From assembly GCA_009192285.1 (NCBI GenBank), contig WBVU01000011.1:1422668-1486667 (forward strand): DNA of 64,000 nucleotides, written 5' to 3'. Below are positions 1 to 64,000 of this stretch, piece after piece. Every line of letters starts with the position of its first letter. Position 1 is the first letter of the stretch. The stretch comes from Morchella semilibera (taxonomy: Eukaryota > Ascomycota > Pezizomycetes > Pezizales > Morchellaceae). The notes beneath the pieces are model-generated. The model did no database searches. It saw only the letters and a program-made list of their open reading frames with translations, and was not told the origin of the DNA. The position numbers and the translations under genes were made by a program.

Positions 1-63
1 ACCCCCCGACTTTCTACCGGCTCTTCTTTCCTCAAGTCCAGTCTCGATTAAATAGCGTTCAAA

Positions 64-1066
64 ATGCCACTCTGCGGCTCAAACAAGGTTGCGAGTTCTA
101 TTCCTTCGCTTCTCACTCTCGATCGTTTGCCTCGTTCTGCGTAACAGGCATATTCTTGTGCTCCATTAGGTCATAATTTGCTAACAGTAGACCCTTTTCG
201 CGTGTACAGACGACCCAGCGGAAGATTGTGTTATTAGGTATACAAATAAACACTCTTTCACCTCAAAGATTTGACGCTAACAAAGACATAGGAGACGGTG
301 CCTGTGGAAAGACCTCATTATTGAATGTCTTTACGAGAGGGTATATCACCCTTGATGAAAAGAGATATCGAGTGAATTTGAGCTAAGAGCTAATGGTATG
401 GGTAAATATTAGTTATTTTCCGCAAGTCTACGAACCTACGGTTTTCGAAAACTATGTTCATGGTATACATATATATCCCAAGCCCAAGCGACCTATTTCG
501 CTAACAATTTAACGTGTAGACATCTATGTTGACAACACACATATCGAACTTTCACTCTGGGACACTGCCGGTCAGGAGGAATTCGACAGGCTACGATCGC
601 TCTCATATAGCGACACTCATACCATTATGCTCTGCTTCAGTGTAGACTCCCGCGACTCACTTGAGAATGTTGAGTCGAAATGGGTTGGCGAGATTGCGGA
701 CCAATGTCAAGGTGTCAAGTTGGTACTGGTTGCGTTAAAATGCGATTTAAGGGAGGCTGGGGATGGAGATGGCCCGGAGAAGAATGTTCCCGGAGGATTC
801 ATTCAATATCCGGAGGGGCTTGCTGTTGCTGAGAGGATAAAAGCATTGCGTTACCTTGGTAGGGGTTCCCGCGGGGCAGGAAATTATTGTTTCTTAAGGG
901 CAGGGTTTGCTCAGAGCACCAGGCTAACTCGTCTCGGTGATTAGAGTGCTCCGCCAAAATGAACCGTGGTGTTAATGAAGCTTTTACGGAGGCCGCCAGA
1001 GTCGCATTGAGCGCGAACGCAAAGGGCAGCAAAGATTCACGAGGGTCGGGATGTGTTATACAGTAA
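64..1066 (+). CDS. rho3: Rho3-type small GTPase
   Basis: Ras-superfamily Rho GTPase of the fungal Rho3 subfamily, which controls polarised growth, exocytosis and actin organisation at the plasma membrane. The spliced model has six exons (64-87, 210-237, 292-340, 413-462, 520-858, 945-1066; 612 nt, 203 aa). Visible motifs in order are the P-loop GDGACGKTSLL, the switch I segment YEPTVFENYVHD, DTAGQEEFDRLRSLSY (switch II) and a CSAK guanine-base motif, which is split by the last intron. The protein ends in CVIQ, a CAAX box whose final Q predicts farnesylation. The start is the only ATG that gives the MPLCGSNK leader typical of Rho3. The acidic insert EAGDGDGPEKN after KCDLR is in the usual place for the Rho insert. 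Identity as Rho3 is by family recognition. Only 63 bp of upstream sequence lie in the window, so the promoter is missing. Confidence 0.95.
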
Positions 1067-1656
1067 ATAATCAACATACACCATCGACACGAACATTACC
1101 CTAGTAAAGCTTAGGGTTGGAGGCAAGGCTGTTTTTCGGTGGCTCGGAAACAGTGGGTTGATGGAGCTTAGGACGAGTGACGAAGGCTATGGTAGCTTCA
1201 TCCAAGGGTGGTTATACCGTTAAAGTTTTTTTGGTCTTCTTTTGGCCGGTTTTGTTTATTAACTTTACTGGCGCTTATTTGCTTGGTTGATTGCGCGCTT
1301 TTTTTCGACTTATTTTTGGTTTGGTGAAGTCCTGGTGTTCTATTCTTTTCGGAGCGTTCGATGATACTATGTACAGTATTAGTATTAGTTTATTTTATTC
1401 TCTCCTTTGTCACCATTGTTTGGTTCTGGGAAGCCCAGCATTCGGTTTATTTTGTGATAATGTTTCTGCGTTTCCAAATGGTGGGCAACACTATTGTCAA
1501 TGTTTTGTATCTACACAGTACGGCACAGAAAGGCATAGTGGTCGCATGTTGCGGGTTGCGCAGGGTACCTTAAAAATATCAGACTACATGTAGTAGCATA
1601 GAATTCTTGAGTAATTTAGTACCATAGTTGTCACTCTAAAGTTTAGGTTGCATGTA

Positions 1657-1871
1657 TAGTGGCGGACACTCAAAACCGACCCTTAGTTAAGTTGTTCTAG
1701 AAGCTATGGGGAAGTGGTTTTTTAATTATGTCGAAATCCCTTCTGTAGGGCTGTTGGGGGTAGGTAACAGAACTATTTTACAGAAGGACTTTCTTCCTGG
1801 ACAAGTGTTGTGGTGTTGAAAGTCAGTGGTTGAAGGATAGTTTGATGGTCGGTTCTGTGTGTCCGCCACTG
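1657..1871. mobile_element. MITE with Fot1/pogo-like ends (about 215 bp)
   Basis: The two ends are inverted copies of a roughly 27-bp sequence. Left reads (t)AGTGGCGGACACTCA then AACCGACCC; the reverse complement of the right end reads CAGTGGCGGACACACA then AACCGAC. Both ends are flanked by TA (1655-1656 and 1872-1873), which fits a TA target-site duplication. A CAGT start and TA duplication are known features of the pogo/Fot1 branch of Tc1-mariner transposons. There is no transposase frame, so the element is non-autonomous. The family assignment is an inference from the end sequence. Confidence 0.65.
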
Positions 1872-2757
1872 TACCTGTTGTGAGGCCCCTTTACTTTCCC
1901 AGAAACCAATACTTTACATATAATCAACTAGCCGCCAGGTGCCGCAACAAGTTCAAATTACGACCTATCAGCCGTTCCATCCCTAGCCATATCGCGGCAG
2001 GTATCAGTTACTGATCCGCTTCCATCTTCCTTTTCTTTGATCTTTAGATAGGTTTTCGCTAACATGTATATCTAGAAAATGCGCTTTCTATGCTTTCTAT
2101 CAAGTCCTGAACTCGAGTCCTACAACCCAACGCTTATAGTTATAGGCTTGTTGTGGAACCTTCTGTTTGTCGTCGTAGGTAGGTATTATGGGCCAGCTCT
2201 ATTCCACCAGCATCACCTAGAGTCTGACAGCTTTTAGTATGCACTCTCGTCTTGATACTCGGCTCCGTTACAGTCTACTATCTTGAAGATCATGAACCAT
2301 TGGGTATGGAAGTGCTGTAGGACCCCCCCCCGGGGGGTTAGAGGGAGGACCAGAGGTATATCACGGCTTTACTAAGGTTTTTGGTATAAACGCACATGCT
2401 GCTAAGGACTTTGACTAAAAGAGTTACGCATGTTGGTATGTTGATGTCTGGGGTTTCCCTTGTGCCACTGTTTGATGCCAACGATGTTTGAGAAGATAGT
2501 TCAAGGCAGTATACTGCGGTATAGCATACTAGAGAGTTATTCTGTAATACCTATTTAGTATCGGGCGAACCTGCATTGAGAAGCGTGCCATGACATGAGG
2601 GTTCACGTGGTACATAGGGGTAGTATGCACGGGGGTGTCTCGGAGGCATGCCATAGCTTATATAGGTAGTGAGTGCTAGGGTTTTAAAAAGCCATGCGCG
2701 CATAACAACCTCCATCAAGTCAATAATAAAGATGGTTGAGGACGCTTGTTTAGCATA

Positions 2758-2899
2758 GACGACCCCCGGGCCACCTCACTCGGACAGTCAATCATGATTG
2801 GTTGAATAGAGGAACTGAAGTCACTTGAAACGTTGATCTTTCCTTTTCTACGTTAACTGTCCGAGTGAGGGGGATGTCCGAATGGCCCTGGAGGTCGTC
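2758..2899. mobile_element. Short inverted-repeat element (MITE candidate, about 142 bp)
   Basis: The left arm (GACGACC, then GGGCCACCTCACTCGGACAG) is matched in reverse complement by the right arm ending 2899 (CTGTCCGAGTGAGG, then GGCCCTGGAGGTCGTC), with a 13-base insertion in the right arm. TA lies immediately outside both ends (2756-2757 and 2900-2901). There is no coding capacity. The structure suggests a TA-targeting non-autonomous DNA transposon. A stable hairpin RNA locus is a less likely alternative. Confidence 0.6.
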
Positions 2900-5788
2900 T
2901 ATATCAACGACTTATCGTGTTGTAATATTGGCTGCCTCCGGGCGTAGCCAGCCAAAGTGTCTAGGACTACGTGTATTTGTCCGGTAACCACATATGTCAC
3001 TGTTTTATATAAGTACATGTATATAAGATATCTACATGTAATCTTGTACATACTGTAGTCAGTTATGTCAAGTCTCGTACTGTCCAGTCCTCTCTCCAGT
3101 CGATTTGTAAAATATAGATCTAGCAGGGGGCATAAGTGATAATCTAGGTAGATGGTAGGTTGGTTATTGGGTGTGGGTCTCCATTTCTGGACGCCTATAA
3201 TTATGTGGGTGTTTCACCGTGCCATTAGGTAACCTTAGACTCAGGGGTAGGAGGCCAAGATACCGAGTGATACGCTATGACCTGATTTTTATTGTAATAG
3301 CTGGTGCCTACATGTACATAGTTAAAATCCCTATGTATCTAAGATATACAGGAAACAAATAAATTTCGGTGCGAAGTGCAATATGCAGGTACCTGTCTGC
3401 GCCCGCATAGTAGCTCCGCGGAAGAAATCCTGAGACATAGGGCTGAATATCTATCCTAATTGACCTTGGGTACTCTTTGAGTACATGCGTGCACTTAGAA
3501 CAGTTAACAGTATAGCCCTGCGAACAATAGTGTAATCGGGGGGCTTTGGGGGGTTGGTTGTCAAAGAGGGGCCGTATTCTGGCCAATGCGGAATCATCGT
3601 GGGAATGATAGTGTAGATTGCCGCTCATCAATGAGCTCACCATTCCATCCCCTAATCCAGCCACTGTGGGCAAAAAAAAAAAAAAAAAAAGCCTTCCCCT
3701 TCTATTCTTCCATGGGCGCAGCTCTCGATTAGATCTGCCTACTTAGGCACAGCTGCATGGCCTTGACGGACATGGATTATATATGCGTGACAGTGGCTGG
3801 ATGGTGGGTTTATCCGCTTATTCATAATAGTAGGAGATAGTTGATATGGATGAACATGTGTTCCTTCTGCCTTCTGCTCACCCGGAGTATCAGAGGATAA
3901 GAATCTTCTGGATACCAAGTTTACGCGCCGACACTTAGAACCACACCGGCCGACCGGTCACCTTAACAGGTAAACGGGTTTGGATTACGGGACCCCTGGC
4001 CCTGGTAAATCCAGTTGTTCTGTTGCCCCTATAGAAATATTATGGGCAGGGCTTCACCAGGCTCCTTCAAGATAGAAATAGTTTGAGTATCTTGTAATTG
4101 TTGAAACTCCAGTGGATCGAAGATCGGCTTGCACTATTAACGAGAGATTTGATGAGCTGGTGGAGAGAGTTGTGTAACTAGTAGAATTTGTCAATCTACT
4201 TGCCAGTTAGCAATAGGTTCTTCGTGGTAAATTAGGCCTGGGAGTTCTACTCGGTTCTCCCTATTTCCTGCCTCAGTCTTTTTAGGATTGTTACGATCTG
4301 TTGCCTAGAAGCCATGTAATTAGCACAATTATGCAAACAATGTAAGATTCGACAAAGCCCCCAGATGTGCCTTCAAGGGGAGATTGTCCTTTTTGTTTGG
4401 AAAAAGACTGGTAAGTTGATGTCACCTGATGAGTCAATCAATAATTACATGTAGCTACTACATACATGTAAGTAGGTACTGGGGGGCCTTTCTGGCGTAG
4501 TACCTTCTCAATTAAGCGATTTTTCCAGAAAGCCTTGGTGAAGTTTCTTCACCGGAGATTTCTCGTGTGTAACTGCTGCCTTGCATGTTTTGACCAGGTT
4601 CCTGGGGCTGGGACGTCGATGTGAATCTCTAACGTCAGTTCATCCGTCGGCTGCTTCCGAAACCTAGCCCCCCCCCCCTTGTTTTGATATATGTAGATGC
4701 TACATGTACTTTTTTAGATGGTAGATGCGCTTATCTCTAGTCCAGGGAAATTGCTCATAAGTGCTCGAGGACTTATTGAGAAAGGTATATTTAAAGCGTT
4801 GTATTTTTAAATATGTAGTTGCAGTCTCGATTCCGTTGCGTGCGAAGTATACCAGATATATATGCCTCATTAATTTTGTAGACTTGTTTTGTTTACATTG
4901 TATGTTGCACGATACCGATGCTCAACTAAGTGGCGAGTGAATAATGACCGTAGATATTGCGAGGGCATGGAAGGGTTAACTACGCAAAAATTTACAGTAC
5001 CGTCTAAGCGAATATATGGGGTGGACTGAGGCAGTACCTACATGCCAGTAACGCATCTTAATCGGAAACCACCAGCACCAGCAACTTTTATGATCCCTGC
5101 ACATTCCAGATCTTACAGAAAGATTGTTCATCAGTTGATCACTCGGTGGCAAATATCTGACAAGTGGAAATTATATATGCAGGAACAAAGCATAAACTAC
5201 ATGTATCATTGGATTGGGTAATAAATGGACTGGGCATCAGAATACGAGTCAAAGACACTTTTTAATTTTATATATAACAAAAGAACTAGACGATATTCCA
5301 GCAACAAAAGAAAATGGCGACAGCCCGGTAATACTAGTAACACATGACCCCAAAATGCTACACCATAACCCACCACATAACCATTATCACCACCTAGATC
5401 TAGCATAAGCTACTGCCCAAAACACCTTATTTTAAGCCAGAAAACAATCCCCCGAAAGCTCTCAAACCCGTAGCCACGACCCTATTTCTTGACACAGATA
5501 TCCATCATATATAGATCATATCGATCCGCCAACCCCCCCCCCAAATGTGTGGATTATTCTCAACCAAGGATATATTTCTATCACAAGGTATATGAGGAAG
5601 TGGTTGTTGTATGGAGGGAAAGTACTCCATGAGCGTATCGCTATCTTCATGTGTAATGATATCGCAAAGTGGGTCTGGTTCGGTGAGGCGAGCGGGTGGT
5701 TTGGCTTGCTTATTGTCGGGGAGTTGTCCTAAGATGCTGTCGGTGGTAATAAAGGTATATCGCACAATATCCTTCGCAGACATAGTAA

Positions 5789-5968
5789 TTAGGTCTTGCG
5801 AATTTCGACGATTTCGAGGGATGCCGCGATAGTATTCTTGTGTTGGTGGTTTTGGCGGCTTTCCTTGCCAGCATGACGGCGCAATACTTTACCGCACATG
5901 ATGCACATACCGTGGATGGCAGGGTTGTGAGGACCAAAACCACACTCCTCGCAGTATTTTTCGCCCAT
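5789..5968 (-). CDS. Small zinc-ribbon protein, unknown function (59 aa)
   Basis: A single-exon frame from the ATG at 5968 to the stop at 5789. It has four cysteines spaced C6-x2-C9-x12-C22-x2-C25, the pattern of a small zinc ribbon, followed by GKV and a basic, His/Asn-rich tail. The segment around HGMCIMCGK is weakly reminiscent of the Cys-rich leader of FCP1-type phosphatases, but no phosphatase domain follows, so no function is proposed. The frame stays open upstream, but the upstream part is low-complexity and the ATG at 5968 has an A at -3. A TATA-like TTATATAAAG lies about 225 bp upstream on the minus strand. It could be a small conserved gene, a fragment, or chance; the regular cysteine spacing favours a gene. 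Confidence 0.5.
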   Translation of the reverse strand: MGEKYCEECGFGPHNPAIHGMCIMCGKVLRRHAGKESRQNHQHKNTIAASLEIVEIRKT

Positions 5969-6188
5969 GCTTGCGGTTTGAAAGTTGTAAATGTGTGAGA
6001 AGAGTAGATTATTGTGGGGGAGGGCTGGATAGATCAATAAACTCTGTAAAAACTTAGAGTTGTAAAGCGGGAGGAAGGAGGAAGGCGGGAGGAAGGAGGA
6101 GGTAGTATAGAAGCTTAATCTCACGATTGTAGGAATGGGGACGCTGATATGCTGCTGGATGAAGAGTGATTGAAAGCCGGGAGTATGT

Positions 6189-6200
6189 CTTTATATAAAA
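6189..6200 (-). promoter_or_regulatory. TATA-like box upstream of the zinc-ribbon ORF
   Basis: On the minus strand the sequence reads TTTTATATAAAG, about 225 bp upstream of the ATG at 5968. It is a good TATA-box match, but AT-rich runs are frequent here and this is only suggestive. Confidence 0.25.
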
Positions 6201-9200
6201 AAAAACACATATATATGGCGTGATAAAGATATGGCCAAGGACCCGATTTTCCTAGAGCAACTCTATACACTGCCTAGTACGTTACAATACCAAACACCAG
6301 GAACCAAACGGTCCTTCTTGGCCTATCATTGATTCATCAAATCTCCGACCAGGCTCTTACAAGTATAGTTCGCAGGGCAAGTCTTGGGCGATTGTTAGGC
6401 AGCGAACCTGACCCCTTGAGTCTAAGAGTGAATGACTGGTAGACCCAGGAGGCACTACAAAAGAAAAAACACAATAAGTGAGCAAACTTTTTTCGTCATT
6501 GCCGCGGTTCGAGAATGAGTTTCCAAAACTAATGTGTGCCTTTAAGTTCGCGAATTTTGGTTAGTAGCCAGTAAAAAGTGCCGCAACAGTAGAATCCACA
6601 CAAAGGCTTGTTGCAGGCTTGTGCTAACAGCCCTATGTATTATGTGCGAAGTGTGATATATATTGATCGCCATGCTGTACATGCACAGAACAGGGCAGTC
6701 GATGTTGCTAGCGGATGGCTGTGGATGCAGCGTACAAACGGGATGATATTATAATCTGGTTTAAACCAAATGTCACGCTCTGATTTAGTTAGCTTATGGG
6801 CTAGGGTCGTTGTTTCGCGGACTCATTTCTTGAGATCTCTCTCCGTTTGACGGATTCTAGGAGAACCGTATTAGCTAGTCGCCTCGCATGAAAGAATAAG
6901 GCCCAGGATGCGAATCCGCGGTCAGTAAGTCATGTCGTTGAGCCCGCATGTCAGCGGGAGAAGGAGCTGTCTAAGTCACAGTAACTGGGTGTAACACATC
7001 TACCACAATCGTCACACCAGCCTCTCCCACCTCCAAGTACACTACCAGTGTCGATTTAATTACAGTAGCTAGCCAATCGTCAAGTGGAGAAGGAGAGGCC
7101 AGTCCAGGACTCTAGGTAGCAAGGGGGGATGAGATTTCAGCCGCAGGTAACGGGGGGTGACTGAGTGTGTATCAACCTCGAGACGCTCTAGATATAAAGT
7201 GGAGCGCACTTGGCTGTGGGGAGAGTACTCGCCTAGAGAAGGAAAAACGTAGATTAACTGAGAGACTAGGACTCTAGAACAGTGGCTGAGCCATGTAGAT
7301 TCAGTGAAATACTTGAATCCCTATTTTTCTTTCGTTGAGTTTCTGACCTACAGACCCAGAGCCACATACCGGTGAATGACCATGTAATTAAGCTGGGATT
7401 TTCGGAGGCGGTCCCATAGAAGACGTCATAACCGACAGACTGTGGACCTGAGTGAAGGTCCATCATGGCTAGGTGTCGTTTTGTGATTTTCCGAGGCATT
7501 TCCTCGCAGATTTTCAACAAGGCATAAAGTGAAGCTGCTCTTGGGGTCTTGCTCAAAGACGCTAGATGTCGGGGTGTTTGTGGTTGCACATGATACCTGG
7601 ATGGTTGTTGAGCCTCCAGCCGTCGATAAGCGCATATGCGCATCCACAAGAGCTCCGTCGACGGGCATCGGTATGGGAAGAAACAACAGAAAATACCAGC
7701 GGTTTAGTATTAGATATATATACTAAGGGGATAGAGATATCTATAGATGCTACTTGCCACCATATATTTTCGTGTAGTGAGTGAGTGACCTGCTGAAAGC
7801 ACGCGTTTAATATTGCTTCAGCTGGCCAGACAACGTTGGCCTGGTAATTTGCCGCCAAATGCACATCTATCTCGCGCCTAAGCTTTAGAAACTAGAAATT
7901 AGGTGTCCTTGGGTTGAATTTGTGGCCGTGGCGTTAAATGCTTTTGGCGTCTAAAATACCTATAGTCTAGGCGCCTGCGATTTAGTGGCAAATTAATCAA
8001 GCTGCATGCAGTATAATAGGTAATTGCGCTCTGCCCGAGCGGACATGATATCTAATGCTGTGGGAAATTCTTACCGTCCCTTTGAGTATTGCCCAAATGC
8101 CAGGGTGTTCGGATGGAGCGTACGAGGCAACCAGGGAAAATAAAATTAAACCCCGAGGCATTTGTTGAAACCATGATATCCCGTAGTTGCCTTGCCCAAT
8201 TATATTAAGTCGTGTCTATACTGTGCGTACTCTCATATTTCAGTCCGGCGTCATGTGCATCATGGTATCTCACTCGAAGGGATCCTTGTTAGAAGAGGTT
8301 GCCCAAGTACCGTATTAATTCGAATAGAAGGCCCGTCACACAAGACGTTGAAATTCCCATATTTGGTTTGTCTTGAATACGCCCCCTAATCTCCCCTCAC
8401 TCTGGCTTGAAAAGGCAACTTCGACGTCTTGTGTGACGGGCCTTCTATTCGAATTAATACGCTATATTCCGTTTCTAGCCCTAGATAATGCGGGTATTAA
8501 CAAAAGTTCAACGAGATATATTATATATTTTGTTTGGGCGAGGTTACAGTTATTTTATGTGGAGGTATTTGTTGAAACCACGGTATTTTGTACTTGCAGG
8601 AACAAGAACTAAAATCCATGCAACGCCTATACACCGGTGGTAAAATAATTCACCACCGTTGGAAAAATTACTTTCCATCAGTAATTTACCGCACCATATT
8701 CAGAAGGTTCGAATTCTCGGTTTTAATACTACAAAAACCTCACAAACAGTATAAAAGCTGAATTTCAGTCTTATGCCAATGCATGCAGTGCAGTACTTGT
8801 AGGTATATCGATTCGGATATGAACCCACCACAGTGCTATTGGCTAAAGAAAGGCGGCCTATGTGCATATATTTGAAAAAAAAAAACATATACATACTAGT
8901 CGCATCCGTCTCAATAGTATCCATATGATACCAGTATGTATCAAGATAAAATTCTTAACTGTTAGGTCATAAATAAAAAAATCTCAATATTGAAGCTATG
9001 TAAACTTTACATAGATTATTATATAGGCCCTATAATATTCTAAATCCTGGGTCGGGCACGGCTCTGTGTAGTCGGGCTGAACCGTTGCACTGTTTTTTTT
9101 GTGCGCATTGTGAAATTGAATCACAATCTCGAGCTATTTGCTCTGAAGACTGGTGACATAGTCTTTGACCTGGCTGGATAACCGTAATCCTAAATTTTAC

Positions 9201-9880
9201 TATGCATGGTGTCTGTACGTACGTACGTGTAGCCAAACTTAATCGGTAAACATCCAGCAAATTTTTTTAAACCATTTAATTTAGAGGCACGAGGGTTAGT
9301 ATTAAGAGATCACCACACGTAGTCTTGCAGCTTAATATGCCTAAATATGAGAAACTGAGTCATTGGGAAAGAGACTCTTTGAAGAACACCAGGTTCAAAC
9401 TAGTTCATACCGAAACAAGAGAAACAACCCCCACCGTGAGGATTTTATCATAGGCGATAAGGCGTGGGTCCATATTTCATGTGCCCAGGTACTTGTCACA
9501 CCTAAGTACATGTAACTATACCGTAGGTACATGTGCGTAGGTACATGAGTTACAGGGGGATTCGTAGTCATATGTTACATGTAGTGTTGAGTGTCACACC
9601 TGCGCCATCTTAATTACTTGCATAATGTGTTTCTTCGGCGTAGATAGATACTGTAAACATGCTATATAAAAAAAATTTACACGAATGATTCACAATGTGT
9701 TTTCATGATCATCAAAAATTTCAGAGTAATGACTCGCAGAAAACTTCGAGTGATTCCTCGTGAGCGATCAACGGTTGCGGCTCAGTGTCCCACCATCAGC
9801 GCGTATCCGAGCCCAATCTCCCAAAGGAAAACGTCCCCTCAACCCACTATCAGAACAGACCTTCACAGGAACCCCCCACG
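6201..9880. other. Intergenic stretch, no gene supported
   Basis: Several open frames of 60-130 codons occur between 7266 and 7864 on both strands, but they overlap one another, contain no recognisable domain and are not flanked by usable splice sites. The stretch contains the hairpin element at 8310-8462, a GTACGTACGTACGT run near 9217, and a cluster of GTAGGTACATG-type words at 9500-9590 that includes two TACATGTA palindromes (9507, 9576). Confidence 0.55.
8310..8462. mobile_element. Near-perfect long inverted repeat (MITE-like, 153 bp)
   Basis: A 39-base arm starting at 8311 (CGTATTAATTCGAATAG, then AAGGCCCGTCACACAAGACGT) is repeated exactly in reverse complement ending at 8461. Similarity continues for about 10 more bases with mismatches, and the loop is about 65 bp. 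TA flanks both ends (8308-8309 and 8463-8464). Near identity of the arms suggests recent insertion or strong selection on the hairpin. There is no coding capacity. Confidence 0.65.
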
Positions 9881-10683
9881 ATGTCCACGCCCGAATTACC
9901 TGAAATATCTACCCCCGGACAACCTTTAGCACCGACAGCATCATATACCCCAGGCACCGGTGTCCACATATTCAACGACCAGATTTGCGCGTCAGTTGTT
10001 GGACAACCTTCGCTCTCTGCGCATGCTCCCACAGCGAAGGGTGAGTCGAAGCAGGTACTCTCGGTCCTTCGGCCGAGTCAATCTGGAAGTTGTGGAAAGA
10101 AGGAGGATGTAGCTTTGACGAATCTGCTACCACAGGTGGGGAACAATGTACTAGCGAGAGTCACCAGAATCAACCCAAGGCAGGCGACAGTGGCTATCTT
10201 TGTGGTGGGGGATACGGTTTGCAATGATGAGTTCCAGGGAATCATCAGGTTTGGAACTCTAGATAGGTAATGGATAGGGTCCGTAACTAATTGTTTCGGG
10301 GGTGGATAGACAGCAAGATGTCAGGGCGACGGAAAAGGACAAGGTCAAGATATTTTCGAGCTTTAGGCCTGGGGATATCGTGAGGGCTCAAGTTGTACGT
10401 TTTCCCTCCTAATGAAATTCCTCTAAAACACATACTAAACATATATCTCAGATATCTCTTGGGGATCAGTCAAATTACTACCTCTCAACAGCCAGCAACA
10501 GCCTAGGGGTCGTAGTCGCTCATTCTGGTAGAGACCCACCAGCTCCTTAATTCTTTGTAGTTGTGTTAATTTACTCACTGTGTTATAGACTCGGGCGACC
10601 CGTTACATCCCCTTAATTGGCGCCAGATGGCTTCATCGCGTACGGGTGCCGTAGAGGAGCGAAAAGTGGCTAAGCCAATATAA
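9881..10683 (+). CDS. CSL4: Exosome complex cap subunit Csl4 (EXOSC1)
   Basis: Csl4 is one of the S1/KH cap subunits of the RNA exosome, which feeds RNA to the 3'-5' exonuclease core in nucleus and cytoplasm. Four exons (9881-10248, 10310-10394, 10452-10527, 10589-10683) give 624 nt, 207 aa. The N-terminal segment [20 protein letters not shown] with ASVVGQP is the Csl4 N-terminal domain. [19 protein letters not shown] with DEFQGIIR and [12 protein letters not shown], then [11 protein letters not shown] and [15 protein letters not shown], is the S1-like RNA-binding domain. The tail NWRQMASS with RKVAKPI is the usual C-terminus. The ATG at 9881 was chosen over the in-frame one at 9785 because family members start close to the GQPLAP segment. 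All introns are 57-61 bp with GT-AG ends. Identity is by family recognition and is strong. Confidence 0.93.
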
Positions 10684-12099
10684 ACAAGCAATAAAAAGTA
10701 TTGAATATTTTAGGTTTTTGAGTTGTAAAACAGTATATATTGTGGGAAACGGACAAAGAATCCATAGAAAGGTATCTGGTTGGGGATATGATACTCCATA
10801 TATATAGGATAATCGTAATATCTCCCGCTACGGGTACGATCGATGCTTAGGGCTTCGACCGGGGTGGTGGGTGAATAACACCGCGTTATATATATACTAG
10901 GAGAGACGCCGTAGCTTTAGCTTTATTTTGATGGAGGTAGTCGGGAATCCCCACGAGCATGGGTAATCTCAGACCGATAATGTGGTTTCTAGATCCAAAA
11001 TGTAACTTCTGGGCTTAAGAGAACGGAAGATACAAACCCAGAGGCATGAAGCCCAATAGCAAATAATGGAGGAAGCTATCTAATAGTAGGGGTAACACCG
11101 GGAGGTTCGGTAATGATCAATCTTGAAGAGTCTTCATGATCGATCGTCAACGACTGCCAGTAGGCTCCCTGTAATTCTGAAGCCTTGAGATAATACCAAC
11201 CCTCAAGCTTCATATTATGTCTAAATTCCAGACGAATGGCTTAAAACAAACCATCTCGAGTACCGTGATATAATAACAAACCAACCTTTTTGATTAATTA
11301 AAAATTGATTCACCACTTATCACTCTGTTATGAATAAGCTTGTTTCATTAGGATCTTTCCCTCAATAATGTAGTTAGTGCACTCCCCGGAGGGAGGAAAA
11401 CTATAATCGCCTGAAGCTACCAAGTTGATCATTGGCCTTTGAGATTGGCTGGCACGCGAGCTCCGTGGTAGGTAGGAAAACATGCTGCTGTACCCAAGCA
11501 AGCAATCGACCCCACACTGCTTCAGCTAATGCACACGTGTGGCGGTATCGTCCGGTGCGATCCAGATCCTCAAGTTTATTGTCCACGCACATTACAGATT
11601 AAGCATCCCCTACATGTAGCACCATTCCCGAAAATGAAAATAAACTGATACCTTACCTTCTAAACGTGCCTAAGAAGATAGGAAATATGTAAATTGTAGC
11701 CCATTGAATACCTTGTATAATATGTATATGTGAACGTCCCTCCCAGATGAAAACAGAAACAGAGATAAAGGGGATAAGATAAAACAAGCCAGCAAAAACA
11801 TTCCTACAATAAAGTTGAAAAGGACTCGCAGAAAAATAAAAAATAAAAAGTAAAAAGTAAAAATAAACATACCGCCATATTTGTCGCCGTGAAATAAAAA
11901 AGCGAACAAGCGCCAAGAATTTATATAAAAAAATGAAAGAAAGCAGATAAAGACAACCCTAGGCATAAAACAACCTTCTTTTGTTCGTAAGTCCCATTTT
12001 TTTTTTTCATGAACACAATGCCAAAATCTTTTGCGCAAGACTCCCCACTCAACACCGCCATGTACAATAAACCGAAAATAAGTAAAATGCAAAACTGAA
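10684..12099. other. Intergenic stretch between CSL4 and the phosphatase gene
   Basis: This is the 3' flank of two convergent genes. A minus-strand frame at 11670-12125 encodes a Phe/Tyr-rich stretch that overlaps the end of the phosphatase gene and comes from an A-rich region, so I do not call it. One TACATGTA lies at 11611. Nothing else was recognised. Confidence 0.5.
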
Positions 12100-14852
12100 C
12101 TATGCCTTCCTCTTTCCCGAATCAATCGGATTCTGTCTTACTGACCACTCCAGGACTGTCTCGTAACATAGTACAAACTGTCTCAAACTTTGTACCATAG
12201 ACAGTCTTTGGTCTCTAAAATCTGCAACTGCCTTGGAAATCAAGTCCTCGTCATCTTTCAATAACCAATCTCCATTTTTCTCCTCGGAGTCGCTGAGTCC
12301 TAGTCTCCCCATCCTCCCATGACCTTCTCCGTCAGAGCAGGAATCCCCCCCATCACGTAGCAGTCGTTTTTGTTTCAAACGTTGGCTCTGTAGCATGCTT
12401 ATAACTGAATCTATCGCGCAAAAGGCACCTGTCCGCCCGCAACCAGCGCTGCAATGTACAAGGACAGGTCTACGTGTCGGTGAAGAGGAAGAGTCTGTGG
12501 ACCCACTAGACCTGACCACGGCATCGGTATGTTCGATTAGCCCCAGAATATGAGCCGGGTGTGCTGGGGCTCCGAAATCTGGCCAAGAAGAATACTGAAG
12601 CTGAGTAATCTCACGCATTGGAGAGAATGGATGTGACATGTGCTCAAGAGTGAACTTTCTGACGATGACGAAAGGAATATTCGAATCCAGAGATGGTGGT
12701 CCATTTGCATGGCTCTCAGTTGAGCGTCTTTTCGGGCTAGTCTTCAAATATGAAGGGTCAAGCGAAACACGAACTTCCGACAGCGATGCTAGCTTCAAAG
12801 GCCCATATTCTTTAGATCCCCAATATCTGTGACTCTTGACTTGCCCCCCCTCTTCTTCGGCAGTCAACATAACAATGACTCGAACATCTTGCTCCCAAAC
12901 CATGCTCCAAAAGTCCTATATTCTATTAGAACAGCACCCAAAAAGTATATTGACTAGCCTTTGAACTCACCCTAAAAGTGGTGGGTAAGGGGGCTTGAGA
13001 TGCAATGTATCTCTTCGAGCTATTCTTTGCTGATATATGACTTGCGTTGACATAATCACATTCCTGATCTGGGTAATCCTGTAACTTTACTCGGGCATGG
13101 TCATATGGCCAAATATTGTTATATCGATTCTTGTTTCCTTTTTCCACACCGGCAAGAACATGTGGCTTCACAGCCGTTGACAAAGGAGAATCGTATACCA
13201 CCGAAACGTTAAGAGCATCCTGCATTCGCCGTTGCTCTGCCTTTTCCAAACCCAAAAACTTATCCGCTATGATTTTCGAAGCATTCTCATCCAAGGCAAT
13301 GTTTCTCAACCACGTCGGTAAAGAGTTGATAGTTTCTTTCCCCATATTCTGTGGCAGCGTTATTTGTATTTCGCCAACACCGCCAATCAGATCCATATTT
13401 TGGCGAATGTTTGAAAAAAATGGGTTCGCAACGGTTTGTTGGGATGTCGGCATAGGACAATATAGTGGAACACCCCCCCGAGCACCAGGAAACCTTCCGC
13501 TCAATGATAGACTCTTCGGGGAAGTTGCACCAATAAGTTGTGATTTATCAATTTTTTCGGGATGCTGTACGGAAAATTCGTTGAATCCACCTAAAAGGTG
13601 TTAACTATTTGCAATTCCTATTTCAGGATTATCCACAAACCTTTTAAAATAAAGGCTTGCCCCTTCCAGCCTTCCCTGACAAACTTATTCAGCGTGTGTA
13701 AAGGCGCAGATGCCGCGGCATCCCTATCATTCTGCGATTCACTGTCATATACAACGATATATTTCATGTCCTTCCATCTTGCAAATCTTTCTTTATCCTC
13801 TTCTTTTGCAAAAGTCTCGGATAGCTTGGTGACATTGAAGGATTGTCGTTTCAACAATGTAGTAGGGATGCAGAGGTTCACGGCCTTTGTAATTCGTGAT
13901 TCTGCAAAAGCCTTGTACGCCCGGACGTCCAACAATAGCAAACTTGAAGTTTTCTTCTCTAGTAGGTCTGAAAGTGCTGAGGATGTTACAAATGGAGGCT
14001 GCCCCTCATTTGTAGGGTTTGGTAGGGCTGCTGACCATCCGTTTCGTTGCAGGACAGCGTCGGGGAGTGTCGGTGATAAGCTGGGAGGTTGGGGGCTTGA
14101 AGGTGCCGATAATCGGGAGAGACTGCTATCACTTGGTCGTGTAAAAGCACTCAAACCCCCCCCAAACGATACCGGAGATACCACATGGATTCCATTGAAG
14201 ATACTTGGTCTCGTTGATGAGTTGGCATTATGGCCCAGCCCATTCAAAATGCTGAACGGGTCGTTATCGATCCTGCTGACATCGGGAGTAGGGGGAACAT
14301 TAAGAGGATGGACATAAGATCCAGGTGCTAGAGGTGAGAAACTACTCCTGTCGTCGAAGTGGCCACTAGAGGCATAATCAGCGTCGTTGACATGTGGCAT
14401 ACTGTTTGTCCGATTGAGCTGAAGATTCATGGCTATCGCCTCTGACTGTCTTTGGAATAACGCGGATACATTGTCAAGCTGGACTGGACGAGGTGATCGC
14501 GCTGCTGTTGACCTAACAGATGAGCCAGAAGAAGACCAATTATTCTTTGCATTAGGTTGGTTGTCGGTGGAATCTATCACCAGTCCGAAATATCCACCAC
14601 CTCCACCCGAACTTGGAGTGTTATGGTTCTGTGTCTGTGACTTGGTAAGTTTTGGTCTAGTACGTGAAAGGGATGCCGGGGGGGGGGGGGGTGTACTGAT
14701 GCTGGAACCGGTGCTGCCGCTGGATGCGATGTTGGTTGTACAGGAGTGGGCACAGGGTGTTGCGGACGAATATGAGATTGGGCGCTATTGGTATTATTGA
14801 TGGAGAACTCGAGCGACGAACGTGGTGACGGCCGAGAAGTGGTGACAGACAT
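12100..14852 (-). CDS. Protein tyrosine phosphatase with N-terminal rhodanese domain (Pyp1-type)
   Basis: A classical cytosolic PTP of the fungal Pyp1/Pyp2 type; family members dephosphorylate stress-activated MAP kinases. Three exons: 14852-13641, 13590-12971, 12915-12100, about 882 aa after correction. In order: a long Ser/Pro-rich leader with TPSSGGGGGYFGLV; a rhodanese/Cdc25-like domain (LLLLDVRAYKAFAESRI to FVREGWKGQAFILKGGF) in which the catalytic-loop position reads VVYDSESQ with no cysteine, so it is probably non-catalytic; then the PTP domain with NRYNNIWPYDHARVKL, DYVNASHI, WPDFGAP and the P-loop VHCSAGCGRTG (HC-x5-R). A Ser/Asp/Gly-rich insert precedes the closing helix QSLRQFVLCYETVLEW. 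The reading frame breaks at a 14-base G run (14678-14691). One more C on the coding strand, or two fewer, joins the N-terminus to the rest. This is most likely a homopolymer sequencing error, less likely a real mutation. Confidence 0.88.
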
Positions 14853-17800
14853 TTGCGGAGTGCTTGGTTGCCCAATATCCGTTTCGATCTTTTTTTGATC
14901 CAGCTGGGTAAATTTTACTTTTAATCTATGGGAAGGATTGAATGTAATTCTAGCGAGATACTTGCGAAGGATATTTGCAAGAGAGAGGGGGGGGGGGGTG
15001 CCTTCCTTTTAGGGGGGAGAGGAAGATATGACGACAGATGGCGGCGAAGGCGGGCAGGGCAGGGCAGGATGACGGCGGAAGGCAGGACGTGCGTTAGGTA
15101 GTGTCAGAGAACCCTTAAGTTGTGCCTAATGCGCGCTCATGATCACGGGATATCACAGGGAATTTGAAATAGAAGGGGAAGAAAGAAGTTGGGAGTGGCG
15201 TTTGGGATCCGGTTTTTCTGACCGGCTTCCAGAAAATTGATTATGTGGCGCAACAATCTCAGGAACAATTGTTTCCCTTGCTTTCCAAATTTCCCTTTCC
15301 CGTCCCTTTCGATCTCGTTCGTATGATATCCTTCGAGATTCCTTTTTACCGCTCTCACGCCGATAGATTGCCAGATAGTCCTCCCAACGTCACCAGTGCA
15401 CAAGTTTTCTATTAATTTTTCTTGTGGAAAGAATCAATTGCGTGACGTCGTCGTCGTCGCCCAATTCCCCCCTGTTCTGCTTATCGTTATTCTCCTTTTC
15501 CTTCTCCTTACTTCCCTTTTCTTTCTCTGTAGGTGAGATATACACCAGTTGGGTTGGGAATGGCAGCAGAGGGACAATGGCGACGGCGGTGGAGGTCAAG
15601 GATAGGTAAATGGGGCCTTGAATGATACCTAAATCTAGGTACAGGCGGCGGATAAGGGCCCACGTAGTGGATAAGAGAGGTGGGGGGGGAGGGGGGGGGA
15701 GGGGTGAAGGGAGGCGGCCGAGAAAAGGGTCCTATTTCAACTATTTCAACAATGGGCGGGCAGGAAGGGGATTTTGAGGGTTCTATTAAAGGTTGATCAA
15801 CCACCTCTACTGGCAACCTCAGTGGAGAGGGGATCAAGTACAGGGCAGGTCAAGTAGGGCCTAGATCGTTTCCCTTTTTAATTTTGTTCCTTTATCCCTG
15901 GCCCTGCCCTGTACGAGTACATGTATCTTGGTGGAGTTTTCTTCTTTTTCATTATATTTTATTCTTGTGGTGGTGTGGAGCGGGGAATTACCGCCGTGGA
16001 GGAGGGAGTGGATGGATGCAGGGAGCCAAGCAAGTAGCCAAGCAGGGCAGCATGGGAGTGCAGGATTCTTCTAAACCACCCAGCAAATTGCCACTCCCTT
16101 AAAACTACTAGGTATGAAGGGACAACGACAGGTACCACCTACAGCCCTAGGTACATGTACTCACACTCGCATGTCAAGACAAAAAAAAAAAACAGGCCCA
16201 GGATGCGCAGTGTATTCTACATGGTACGCTAAGTCAGGCAGGTAGCGAGCAGACATTGCCTTACTCTCTAAGCACGTGCATACTCTACATCCTCAGCAGA
16301 CGCCTCTGCTTAATTTAAATTGCTTGCTTTAATTGTATGCTATTATGCTGTGCCTGTATGTTGTGCTCTACCAACATGCTAGCATCTCTACCTACAATCA
16401 TTAACATCTACCCAAGAGAAAGTCTCTTCTCTAGAAGGTTGGAGCAAGGAACAAGCCTTATCTCAACCCTATTTACCTCGATTCCTATCCAATTTCCGAC
16501 TTTTTACCTACTTAACCTCTCTACTTTGCAGTTTTTACCTCGAGCTCACTAAGGCCTATATATGATCCTACCTATGATATACCTCTACATTCGATTTATC
16601 ATCTATGGCTCTGCTGTTGTTCTTGGCAAACACGCCCGCAAGCCATGCTTGAAAAAAAAAAAAAAATGTCCGCTGTGCCCAGTCGCGTGGCTGTTGCCGG
16701 TCGGTGAGAGCTAAAACAGTCCACCGATGACGCTATTCGGGTCTCAGTCGCTCAAAGTTATCGTAAAAGTAAGACCTGTGAACCCCCTGAACCCCAGGTT
16801 CATCGTCATCGTGTTACGGAACACACACAAGTCAATCTTAAACGCAAATAGTTACATTACCTGGAATCAGGAAACGGTCGATCGGAACATCTATCTAACC
16901 GTAGATACTCTTTGGGGAGAAACAGCTCCCCATGGTTGGAATTCTCTAGTAATTCCTCTTTTTAGAATCAAAATAGAAACATGACTCCCTGGCAGACGTG
17001 TCTCGAAATAAGGCGACAAGGAAGAGGACAACTCCTTCCCCTTTTTAGGCCTGGGCCACTTCTTACAAGGTTTCCAAGAAGCCTCCCAAAGTCCAGGCCA
17101 ACGGGATCGTCACTGCGACCACGCATTTTACGACAAAAAGCAAAAAAAATGTTCTGCTTGGCTTGGAATAACCGAAGATCCAAGCCGGAAAGGGTTCCAA
17201 AAAACCATCTGCCAAGACACATGCCATGCCAGTTCAACAACCACCTTCAACAATTTTATGGGGATCATTGATATTACTGTGGATGGCATTGTTAACTTCT
17301 CGACGTTCCTATGATCATTGTTTTTGGAAATCCTGCATGCTCTTTGCTTACATATACTTCAAGGAGTAAAAAAGCAAACATGTTTTATTACTTTGACATC
17401 ATCCGCCACCGTCATTGTCAAGGACAACGCCTGTCAAATACAGCTATGTAGTAAGCTAAATGGCACCAACATTCTGATGGTGGTTTGGCTCTCGTAATCT
17501 AATTGTTGAATTCGAGATGTGCGAGGATTAAGAGTAATTCTAGGCATATAGCTAGCGCCATACGACTGCAATGGCGGAACCTGAAACTGACTGCTGCAAT
17601 GGCAGACGATTCCGACTGGACATAGACCTTCAGATCTCCCCGCCTTGCCCGCACCTGGCTTCCGGTTGCGAGAACCAAATTAAATCATGAATGCGGCTCC
17701 TATCAGGTGAACAATCAGACACATTCCGTTGCATTTTCCCGCACCATGGGAAAGTATGACCAGAGCGTTTCGCATGAGTCATGGAGAGCAAAAAAAAACT

Positions 17801-20800
17801 ACACCGCCCTAAACCAAGTGCTAGCCAAGGACGGGTTTTCATCGACGATCAACAAGATGTTTAAAACCTAAGTATCAATTTGAACTAAGGGTAATTGTTT
17901 GGATCGAAATTCCCTATAAGTATCAGGGGCAAAGCCCTAGCACGACCAGCTGCCGGAAAAAAATTATACTCTATGATTTCAAGTTAACTAGACTAGTGAG
18001 CACTTTACTTTAGGTGCATATATTAAATACCAGCCAATTAGAAGAGCGCATTTGATGGTTTGATCATGGGTTATCACTCGGTGCATTTTGACCCTAGAGG
18101 AAAATGATTGCTTAGTGCTCCATATGTTAAAAAGAATATCAGTGACACCGGAATATCTTTTAGAACTTAATGTCTAAACATTAACGGTCTTTCGATATTA
18201 TATGTGCCTTGAAATCAGTATATGGAAGCGGGGATTTCATTCTTCGCCTTGCTAAAGGGCCCGCACTCCAACGTGCAGCGCATTATTTTCCCGTGTTTCT
18301 ACTGGCTCAGTCGTTGAATGCTGCTTTATCCTCATGTGCAGTAAGCCGAAGAAAGCTTGTTCTTTCTATAAAAAGAAGATGCCCGGTTATTAACTCATTC
18401 AAAGTAGACATAAACTCATTACCCTTCCGAACCCAACTTGGTCCGCATACCATTTAAATCAGGTGCACCATGCAAGATTTGCTTATATTGCTTATATGCA
18501 GACCCAGTTGTGTTCGGGAACGTTATGGAGTAACAAGTATGTATGTTTCCTGCAGTTCCAGGCGATACAGACACCCCAAAACCAGGGTATCGTGGGTATC
18601 ATGGGTATCATTGAATTCATTCTTATTATTAAATCAACTCAGTGTCAAAAGTCTGATAATCACAATAGATAACCCCACTAATTTATAGAAAGTCTTATAG
18701 ATGACACACGGACCCTAGGGTGTGGATTTTGTTCCCAAACATTCGTTTTGCGCTTAGATCGACCATATACATACAAGGCTAAAGCTACAAGTTGTATCAC
18801 AATAATCCTCGCAGGTGTTACAATATTTGCATAACTATATCGCAACTAAGGCTTGGGGTTACACTTTAGTGAGCAGCTCAGAGGATCCAAATGCGTCAGA
18901 CGGTGAAATGGGCCTACAGAGAGAGCCTTTGAGGCCGCATCCAGAGGCCCCCCCCCGTGATACTGCCCGTATCATAGAACCACAGTTACATACATAAGTG
19001 TTTGGTGGGTGCACAAATATAAATATATGCAGGCACCGAGATATATTACAGGGCAAGACCATGGTCTAATAAATCCAAGGGTAGGCATCCTGGAATTGAA
19101 CGCGAGGGGTCTTGCGCGTGACAGTTCGAAGATCAGGGTCTGAACACACTCGCTACATGTGGGTGAGGGACGGAGGATTCCAATACATACAGTAGAGTTA
19201 CACTCTTACATGTTGCGGGGAAGTGAAGCTCGGGGGACAAAAAGGAACAGAAGAAAGGAAGAACTGAACATACCGAGCGGCGTCCGCGACTGCCGCATGG
19301 TGACGCGATATGAAACTGATAAGAAAAGAAGGTTTTATTTTTCTGAGGGTAGAGTAGGTACAGTACATGTATGTAAGTACATGTAGCTAGCAAACTAGCG
19401 GGCCCCAAAGTAGTTGCAAGCCTGTCGGAATGTTCATCCGGATATATCTGGTGGGGATTTATTTTTATTTCAATTTTTAACTCTGATAGGTAGCACTCTT
19501 TTTTTTCTTCTTTTCCCTCCCTGGTCATTCAAATCGGTTGCATGTTACTTGGGCTGAACATGAGGACGACGGAGGGGGCTGGAGGGCTATGTACATGTAG
19601 GTACTTTCTTTCTTTCGTTCCCGCCCCGCCTTTCTCACTCTCGCCCTCTCTACTGCGGACCGTGCCGGGTAGAACTAGACAGCTGTATCCCGCGTGCGGG
19701 GGGTTACGGGTACCAACCGGTGTCTGATATTGGTGGTCTGGACAACTGGCATTACATGACGACGACGACAGCAACTAATACGCCGACGCAAAAGAAATTA
19801 AAAGAATCACCCTCCCAGTTAGCCCGCCTCTCGATCAATGCTTTATCATACCGAAAAAAAAAAAAAAAACAGCTTCTTTCTCCACCTATCGTTTCTTTTG
19901 ATTTACATTATAATCACTAAAGGCTAGAAACGACAACCCCTCCGACAAATGCTTCATCCATGATCAATTAAAAGGGTAAATGCCAGTGCAGTTCCCAGAT
20001 ACTTATCGCTGATCATGCTTGACGAAATCGCAATTATCAAAGGCCGCCAGAAAACCATGGAAGAAGAAGAAAAAAAGGTCAATATACGAATGCGCACGCA
20101 CAATTACATGTGCCTACTACTATTAAGGGCAAATAAGGCCGTCAGATAAGTAAATACCTACATCTAAGTGTATGGTTTGCATCGAGGCTACGCTGCCTAC
20201 ATACTTTCTCTACTATACACGTGGAGATTGTTTGCATAAGGGTACATGTAGCTAGAGTACAGCTAGAGACAGACACATACAGCTTGTCCCACCAGTATGA
20301 ACCAGTCGGCCAACACCTAACGACGTTGCACTGCCTAAGAAACAAAAAACAAAAAGTCTTCAAACGAAACGTGTATCCAGAGGATTAAACGGCCACCGTT
20401 CTTTTCCCCCCCCCCCAAACAACAAGTACAATCGACAACGGTAAAAGATTCGCAATCAGCACTTTATTCAGCTTCGATCCTTCCTGTCGCCATCGGCGCT
20501 CCCTCTAGCTGTATGTACGCACAATAGAGGGACGCCTTAATGCGCACCTAAGATGCGATAACTGATAGTTCTATCCAGCGCTGGCTTCGCGGGCTATAAG
20601 ATTAAGACTAGAATAAGATAGGAGGGACCCCTTTGTTGATTCCAAAGACATTCCTTATTACTAGCTGTGGATTCAGGGCCGAGGACAAAGAAAATAATAC
20701 TTTATATATAATAACACCCCTCAGGTATACTCTAAAGTCCAAAAAAAAGAAAAGAAAAATGTCTTCCTCCGCCTCCTCCTCCTCTCTCCAGCTGATACTT

Positions 20801-20820
20801 CTGAACATCCTCGTCCTCTC
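14853..20820. other. Gene desert upstream of the phosphatase gene
   Basis: No gene could be supported over 6 kb. The first 1.3 kb, likely the promoter and leader of the phosphatase gene, is purine/pyrimidine-biased with many G and C runs. Further on there are open frames (e.g. 16981-17271 and 18209-18457) with no recognisable domain. The stretch holds six copies of TACATGTA (15918, 16152, 19364, 19378, 19592, 20243) and one CGAGTGATA-type repeat end (18072-18080, minus orientation). Transposon relics are plausible, but no protein remnant is readable by eye. Confidence 0.5.
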
Positions 20821-21018
20821 TTACATTTCTACCTTCTGCGCCGACTCGGTATTGGCCAGGATCGTCAATGCGTGGATCCTCCTCTCCAGCATTTTGGCCT
20901 TCCTGGTATCGTATCCGTCGTATTTTTCGCCCAGCACTTGCTTTAGAGGTCTTACCACCGGGTTATGAAGTGTCTTCTCAGTAGGTGGATATACTTGATC
21001 TGATATCGGAGCTTGCGA
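20821..21018 (-). CDS. Unrecognised coding exon, 3' end of a small gene (5' part unresolved)
   Basis: A 198-nt stretch with strong coding character. It begins after a pyrimidine-rich acceptor (CCCTGTTAG at 21019-21027, minus strand) and runs in frame to TAA at 20821-20823, giving 65 residues. The translation is rich in charged and helical residues and contains HNPVVRPLKQVLGEKYDGYD followed by TRKAKMLERRIHALT. I do not recognise the family. A phase-compatible upstream exon ending at a GTAGGT donor near 21083 is possible, but I could not find a convincing start codon, so the 5' end is open. The opposite strand carries a longer hydrophobic frame that looks like an antisense shadow. It could be a small conserved protein, a pseudogene remnant, or chance. 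Confidence 0.42.
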   Translation of the reverse strand, partial: SQAPISDQVYPPTEKTLHNPVVRPLKQVLGEKYDGYDTRKAKMLERRIHALTILANTESAQKVEM

Positions 21019-21202
21019 CTAACAGGGCGAGAAGGCAGCGCCTTGGATTGTAAATAATGATAGACAAAGAAGATATACCTACGGCGCCTCTTTGATCGGG
21101 GCTTTTCTTTGCTTGACGCTAAGGATGGGGTCGTCCTGATGATACAGAGCGGGGTTTGGCCGTGAGCCAAGTCAAAAAAAACCCGAGTGACTGTCTATGA
21201 GC

Positions 21203-21226
21203 CTGGCTGGCTGGCTGGCTGGCTGG
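21203..21226. repeat. (CTGG)n microsatellite
   Basis: Six tandem CTGG units. Confidence 0.9.
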
Positions 21227-22262
21227 AGTGACCCGGGGTTTCCGGTTTGGGATTACAGTTGTAGATGTACATTGTACTTAGCTATAGATAAGGGCGCTAC
21301 GGGTGTCCTTTTCCTTTTCCTTCCTTTTTTTTGACGAAATCTTGCATGCTGTACTTTAGAGTATAATAATATGACGAGTATGGTATTATGCTATCTTCGA
21401 TGTGATCGTAAGGGGATAGTAGAGCGATGATTTATTATCGATGTGCTTCTTCAATATTTTTTTCCCTCCTCCAATTGGTGGCTAAGATAATCAGTTAAGA
21501 CTTTGGTTGGTAGAATCGGCTAATGATTATACATAGATGTAGATAAGGGCATTATACTTTGCCCCCTCTTTCTTTAGCATAAGATCCTAGGCGTAATAAA
21601 TCATAGTAAGGTGAGATATATTGCAGTATGTGGTCTACGGAGGAGTGGAATGGTAATCGAAGTAGAAACATCATGACATGTGTAAATACCTTGCCATAGT
21701 CAGATCACACACATGCTGCACTGCATTGCAGATCTTTGACCGTTGAACTGTGAGTGGCAAATTCAAAAGCCAAAAGGTAGCAAATCGATCGAAAAATAAA
21801 TGCCTGTAGATATTGCTAGCTGGATAATTAAAGGCCGCCGGTTTGGAATTGTAGATAATTTGTTGGTATGTAATAGTTTCCTTGGTCTGCTGCTGCACGA
21901 ATCAAAAAAAAATCCTGCTTATGCCGTGCATTAATTTAAATATTCTAATCGTGGAGAAAATAGCAGGTTAAGTACATGTATGTACACATAACCTACCCTA
22001 CAGGTGCCGGCGGATATCCCATCCAGATTATGATGTACCTGTGTTGATCAGAGAAAGGTACCTACGTTGGCTGCGCTTAGCCAACCATCTACATAGTATA
22101 GATTTTGTAGCATCCCGATGCTCGAGTCAACGCTCGTGGGAAGTTGATCGGACTTAAAGGCTATAGCAAATTAAGGAAGGTACGCACGTACGTAAGTCGA
22201 TTAAAATCGAGGATCTACACGGCGGCGTATGCACGTAAATAATTGGTATATATACTCATGCA

Positions 22263-22325
22263 TTTAATTAAGTCCTGAGAATTCTTGGTAGCAACGGGCT
22301 CACAAAATTTCTCAGGACTTGATTA
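22263..22325. repeat. Small hairpin with 18-21 bp arms
   Basis: TTAATTAAGTCCTGAGAA and the downstream TTCTCAGGACTTGATTAA are near-perfect inverted copies around a loop of about 25 bp. This could be a tiny MITE or a solo palindrome. No gene is nearby. Confidence 0.6.
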
Positions 22326-22666
22326 ACGCGCAAGTATATAATTACATCAAGTATATATGGTACGTTTTAAGGAACATGCGTGGAAACGCACACACACATG
22401 TTCTGTTTCGGTTTTCCTAGTATGATAATAGTAATCAATAACTTGTATAGAAATATTTATCTCTGAGGAAATATTATAATTAATCACCACGTAAGGAGGC
22501 GCCGTGGGGCCGCTAGCTGGCTGATAAGGCGCGCGGTCAAGAACCACAGGTTAGTATCAAATATTTTGGTCAGGGGTCTTACGATCTATGTGTTACACTC
22601 CCTTCTAAATAGAGTACTAGAAATCAGGAGAGAAGTCTAGAAGTTAACTAGAAAGATCGGTGATCG

Positions 22667-22669
<3 letters not shown>

Positions 22670-22701
<32 letters not shown>
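22670..22701. repeat. 32-base T homopolymer
   Basis: An uninterrupted T run, followed by TTTTA-type repeats to about 22750. It resembles the tail of an integrated retro-copy on the minus strand, but no source gene is recognisable next to it. Confidence 0.9.
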
Positions 22702-22707
<6 letters not shown>

Positions 22708-24463
22708 TCTTTTACCTTTCTTTATATTTTATTTTATTTTATTTTATTTATTATACAGAACCCATCAGGTCAAGCTTACAAGTATCATTTTATCCTAGCC
22801 CCCGTAATTAGAAGAATTTTCGGGAGTAAATCTCCTACCCGCCTGCCCGTGAGGGATAGGTAATCGAATCCGGCCGCAACTGCGATCAGTCGCACTCGGT
22901 TTAGGCCTCAACCTAGAGGAGAGTAAGAGTACGAGAACAAGCGAGAGAATCAGTTACTCGGTTAAAACTCCCCAAACTAAACTGGACCCTGAGCCTAGAG
23001 TGCATATGTGCCTTGGGTAAATTCGATCCGGCGGTCTGGAATCTCTAGGATGAGTGAGTGCTGGGCTTGTTTCGGTTCATCTGACATCCCCAAGATTTCA
23101 AGGTTCCCGGCTCGGCATTTGGGAATGTATTATGCCCACTGCCGGTGCTTTACAAAGATCAGAATACTAACAGCTCTTTCGTATGTGGGCTGTACCTACT
23201 ATATAGCTACAATACCGGTACTGTATAGCTATTCGTATTGCATAGAAATGCACAAAACCGTTTAGTAGGGTGAAGAGACAGCGAATCGATATGTAGTGAG
23301 AACGTTGTTGGCCCTTAGTCATACAACGGTGGAAGAAAAATAGAGTTTGAGGAAACACTTTGGCTCCCGTCGTCGATAACTAGCTCCTTCTATTGTGACT
23401 ACACGCTGGTCCATCAGTGCACCGCCAGTATCAAGTGTAATAGACCTTTGGAACTGTGGAATCAATTCTGGGGACACTTAATCTCAGTCTCCAAACCGGC
23501 CCGTGTCTTTGACACACTACGGTTTCAGGGTCAACAAGATCGAGATATCTCAATAGGACCGGATGTTTATTCCAGCGGTATCCTGAGGATTTGTGCTCTG
23601 GGGGCTTTTCAGAAAAGCAAAATATTAACGCCAGCTCGCATTACATCGTCCGTGACGTCAATGTAGGACCGGAAAGGGCTTTCAAGTTGGAACATGGGCC
23701 CTTAACGTACCTCGGTATGATCTTTATTACAGAAACAACCCTGCTAAAGGAATAAAATGGTCAATTTAAGAATGGTTAGTTCCCCCTATTTTCAGTTGGA
23801 TAAAAGGATCTCTGCTCTAACTACGAGGGATATATATCATAGGGGTTAATGCAGTGGTGGTCGTTTATCCCTGCCGGAGACGCCGTGTCCAGGCAGAAGG
23901 CGGGAATCGACCAAGTCTCATATGGCGAATTTTTATTTTATCTGCATCTAGTTTACCGCTGCATCCATCTGAATCATGAGTAAGCTGGGAAGCCCTTGCT
24001 AAGTGGATCATGGGGTGTTTAAGACGTGGGGGAAGGGTGAAAGAAGGAGTGGAAATTCGGAACTTATTGAGCTGACCATGCATATGGTAGGAGTTGATAT
24101 CGGATAAAACATCGATTTGTTTGGCCAATAGTCGGGTCGAGTGACATTTTATGAAAGAAAAAAAAACGGTTACCGACCATGTGTAATTGACGGCGGGAGG
24201 AGAAGGGGGTTCAGTTATATGCAAGCAGCCGGCTCATCGGATGAACGCAAGGCAACCAACAAGATGGGAGCATCAAGCAAACCCGGGATATAGGGATAAG
24301 TATCGGTACCTGTGCCTGGTGGGCCCTTACGTCTATCTTGGGGTACTCTACATATGCAGTATCAAGGTTAAGATCGCATCTAGATATGCTAGTGTGATTA
24401 GTAGCACCATTGGTCAAGATATGAAATATCCTCAAGTTGGCCAGTAATATTGGACGTGGAACG

Positions 24464-24487
24464 TATATATATATATATATATATATA
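24464..24487. repeat. (TA)n microsatellite
   Basis: About twelve TA units. Confidence 0.9.
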
Positions 24488-25643
24488 AATTCGTTGCAGC
24501 TAGGGAAAGCCCTTCTCCTTATACGGCAGTGAAAAAATTCGGCATATTGAATTCACATATAGGTGTGTGCACTGTGGATACGGTAGGTATATCACTGGTA
24601 ATAATTCATACTTCCACCACCATTAATTAACTACATATACCGCCACACTCGCGAGGCAGCCAAACGTTGAATGGCTAGATTCCGGTCAGCAGATCGGCGA
24701 ATATTCCGCGAGTGTTGAAAAACGTGGTTTGAGCCGCACTATTCTTTTCTTTTTTGACTTACTACATACCTACATATTCCTCTAGCTACATGGTGCAGCG
24801 GGTGAGAGATGTAGGGCATCAGACCACCTTCCTACATAGTATTCTGGGTGCAACAACAGTATGGACCATCTCTCACTCCAAGAAGCCCCTGGGACTTGCA
24901 TGTTTGGGCGCTCCGAGGACATTGCCACTGCTTCCCAGGTTGGGGGACTCAGAGTTATGTGTGTGTGCGAGTAAGAAGGTGGTGGGAGTACCATACTGGG
25001 TGGTGGTGTCTGGGGGACAATACCCTCTTTTACTGGCATAGAGTGGTCAAATATTTAGGCGATGTCACGTTCGGGAACCCTAGCTCTCGTCACTTTGTTT
25101 TGCTTTCGCTCTCCCCCGCAAGTTAAGTGTGGCTGCCCTTCAGTTAATTGTGGTCATAATTGCCGTTACTCTACTAAACTTTTCGGAATTGCTTCCAGTT
25201 TGAGTCTGCGAGGATTATATCCGTTCTGCTGTGTTTCTGGACAAGTGCCTGGTCTCCAAAGAAAAAGGCCACACCCTGGCCGCTGCCGATTGGCCAATCT
25301 CCCCAATGAGCACCGGCTTCTTCATCTTGAGTATACATAACATATATCGCACCGGCTTTCTGGGCCTGCCATGGTCCGTACCCGGGTTGGGATTTTTTTT
25401 TTCTGTGTGTGCTTATATATATATAAAGACCATATGGCACCACTTTTTTTCTTCCTGGGTTATCCGTCTGTGATTGTTGCTGCTGCCTTTTCGCCAGCTT
25501 GATCCTTTGATCTTGGGCCTGCGCCGCTTTTCGTCCCCCCCCCCCCCGCGCCTAAAGCTGGCCTGCAAAAGCTACGGCCACCTAATTGATATTGTTCAAT
25601 CCCCCCACTCACGTTATTTACCGTAATCATAATATCAGCTACG

Positions 25644-27774
25644 ATGTCTGCTACTTCCGTTGATGTTGTAATTGTAGGGGCCGGTGTGTGGTATTTTTTT
25701 TTTTTCTCTGTTACTGTTCTTTCTGATATTTTTTTATTTTGCACTCCCCCCTTGGCCTCATCGGCCTCATATTCATTTGACAACTTGCACTCCTATAATC
25801 CAAGGAGAATAGAAATGCTTTTTTCTACTTTATTTTCTTATTGCATATGCAAGAAAGGACCGTACTGAACAAAGATGCGGGCTCCCGTGGCCCAACCCCG
25901 GGCATGAAATAGGACCCTTTGGAATCATTGCCGCAAAAACATATCTCGAACTCAACCCCACGGCTCTACTGACGATCCTCGAGACTGACACTTCTTTGGG
26001 AGGTGCATGGAGCAAGACTCGAATCTACTCAGGGATGTACTCACAGTCTCCCCTGGGGATGATCGAGTTCAGTGATGCGCCAATGAAACCAACAAAAGAC
26101 CAGTTCCATGGATATGTCCCAGCACACCATGTCTACGAATACCTAGAAGAGTACACAAGGACACACGTCTACAACGGTCGTGACATCAAGAGTCGAATAC
26201 GCCTCGATAGTCGTGTCACAAGCATCAAGAAGATACGAAATACAAACTCTACAAGAAACTCTTGGGTCGTGTGTACCGACAAGGGCGATGTTATTACGAG
26301 CGAAAAACTTATGCTTGCAACCGGTATCACCTCGAAGCCAAATATTCCGGTATTTGACAATGAGGGCTTCACACCACCAATGCTACACACTAAGGATCTG
26401 GCACGACTGGCGCCGTCGTTCGTGGAGTCGGAGGGTGTCAGGAATGTGGTGGTACTAGGAGGTTCAAAGTCTGCGTTCGATGCGGTTCATATGTTTCTGT
26501 CGGCAGGGAAGAATTTGCAATGGGTGATTAGAGATAAAGGCTCTGGGCCCGCAGGGATGAGTGCGCCGGATAGTGCACCAGTGTATTATGATAATGCGCA
26601 CCAAATATTGGCAACCAGGCTGATGTCGAAGCTCAGCCCATGCATTTTTGAACCGAGGGATTCATGGATGAAGTTTTTTCATCAGACAAAGGTGGGAAGA
26701 TGGATTACAGACAGGGTATGGAGTAGCATGCAGTCGAGGTGGATAAGGGCGGCGAGGTACGAGCGAAGTGATAACATGAGTAGACTGAGGCCTCAACTCC
26801 CGTAGGTTTTTCTTTTATCTTGCAGGCCAACTATCAATGCCAAATACTAAATATTTAATATCGCATAGGATATTCTGGAGTTCCGACAATGTCGGCGTCT
26901 CCAACACACCCGGTTTCTGGGATACCATCTCCCATGCCAAAGTACACCGAACCTCGATATCAAAACTCGTCGACTCCTCCATTCTCCTCCAAAACGGCGA
27001 ATCCCTTCCCTGTGACCTCTTAGTAATGTCAACAGGGTGGGATATAACCTTCCCCTTCTTCACCCCTGAGGACTCGGCCGCCCTCGGCCTCCCCGTCCCC
27101 ATCTCCTTCCAGTCCATGGTCGATGCCAAAAAATGGGAGCATCTTGAGGCTGCCGCCGACGAGAATATCATATCAATGTTCCCGCGCCTGCGCACGCCAC
27201 CAGATTACTACCGGCAACCGCCAAGCACGACGCAGTTCTACCTGTACCGCGGGATGGTCTCGCCACATGAAGTAGCGTCAGGCGATAACTCAATCGTCTT
27301 CCTGGGACAGGTGGGCGCCGCGCAGTCGTTCCAGATCGCGGAGACGCAGAGTATATGGGCTGCTGCGTATCTCATGGGGGATATGCAACTACCAGATGTG
27401 CACGAGGTTGAGAACGATATTGCACTGACGAATGTATGGAGGCGGAGAAGGTATCTCTCAGTTGGAGAGAGGAAACCAACTTTTATGCATGATGAGCTTG
27501 CGGTTTGGACCCCCTCCCCCTCAAAAAATAAAAAAATAAAAAAATAAGGTTGGTGTCGAGTGATAGCTAATGATTCTGGTTTAATTTTTTCTTTTAGTAT
27601 GTAAGCATGCTGCTTCGAGACCTCGGTGTAAACCACCTCAGGAAGGGTGGATGGAGGGAGATGGTACAACCATACTGCAACAAGGATTACCGGGGGATGC
27701 TCGACGAGTACAGGAGGGTTCGGTCAAAACAGGAGGACTATAATAGTAATATCAAACTAAATATGGATGTGTAG
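25644..27774 (+). CDS. Flavin-containing monooxygenase (class B, FMO-like)
   Basis: FAD- and NADPH-dependent monooxygenase of the FMO superfamily; these oxygenate N, S or ketone groups of small molecules. Four exons (25644-25683, 25913-26801, 26869-27502, 27598-27774) give 1740 nt, 579 aa. The FAD-binding GxGxxG motif (VIVGAGPFGIIAA) is completed only by splicing the first intron. Other landmarks are GGAWSKTRIYSG, the FMO-like FHGYVPAHHVYEYL, an NADPH-site segment VVVLGGSKSAFDAVH, and the late CDLLVMSTGWD strand. The C-terminal exon (YVSMLLRDLGV onward) ends at 27774. The 67-bp intron at 26802-26868 was preferred over reading through because it removes an in-frame TAG and restores RPQLPIFWSSDNVGVSN. 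No other secondary-metabolism gene lies nearby, so this looks like a stand-alone oxidoreductase. The substrate is unknown. Confidence 0.9.
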
Positions 27775-29947
27775 GTTTTGTGTGGGATATGTGGGGGATA
27801 TAATAACACCTTTATGATATCATGCCTAGCCTAAAAATGGCACGAAAAACAGAAAAACAAAATTATCTTTACTTCCCTCAGGTCTAGCTGCTCTCGTGAT
27901 GTCCACTTGTGTGCGTATGTTTGTGTTCTAGGGTTCGTTATAGTTCGGGCACCACTGAAGACCAGACTCTGGTTAGCTAGTAAACTTGACTATCTAGTCT
28001 TTCCTCCCCAAAACACAAAGATTGAGACCTCCTTCCAAAAACTCTGGGCACCCAAATCTGTACACCACTCGGCCGCCGTCCTACCAAACACAGCCCAACC
28101 ATCACCTACTGCTTCATCTACCTACCACTAGAGCCGCCAGTCACCCAACGCACAGACCCGTAGCTATTTCGCATTAAGGAGCTGGTCACAAATACCTCAG
28201 GCTTCCACGAATTAGCGCCAAATCCAATCCCGAAACGCTACTACCAGGCACGACAGGATTCTAAACACGTAGATCATACCAGACAGAAGCATGATTACAC
28301 CACACAATATGCTGTGCTATATACCATGCACATTAGGTATAATAGGGCACAATATCGCTGTGTTAAGCTTCCCCATGTTTGAAGCAGGGTGGTGGTGGTG
28401 GTTTAAGGTTTTGGTGTCTATCTTGTTCAATGTAGCTTATGCGGGTCCCTGGATGATTTCCCACTTAACCACCACGATATATGTTTGACGGGAGCCGTTC
28501 CCCGAGAGAGAGAAAAACACATAATACATGCAGTAGACCGGCTTCTCTATGGGCGAGCGGGTGCATCCATTCAGCCACCCCTTACATACATGTATCCAGC
28601 AAGTCGAGTCCTGGGGGAGGGGGGCGTATGTGTGGTTGCACTACATGTAGGTTGGAACCTAAATAAAATAGCTGGTCAGATGCCCGGGGGCGTGTCTCCC
28701 TGATGAGGGATTTGGAGATGGGCTTTTAACTAACATTGTGGAGGATATATACATGTAAGTATGTAGCCAATGGTCCCTAACGCCGGCCATCGGCCGTGAC
28801 ATCCTCTGGATCTTCATCTAGCCGGCCACGTTATGATAATCCCACGATGTGACGTCCCATAGCTCTGGTATATGGTGATGATGGGTTGATTCTGCCCATG
28901 ACGGGGCTGGGTGGTGATCAGTTTATTGTTATCGATATCGACGAGGGGTCGATATGGTCCCGCTAACAACCCTAACCCAATGTCCTCTTCTATAGTACTG
29001 GCCAGTTGAACAAGTTCCCTACAGAAGGTGGCACATAACAAGTATGTATATACGAAGACTGAAATCCATGAGGTTACATGTATATACAAATAGGTTGCGC
29101 ACATGCACCACATGAATACAAGTACCTACTTATGAGGAACACTTGGACACATGTATATATGTTCTGCCCCACTGGTTAAATCTCCCGGTACACACTAAAT
29201 AGCTACTTTCATTAGCGTGCAGATCTTCTGGTATCGGGGAGTCGCTGTTGGAAAAGCTATCAATATGCAAGCCCTCCTATACTCTCCCCCAAAACAAACC
29301 GACCGACCCCATCTGCGTTCTTAAGTAGGGACAGGGCTACATGGAGTGCACCTACACTCCCAAGCCAGCCATGGCCGAACTGGGCTCGTTCTGAAGTACT
29401 GGTATGGATCCTGGGTAGGTCAGGTCAGCCCATTGGCGGGATAAAACTGAACGGGAAATCCGGTTCGTTAATTAGAACACGTTATATGTATTGTATATGT
29501 ACCCACTGGCCCAAGGGCGAAGCAACTCGCCTACTAACAATTAGCGTGCCTATACATACAAGTACATACATCTATCTCCACACGATGAAGATATATAGAC
29601 TGGCTACCAACATCTTAAAGACCAAGGCCCAGTACCCAGAATAACCCCCCCAATCCTGCATATCCGTCATGTTCCGTTAATTTCAACCAGAATCACCAAA
29701 ACTCACTCGATTCCCGCCCCACGCAACCACCCCACCCAATGCCCCACACATTGCAATCTACGGGCGTACATACTTCGGCATCGCACTTATGCACCGAATC
29801 TCAGATATCCCCCGCCTCGCGAGCGACGCAGTGCTAGACTTAGCTCAGAAGTATCTACATTCATTCTCGCTGCCCAGCCATGCCATGCGTTGGCTAAACA
29901 CACCGTCAACTAATCAGCTCCGAGGAGACCCCACTCGTTGATGAATG

Positions 29948-29957
29948 CCCCCCCCCC

Positions 29958-30017
<60 letters not shown>
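29948..30017. repeat. 70-bp cytosine tract interrupted once by GG
   Basis: Ten C, then GG, then 58 uninterrupted C. Such a run is hard to sequence accurately, so its length should be treated as approximate. Confidence 0.9.
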
Positions 30018-30020
<3 letters not shown>

Positions 30021-30395
30021 CTCCCCAACATCGTAACCAGATCGGCAGCTACCCCCGGTCCCAGATTATAACCCTAACCCACGACCACGTGGGCCAAACA
30101 TGGCATGTCCTGTTTTTTTTCTCTCTTTCTTTACTTTCACTGGATGCGGGGGGTTTGTAGTTGGCCTGTAACTTCGCGTGGGAGATGGGGAACAGTAGCG
30201 TAAGGCCTGGTCTACCTACACGGCGATAGAGTGGGCGGAGGGGAGCGGGGAAGAGGGTGAGTGATGATGTGTGAAGCTGGGGGCGGGCGGGCAGGTTTGT
30301 GGAATTGTGACCGATTGTGATCATTGCCGGCGGCGGTGGTGGGGAGTCGCATTCACTTTTGAAGGGGGAGTAATAGGACGGGTATGATAGGTGTG

Positions 30396-30415
30396 TCATG
30401 TCATGTCATGTCATG
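30396..30415. repeat. (TCATG)n minisatellite
   Basis: Four tandem TCATG units. Confidence 0.85.
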
Positions 30416-30942
30416 TAGAGATGTAATAGCCATTGATTTTTTTTTGTCCGCAAAATGAAATATCTGCAGTTCCCCCACCAAAAAAAAAAAAAAAAAACTC
30501 CATAAGAAAGGGGTAATAAAAGATAATTAATTGAAAAAAAAAAGATGTTGAAAGCGCTGATCTCTTGCCCCTCCCCCAACCCCAATATACCACTGAAAAA
30601 CAAAGTGTGAATAAAAATAAGTAGAAAAGACGAATAAAAATCATTTCCCCCTTTGACCTTGATGTTTAAACGTTAGGAATGCCGGTTGCGAAAGAAAAAG
30701 ATAATAAATAATAAAAAAAATTATTACAGAATATGGACAAGTTTCTCTCTTCCCCTACGGGCGCAGTCGTAGAATCTCTTCACGAGCCAAAAAAAAAAAA
30801 GGAAGAAGAAAGGAAAAGAAAAGGAAAAAAAGAAAAACATAAAATCTGCCCTGGCCCCTCCCCTTCAAACACCGCGCTATTTCCAGTTCTCCCTCTTTAA
30901 ACCGATGAACTGATGGTCGCGAGTTCGCGTTGGTGCCGACCA

Positions 30943-31650
30943 TCATATGTGCGGACTCTTCGCCCGGAGCCTTTTCAGCCGGCCTGCCGGCCCCGTGTAG
31001 CTCTTGTACACCTCCTTCCTGAACTCGCCTGGATTCTTGACCGCCATGGCAGGCGAGCGCTTGCGACCACCACCAGCAGGCGCAGGGGAAGCTACGGCTG
31101 GCTGCTGTTGCTTCTTCTTTTGCCTCTGCCTCTGCCTTTTCTCCTTCCCCTTACTACCACCACTGTCCGCGGGCTCCTCGCCATAAAATGACTCAGGCGT
31201 AAGTGGCTCAGCGGCGAAGCCAGCCAGACTGGAGCTTGTTGTCGCACTTCCTGGCGATAGCTCACGGCCTAGCGGCGGCGGGGGGGACAGTGACATTCCA
31301 CGCTCGAAGGACGCGGGTGCTTCTTCCGAGTCTTGTTCTTGCTGCGCTGAGCACACGGGGAGATTGACGGCGGCGCCGAGGAGGACAGATGCATATTTCG
31401 CTATGAGCGCGCGGATGCGCTTGATGTCTGCGTCGACCTCTGCGGGCGTAGCGCCGGCGGGGAGTGCGCTGAAGGGGCCGCTCTGAAACCAGTGGTCGAT
31501 TTCGGTGGTGGTTGGGGGGGTTAGAGTTTTGGGGGGCGGCTTGGTGCGACGGCGGCGTTTAGAGGGTTGGGGAGTGGTTGTTGTGCTGTTGGTTGTTGTG
31601 CTGGGTGTTGTAGTTGTGGTGGTGGTTGTGGTGGTGGTAGGTTTTGTCAT
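30943..31650 (-). CDS. Hypothetical low-complexity protein (235 aa)
   Basis: A single-exon frame from ATG at 31650 to the stop at 30943. It opens with a threonine-rich tract encoded by an ACC-type repeat, followed by a basic patch SKRRRRTKPPPK. A short ordered segment (EIDHWFQSGPFSALP, then VDADIKRIRALIAKYASVLL) reads like an amphipathic helix pair. A Ser/Pro/Glu-rich region and a Lys/Gln-rich patch (KEKRQRQRQKKKQQQ) come next. The C-terminus AVKNPGEFRKEVYKSYTGP plus a basic tail is not low complexity and resembles a conserved end. No known family is recognised. The basic patches suggest nuclear location (inference). The upstream region (31660-32620) is rich in simple repeats. GC-rich codon use in this frame and the coherent C-terminus favour a real gene. 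Confidence 0.6.
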   Translation of the reverse strand: MTKPTTTTTTTTTTTPSTTTNSTTTTPQPSKRRRRTKPPPKTLTPPTTTEIDHWFQSGPFSALPAGATPAEVDADIKRIRALIAKYASVLLGAAVNLPVCSAQQEQDSEEAPASFERGMSLSPPPPLGRELSPGSATTSSSLAGFAAEPLTPESFYGEEPADSGGSKGKEKRQRQRQKKKQQQPAVASPAPAGGGRKRSPAMAVKNPGEFRKEVYKSYTGPAGRLKRLRAKSPHI

Positions 31651-32234
31651 AGCTTAATTTTTTTTTTTTTAATTTTTTGGTTGTAGCTGTGGTTGTGGTG
31701 ATGCTGGCTGGTGGTTGTGAGTTGGGTTGTGGTGTGCAGTGCAGTGCAGTGCAGTACAGCGCAGTGCAGAGTGCACTGGATAAGCACGAAAAGAAATGTT
31801 AGCTGCCGGTGGTAAATTCGGTTTAGTTTGGCCTTGGGTGCTTAGAGGAAGTGATTGACCTTCTCTTATGAATAAGCGATGGCGTGGGTGAATGTGGGGG
31901 AGGGAGGATTGAGTGAGCGAAGAGGGTGTGGGGAGAGAGGGAGGTGGGAATGGGAGTGGGGAGGGTGGGAGGGTGGAGGGGGTTTAGAACATACCAATGG
32001 GGGCGAGGGGGGGGGGGATTTCGAGAGGGTCTATGATCAGTGATTGTTGTTTGCCTCGCGAGTCTCAGAATGGATTGTGGATTGGGGAAGGAAGGAAGGG
32101 GTTTGTGTAGGTATGGAAGTGTAGTAATAGTGGCAGTAGTGGTAGTAGTAGTAATAGTAAGACTCGACTTGAGGCGAAGCAAGTGACTCGAGACTCGAGA
32201 CTCGATGATTCAAGAGTTGGAACCAAGAAAGAGG

Positions 32235-32259
32235 GAGAGAGAGAGAGAGAGAGAGAGAG
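32235..32259. repeat. (GA)n microsatellite
   Basis: Twelve GA units, within a purine-rich region upstream of the minus-strand hypothetical gene. Confidence 0.85.
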
Positions 32260-32381
32260 CTATTTGGTACTAACAAGAAGTAGTAGTAGAAGAAGAAGGT
32301 CCGTGATGCACGGAAGGTTCCCCTGTGTTGGGAGAGAGAGAAAGAAAGAGAGAAAATAGTTAACGGGTGTAACAACAAGTA

Positions 32382-32415
<34 letters not shown>

Positions 32416-32434
32416 TTGTCCTTCTTCCTCTTTG
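32382..32434. repeat. (CTT)n-rich microsatellite
   Basis: CTT units with a few CTC and TCC interruptions. Confidence 0.85.
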
Positions 32435-35400
32435 GTATCAGTGGCAGTGACAGTGGCAGCAGTAGTAGAAAAATAGTAGTAATAGTAGCAATAGCTAACC
32501 CAGTTGTCTCTGTTCTGTCTGCTGTGGCTTGGTTGTCTTGAGAGCGAGAGCGAGAGAGAAAGAGAGAGAAGATCGGGACCAAGTCATAGACCCCCCCAAA
32601 AAGATTTACTAAAACAACCACCCAAGAAGAACGTCCCTTTTTTTTTTATTTGCACGCTCTCTTCCTTTTTTCTAAAAAAAAAATAACGAGGGGCCCCAAA
32701 AGCGACTGGCGGGGTTTGCCGTTTTTTTTTTTTTTTTTTTTTTCTCTCTTTTCCCCTTCTCTAATAAGCTACCCACAACGCACCCACTACGTCCCGATTC
32801 TTACTGGCAACCGGTCGGGGCACTAGGAAGAAACTCGGGAAAAAAATAGAGAGAAAGATGGGTCAAGTTGTTGTGTTGCGCCCTGTACACGTAATCGAGT
32901 GATTACCGATGACTCGGGGTAGGTCTGCGGTTGATTGCTGGTGATGAAGGGTCGCCGCGGCTCCCCAAAGGTTTTTTTTTTTTCTTTCCCTTTCTCCCCA
33001 CAGCAGTTTATATTGTTTTTTTCTTTTAGAATTTTGTAATTTTTGGTAAAGATGGAGAGGGTTTGGACCGTTTTAAAAAATAAAAAACAAAAAGGGAGGG
33101 GAGGGGAGGGCGATAGTAGAGAAGGGGGGGGGGCAGCCTTTATAACAACTAATTTCTTATCTGCTGTTTTTTTCCGGGGCGACCGATCCGAGCCGCATTT
33201 GCTTACGGGGTTTGAAGTGCATTGAATGGATACATTGGGTGATGACTTAACCCTAACATCTTTTGGCCTCAACACTTCACAATCATTTATCACTTCCACA
33301 TCACATGTATATGCTGAGGCATTCCAACACAGATCATTCCCCTCCATAAAGCATAGAGTCTCCTGATCTTCGACACCACCACCCACCAATAATATCGTGA
33401 TGTTTTGTAGTTCCCGGCACAGCCGGCCATGTGCAATGGAAGCCGAAGCCGGGATTCTAGCTCAACAAGCGACAATTATTTGAGGATCCTCCTTCGAATT
33501 CCTACCATCTATTTTATGGCCTTTTTTTTCTCTCTTTCTCTGGTAACTGCCCAACCACCACATACCAATTACTTCTCAAATGTGACAAAGCACGTACTCG
33601 CTCAAAGAGAGAGAACCCACTTGATGCCACACCCTCGCAGATCTTAACAAAGTACAGTCTACTGTACGCACATGGGGGAGGGGAGGGGGCGGTAATCCCT
33701 ACTACCCAGCTTTCCCTTGATCATGAAATGTGCCTCAACTCAAAAGGCAGCGAGTAAGGGTCATCGCAACGCACTTCTACCACGACTGCTGAAAGACACT
33801 CAGGCTTGCTTCATTCCCCATACCCATCGCTAATACTGTCTCTCTTCGAATTCACCCACTACCCAAGGCGCCCAACACAGGGTTAGGGCTAACTTCTTTA
33901 GGTCTCGCCACTGACTCGGCCGAAAGCACCACATCGCTTCTTACAAGCATAAAAAGAATTGCAATGGGAAACTAGGGTAACTGTACTGCGTTGTTTCTGG
34001 GGAGTAAATAGATACTTTGTCTTTGTGCTAGGTCGGGATCATAGGTTATCACTCGCTTCGACGATCACATGCTAGAAATGCCCGTTTGGGGTTGGGGGCA
34101 AAAGGGCAAAAAGATAAAAATAAAAATCTTTTTTTCTGTGGAATTCTTTCGTTCGTTACGATCTGAATTCTGGATGGAGCACCGCGAGTGAAGTGAATCA
34201 ACCATAACACACCACAGGAACAGTCAACCCTGGATGGGGTTCCCGGGAGGAGGGGGGGGGGTAGTAACGGCACCTTATTTGGGTGCCCATAGGAGAGGGG
34301 TAGGCTGGGGGAGGGGGTATATTATGCGGTGCGCCGCTTGATAACTTGTGGGGAGAACTTGGGGGGTGTGGAAATCGCTTATCTCCCCAGATCTAATAAT
34401 GTATGGTTGTTGGTTCCACGGTGTAATGCTTGTTTCAGGGATGCCTTCCCCCCCTCTCTTGGGGGGATGGTCGAACAAACTTAAGGTCCTCAAGCGTAGT
34501 GTAGGACTTGTATATTTGGCACTAGCTTGGACCACTTGGCCATAAGTCCTTGGTATTGGTGTGGAAGGCGATTTGTGGTCTTGACAGGAAATTGTAATCT
34601 GGCATTTCAGTTGTGGACAACGTATATATCATGCAATAGTGTCCTCAGCACGTCGTCGCTGGCTTGTACATGTGGCTCCAAACAGTTTTATGACATCTCG
34701 TACTTTATCGTGGGAGTGGAATTGTTTTTTTGACTGTCACTATAAGTAGAACACGCTCCTCCCCTCGACTTTCTTCGGCTTACGCTGTATGTAGTTCATC
34801 GGTCTCTGCTATTGGACGTCGCATGCACTACAACTATGGGATCCGGAGTTCTGGGGGAACTTCTACTAATTTAAACAACTGTTGGTAACTATAGCCTAAC
34901 TACCATCGAGCGACTCTGATAATACATCGCTGACCAGTACCGAATTTGAATCCCTACTGTAGCCTATCTATCGGGGGACCTAGCTTGAGGGGCTTGGTCG
35001 TGAATACTTTAAGCTACCGATATATAGTAGATATGGGTGATTTTGGCCGCAACCCAGAGTTCCCCTTCGGCCCGGCTTGGCCCGGCCTGTGTGTGTGGGC
35101 TTTGGTGGACTCCGTTTCCTCTCCAGGGCTCACTCCTGATAAAAGACAGCGTACAAGCTAAAGATAGTAAGCTATCTTAAAAGATGGGAAGGAGCAGCAA
35201 CAACTTCTCGATACGGTCTGGCTAAGCTTTGCTACACTTTTCTATCTTTAAAGAAGGTTGGGGCTTAGCACATATGGTGCTACTATCAATATTAGGCAAG
35301 GAAGGCCCAAAACCGGGTTCCAATGTTTAAATGGCAATTCATTCAACTGTTACATGATTAGTCGTGTTAATGGGGGGATATATGGGGGTTAAAAAGTTAA

Positions 35401-36570
35401 AATATTCCTGATCATTGCAGAGGCTGGGTGAGAGCCCCAAAACTGGCTAGCCTAGGTAAGTGAACTTGAAAGTCTTCTGGCCTCTGCCAGAAAAGTTAAC
35501 CGGATCAATTTGCTGACCGGATCAGCTAAACCAGTTAAATTTCACTTACTCTGGCCGGGAAATAAAAAACACGATCCTGGGGATAGTATGTTCTGCCCTA
35601 CTGGCGAAAGCCTCCTATCCGCGGACCTCCGCCCCGCTCGGGTGATCTAGTCGGTGCCCCACGAGTTATCTTCGATGAAGGAACAGACCTCTCCCCTAGC
35701 GGTTGTTCGAGTGGCTAGAGGATTCATCTAATCCTATGAAGGGGTAACATTAATGTAGGTTCGTAAATAGGCCAACTTGACTTGTATGGATATTTTGGGT
35801 AGGCAACCTATCGGCGAAATTAACTGAATGGTGCACCCATTCATGGACTGAAAATATATATTGACTACATGGCAGTTGTAGGTGAAGAGTGGCATCCGGC
35901 TGCATGTGAATATGATCACGAGAAAAGGGATCGTATCACGCGACGATGTGCATGTAATAAATATCTAATATCTTGTACAATTTATTGTGCATCCGTTACC
36001 AAAGCTATTCTCCTTATGACTAATAGTGAGTTGGCCAAATTTTTATACTTATCCCCAACTCATCTTCATACAATCTATCCATATATACCGCTCCCTTCTA
36101 GAACTCCTAGTCTTGCGATGTCTATAGGCCTGAGATATTGCCCATATGCATCTACACGACCAATAGCTTACCACCCAAACTTGCGCCGATCGATAAGGAT
36201 TTTAACCCCGCACCCGTTATCATTCTATATACTATCAATCTATCGAACAGGTGGCACGGAATACGCTATAATACCGAAGCTCGGTGGTCAATGAACCTTA
36301 AGGGTTCTAGGTGGTATAATACCTGGTGGCTATCCGCCCCACCGTTTTCAGTTACCTAAAACAAAGTCCGATGGCCCAAAGAGAAGGAAAAAGACACCAA
36401 GTGGTTAACTGTAGAGTTCTTCGGAGAGAGTGCTAAACAGTTCTCTGCTTAGTTGCGGGCTTGAAATTAGTGAGAGTTCTGGGATAGGTTGGGGAGTAGG
36501 CGCACGAGGAGTATATCGGTTTGGTTTTGAAAAGGTCTATACTGACACAGTTCTCGATAACGTCTGATAA

Positions 36571-36827
36571 AGGGCCGTTTGGGAGCTGGCCTCGTAGAAA
36601 AAAACGTTTCATACTCCTGGGAAACGGAGAAATTTCGAAACGGAGTCTTAAGCAAAAAAGTAGATCCAAGTTTCTTATTGGAGATCTCCGTTTTCACGGA
36701 GTTAATGTTGTTTTCTGGCCCGCAAAATGGGTCGCCAAACACAACACATTTTCCCAGAATGGAGTTTCCACCAGAACGGAGTTTTAAGCCTCCATAACTC
36801 CGTTTTGGATGGCTCCCAAACGGGCCC
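36571..36827. mobile_element. PIF/Harbinger-like MITE (257 bp)
   Basis: The left end AGGGCCGTTTGGGAGC is matched in reverse complement by the right end (GGGCCCGTTTGGGAGC). TAA lies directly outside each end (36568-36570 and 36828-36830). A GGGCC-GTTTGG terminal repeat with a 3-bp TWA duplication is a known hallmark of PIF/Harbinger elements. The interior carries several copies of an AACGGAG word and no transposase. It is therefore a non-autonomous copy. Confidence 0.75.
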
Positions 36828-36828
36828 T

Positions 36829-37626
36829 AAATAACGTAGAGTCCGAAATGACACAGGCCATTCCATGATCCAAAATGACACAGAGCCTCTCCTATTCTAT
36901 TCGTAATACCTCCTGACCAGTATACTGGCTCGGTCTGCTCTATATTATAATTGTATAGTTTGTAGGAATCGTCGATAAGTCATCTTGTTATGTCTAGGCT
37001 CCATATATCGGGCGCCTCCCCGAGCTTTCTTAACAGGAGGTGTCTCGCTGTTATTGGGAGCCTCTTGAATCCAATAAATACCTAGTATAACCCGTCTCCC
37101 AGGAGCTCTGGCTAATACAGAACGAGCATGAGACGGTTTAAAAGTGCTCAGGATTACGGGCTCTTTTGATTTTGACCAACATGCCCGTAGATAGAATGGC
37201 TAGCCGAAACTTGAGTGCTTGAGATGGACTACCCGATATTTATCAGCCCGACATATCTTTCCTGGATATACGGCTCAATCAAAAACGCGTCCTTAAGTTC
37301 TTACCTTGAGTTGAGTAAATATTGGCCTTCGTAAAGCACTTCTGCCTGTCTGTACTAGAGAGGTCAGAACGTACGAGGGGAAGTAATTAAGTGAAAGTGA
37401 TTAGATGAGAGTCAAAACGTGCAAATCGAAATCTTTAGGTCGTGAAGGACAGGAAAACTAGCTAGATCGTAAAGGACAAGAAAGAGTAAACTAGGCCGTG
37501 ATGATTGGAAAGCACAACTGGCTCATGAACCAAGTCGTGAAAGACAGAGCCCGTGGTGAACAGTAACGTGGTGAACTGTGTCATTTCCAATCTTGAAACA
37601 GTGTCATTTCGAACTATGCGTTATTT
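36829..37626. mobile_element. Element-like region bounded by about 50-bp inverted repeats carrying GAAATGACAC
   Basis: The left arm (36829-36883) starts AAATAACG and contains CGAAATGACAC and, further in, AAATGACACAG. The right arm (37576-37626) is its inverted counterpart with a few mismatches (GTGTCATTTCG, ending CGTTATTT). The interior (about 690 bp) has no recognisable coding sequence. It starts 2 bp after the Harbinger MITE, sharing that element's TAA duplication. This is probably a degenerate non-autonomous DNA transposon of a family I cannot name. Confidence 0.55.
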
Positions 37627-40600
37627 GGTTATATCAGACGTTACAGATCAGACTGTGTTACTCGAGTTAGGCCATCTCCGCTTATTCTACCTATTCTATT
37701 CCATTCCATCCGGTCCTATCCGACCTGGTTTTGTCCGGCTTGGTTTGATTTGATTTAATTTAATTTCATTATTGATTTACCAAAATGGAAATAAAAGGAG
37801 CACGGCTCGAATAAATGTCGTTTTCGCTGGTAGCTTTCAAATAGGGACGGCTAGTACCTACATGTATACGCCTGGTTAACCCTAGTAAAAGACATAATAC
37901 GCTGAAGTCGGTCCACCACGCATTAGCCCAGACTGTAAAGGGCTGGGGCTACGTGAGGGCTAGAAGCCCTACCCGAATGGGGTACATATATTTAATTAAG
38001 CAGGGACCCTTTGCACACATTATCTCCTTCACCTTGGGTAAGATTTGTCTCTGAGATAACTGACAACATACTAATCGGTCCAAAGTCCGTAGACTACATA
38101 ACATGTCAGTAAACTATATATCCAGCAGCATCATGACCACCATATCAGATATAGTTAACTGATATTACCAGCTAGTCGTCAAGAGTTGCAGCTCTAGATG
38201 CCTAGAAAGTATATGATAAAGTAAGAAGTTTCATGTTATATTGAAGGGTTACTACACGGCATACACATACCCATGATAGTTTGAGTATTGGGTTATTGTG
38301 CCTTATATCAACGGGTGAGTTTCCAGGGACAGGTTTAAACCTATCTTTGGTATAAAGTAAGCTACTAGATAGGATACGCCCTATAGCTCTAGGTAGCATG
38401 TTAGAGAAAGCCACCAAGGTGAAGCTATATAGCCTCTAGCCTCTAGCTAGCTCGACCTCTTGAAAACTGCGTTTGATACACGATGGCTTGTCTCGAAAAT
38501 ATCAAGCCAGTTACCAGCTGCAGGTCAATGATGGAGCTACGGCTCATACCCCACGAAGATGATGTTCCCACTCCCCAGAGCGAGCGTAGGCGGACTAGCT
38601 AACTGGGGTGATTGATCCACGCATTAGAACCCTTTGACTGGGGAAAAAGAACCAGAACTTCCACTCGGGCCTAACCCAACGTTTGTCCCCCCCCGGTTTT
38701 CGAAGGAGCCATCTCTTTCTTGTAGAGTAGCTAGAGATCCTGTATATAAATGGGAATCAATTGAGCCTTTGGCTATAGTTACCAGCCATAGAGCTCTTTT
38801 TTTCTTTTAAAAAAAATCAAGCAGCTCGTACTGCCTGTCTTCCATAGTTAATAACGCTCCTATATGGTGCGTCCTAGACAGGTACAGATCTTCGTTAGTT
38901 TGGAACATCTTTTAAGTCCCGGCCGCATTCGAGCGCAGCTTTCTTCTCCTGTCTTTGGCGTTAGCTAGGCTGACTACGTGTTGTTGGTAACTGATAGGTT
39001 ATTACATGGGGGGCATGAAGGCCAAAACCCAAGATTCAAATGCGTAGGTAACCTCTGGGGGGTAGCTTGTCGAAAGCTCAGGCTACCTGCTGATAGCTTC
39101 TAGGCAGCCTGTCCATAGCTCAGGTAGCTTGTCGATAGCTTGTCGATAGCTCAGATAGCCTATTGAATTGCTTACAGTAGCTGCAAGGCAAGGATGAACA
39201 ATGTTTCGGTGATGATCACAGGGCACACCACTCTCAAACATTAACGACTGGCGATGCGGTGTGTAACCCCCACTAGCCCCTAAACCCAACCCCAACAAAC
39301 CCCTACCCACGGCCACGACCCAAACCCGGACCCAGAACCAGTCCAAGATCATCATATACATGAGGGTACAATCCACCCCACACTAGCAGCATGCTGCTCG
39401 TAGGGGATGGGTACGAGACTACCCCACACCATACTTACAGGTATGTACACCCGCGTGAAAAAAAATGTGAGGGCGCCCACAACTTAGGTTAAAGCAATAC
39501 AAGCGAAGAGAATGAAAAATAAAGAGAGCTTCCCCAAAAAGCTTGGGAGAAGTGGGGGGGTTAGATTGGGACAAGGTATTGATGGTATGCCAAAGTGGAT
39601 GGCGACAGTAGCAAGGAATATAGAGGGCCATACAAAGCGGTGAATACATTTTAGAGGCCGTAGTGTCTACTCATTTCTTCGTTACTTTTTTCACGTGGGT
39701 GTGTAATGTACTTACATGTACTTAGCTGGCTGGCCGCCTTCTCAGGGTCAAGCCCTGGACAGAGAGAGATCGCTGGCTCCAGTACAAACTACTGAATAGA
39801 CAAATTGCCTATCTCCGAAACACCACTCCCACAACCATCATCATCACCATCATACGCCAAGCATCTACAGAAACAACCCTTGCTTGGCCTGGCCTGCCTT
39901 ACCCACAACGGGCCCGGATGTAAACGGGACCGATACTGTCACATTGCACCAGCCACCACGACCAGTCATCCCGCCTTGCGGAACACAACAACCCCTTCGG
40001 AGGTTGCGGGTTTTTGTCGGTTATCGTGCCGTGCTGTCGGATCAGTATGGATGGCAAGTGCCCATTACTACATGTAGTGGTGGTGGCGCCCTGACAAGAA
40101 CCAAGGTTGCCTCCCAGTGGGCTAGGCTCACGTTTACCAAACTATAAAACATCAGGCACGGCCTAGAGCTACTTGCACGGGAAAGCCCGACTATAGGCAA
40201 AAAAGGAATACTGGAGGTAGATGTACCCCAGATGTATGATAGAACGCCTGGTTAATAAGGATGACTGTATACTACGTCAGACCTCAGTGAGAACACAGAG
40301 ATATCCTGAGGAATCAATATAGACGGGGGTCTCAGAGCACCTAATTTCACCAAGCAAGCGAAAGCAGCCCACCCAAAACCTCTAGGCCAAAGCCAATTGA
40401 TGCCCTTGCCAGGCCCCGATAGTAAGCTTGTAGCAAAGGCAAACCACAACTGTGACCCGAGAGAAAGCCCCCGAGATGCATTACTAGCCCCGAGGAACCT
40501 ACTTTGTGCCGAGTATTACGGGAAATAAGGACGAGTGATAGCTGGTGATTCTGCCTCTAATGGGGATATTGGTCTACTTACCAGGGACAGCTATGATTTC

Positions 40601-40935
40601 TGGTAGTACCATTGAGTGGGGGTCCTGCTGGGGTAAGAAACAAGAAGGGCCAGTGTGTTAGCCCCGACTGTGCTCATGGAATAGGAATTGACTCCGGATT
40701 GTTAGCCCTAGTACTACTACATGGCTAACGACGGTCAATGATCATGATTCCAATCTTATATCAGACAATTTGAATAGCTCTTTTTGGCCAAGTTCTAACT
40801 TCTGGAAACACCACCACAACATAGACACGACTGATTCATGCCCAATGATATCAATTACTAGCATTACTATCTGTTTCGCCATAGTCATGGCCACAAAGCA
40901 CAAAACTATCTACTCCCCACCACCACCCTACTTCT
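37627..40935. other. Intergenic stretch, no gene supported
   Basis: It contains TACATGTA at 37859, 39713 and 40069, a short degenerate tandem repeat at 39062-39166, and a CGAGTGATA-type repeat end at 40532. Open frames at 39083-40147 lack any recognisable domain. Confidence 0.5.
39062..39166. repeat. Degenerate tandem repeat, GTAGCTTGTCGATAGCTC-like units
   Basis: About five imperfect 18-25 bp units of the form (A)GGTAGCTTGTCGATAGCTC follow one another. No gene overlaps. This is a minisatellite-like tract. Confidence 0.6.
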
Positions 40936-41698
40936 CTACTCCGCGCCGCCGCTCGTCATAATCAACAGTGTCGCTCCCAGCAACACCCACCAGTACCTAG
41001 GTGTTCACAATTCACATTAGTAACCCTTAACAACGCCAACCATAGCCAAGAGGAGGAAAAACTCACTTCTGCAAAAACGTCTTCTCTACCTCCGGTACCG
41101 GAATCTTCCCGTCCGCCGTTAATACAACCGGTTTGTTCAGGGCTGGTTGCGGGCCCTGCGCCTGCGTCACGATGCGCACTGTGGGAGTTGAGGACTACAT
41201 ATACCAATTAGCCAGCTATTCACTCACACAACCAGTCTCCTAGGAGGGGAACATACACTTCCATCCCCGCCCTTATACTGCACATGCCACGCCCTCCCCT
41301 CCCCATCAACCCTGACCGTCACCTCCGCACCCTCCGGATTCCTCAACGTTTTCTACCCCCATCCCCATAACTAATTAGCACATCTACTCCCACCCACCCC
41401 AACCTCCAATCCGGATACTCACCCTTTTCACCACACCCCCAAACCACTTCTCCCCCTCCAGCACCCCAACCCGTACCTCCCCATCCCCATCCTCCCCATC
41501 CTCATGCCGCACAGCAGCAGCAAAAAACTCGCCCTCACCCGTGGCGGGATCATACGCAACGGTGCCCAGGGGCGTGGGCGCCGCCGCGCCGAGTGGCCAC
41601 TGCTGCAGTGTCACGGTGTGGGTGCGGGTCGCGGCCGCGGTGGCAGAGAGCAGCGATAGCGCCGCTGGTAGCAGCAGCAGAAGGTTGAGTGTGCGCAT
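40936..41698 (-). CDS. EMC10: ER membrane protein complex subunit 10
   Basis: EMC10 is a lumenal/membrane subunit of the ER membrane protein complex, which inserts tail-anchored and multipass proteins. Four exons (41698-41423, 41352-41259, 41178-41067, 40996-40936) give 543 nt, 180 aa. The first about 23 residues (MRTLNLLLLLPAALSLL to ATA) form a signal peptide. A lumenal domain follows (VTLQQWPLG, LGTVAYDPATGEG, EVRVGVLEGEKWFGGVV). The fungal EMC10 signature GPQPALNKPVVLTADGK with EKTFLQK leads into YWWVLLGATLLIM, the C-terminal membrane segment split by the last intron. The second-exon donor (A|GTGTAT) was chosen because only it keeps the frame into RIVTQAQGPQP. Assignment rests on the C-terminal signature. 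Confidence 0.85.
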
Positions 41699-42850
41699 CT
41701 TTGTCTTGTCTTGTCGTGTGTTTGTTTGTAAACAGTGTGTCCGGTGGGTGGGGGTGATGGTGGGTGTTTCTCGTCAATCGTGAATATTATTAGTAGTGAG
41801 GTGTGATATGGATGCAAGTGAAGAAGGGTCTTGGGCGCTTATCGCGGCTGTGGGGAAGATACGTGGCTGTTTGAGGCCTCGTTCTTTTTTTTTTCGGCAG
41901 GCTGCTGAAAATATTGAAAGGGCAAATGTCTACTAGTCTACTATGCTAAAGCCCCGAGTAGCATTAAAAAAGCCCGCATTTCCATAGCACTCTACATAGA
42001 TCTATCGCGTATGGTAAAAGCCCTTTCTGGAGAGCTCTAAATTCCGTTCCTCGCAGAGTAGGAACGGGGCCAAAACAGCTCCCAAAATGCTATCCAAGGT
42101 CACAATATAGAAACCTCACATATTCACATCAAAGAGGGAAAAAAAAGTTCTGTAATAGTCCCTTCTATAATGGAAGCACTTGTGCTGCCACCTGTTTGCT
42201 ATTCATTCTGTTTCGTCTCTATCAAAGGTATCTTCTCCTTCTTCGATCTTCCCACTTCTTATGCACCTCCTGAAAGAAGCAAGTTGGTGTAACATGACTG
42301 CTTCTTGTCCACCGCCCGCGCACAAATCCAATCCAGCGACAAAACTAAAAGTAGCAGAGTAACAAGTCCCGTAAAAAAAGACACCTGCCATCATCATGCA
42401 AAAGAAACACAACAAAACACCGTCCCTGGCTCGCCCGCCATGCCAAACCGAAAGAAACCATCGAGAAAAGGTGTAAAATACTCAACTCCCTTTGCACTAA
42501 GCAGTATATCCCCGATACCCCGCCGAAAGAGAAAAGGGTCAGGAAGAGGAAAAAACCAGGATAAAACACAAAAAACTCCACTTGCAGATCCACAGATATA
42601 ATAGAAAATACTAATGACACAAACATAACAAGAAACTAATTAAACAGCCTAACCGCAGAACAAGAAGGATAACCATCTCAAACGCGAAGAAAGGAATAAA
42701 AAAAAAAAAAAAAAAAAAAAGAACACCGCTGGCGGAAACTCGGCAGGACTGTTCGACATGCTATTAAGCCGAACATGTCCCCGCACGAACAAAAAACTAC
42801 GTCGCTAGATATTACGTAGGTTCCGAGCAATACCAACGAGAGCTCGAGCT
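41699..42850. other. Intergenic, promoter side of EMC10 and 3' flank of the next gene
   Basis: A basic open frame at 42305-42601 (+) lacks an ATG and lies in A-rich sequence that is probably the 3' untranslated region of the minus-strand gene at 42851. A 23-base A run lies near 42699-42720. No other feature was found. Confidence 0.5.
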
Positions 42851-43460
42851 TTAAATCAGCTCAAACTCCTCGTCGGAGTCCTCATAATCAACAACCTCAT
42901 ACTCATTCTTAATCAGAGTTGTCAACTCCTTGTGTTCGAATTTCTTAACAGCCTCTGTTACTGCATGGCTAAGGGTGTCGGTTCCGGCACGTGGTCCTGA
43001 CTGATCATAGGAGTATGCGACACCATCAATAGAGTCGTTATCCGACGATGAATCTTCCCAGCGGTCTAGCGCCGCCGAAGGGGTCAGAGGGCCACTTCGG
43101 GCAGTACAAATCTCATCATCAAAGTACAACTTGCGGAGGGCCCTCTTCTTGGCAAGGTCCCTCCCAGTATAGGAACGACAGCTGTTGCAGTGGCAGAGCT
43201 TCACAAAGCTAGGGTCACGAGCCATCTTGAATCTACGGGGGAAATGAGTCAGAATTTTTCAACTCCTGAACACACAAAGAACGGATATTGTTTCGGTCGG
43301 GTGTTTATGGGGGTTCTACTTACTTGTTCTTATCATTCCAGCACAGAGCACCCATTTTCTTACCCGAAAACGGTTCCTGTGGCCGGCCGAGGAGGTTTAC
43401 ATTAACATTTCGGTACTTGACACGACGCTGGATCGGATGTTTATCAGCATAATGGCTCAT
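42851..43460 (-). CDS. Conserved-looking acidic protein, unknown function
   Basis: Two exons (43460-43324, 43232-42851; 519 nt, 172 aa) join through a GT-AG intron that rebuilds NDKNKFKMARDPSF. The N-terminal half is basic (HPIQRRVKYRNVNVNLLGR, SGKKMGALCWNDKNK) with a CxCxxC cluster (LCHCNSC), and is followed by RDLAKKRALRKLYFDDE. The C-terminal half is acidic (WEDSSSDNDS, then YEVVDYEDSDEEFELI). I do not recognise the family. A further ATG-initiated exon-like segment lies upstream at 43580-43503 (MSLNNSTVQSTGDLRS to SKE, followed by a GTGAGT donor), but no acceptor joins it in frame to this gene. The start at 43460 follows an in-frame TAA, so it is used here. The upstream segment may be the true first exon if the C6G5 run in between is mis-sequenced. 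Confidence 0.65.
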
Positions 43461-43502
43461 TTGTTGACCCCCGGGGGGTTAAATGACTAGGATGTGACTC
43501 AC

Positions 43503-43580
43503 CTCTTTGCTGCGGTGCTGTTCAACGGCTGCGCTCCTGAGGTCACCAGTGGACTGAACGGTGGAGTTGTTGAGAGACAT
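43503..43580 (-). other. Possible first exon of the acidic unknown gene
   Basis: Twenty-six codons beginning ATG at 43580 and ending at a strong GTGAGT donor (43502). The translation (MSLNNSTVQSTGDL, AAVEQHRSKE) looks coding. The phase does not match the downstream exon at the only nearby AG, so this is either a separate 5' exon spliced to an unseen acceptor or evidence of a one-base error in the C/G run at about 43470-43480. Confidence 0.4.
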
Positions 43581-45936
43581 AGTGTTTAATTTAGAGGATG
43601 AACTTGGAATTGAGGGAGAGGGTATTGCGGCTGGTTGAATAACGGGGGGGAAGGAGGAAGGCGACTGGCGACAACGATGACAACGAGCGAATTAAGTTGT
43701 GAAAGAGAGGAGGAGGGAGGAGGAGGTAACTGGGTGATGGCGAGTACGAGTATAAGCAGTGAGAGTGAGTAGCTGTGGACAGCAGGGGGAGTAGTCGAGG
43801 ATAGAGGGGAGAAGAGAGGAAGAGGAGTTGGGGGAGGGTTTCGGGAAGGGCCAGATATATAGGGACCAGTTGTTGCGGGAAGGGTTGTACCTAACACGAT
43901 AGCTCTTTATAGCTCAGGTAGGATGTGGTGGTGGTGGGAGCAGTTGCAGCTGGTACATTCAAAGGGTAGCTTGACCTGGAGCTAGCGTTTCCGGAGAATC
44001 AGTCAGAGTCCTTCCTTCAGTCACAGGAGCCTTACCTGGGGGGGGGGGGGGGGGGGTGTTATCATCATCATCACCACCACCACCACCGAACCAAGCTGTA
44101 TCATACATTTAATGCTTACTTCATACATCGCTCACTCTTACACTCTTACACTCTTACAATCAATCATACTTTGTTTCCCCCCCAAATCACCTGTAACTGT
44201 AAATAGTAATTCGCATTCATCTCTGTCTCTCTCTCCCCCACACCCCCACCACCACCACAGCCATCCACGGTACAGCCATCTTTTGTAAACATTCTGTTTT
44301 ATTTATTTGGACATCGTACAATTACATTGCTCTGTGGTACTTAGGTAGTAGTAGTAGTACATACATGTACCTAGTAGACCCTCAGTTCCATTGCGTTTGG
44401 GGGAGGGGGGCCGGGTAGTTCGTTACTCCCTTGCGCGCTCCCTTTGTCTCTCGCTCGCTCGCTCGCTCGCTCGTTCATTCGTTCGTTGCAACAGCCTCAG
44501 CGAGCCAGTTAGCAAAGCAAATGACGCCTAGAGACAGCACTTGGCTGGCTGAGTTGCTCCCATCTATTACCGTGGATACCCAGCCTTGCCTACCACAGCT
44601 ACAATAACAACAACCCAGTGCTCACTGCTAGAGTAGAGAGTAACTATGTACATATTAGATACATGTCACTAACATTAATCCCCACCATACAAACACTCTA
44701 CTCACCCCCCCTCTTCCCCAGTATACTAGAGTAGCAGAGTCCCCATGCACTTCTCACAGCAAAGTAAAAGTAAAGTAGTTGTGCACGTCCCCCTACCTTC
44801 TCCCCCTTCCACCTAAACCGAGGAGGAGCCGAGAGAGAGAGTGAGTGAGAGAGAGCTATCTCGTCTCGTTCAATCCAATCTCCCACCACCACCACCCTCC
44901 CCACCCCCCCTAAACCAACAAACGGAAAAAATAGGTTTAGTTTAAGGGGGGGCGGGGATGGGGATGGAGCGAGCGGCCGAAGAAACCGTGGTTATCAATC
45001 CACGCCTTTCTTTTCTACATGTATATCCCTGAGTGAGTGTTTTTCGTTATCACAGTCTGAGGTTACGCTACATATTACAGAAACCTCAACCCCAACCTTA
45101 GGTTAGGTTAGAAGGGAATGGAAGGAAGCGGTATCGCCCGTGCCTCTTGAGGGCTGATAAACACCCGTCGTCTCCGGGCTAGAGGAGATAGGTAGTCCGA
45201 ATCCATATGTGGTTGTTCTATATGGAGGTATAAGTATACCAGGGGGTGTAGGATCGAGGGGGGCGCGTAGATAACTCTTTCTACTACATGTACTACTGCT
45301 GCTACTACTATGTACTCTAAAGTAGATTAGATAGATAGATGAATGTACATGTATGTATGTACTCAGGTACAACAATAGTATCTCTATCAAAACTTACCTC
45401 CGTACTTACTCCGGCTGGATAGTAGATACGAGACTTGGAATGCACATCCCCCTCCCCCCCCCCAAAAAAAAAAAAACCTGGGACTCGCTCTTCAGATGCT
45501 TATCGGCCGGTGGCTGTCGAACGTTTCACGCCCGGTGATAGTGGTGGAAACAAACAATCCGTGCCTGCCTACATGTAGGTATCTACACTATGTGCATGTA
45601 TGTACCCCTAATCTACATCTACATGGAGCAGGTGACGTAGAACCCAAAGAAACTAAATTAACCGAGCCTCACTGTGGCTCATCCAGGGTTTGTGCCTGTC
45701 GGGTACACGCGCATCATCCACAATGTGGACCATCAAATTGCAAAGCAGCCAGTCATAGAGTGAGCCTGCGCCTTGTTTTATGAAATAACCATCCAGTCAC
45801 AGCTCTCATTATTGACTCCCCCCCCCCCATAGTTTACTGTTCCCCCCCCAGTGCATGAACAATCACCACCACCACTGGAATACATACCATGACTCTCTCT
45901 CTGTCTTAGTAGTCATCGCCGTCACCGGCGTCACCG
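43581..45936. other. Intergenic stretch
   Basis: No gene is supported. It contains a G run at 44040-44056, a CTCG tract near 44450-44475, microsatellite-like CCACCA and GATA words, and TACATGTA at 44362, 45016, 45285, 45346 and 45570, the densest cluster in the window. Confidence 0.5.
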
Positions 45937-47118
45937 TTAAACTTGGCCCTCGGCTTCAGAGGGCAGGATGCCAGGAAACCATCCAAAGCCATTCAGGTCC
46001 ACGTGAAGCGCTCCCCCTGCCCGTGTCGTCACAGTTACTCCCTCGCTGCGCAGAGCCTGTGCATGACGTGCTGCGGCGGTAGGGTCATCCCTTTTCCGAA
46101 CGAACCTGTTGTCAATCACTCAAAAACAAAGAAACAGTAACAGTAACAGCGATAGCAACAGCAATGATGATCATACAAAACGGATAAAAACAGAGCAGAG
46201 ACAGACAGATAGACAGAGGTCCGGGAAAAACATGTAGCCCTTGGACGAAGGAGACAGTGGGAAAATCTCTCCCATGCATTAGCGCCAGTTGCAGTCCTTA
46301 GAATACTACCAATGTACCATAAAGTTCGCAGGCTTATGCATGAGAGAGATTCTTATACGTCCAGGACATAGCAGCTCTAATGAGGCTGTATTGTAATTGT
46401 AGCGTAGTATAGATAGACACAGACAGAGAAACTGTACAGAGAGAGAGTTTTACCTGATAGGAATTATCCCATTCGACGATATGACCCTCTGCCACGGAAC
46501 ATTGCCGCTGTGGAAGACGACGGTATTACCCTGAGCGTTGTCGTCGTCGCCGTTGGGGAGGTGCTTGAGAGCCTGTCCGACCTGCCTGTGACCGGTTGAT
46601 AGGTTAGCCACTTTCTATGTAGGTACATACTCTCTACTCTAACCGGCGGTGTGTGCGTGTGGAAGCTCTCGAGATGCTTCCTTTCCTTCCTTCCTTCCTT
46701 CCTTCCTTCCGGGTTTCCAGAATTAGGGAGGGGTTGGTATCTTTTGTTACCTTGGGCATTGGGCTGTTGGTGTGGAGCTACAGTCAGCTATCTTTCTCTG
46801 CCTATTGTAGGTACCTACATGAAACCAGGGGGTCTGCCAAACAATGATACATGATAGATACATACATGATACCCATCCCCTTTGCTGTAACTACTGTAGA
46901 AACACAACAGAGGGAAATAGAAGGACTTTCTTACGCTTTCCTATCAGGTACGCAATGTGACCATAGGAGGTGACTTTACCGTGCGGGATTTCCTATTCAG
47001 CCATCTCAGCTCAGCTGAAAGCTGATTCATACTGGAAATCGATCTAAAAGGAACGACATACCTGGACGGCCATATAAACACCCACAATGAAGGCCTCTGC
47101 CTCGTCTGTTCGTGGCAT
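45937..47118 (-). CDS. atl1: Alkyltransferase-like DNA repair protein (Atl1)
   Basis: Atl1 binds O6-alkylguanine in DNA and hands the lesion to nucleotide excision repair; it resembles MGMT but has no methyl-acceptor cysteine. Five exons: 47118-47062, 46992-46935, a 13-nt micro-exon 46763-46751, 46585-46454, 46105-45937; 429 nt, 142 aa. Landmarks: EAEAFIVGVYMAVQ, EIPHGKVTSYGHIAYLIGK, PQCPRQVGQALKHLP (its PQCPR supplied by the micro-exon), NVPWQRVIS in place of the MGMT PCHR active site (W replaces C, the ATL hallmark), a GG-less RHAQALRSEGV loop, and VDLNGFGWFP. Without the micro-exon the frame does not connect to the next exon by standard splice sites. The intron between micro-exon and exon 4 carries a (TTCC)n tract (46684-46710). 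It is divergent from BUD13, with 554 bp between start codons. Confidence 0.9.
46684..46710. repeat. (TTCC)n microsatellite in an atl1 intron
   Basis: Tandem TTCC units inside the intron between the micro-exon and the following exon of atl1. Confidence 0.85.
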
Positions 47119-47672
47119 TACTGTGGGATGTGGGTTCTGTATGCGGGTTTTGGGGTGGGTGGATTGGTGGGCTGGTAGGTTTTGAATATAAATATGTAGG
47201 TACTTGGAGATTACTGTAGATGCTGACTGACCTACATCATGTAGTGTACTTCTTTAAATTTATATTTATACTTAATTGTCTATGGATGTCTATATTGTGA
47301 GCAAGTGAATGGAATTGTTTCTGAGAGCTCTCTCTCTCTCTCCACTCTCCACACTCTCTCCATACTCTCACTCTCACACTCTCACTCTCATTCTCTCACT
47401 CTCATTCTCTCTCTGCTGCTATGGGAGGTCTTGGCGGTAACCTCACCCTTCAATCACGTGCCAGCACTCGTAGTACGACCACAACGTAGAGTACAGAGTA
47501 CAACTGTTCGACTTCTATCGTGAGAATTGACGGCTTCTTTCGCCTTCATTCTCTCACTCTCACTCTCTCTCTCCACCCCCCTTTCTCTCTCTCCCTCTCT
47601 CTTTAACAACCAAAATCTAATCTAGTCCTCCCCCCCCCCCCCTTTCACACCCCCCCCCCCAAACGCCAGATA
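47119..47672. promoter_or_regulatory. Divergent promoter region of atl1 (-) and BUD13 (+)
   Basis: 554 bp separate the two ATGs. The BUD13-proximal half is a long CT-rich tract (about 47323-47410 and 47540-47610, CTCTCT and CACTCTC words), a known feature near fungal transcription start sites. C runs follow just before the BUD13 ATG. A shared promoter is inferred from the geometry only. Confidence 0.5.
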
Positions 47673-48731
47673 ATGTCGCTCTCAACATATCTCGCCCAGA
47701 AATACCTCACCAAGGACGAGCCTGACAAGAAAAAATCTAAAAAACGCAAAAGAAAGGCCCAGCAAGAGGGCGGTGTGATAATCGCCGACGACGATGCCCT
47801 TGGCTGGGACCAGCCCAAGGACGACGACGACGATGATGGCCCTGTGACCAGTACGTCCAAACCCAGCCCAACCCAAACCCAACCCCCAAGAAACCTGGTT
47901 TTCATTTTCAAGCAACTGAAGCAATACTGACCTCATTCACCACCCTCCCCCCTTACAGTTGGCGAAACAACCAAAGCATTCCGCCGCACCACAAAATCCA
48001 ACTGGACTTCCGTCTCCTCCGATGCAGCCGAGACCGCTGCCGCCGATGCCATCATCTCCCAGCCCGCCCCACAATCCACCGACACCTCCGCCGACCCTAC
48101 GGTTGTGGGCGCCGACGACGCCTCGCTCCAGAAGATGTCCAGCGGCGCGCATGCGGGCCTCCAGACCGCCGCGCAGGTAACCGCGCAGCTCGAGAGACAG
48201 CGCCAATCTGAGCTCGCGCGCTTCGCCGCTCAGGACCCCCGCGAGACCGGCAAGGGCCAGGAAACCATCTACCGTGACGCCTCGGGGCGCATCATCAACA
48301 TTGCAATGGCGCGGCAGGAGGCGCGCAAGAAGCTCGAGGAGGAGGCCGCCAAGCAGCGGGCGGTGACCGAGCAGAACAAGGGCGAGCTGCAGGCGGTGCA
48401 GAAGGAGGAGCGACGGAAAGAGCTCGAGGACGCAAAGTATATGACGTTGGCGCGATACGCGGACGACAAGGAGCTGAACGAGGAGCTGCGGGAGAAGGAG
48501 CTGTGGAATGATCCGGCGGCGGCCTTCCTGACGAGTAGGAAGAAGGGAGTGAGTAAGACGGGGAAGCCACTGTATAAGGGAGCAGCCCCACCGAACCGGT
48601 ATCATATACTACCGGGACATAGGTGGGATGGTGTGGATAGGGGGAATGGGTTTGAGAAGAAGTGGTTCCAGGCGCAGAATGCGAGGAAGAATAGGGCGCA
48701 GTTGGAGCATGACTGGCAGACTGATATGTAG
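47673..48731 (+). CDS. BUD13: Pre-mRNA-splicing factor Bud13/Cwc26 (RES complex)
   Basis: Bud13 belongs to the RES (retention and splicing) complex of the spliceosome, with Snu17 and Pml1; it aids splicing and nuclear retention of unspliced RNA. Two exons (47673-47850, 47959-48731) give 951 nt, 316 aa. The N-terminus MSLSTYLAQKYLTKD with the lysine patch KKKSKKRKRKAQ is the usual Bud13 start. IGETTKAFRRTTKSNW follows the intron. The conserved C-terminal block runs from TIYRDASGRIINI through ARYADDKELNEELR, PLYKGAAPPNRYHILPGHRW and DGVDRGNGFEKKWF to the end. The intron donor lies after GTGACCA, and its removal rebuilds VTIGETTKAF. The gene is convergent with nothing nearby. Confidence 0.94.
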
Positions 48732-49128
48732 TATTAGTCGTGCCTCTCTCCTCCCCCTCTCCTTCTCTTCTTCTCTCCCTTTTTTATACCTTCTTAGTTT
48801 AATGATTTGTAAATATATGCATTGTAGCTAGCTAATGATCAAAAGTCCACCTTTTTTCATATTTATGCAACTTCTCTACTTCATCGGTCCACAATAATTA
48901 CTTTTTACGCCGAGAGCTCCTGTTACTAAGCGCGCTTCTCTAAATACTTTATTTATGTATCTACTTCTTAACTGCACTAGTATTTGTCCCCCCTGCACAA
49001 CACTCAAAAGCCCTCGTCCGTCTACCAATCGATATCAATACCGATATCAATACCGATACCCGCGCACCACCACCACCACCACCACCACCACCACCACCAC
49101 CACCAACCACCACCACCACCCCACAGTA
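48732..49128. other. Intergenic, BUD13 3' flank and 5' leader of the OB-fold gene
   Basis: An A/T-rich 3' flank with AAATATATGC at about 48811, then a direct CGATATCAATAC repeat near 49030, and a (CCA)n tract (49065-49121) ending 8 bp before the next start codon. Confidence 0.5.
49065..49121. repeat. (CAC)n microsatellite in the leader of the OB-fold gene
   Basis: About 18 CAC units with one interruption, immediately upstream of the ATG at 49129. Some frames translate it as poly-His or poly-Pro, but it is taken as untranslated leader. Confidence 0.85.
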
Positions 49129-50828
49129 ATGGAAAAGCTCACGCCCGTTGCCGACGTCCTCGCCCCCAGCTTCCTCCCCGGCCACACCCCGCCGCAAAAG
49201 ATCTCGCCAAAGCCATATGTCTATCTCAAGCTCGTGCGGCTGCGGCCCGTGGCGGGCGTGGACGTTAGCTTCCGCATGAGGCTGTCGGACGGCGTGGGGT
49301 ATGTGCATGGTGAGTAACGTAGCGTCGGAGATTTCAATTTGTTGCTTGCAATTGGAGGGGGGTCTTGTTCTTTGGGGGAGGAGGAGGGGTAAACATGCAG
49401 CCAGCCTACTATCACTATCACTATCACTATCAGGTCAGACCAGAAGAATATGTAGAATAGCTACACAGCATCTGCCCACCTCAAGCCATAAAGTAGATAA
49501 CACACATTACACAAGACCTTTATGCACACACAAACACATACACAAAAAAAAAGACGCTGTTACGCTTGCTAACCAAGCCATGTATATATGCGTGCATGCA
49601 GCCTACTTCGGCAGCACCGCGTTCGACCGCTTCGTCCACGACGGGTCCATCAGGGTCGGACAGGTCCTCGAGATCCGCACATACAAGATTGGCATGCACG
49701 GCGGCGACCGCGGACACCCCTTTGTTGGCCTGGTGTGGATATATCCTGTCCCGCTTGTGGTTGCTGTTGCTGGTTTGGATGTTGGTGGTGGTGGTGGGGC
49801 TGTCAATGATCGGGCAGATACGGTCAATGATAATGCTGCTGCCGACGGTGTTGACGGCCAGGATAGGGCCACCACCACCACCAACAACGACTTACAAGCT
49901 GTAGACCCGCCCCCAGAGCCAGAAGCCCCTGTGCACGGGGGCAGAAAGATATCTCCGTCTGTAGCCATAGCTATAGGGGATATCGGTGGGAACGGGCCCG
50001 GGGCTACCGTCAACTCACCACCACCACAGCCACAACCACAAATACCACAACTATCACAACTACCACAACTACCACAACTACCACAACCTGCCCTCCAAAG
50101 AGCACCGCCCCCCGTGCTGCCTGTTCAAAATATATGGCTCCTGAACCGCTCCAGCCCAAAGCTGACAGACGAAATGCTCAAGATGAACCGCACAATGCTC
50201 AACAACCTCTCCAACAAGAACATGCGCAACGCCAGTATGCCTCCCCCCCTCACTCCCCTCCCCCCCTCTAGCTAGTGCAACTATACATGTAGGTACATGT
50301 AGTTTTTATATATATATATTATTATTTTGGGATAGTGAAAAACCACTCACACCCCTACAGACTTCCTTGCCGTAGTCCTGGACCGCCGCCGCCGTCCGGA
50401 CAGTCACACAATCGTAAGCCCCCCATCCCCTCTTCCCACACCAACACCCCATCCTAACCGTGCCACAACAGCCCAAGCAAGACTGGTACCTCTGGGACGA
50501 GTCGTCCTCCACGCGCAAAACGATCCTCAGCGTGTGGGGCGACCTGTGCGCCGAGTTCCAGCCCCTCCCGGGCACCGTCGTGGCCCTCTGGAACGTCCAG
50601 ATCAACACACGCTACGAAGACAACCCTGCCTCGGCGCGGTTGCTGCGCCTGCCACGGAGCGGCCTGGGCCATCTGAACGCGTACAGGAATAAGCACCCGA
50701 AGGGCATGCTGGACCCGCGGGACGTGCAGGGGTACCGCGAGCTGAGGGAGGCGTGGGGGAGGCGGGGGCTGGAGGTGAGGGGGAGGGGGGAGGGGGAGGG
50801 GGAGGGGGAGGGGGAGGCGGTGCTGTGA
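49129..50828 (+). CDS. RPA70N-like OB-fold protein, two putative OB domains
   Basis: Four exons (49129-49309, 49602-50234, 50361-50413, 50472-50828) give 1224 nt, 407 aa. Residues about 25-110 (KPYVYLKLVRLRPV, FRMRLSDGVGYVHGAYF, FDRFVHDGSIRVGQVLEIRTY) match the strand pattern of the RPA1 N-terminal OB fold, including the x-LSDG-x core and the GxIxxGxVLxI segment. A long low-complexity Gly/Asp/Pro/Gln linker follows (LPQLPQLPQ repeats). The C-terminal part (NIWLLNRSSPKLTDEML, NFLAVVLDRRRRP, DWYLWDESSSTRKTILSVWG, LPGTVVALWNVQIN) resembles a second OB fold of RPA-DBD type. No zinc-finger DBD-C is present, so this is not canonical RPA1. The C-terminus is an RGRGEGEGEG tail coded by a GGGGAG repeat. 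Domain assignment is by pattern only; a single-stranded-DNA or protein-binding role is inferred. Confidence 0.65.
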
Positions 50829-51696
50829 CGGACGTCTGTAGCGTAAGGCATCTCTTTAATTTCATTCGTTTGTAATTCATTGGGTGGTGTTTATTATGTG
50901 GTCGGCGGGCAGCCGGCGTATGTTTTGCGGTTTTAATCATTTAGCTACATGTAGCTACATGTAGTTCTTGTTATAGTAAAAAAGAAAAAATGGACATCCT
51001 GAGCATTATATATATCTACTCATCTTCCCGGCTAACATGTCTAGCTGCTTCATACATTGCGGGGGGGGGAACGGTGTTTTGGTCGTGTCACCAGATATCA
51101 CTCGTATACTTTTTTCCCCCTCTTCGTAATCGTAACCTGTCCGCAACTGGATGACATAGAGAAAATGGCCTTGTATATGGATATGGGATTAAGGACTAGG
51201 TGGATACGCAGAGCGTTTGAGGAAGCCTTGATTGGCCTAGCCTAGGTGTATATACGTTAACCGGAAAGGATGGCCACAATAAAAAAGTAGATATGTAAGA
51301 GCTCTACTCAAAGTGGACATACCCTGAGAGATTCCAAATACATAGAGGAGGTTGACCGTTCGATAGCGTCGTTGGAGTGGTCGAGTGATATTTTGTGACC
51401 AAAAAACTCTACTTTTAATTAAGGCGCTATTGTAGTTTACTTCTCCTGATATTCGAGGAATAAGTAGTCTTTCAAAATTAAAGCATGTATAAAAATGCCT
51501 GATTCCATACATATATTGGAAGTGGGGCAATTAAACCTTAGTAACTCCTGCTTTTCCATTTTTAACTAAAAATACAAAAAACGTTTCAAATCGCCGATTC
51601 ACGGTTAATTTAGACAGGAATATGCGGTCCAGATGTCATGTTTTCTCGAACCCATAATCTGACCTTAATGTAACCGTAGGGAAGGGGAAATTAGTC
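50829..51696. other. Intergenic, convergent 3' flanks
   Basis: Two TACATGTA copies spaced 10 bp (50946, 50956) and inverted copies of a CGAGTGATA-containing sequence (51075-51104 and 51382-51405). No gene is recognised. Confidence 0.5.
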
Positions 51697-52849
51697 CTAG
51701 CTTCCAAGCCTGTGTCCCTGCCCGCGATGTGTCCATTGACTATTGGACGGCGCAAAGATCCCCCTACCAGAGGCAGCTGTGCCCGGTGCAGTTGGTACTG
51801 GTCTGGCAGAGGGGCCTGTTGGGGCCCTCGGCCTTGGTCCTGAAGCATTATCGCCTGGAGCGTCAAAAAGCGCATGTATCCAGTTGGGAGTCCTGATAAA
51901 GTTTCGTCCTCCACCGACTCTGGGGTAGATATCCGTAAGGAAGAGGTAAAGATGGGCTGCAACAATACCAGTTGCTTCGACAAGTGCTGCACCAGTGCCC
52001 GCCTGGACGAAAGTCATGGCGAGCATGACAAGAGGGAGGAACTTGACAGGGAAGGTTGCAATGAAGAAGCTGACTTTTTTGCTACTGTCCTCAAGAGCTG
52101 TCCAATAATATGCGAGAGCTAGGATAAGAGCTTGGCAGAACACCATGCCGCCGACGAAGACGGAGTTGAGAGCCTTTCCCAAGCATTAGGCACTAGAACC
52201 CTAGTAGAGGAAGTTGAAATGCGAGTCTACTTACCACTATCACTGACCCACAAAATATCAGGAACACTAGGAAGTCGCCCGGTCGTGTGAATTTAGTTCT
52301 TTCGCAGCTGTATGAAACTTCAGTATACATTCCCGGGGTTTGTGTGGTTCAGCAGGAATACCCACTCGCTAGCATATCTGAAAACTGAAAATCCCCCCAG
52401 GTCCCAAAGTCAGATTACGAAACCCAATAGTCTTCCGAACTTCTGTATTCAAACATGATAGTAGCTACTCACGGAAAAATGTATCCATAATTATTCCCTA
52501 AGCCTGAGTCAGTACATACGTTTATAGCTAAACTCCTAGATCGAGAACCTCCATACCAGTTTCGGGCTCGTCAAGAAGAACGAAGTTAACGGCCGCCATA
52601 GCTCAGGCCTCGATAGTTTCCATACCAATGGCGCATGGTATATAAGAAATCTAGGGTGTATCAGACCCAGTGCCTGAGAGGCAAACGAGAGGAGGAAAGC
52701 TGTCCCGGCGAGGGTTCTAGGATCAAATTAACGTGAGCTTTGATCCACTTGCGCCGACGCGACATAGACGCAGGGAAAATGACAAGATTGCAAACTTACC
52801 TGCTGACCGGTGGAGCTTGTTGAATAAATGCTGATATGTTATCTGACAT
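51697..52849 (-). CDS. Derlin (Der1/Dfm1 family ER membrane protein)
   Basis: Derlins are rhomboid pseudoproteases that help retrotranslocate misfolded ER proteins for ERAD. Six exons: 52849-52800, 52716-52557, 52497-52473, a 16-nt exon 52377-52362, 52307-52235, 52173-51697; 801 nt, 266 aa. Landmarks: MSDNISAFIQQAPPVSR, a first membrane helix (AGTAFLLSFASQALGLI), the WR motif in LSRPELWRPLTSFFLTSPKL, FTRPGDFLVFLIFCGSVIV, further membrane helices (VFVGGMVFCQALILALAYYW; FIATFPVKFLPLVMLAMTFVQAG), then HLYLFLTDIYP and GGGRNFIRTP. The tail is Pro/Gly-rich and ends RGQGHRLGS, which resembles the SHP box that binds Cdc48/p97, though with His where F or W is usual. No rhomboid catalytic Ser/His is seen, as expected. 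The tiny exons 3 and 4 are the least certain part. Confidence 0.87.
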
Positions 52850-54744
52850 GGTTGCTCTCTTTCTATTCTCCTGGGAATGGATGGTTAGAGGTAGTCGGCT
52901 CACATACATGTAGCCTTCACGATCTTGGAGTTCAAGGTGTCATTAAGGTGGTCAGATCGCGTGTGGATTACTCAGCTGCTACAGTTCTTCAGTCACATGA
53001 TAAGGAGGAGCGTGGGCATGTAAGCAATTGCATAAAGCAAACAAAATATGCAAATTCCTTTACATAAATGAGTGCGTACTCTTTGGGCTGACTCTATTTC
53101 AAGTTGTTATAGATTGCAATGAGAATCATACTCTAGAAGCCTACATTGTAGCTACTCTAGCTAGCTAGAATCCTTTGCTCTATTTACAGATTCTGATACC
53201 ATTCCCCCAATAAAGCGTAATGATCAGCACTTGCCTTTGCAAAATACCATCGTATTTCTTTTGACCGTTGTCCACTCTGCAATATAGGAGATGCATGTGG
53301 GGGTGGCCGTGGTAAACGGTCTTTTCTAAGGCAGAAATATGCCAAGCCTGATCTTGAGCCCTTCCGGGAGCATCTTGCGGGGCATACGGGAGTGCGATTA
53401 ATTAATTTAGAGGCAAAGTTAACATCGTAGAACCCAGAAAAATTAATTATAAGAATCAGCCTATTTCCGTGACCAATGAAAATATGTTACACGAGCTTCC
53501 AAGGGGCATGAGGAATTATCTCAGAATGCCTACCTCATTTAGAAATTCAAGATCTCCGAGAGGAGCTAGGGGGAAGCTAGAAGGGGATGGACGGCGATGT
53601 TCCTAGCTAGATACTCATATGTAGTTAATAATCATGATATTGTGAGCTGACATGTCAGTGGGAAAGTAGAGGCATGATCCGGCTTCTAGAAAGTGATGGT
53701 ATTGTCGGCCAATCATTGTCAAGCTAGACCGTGTACTGCCCCTTAAGCACAGATTAGCTTGTCCCCTGAGAAAACAATGAATTTCACGGATAACAACTCC
53801 GCCTTTTGTAATTTATGTTGAAATGTATTCGAGTAACTATGCGATCCCCTCTGCTTCGCAGTCTTGCCCGCCTAAAGGCGCCCAAATATGTACCTACTGA
53901 TCTATCATGGTCTAGGACAGTCACTGGGAACTAGGAGGCTTTGTGTCCGTTGGTAGAATAATTATAACTTATCGCGGTCTCAACATCTCAAACATGGATA
54001 TATCGATTGGTAGAGTGTGTGCATGTAATCAGGTCTCTCTATACCGTTAGAAGAACACCGAGGCATAGAAGATTCGAGGGTTTTTCGAGAACTATCAGGC
54101 AGATGTTTCTCAACTTTACCAATAGTTAAACCTGATAGGGCAACTACGCCAAGCACATCGGAGGCTGAAAATCCCACAGATATTCCTGTGCAGCGAGTGC
54201 ACAGTGCACGGTGCGTGACAAGCTCTCAACGGCAAGCGCTCTGGCTGGGTCTTACTCGGGGGGTTGAGGTAGGAAAAGGAAAGAAAGAAGCGAAATGAAA
54301 AAACGTCCGTTTAGGACAAAGACATATGTTGCTGGTCATCCTATGCGCTAGAGGTAGAGGTAGTGATAAGTTACAACCGCGCGGTTGCTCGAGTCCATGA
54401 ATTTTGTTATGGTGATAATTCTGCATACGCGAGGGGAAGAAAGATTTCCGTTGTTTGCCCTTGGATCACTAGATAGACTGTTTACATATCTCACTCAATC
54501 GGATGTCGACTCGGACACGGGCACGGGCACATTCCCCGCTTGCGACATCTTTGGTCCGGTAATTACTCTAAATTATCTGTGGCAGCGAGGCGAATGTTGT
54601 CGATCTGATCGAGGGACCACATCTTCGTTAATTGGTTTCTAGGCAAACACATGTAAAGTAGGCATTTGATTCAGCGTGTGATTGATCGATAGGGGTGAGG
54701 TCTGGCACATTGAGATTTGAGAAATCCATGCCTACCATATATTC
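52850..54744. other. Intergenic stretch upstream of Derlin
   Basis: No gene supported. TACATGTA at 52905. Open frames below 90 codons lack domains. Confidence 0.5.
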
Positions 54745-55463
54745 TTACATAGCGACAGTTGAGTACCATGGACTGGGCTGTGGGCGACGACCTCTTCCAC
54801 ACACCCACCCAACGTTTTTTTTTTTTTTTCCTCCTTCCTTTCGAGAATGTGCGACATCTGGGTTCCACAGGGGTGGAAGCATTGGAGAAGGGAGATTTTT
54901 TTTTGACATGCATCTCGGTCTGCTTTGCTTTTCCAGAGAGAGAGAGAGGGGGGGGGAGAGAGAGAACCTAGAAAGTAATGCCATGGGTTGCTGATATTTT
55001 TTTCGTTTTTTTCCTCTTTCATTTCTTTTTTTCACTGTTTTCCCCTGCTTGTCGTAGAAGGAGTAAGAGAGATTCCGCACGGACACTCCGCCAGTGTCTG
55101 CAAGATGAGTTTTTTTGATACACATTTGCTGAACATCGGACTTTGGCTTTTCAAACCTCGCTCTTGAACACGACTACAGGAAAGTACCTACCATCTTGAG
55201 CTGCATACATGGCACTTGGGACTGGTACTGGATCAGACAGTAGAAGGCGATCGCAGGCTTGGTGTCCTCAGGCGGTAGGCGATATGGCTTTCGAGTCTCG
55301 TCGTAAAATACCTGGTGATTAGGGATTTATGTGGTAGGAACGGCGGGACGAACAAGGATTGAAAAGAAGCAGAAAGCTGCATGGACTCACTCTTAGAGCA
55401 ACTAATCGAGTGAGGAAGGGAATAAGAAGAGAACTTCACCAGATCTGCGTCAAAAGTTCCCAT
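54745..55463 (-). CDS. Unrecognised multi-exon protein, N-terminal part conserved-looking
   Basis: Three exons join in phase: 55463-55440 (MGTFDADL), 55312-55192, and from 55097 onward. Splicing rebuilds VFYDETRKPYRLPPEDTK, then LLLSDPVPVPSAMYAAQD and DTGGVSVRNLSYSFYDKQGK, which reads like a genuine conserved protein, but I cannot name the family. After QGKTVKK the frame stays open to a stop at 54745 (498 nt, 165 aa in all), yet that part is Lys/Ser-rich and comes from simple-sequence DNA (GAGAGA, poly-A). The true 3' end is probably created by a further intron or lies earlier. Donor and acceptor sites used are GTGAAG/CACCAG and GTAGGT/TTGCAG. The gene is divergent from the SFL1-like gene. 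Confidence 0.6.
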
Positions 55464-57361
55464 TTGTAAACTAGCCAGCCCAACCCAACCCACTTTTTTT
55501 TTGGGGGGGGGGGGCTTCATCAGCATCCCTTCCCCCATCCATCATCGATCAATCCATCCCATACCTACTACTTGTACCGTATGTACTTACATGTACCATT
55601 CCCAATTGCCTCCCCTATCCCATGATAATCATCATCCAACCGTTCATCCAGCGCCGCCGCCGTTTGACCCGTTTATTTTGTAGTAGGTAGTAGTAAATAA
55701 GACTCCACATGGCGCCAACTACACGCATTCGTTGCAATTACCTTATTGCTCAAGTTTTGCGCCTTAACATTCTTTGGGCAATAGAAAATAATAATGGCAA
55801 TCCAAATGATAATGAGATACCATGTGAGGCCAAAAACATTTACCTATCGTCTATCATCTATCAACGGGGTTATTAAATATGAGTACTTCCTTCTCTCGTT
55901 ACTGATAATGTGTGCCTCTCCTTCCCTCCTTTCTCTTTCTCCTTTCTCACTATCATCTTTCTCCCGCTCTCTTTAAATTTCACTGCCTTGCGCTCTCGTC
56001 ATCGGTCTGTGGAAGCTGTCAGCAACGTCTGCAGAAAGGGAAACAGAAGACGGGGAAGGAAAAAAACAAGAAGAAGTGAACAAGAAGAAGGGCAGCGTCG
56101 GCCTGCCTTTAAAAGAGAAGGACGAGGTTCACACTTTCTGGTGCATTATCTTCTTCATAATATTATTCCCTGTGACACGGGCATCGAATCCTCTTCGTCG
56201 CACCTTCGTTCCTTCCACAATCCCTGGAGCCTTTTTTTTTTTTTTTTTGCTTTCTGTCTAGGAAGATATTTTATCCTTTCATAGGCTGTCCCCCCCCCGC
56301 ATATCGTTACTCTAAATACCTGACGGCGCGAAAGACTTACATTTCTAGCTCAGTTTCTCCACCACCTCGGCGCCAACACTTGTGTCGAACGGCCCCCCCT
56401 ACCTTGCCACCCCTTACCACCCCCCCCCCCCCCCCCCAAAACTTTCATCTCCCCGAGGAATATCACAGCCTGTCAGGTAATCAGTATCCAGAATACCACC
56501 AGACAGCTTTTCACCGCCGCTGCTCTTCTCGCCCTTTATATATTTTCTTTTGTTTATCGGTCTCCTCCGTTATTCAATTGTTCTGCCCCGGCTGACGACG
56601 ACGATACTCTCTCATAACTCCTGCCTTGCTGCGGCTACATAGCTACTAGTGCTTGCTACCATTGATTTCCGTACCCGAGTAGCTCGCCCATATTTTATAT
56701 CTCAGATCCCGCCATTACTTTTAGTGCCCCTGCATACATATACCCAAGGCTTTCTTCCTTGAACGACGACAACGACAGAAGGGAGGAAAAGAAAAGAAAA
56801 ACCTCTAACTGCTGTTCTTGAGGAGCTCTCTCTTGTTCCCCCCATCTGAGATCGCCCCATCCAGCTTCCAGGGATTAGCAAGAGACAAAGAACACTTGCT
56901 GGATTTAGTTATTTTATTTTCAAAAGAAAGAAAAAAAGAAGAGGAGGGGAAAAAATTGCTTTGGTGAAAGAAGGAAAGAAAGGAAGGGGGAAAAAAAAAG
57001 TGGGTTTGTAATAGGAACGAAAGGCTCTCCTACTGTCGTTTACGGATCTTCGCAACACGCACGTCGCCGCCTTCTCTCCGCTTCTCCCCCTTTGATCCAT
57101 CTGTCGTTACCCGCGAAGACAACGGGATACCGAAGAATTGCTTGTGGAGCCTCAGTCATATCTGCAAGAAGGTTTTGAAATCGCAATTGGTCTATTTAGG
57201 CCACTCCCGTCACCCTGTCGACCGCAACAGCGCTGTCTAGGCCCTCCATAACAAGGTCTGGCCTATCTACAATAGCGCGCCCCGGGTTACAAACTGTACT
57301 TGAGATCAGATCACCAAGTAGTACCCAGAGGCCTGGGTCTAGCTTCTCAGGCTCAGATCTG
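55464..57361. promoter_or_regulatory. Long upstream region of the SFL1-like gene
   Basis: A 1.9-kb gap between divergent genes with one TACATGTA (55588), CT-rich blocks (55910-55980, 56220-56280), C runs (56419-56437) and A-rich purine tracts (56920-57000). Long 5' regions are usual for fungal regulators of this class. No open frame here has a recognisable domain. Confidence 0.45.
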
Positions 57362-59433
57362 ATGGAGCAACAGCTCCCGAGCGAGCCGAACCCGAGAACT
57401 CCCTTCTCCGGCGAGGCAGGACAACAGATCCCACCATTGAATACAGCTGATTCAAAGAACGAGAACACAAGCAGTCCAGAGATGGATGGTATGACGCTTT
57501 CAGGCACAATGGACACCCCGATGGGAAATACACCTAATTCAGGGCCAGGAATGGCGCTCGGGGGTGCTGCAGGGATACAACAACCAAAGGTCCAGACGGC
57601 ATTTATTCACAAACTTTACAAGTACTGAATCTTTTGGTCTAATGTTATTTGAGTTAACCCAAAGTACTGTTGGCTGACTTGTGGGGAATAGTATGCTTGA
57701 AGACGCAAATATTCAACACTTGATCTCCTGGTCGCCTTCAAATGATAGTTTTGTGGTACAACCAACAGGAGAATTTTCGAAAGTTTTAAGGTGCGAGTTA
57801 AAGCAACTACAACCTGATATATAAAACTAACCAGAAAACTTTATAGTCAATATTTCAAGCATACCAACATATCATCATTTGTCCGCCAACTCAACATGTA
57901 TGGTTTTCATAAAGGTAACTCTTGCATGTGCTACTGGCGGGAGACCATTGCTGACTCTTTCTGAAGTAAATGACGTGTTCCATACCGGTTCTCCAGACTC
58001 AACATTATGGGAGTTTAAGCATGGGAACGGAAGTTTTAAACGTGGGGATCTAGTTGGCCTAAGGGACATAAAACGACGGGCTTCGAGACACGCTTTAATA
58101 CACCGGGATTCGTTCCCTGGGTCCAAGAGCGCTGGCCCATCAGTACCTGGAACTCCCAACGAACAAATGGGAGACTCTATAGAAAACCGAGTTAGTGTGT
58201 TTGAGCACACGTTACAAGATTTCGCATTCAGACTCAGCCGGACAGAAGAGAACAACACCATTCTGTTAAATCGTTGTCAAACTGCGATTGAGGGGCTTAC
58301 GAGATGCCATCAGGTGAGCCTCCAGATTCAAGGCTTTCCCTATCTAACTCGAGCCTTTTAATCCCCTACTCTCCCCTCCCCCTCCCTGACCCGTGTAACC
58401 TAGTTTACCTTTCTTTCTTTACTCCTGTTTATTGCATCCTCCCCCCCTTCTAGCCTATTCAGATGCGCGGCTCGCTCATACGTATATAGTGGACAATTGA
58501 CCTGTCGCAATTCATGACGAACCTATTTCCTGCTGATGCGCCAATTCTACGTGAAAGTAAGAAGCAATTCCTATTAGGCAAGCTATTGAACTAACATAAT
58601 TTCAAGTTAACTCCATGCAAAAGGAAATTGAACGCCATACCCAGCTTTTAGAGGAACCGCAAGATTTGATGCTTCGTGAAAGGCAGCCCATGTTCACATC
58701 ATCATTAGGTATGGACAACTCTGCACCTTTATCGCCGAGGCAAAGACCTATAGACGATGATTCCCGACGATCTTCTATAACCGGGCCACTACGACCGGGC
58801 GGCTACTTCCGGACCCCGGCACCGCCGCACATGCCGAACCCGCCCAGACGGTTTGCTTCCGGGGCTCTTGCAGGATCATCCTCTCCGAATTCGCTCCGAC
58901 CTCAACAACCCCCTCAGCAGCCCCCTCAGCAGCATCCCCTCGCCTCTTTCCAATCACCGCCCAATCATCTGTCCCGGCGCCATACCTCGGCGGACATCCG
59001 ACTTCAGGGCTGGCAAGCAAATTCGCCTTTCAGCGGCCTCCCCCAGAGCGGCGGTCCAGGACAATGGCCACCCTCACCAAACAGACACCCTCACTCTCAG
59101 CATGACAACACTAGAGAAATACTGGCAAATTATGACATCCAACAGCATAGGGCGCCTATCTTCTCCTCGCAAACCACGCCACCACTCAGTGAGACCACAT
59201 CCACTAATGGCGTTCAAGAGAACTCATGGAACTTCAGTGGCCCGCCAAAGTTCAATCCACGAGAGGCGGCCCACACGGCACCCCCAACAAGGCGCTCAAG
59301 CCTTGCATCTAGCAGTGTACATGCTTTACTGAACCCCACAGATAATTCTTCCGGCGACAATGATAGAGATCGGAGGGAGGGGATGTCTGACGGCGAGCCG
59401 GAAGATAGAAATAAGCGGAAAAGAACGCAATAA
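57362..59433 (+). CDS. SFL1: Heat-shock-factor-type transcription regulator (Sfl1-like)
   Basis: A nuclear DNA-binding regulator with a winged-helix HSF domain; Sfl1 homologues control flocculation, morphogenesis and stress genes. Six exons: 57362-57621, 57692-57790, 57847-57914, 57967-58313, 58490-58556, 58607-59433; 1668 nt, 555 aa. After a Pro/Ser-rich leader, the HSF domain (about residues 75-180) reads VQTAFIHKLYNMLED, IQHLISWSPSNDSFVV, FSKVLSQYFKHTNISSFVRQ, LNMYGFHKVNDVFHT and WEFKHGNGSFKRGD, with the recognition helix (ISSFVRQLNMYGF) intact across exon 3. A short coiled coil (VFEHTLQDFAFRLSR) takes the place of the HSF trimerisation region, and the C-terminus is Pro/Gln/Ser-rich with an acidic-basic end. 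The intron at 58314-58489 was placed so that exon 5 (WTIDLSQFMTNLFP) joins in frame, avoiding a TAG. Confidence 0.88.
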
Positions 59434-59933
59434 GGAGAAGGGATGAGGGGGAAGGGGTGGATAAATAGGTGGCACTGATTTTGATTGGTGGAGAATTTTT
59501 TTTTGAAACATGTTATGGCGTTTTAAGAGCTTCACTTCTTGTATTATTTTGATTATTTTGAATATTCCTAATATCCACGACGCCTGTTGCTGGGTGAGAG
59601 GCACGGGAAGGGAGATGTAAGTGTAACGGAAAACGTATATCCATGAGATGGAAGGGCAGTTTGCCCACTTCTTCTCTTCGACTGGAAGATACCTATTGAT
59701 TTATTGTTTCATTTCGTTTATCTTTCTTCTCTTTCTTTATTTGGCGTTTAGGGAAGAACAAGTTTACGATGTTCACAACCTGTGTACGTTAATACCATCG
59801 AAGGAATGATGATCGTAAGATACTGTGGGTAGCTAACGCAATCTATCGAGTTGTGTGTGTGAGACAAAATTTTATTACTATAGTACAATGGAAGGTATCA
59901 TGAGATATCTAGTCCAGAATTTGTTGGTTGTTT
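59434..59933. other. 3' flanks of convergent SFL1-like and DUF3245 genes
   Basis: 500 bp of A/T-rich sequence between two convergent genes. No gene recognised. Confidence 0.5.
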
Positions 59934-60715
59934 TTAACTGGTGAGTTGTTTCCTTTTCTTCTTTTTCTTCCTTGCCTTTTCAGCTTTGTGCACATCGAGA
60001 TATGTCCCAAATCGAACAGGACCTTTGGGAGAAGTCTTTGTCGTCTCTTCCTTGTTGCCGGGGCTGTGAGATTTGGTGCCCTCTTCACCATCTACCGTTC
60101 TATTCTTGGTCTCTTCCTCCTTGGTGGTTGCCTTGGATTCCTCCTTTATCTTTCCCTTCTTTTTCCCAGTCTTCTGTCGCTTTGGTTTTCCTAGAGACGA
60201 CCGACCTTCCTCATCATCATCTTCATCGTCGTATTTTGTGTTCGAGCGATCATTACCGCTTCGTGGGCGAGGTTTAGAAGCTTCTTGATAACTGGAAGAT
60301 GGCTTTGTCTTTCCCATAATTTTCCGCTTTATGTGCTCATTGGTTGATATTGCTTGTCGCCGGGCCTTGGGGTCGGCGCTATCAAGGAAGTCTTTAGGGA
60401 TTGGTGCACCAAGCCCTAGTCTATAAGGAATTAACTATGATGTTAGCTAAATATTCTCACTGGCCATATTTAAGACACTAAAATTAAAGAGTTTTGAGGT
60501 GTTGGAATGTGGACAACAGCTGGAATCTACCTAGGAGGCATAGGCTTAAATAATTCTGCGTCTTCCTTGGCTAGCTGCTCCTCAGTTTTCTGCTCCGCAA
60601 TTTCTTGTGGAGTTGGGGCGGGAAGCCATGTCGAGATCAGGCGGCGGGATTGGGCTACTGAAACATTTATTGTAGCTTGAATCGCGTCCCCGGAAGGATC
60701 TATAGATGTTGACAT
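59934..60715 (-). CDS. DUF3245 family protein, unknown function
   Basis: A fungal family with no established role, recognised from the N-terminal block. Two exons (60715-60531, 60420-59934) give 672 nt, 223 aa. The start MSTSIDPSGDAIQATINVSV leads into AQSRRLISTWLPAPTPQEI and ELFKPMPPRLGLGAPIPKDF (joined across the intron), the core of the family. The remainder is a Lys/Glu/Ser-rich, probably disordered tail with many KKK runs (ending ARKKKKKRKQLTS), consistent with nuclear or nucleolar location (inference). The ATG at 60715 was preferred over an in-frame one 24 nt upstream because it gives the common N-terminus. It is divergent from the succinyl-CoA ligase gene, with 255 bp between start codons. 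Confidence 0.8.
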
Positions 60716-60970
60716 CGGTGAATTATTTGACCACGGCAACCTTCTGCAGATGCATGTTCTCTACTTTATGTATGTGACCAAGACCAGCAAAAGCTTGGGT
60801 GGCCGGGTAACGAGGTAGCGTGACCGGCCCCCTCCAACATTACTCCCTGACTCTCCCGACTCCCGAGGCGCTGGAGATAGATAAAAAAACCCATCTTCGC
60901 ATCAGACCACAACTGCAGCTTGTAGTAATCACCTACGTTACATTCCTCCCGATCTCCGCTCCTCTCCATC
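60716..60970. promoter_or_regulatory. Short divergent promoter, DUF3245 gene (-) and LSC2 (+)
   Basis: Only 255 bp lie between the two start codons, so both genes must share this region or have overlapping leaders. No TATA box was seen in it. Confidence 0.5.
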
Positions 60971-62834
60971 ATGTTCAGGCTTGCCAGAAGTAGGCCCGTT
61001 TTGGCAGCTTTCAACGCTGTTAAGGTATGTTTCACGTTTCGTTTATTTCCCTATTATAGCCGGGAATCCTCAATTTTTTGTTTGTTTGATATTGAAATTC
61101 ATCATGCTAATTTTAGTAGAATTCTCCAATCAAGGGCAATCTTTTACAGTCCCAGAAGCGAAACCTATCAATCCACGAATATCTCTCGGCCAACCTTTTG
61201 AAATCCGTGAGTGAGCTCCACAAATGGCCATATAATATATGATATTATATATTACTATATAATAAATATATATGTATATATTGGGCTACCATCGTGCTGA
61301 TGGGCAGTGTTTAATTGCGTTGTTCGTTTTTTGCGAGAAATAGTATGGTATTGGAGTGCCTAAAGGTGCATATGCGAAAAATGCCGAAGAGGCAGAGGCA
61401 GTTGCAAGGGAGATCGGTTCGTGAGCAACTTTCTCGGGTGCGAAAACAGACTGGGATTACTGATGTTAAAATACAGGAGGCGATGATATGGTTATCAAAG
61501 CACAGGTTCTCGCTGGCGGACGTGGAAAAGGAACTTTCAGTAACGGGCTCAAGGGCGGTGTGCGTGTGATATACTCGTATGTTATCCAATATTTTGATTT
61601 CCATACTTTAAGATTTATGTATTAATTATTTTTAGACCAACAGAGGCCAAGATGTTCGCTGAGCAGATGATCGGTCAAAACCTCATCACTAAGCAGACTG
61701 GTGCCGCTGGAAAGCTTTGCACGGGTGTCTACATTTGTGAGCGTAAATTCGCTCGTCGCGAGTTCTACCTTGCAATCCTGATGGACCGTGCTACTCAGGG
61801 GCCAATCATTGTTTCCTCCTCTCAGGGAGGTATGGACATTGAGGGTGTTGCTAAGGAGAACCCCGAGGCTATCATTACCACCCCTGTTGACATCCATAAG
61901 GGTGTTACCGATGCCGTGGCTACTAAAATTGCTACTGATCTGGGATTCTCCGAGCAGTGCATTGAGGAGGCGGCCGATACCATCAAGAAGCTTTACAAGG
62001 TCTTTGTTGAAAAGGATGCTACCCAGATTGAGATTAACCCATTGAGTGAGACCAGTGATCACAAGGTCATGGCTATGGACGCAAAGTTGGGTTTTGATGA
62101 CAACGCCGAGTTTAGGCAAGAGGAGATCTTTTCTTGGAGGGATAAGTCCCAGGAGGACCCTGATGAAGTCAAGGCTGCTGAGTATGTAATTTCCTTAAGC
62201 ACAAGTTCTGCTATTCTAATTTACTGACCTGAACAATAGTCACGGCTTGAACTTCATCAAGCTTGATGGTGATATTGGATGTTTGGTCAATGGTGCTGGT
62301 CTTGCTATGGCCACCATGGATATCATAAAGTTGAACGGTGGCCAGCCCGCCAACTTCTTGGATTGCGGTGGTGGAGCTACCGCTCAGGCTATTGAGCAGG
62401 CTTTCAAGCTCATCACTAGCGACCCTAAGGTCACTGCTATCTTTGTCAATATCTTTGGTGGTATTGTACGATGTGACGCTATTGCCCAGGGCTTGATCGC
62501 CACTGTATCAAACATGAACCTTAGGATCCCAATTGTTGCTCGTCTCCAGGGCACTAACATGCAGGAGGCTCAAAGATTGGTAATATTTCAGTCACCTCCG
62601 GAGAATCTGATTAGGACCTGTGGCTGATTCGGGGGTATTCTAGATTAACGATTCTGGGTTGAAGATTTTCTCATTTGAGGACCTGCAGGATGCTGCTGAG
62701 AAGGCAGTGCAGTTCTCAAAGGTCGTTAAGATGGGTAAGCCCCAATTTATATAACCAAGACCAGCTGTATAGTGTTCTAACCAAGCCCAGCGCGTGATAT
62801 CGATGTTGGTGTTGAATTCACTCTTGGGATCTAG
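60971..62834 (+). CDS. LSC2: Succinyl-CoA ligase beta subunit, mitochondrial
   Basis: TCA-cycle enzyme of the mitochondrial matrix: succinyl-CoA + Pi + NDP gives succinate + CoA + NTP, as a dimer with the alpha subunit. Eight exons (60971-61024, 61120-61206, 61344-61416, 61477-61576, 61636-62181, 62240-62579, 62644-62734, 62791-62834) give 1335 nt, 444 aa, the usual length. The N-terminus [18 protein letters not shown] is a mitochondrial presequence; the mature part starts near [19 protein letters not shown]-grasp features: [75 protein letters not shown]. The C-terminus VGVEFTLGI is intact. Exon 2 uses the second of two adjacent TAGs as acceptor because the first would put TAG in frame. Nucleotide specificity (ADP or GDP) cannot be read from the sequence. 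Confidence 0.95.
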
Positions 62835-64000
62835 TTATAAATATGGTATGTATTTAGTGCTATGTGCTGGATGCTCTGATTAGAGAAACTTTGATTGTTA
62901 TTGATTCTAGTTGTTGGCATTCTTTGTACAGCTTACTGGGTTTTCCTTTTCTATCTGTCTTTCGTATTTTTTATTCCCAATTTTCCTCTCTAACAAACAG
63001 TCCACGCTACGATAGCCCCATTAATAGCCCATATACGTGCCATAGCCTACATACGTGCCCTCAGGTTTGCTTCATAGTGAAGCAGAAGCGCGAATAGATT
63101 CCTACATCTAGTAAAGGCACATGAATTTCAGTGCGGCCTTGGTATAGCCCTGTAAATAATAACGCCAAGACCTGAGAAGTATTTGGCTGAGCGAGCGTGA
63201 TAAGATAGGATACAATAAGTCCTCATACCCGAAACCATTGGCAGTAGAAAAAATTGCTCATACCAAACAGCACCTCTTTCGTTTTGCAGATCTTACTTTC
63301 CGCGGAAACATTCCCATCGCGAGTTGTTTCCGGACCCATAAGACTTGATGGGGTATAACACCCAACACCAAAAAAAAAAAAAAAAGGGATCCGGATTCCG
63401 TCGATGTGCTAGATGGTATCAGGAAATCACTCCAAAGGTACAACAATCAGGCCGCTCGGATAGCGCAGCTACATGTAGTTTTATGAATTTTGCTAAAGCC
63501 TATCCCATTAAGCCTACATGCACCTACTTACAAATCCACTAAGATGGACCCCGCTGGGTTTTGATCCTCTGTTTTTCTTTTTCGTCCCTCCAACGGTCAC
63601 AACCGCGGGCCCCCATACCATCTTAGGAAAAGCTTTTCTGCACTTCACCCCACCAAAGAGCCTCACGCTCTCATGTATGATACCTATGAACCCACAAAGT
63701 TAGATGAGGGGAAACCGCCTGCACCAAGAGAGACAAGAAGTATATTTGAAATGCCAACAGAACTTGTGAGGTTATCCTCGTCATGTTTTTGACTCCCCAA
63801 ATGATTGCTAATCGAATCTACGGAATTTAGGAAGAGCTTGTAGGATTTTTGGGATCTCCGCGACCGGAAATCAGACAAATAGGTATGGACGGGATGCCGC
63901 TTCATTCTTACAAAACAAAAGACTTATAAAACTACTCTTTGAAGCACTCGAGAACTTGGTTGGATACAGCAAAGGCCCGCAATCTGCAATTTTCAAGCCG
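62835..64000. other. Intergenic to window end, no gene supported
   Basis: 3' flank of LSC2 followed by sequence with short unrelated open frames on both strands, a 16-base A run at 63369-63384, and TACATGTA at 63470. No gene recognised. Confidence 0.5.

Follow-up and report, generated by a model that had tools for sequence, protein, structure and literature searches.

The palindrome in the window and in the genome

The window, by which we mean the whole 64,000-nt stretch of Morchella semilibera DNA analysed here, holds 37 copies of the 8-letter palindrome TACATGTA, 35 of them intergenic and two in a predicted intron, together with a Tc1-like MITE:

1585..1592; 3014..3021; 3033..3040; 3309..3316; 4446..4453; 4463..4470, strand (.), TACATGTA, intergenic
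4701..4708; 5198..5205; 9507..9514; 9576..9583; 11611..11618, strand (.), TACATGTA, intergenic
15918..15925; 16152..16159; 19364..19371; 19378..19385; 19592..19599, strand (.), TACATGTA, intergenic
20243..20250; 21973..21980; 28587..28594; 28642..28649; 28750..28757; 29075..29082, strand (.), TACATGTA, intergenic
37859..37866; 39713..39720; 40069..40076; 44362..44369; 45016..45023, strand (.), TACATGTA, intergenic
45285..45292; 45346..45353; 45570..45577; 52905..52912; 55588..55595; 63470..63477, strand (.), TACATGTA, intergenic
50284..50291 and 50294..50301, strand (.), 10-bp pair of TACATGTA, in predicted intron 50235-50360
50946..50953 and 50956..50963, strand (.), 10-bp pair of TACATGTA, intergenic
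1655..1873, strand +, Tc1-like MITE (family 1) including its TA target duplications, ends TAGTGGCGGACAC...GTGTCCGCCACTG

An earlier note on this DNA had called the palindrome strongly over-represented, and it was right: all 37 coordinates are exact, there is no additional copy, and an order-2 Markov model predicts 1.4 (0.9 at order 1 and 7.1 at order 4). TACATGTA tops all 256 8-bp palindromes in the window, the runners-up being ATATATAT (24 copies) and TATATATA (23). The excess extends to the whole genome, where 22,206 copies in 56.76 Mb compare with an order-2 expectation of about 1,144 (2,287 strand-counts, scaled up from a 264-kb sample), a 19-fold excess. The total is an overcount, because some contigs are duplicated and copy number is partly doubled: contigs C9 and C10 align over 3,052 bases with 0 mismatches and three one-base gaps, and the matches run parallel in C12/C13 and in C21/C22. 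As a polymorphism comparison C9/C10 is uninformative, the two being identical except for three homopolymer-length differences. In 16 stretches of 10 kb picked solely by coordinate we find 45 copies in 160 kb, from 0 to 10 per stretch; at 5.8 per 10 kb the window is richer, probably because it is gene-poor.

The reversed word ATGTACAT, by comparison, has 3,723 copies genome-wide, and CTACATGTAG has 2,029 against 30 for its own reversed form. Among the ten best-scoring TANNNNTA words in intergenic DNA, TACATGTA is an outlier at 21-fold, with TATATATA at 6.8-fold and TACTACTA at 4.0-fold. So large an excess of one exact 8-mer throughout a fungal genome calls for an explanation, which would be either a very abundant putative DNA-binding protein or a mutational scar on a scale that, to our knowledge, has not been described.

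Where do the copies lie with respect to genes? The window copies are indeed all non-coding, but the exclusion from exons that had been claimed is too strong, since predicted exons show the chance level (one copy in 83 kb, against 0.75 expected). Introns are enriched (4 seen, 0.39 expected), and intergenic DNA carries 5.7 copies per 10 kb. One would expect a promoter factor to show a bias toward gene starts, and within 1 kb none is seen: 22 copies fall in 42.9 kb of sequence lying no more than 1 kb from a start codon and 19 in the 42.4 kb equally close to a stop codon (5.1 and 4.5 per 10 kb), and farther out the densities are 6.7 and 6.6. Divergent, convergent and tandem spacers carry 7.4, 6.6 and 4.7 per 10 kb, respectively. 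We therefore reject a promoter or terminator element, as neither gene end is favoured. The GC profile around the sites resembles that of random intergenic DNA. The target of RIP is CpA, which TACATGTA contains; a RIP product was also considered and set aside, the dinucleotide indices looking ordinary.

Symmetry, pairing and tolerance of change

TACATGTA is sharply palindromic and forms the centre of a longer, 16-bp palindrome, TANNTACATGTANNTA. The symmetric extension consists of TA at position -4, present in 83 of 200 half-sites where background predicts about 14, and on both sides in 21 of 100 sites, with 17.2 expected under independence. We put at about one in two the probability that TANNTACATGTANNTA is a symmetric recognition site, with TACATGTA at its core, for a putative abundant, dimeric and sequence-specific DNA-binding protein.

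The pattern of single-base change bears on this proposal. Genome-wide counts of A-to-G change, which cover bases 2 and 4 only, give 5,179 copies changed at base 2 (1,973 expected) and 1,722 changed at base 4 (1,127 expected); reversing the latter word gives 2,356, a higher count. Per excess exact copy the derivatives amount to 0.15 at base 2 and 0.03 at base 4. Neutral decay of inserted copies would leave similar values at both bases; the rarity of change at the centre is more in keeping with a dimeric protein recognising the word. One part of the position-4 argument does not hold: TACTTGTA stood out at 2.9-fold in the 264-kb sample, but genome-wide it is enriched 1.55-fold, like TACGTGTA (1.53-fold). 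In sample counts, the single-base neighbours show a transition bias, with CACATGTA, TGCATGTA and TATATGTA enriched 2.4-3.4 fold, and taken together the 12 neighbour classes exceed expectation by about 67, where the exact word does so by 90. Such a transition bias is what decay would give, and in itself speaks against a protein.

Pairs of copies have one favoured spacing. Among the first 100 pairs listed, 19 are spaced at 10 bp, other spacings have a mean of 2.7, and there is no peak at 20-21 or 30-31. A peak at 10 bp without harmonics indicates a single fixed register and not helical periodicity; the pairing at one helical turn that the earlier note had remarked on is thus real as a 10-bp peak, but its helical interpretation falls. 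Two dimers could sit adjacent to one another, 10 bp apart. Close pairs as such number 2,666 for TACATGTA and 129 for the reversed word; per copy number squared, however, the reversed word pairs equally or more, and we do not take close pairing in itself as evidence of function.

The earlier note had offered two explanations, a binding site for a dimeric protein and a mutational or spacer process. The first is the better supported, by the symmetry, by the difference between the centre and base 2, and by the one spacing, although the grounds then given for it, exclusion from exons and helical pairing, are weaker than had been supposed. The genome-wide excess, a mild clustering of the copies and their enrichment in introns but not in exons also count for it. 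The putative dimeric protein would use its sites throughout non-coding DNA and not solely at promoters. A chromatin-organising or general regulatory factor would fit better than a pathway-specific activator.

Possible other origins: slippage, transposon carriage and excision scars

Might the word be a by-product of cryptic simplicity, that is, of slippage-built, TA-stepped quasi-repeats (TANN, GTAC, TACC) in intergenic DNA? TA does recur at a distance of 4 bp 1.65 times as often as expected there; TAGCTA, TACCTA and TACATA are enriched 1.7-2.3 fold; at -8 of TACATGTA TA is in weaker excess, in 31 of 198 half-sites where about 14 would be expected; and the copies are mildly clustered (variance/mean 1.42, P = 0.0014, in 156 1-kb intergenic tiles). 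Yet the excess outlasts an order-5 model, with 95 copies seen and 49 expected, TACATGTA is not a tandem repeat, and the reversed palindrome ATGTACAT, of the same composition, is far rarer in intergenic DNA, at 13 against 95. Slippage explains neither one exact 8-mer nor the position-specific difference in change, and we regard this origin as quite unlikely.

That the word was carried and multiplied by transposon families containing it is very improbable. In one repeat family (L019:603-866 and seven others), all 8 copies compared hold an internal TACATGTA. Against carriage, 99 TACATGTA sites have no common flanking sequence past a few bases, which largely refutes it as a general cause; between positions 1500 and 12000 of the window, where 38 of 202 repeat candidates were scored, the 11 copies all lie outside the repeats found; and the family-1 MITE has no internal TACATGTA. 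One MITE family thus carries the word internally, but no single ordinary transposon family accounts for the copies.

A mutational origin can be put in concrete form as an excision scar. A Tc1-like element with CA...TG ends, inserted at a TA target and excised by 2-base staggered cuts with both overhangs retained, would leave TA-CA-TG-TA, a full footprint that is exactly TACATGTA; very many insertions and excisions of MITEs would then have spread the word across non-coding DNA. According to PMC3520976, taCATGta is a rare footprint of Tc1 in C. elegans. This genome has short elements that end in CAG...CTG and are flanked by TA (family 1, L029:1778-2014 and L005:2036-2223); several copies of family 1 start with CAGTGG and the family finishes with CCACTG, adjoining TA. 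One of eight copies of another repeat family has a 4-bp insertion converting TA to TACATA, a half footprint, at an ATG-TA-CG site; for a full TACATGTA no empty allele was seen. TACATA is enriched 1.9-fold (265 against 139), yet TATATA, TAGCTA and TAATTA are equally so. The word is also dense near family-1 MITEs, with 55 copies in 24 kb at eight loci chosen as best matches, against the intergenic 5.7 per 10 kb.

The flanks, however, do not fit. All 17 readable family-1 5' flanks have a G just before the target TA (17 of 18 with the L036 copy, which lacks one base at its start and was judged by eye), but only 50 of 200 TACATGTA half-sites do (Fisher P = 4e-10), a comparison that covers family 1 and leaves room for other source families. 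The TANN...NNTA flank of TACATGTA is not an insertion preference seen in this genome. The inner and outer bases differ in A-to-G change, unlike decaying scars. Nor are the footprints of the window's two other repeat families, which we predicted from the family ends as we read them, enriched in 224 kb: TACCGGTA occurs twice and TAGATCTA four times, with 2.95 and 3.45 expected. The association of MITEs with the word can be explained as target choice. We consider an excision scar unlikely; this concrete candidate for the mutational option of the earlier note does not fit the family-1 flanks.

What the MITE data point to is a target-site preference. Of the 19 family-1 copies read, 8 lie at the outer TA of TACATGTA. 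Our explanation is that Tc1-like MITEs favour a TA that follows ATG, as the outer TA of the word does, and for that reason land on it. The MITE at 1655..1873 lacks TACATGTA at its own ends because it is seated between GCATG-TA and TA-CCTG.

Related sites and candidate proteins

TACATGTA is cited in PMC3520976 as the preferred site of Irx (Iroquois) proteins, which are TALE homeodomain proteins. A search of this genome for KN-type (TALE) homeodomains, which could miss a gene split by introns, yielded no binding protein for the word and a PKNOX/TGIF-like match only. This single match has the helix VSNWFINARRRRLP, with Ile at recognition position 50, and its best solved relatives are PKNOX1 and TGIF1. 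The Irx-type recognition helix has Ala at 50, and a PKNOX/TGIF-like homeodomain with Ile-50 is expected to bind a TGACA-type site. Although the preferred sequence is the same, we therefore reject an Irx-like regulator here, the sole KN homeodomain found being of this other kind. A solved protein-DNA complex of the NACC1 BEN domain, described in PMC11472053, is on a palindrome containing TACATGTA; NACC1, with its CATG site, differs in being an animal protein.

The earlier note had held that the word is not known to be an established fungal element, and in the literature searched, at the level of titles and abstracts, no report of its over-representation in a fungus was found. The word itself, however, is already known from Phytophthora. 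According to the excerpts of PMC3520976 and PMC3597505, it is the abundant motif called motif-1 or M93, found upstream of 12,070 genes (PMC3520976) and 4,150 times in P. infestans promoters (PMC3597505). The consensus is identical and highly abundant in non-coding DNA in both cases, but in those excerpts the Phytophthora motif is studied upstream of genes and by expression stage, whereas here it occurs in a fungus, across intergenic DNA and without promoter bias. The excerpt of PMC3520976 reads the inverted repeat as the site of a homodimer, and considers and doubts a Tc1 footprint; no binding protein is named in the excerpts of either paper. With a homodimeric factor already proposed for this abundant motif of Phytophthora, the fungal case provides a second test.

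One may go further, and suppose that this fungal lineage has a dedicated architectural protein, with roughly 20,000 palindromic sites tiling non-coding DNA in a 10-bp pairing register and doubling as landing pads for Tc1-like MITEs. Such sites would amount to a genome-wide code, insulator- or origin-like and separate from promoters, at which oomycetes arrived independently with the same word. This is speculative, and we think it rather unlikely. So many evenly spread sites would be much for selection to maintain, which is a point against the recognition-site proposal.

Highly abundant 8-bp palindromes have a precedent in HIP1, the highly iterated palindrome of cyanobacteria, which is over-represented many-fold genome-wide and on whose function there is no agreement. 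HIP1 and TACATGTA are alike in length, symmetry and genome-wide excess, but HIP1 occurs in coding DNA too, whereas TACATGTA is at chance in exons.

Abundance and form of the word

The 8-bp palindrome TACATGTA is abundant in the window and in the genome as a whole. All 37 coordinates listed for it in the earlier note are exact, and the over-representation claimed there is borne out, 37 copies being seen where an order-2 Markov model predicts 1.4. The genome (56.76 Mb in 23 contigs, the window being C10:1422668-1486667) holds 22,206 copies, a total that is inflated because contigs partly duplicate each other, and 3,723 copies of the reversed word, the same letters read backwards as a composition control. 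About 1,144 copies are expected from the order-2 composition of a 264-kb sample, which consists of the window, fifteen 10-kb stretches and one 50-kb stretch; all genome-wide expectations are scaled up from this sample, a quarter of which is the gene-poor, site-rich window. The decamer CTACATGTAG occurs 2,029 times and its reversed form 30 times. As for the duplication, an alignment of contigs C9 and C10 over 3,052 bases has 0 mismatches and three gaps, each of one base in a homopolymer, and search matches run in parallel order on C12/C13 and on C21/C22. The sameness of C9 and C10 over the compared stretches, homopolymer lengths excepted, suggests a duplicated assembly. Yet a repeat present at both C9:49858 and C10:49890 matches a third copy to different degrees (89 versus 86% identity).

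When both half-sites are averaged, the flanks of TACATGTA favor T at -4 (0.52) and A at -3 (0.62), and T is scarce at -2 (0.12) and -1 (0.11). A TA dinucleotide starting at -4 marks 83 of 200 half-sites, where about 14 are expected; this excess and the few Ts at -2 and -1 therefore define the 16-bp consensus TANNTACATGTANNTA. Beyond -4 no base is prominent, and a weaker TA excess is found at -8 (31/198, about 14 expected). Of the ten TANNNNTA words that score highest in intergenic DNA, TACATGTA is the outlier at 21-fold (95 versus 4.5 expected), with TATATATA (6.8-fold) and TACTACTA (4.0-fold) far below.

Genome-wide counts of single-base neighbours cover three of the 12 classes. TGCATGTA, with A-to-G at the second base, has 5,179 copies (1,973 expected; reversed word 2,668), TACTTGTA has 3,145 (2,029 expected; reversed word 1,867), and TACGTGTA, with A-to-G at the center, has 1,722 (1,127 expected; reversed word 2,356). 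Relative to the exact-copy excess, A-to-G is five times rarer at the center than at the second base (0.03 versus 0.15). Because CpG has an observed/expected ratio of 0.76, the CpG that the central change creates can account for just part of this gap. Pointing the other way, transitions are favored at the three outer places in the sample counts for all 12 neighbour classes, as decay would produce.

Location, pairing and clustering of the copies

Gene models for the 264-kb sample are predictions of a small self-trained gene finder. Although the 50-kb stretch was centered on the most site-rich 10-kb stretch, the density of TACATGTA in the sample (100 in 264 kb) is about the genome mean (22,206 in 56.76 Mb). 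The 62 predicted genes have 150 introns, roughly 2.4 per gene, which along with gene content points to an ascomycete. Eight of the 11 window models, three of them in part, were given to Pfam, and all eight matched at least one family, Bud13, Y_phosphatase and CoA-ligase included.

Of the 100 sample copies, predicted introns hold 4 and a predicted exon 1; the other 95 are intergenic. Local order-2 composition predicts 0.75 for exons, so the proposed exclusion of the word from exons dissolves into chance, with no depletion; introns (4 versus 0.39) and intergenic DNA are enriched. No preference for predicted gene starts is seen in the sample: the 42.9 kb lying within 1 kb of a start hold 22 copies and the 42.4 kb equally close to a stop hold 19, whereas DNA beyond that distance has 24 (in 35.7 kb) and 30 (in 45.3 kb); within 300 bp, there are 3 in 17.3 kb (starts) and 6 in 16.2 kb (stops). 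Per 10 kb of spacer, divergent, convergent and tandem gene pairs have 7.4, 6.6 and 4.7 copies. GC content around the sites resembles that of random intergenic DNA.

Pairs of TACATGTA no more than 30 bp apart number 2,666, and those of the reversed word 129. Clustering alone is no special trait of TACATGTA, because the reversed word, six times rarer, pairs no less in proportion. Among the first 100 listed pairs, which all come from C1 and were found by a pattern that misses overlapping pairs spaced by 6 bp, the start-to-start spacing is 10 bp in 19, the mean for other spacings being 2.7. Spacings of 20, 21, 30 and 31 bp have 4, 1, 2 and 2 pairs, so the peak is a single fixed register and not helical periodicity; the 10-bp register is due to the TANN flank. 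Clustering is mild (variance/mean 1.42, P = 0.0014, in 156 1-kb intergenic tiles). Cryptic simplicity, as a source of the word, seems to us improbable.

A proposed bound protein or possible excision scars

What accounts for so many copies of one word? Two explanations are serious, a dimeric protein that binds TACATGTA and scars left by Tc1-type elements; cryptic simplicity and carriage by transposons are less likely. We put the chance that TACATGTA is the site of a dimeric protein, as yet putative, at about one in two. Such a protein would fit the symmetry and sharpness of the word, the unequal change at inner and outer places and the fixed register of pairs; what weakens the proposal is that the copies show no positional bias and that no candidate protein was found.

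The identical word is described in Phytophthora as motif-1 (PMC3520976) and M93 (PMC3597505), a very abundant inverted repeat that hints at binding by a homodimer and is tied to genes whose expression rises during infection or growth. The former report also describes it as the preferred site of animal Irx proteins and as a Tc1 footprint that is rare in C. elegans; its authors doubted the footprint as an explanation (PMC3520976). The main text of a subsequent survey of binding by P. infestans factors contains no ACATGT (PMC11267843). A crystal structure of the BEN-domain protein NACC1 has it bound to a palindrome that includes TACATGTA (PMC11472053). No fungal report of over-representation of TACATGTA was found in the literature searched, whose coverage leaves out most subscription journals. 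The sole KN homeodomain found (C14:782200-782292, helix VSNWFINARRRRLP) has PKNOX1 and TGIF1 as its best solved relatives, which leaves the Irx proposal for the Phytophthora word without support here.

A search with window 1500-12000 revealed short repeats in the genome, among them family 1, with 36 matches listed:

Window 1655-1873: Tc1-like MITE (family 1), flanked by TA duplications, termini [C/T]AGTGGCGGACAC

Might TACATGTA be the full excision scar of Tc1-type elements? Its sequence is exactly that predicted, and such elements are present in the genome. Flanks were compared in 19 family-1 copies (the window copy, eight loci from the repeat search and ten more). By manual count, 8 of the 19 adjoin, on one side or both, the outer TA of a TACATGTA, although the word accounts for only 1.6% of intergenic TAs. 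The eight loci hold 55 copies in 24 kb, element-touching sites counted, and six of them have at least five, versus 10 of 105 overlapping 3-kb intergenic windows of the sample. Against scars, G precedes the 5' TA in all 17 family-1 copies with a script-placed TA (two 5' flanks were dropped; that of locus L036, judged by eye, would have C), versus 50 of 200 TACATGTA half-sites (P = 4e-10), family 1 alone being compared. C follows the 3' TA in 12 of 15 copies with a placed TA, four flanks having been dropped as incomplete or without TA at the expected place. On balance we think scars unlikely, if a little less so than cryptic simplicity.

Another repeat family has TACATGTA internally in 8 of 8 compared copies; as a general account of the word, carriage by transposons strikes us as very improbable. 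In one of these eight copies, L079 (C11:1207355-1207445), 4 bp are inserted at an ATG-TA-CG site, so that TA reads TACATA. It is possible that this single case is a Tc1-type half footprint of a CA-ended element; slippage is also possible. Two more multi-copy, TA-flanked short repeat families with inverted ends lie at window 8308-8464 and ~2750-2900.

Other words and repeats

A second word, ATCACTCG, is over-represented, with 39 copies in 264 kb (intergenic, 37 versus 3.5 expected):

Window 3264, 5138, 9747, 18073, 27557, 32896, 34048, 40532, 51097 and 51382: ATCACTCG, with 29 more in the other sampled loci

It is part of a bipartite motif, RTCAY-N5-TATCACTCG. Of the 37 intergenic copies, 27 lie closest to the 3' end of a gene, in mixed orientation (17 same, 10 opposite), and the word may be a site for a putative 3'-end-associated protein. 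Interstitial telomere-like words, CCTAACCC, are scattered through the sample (21 in 264 kb; for example window 28971, 30073, 33880 and 38670). Finally, two loci (L012:4516-6387 and L013:2404-4032) contain long diverged tandem arrays, with a unit of ~100 bp, over long open frames.
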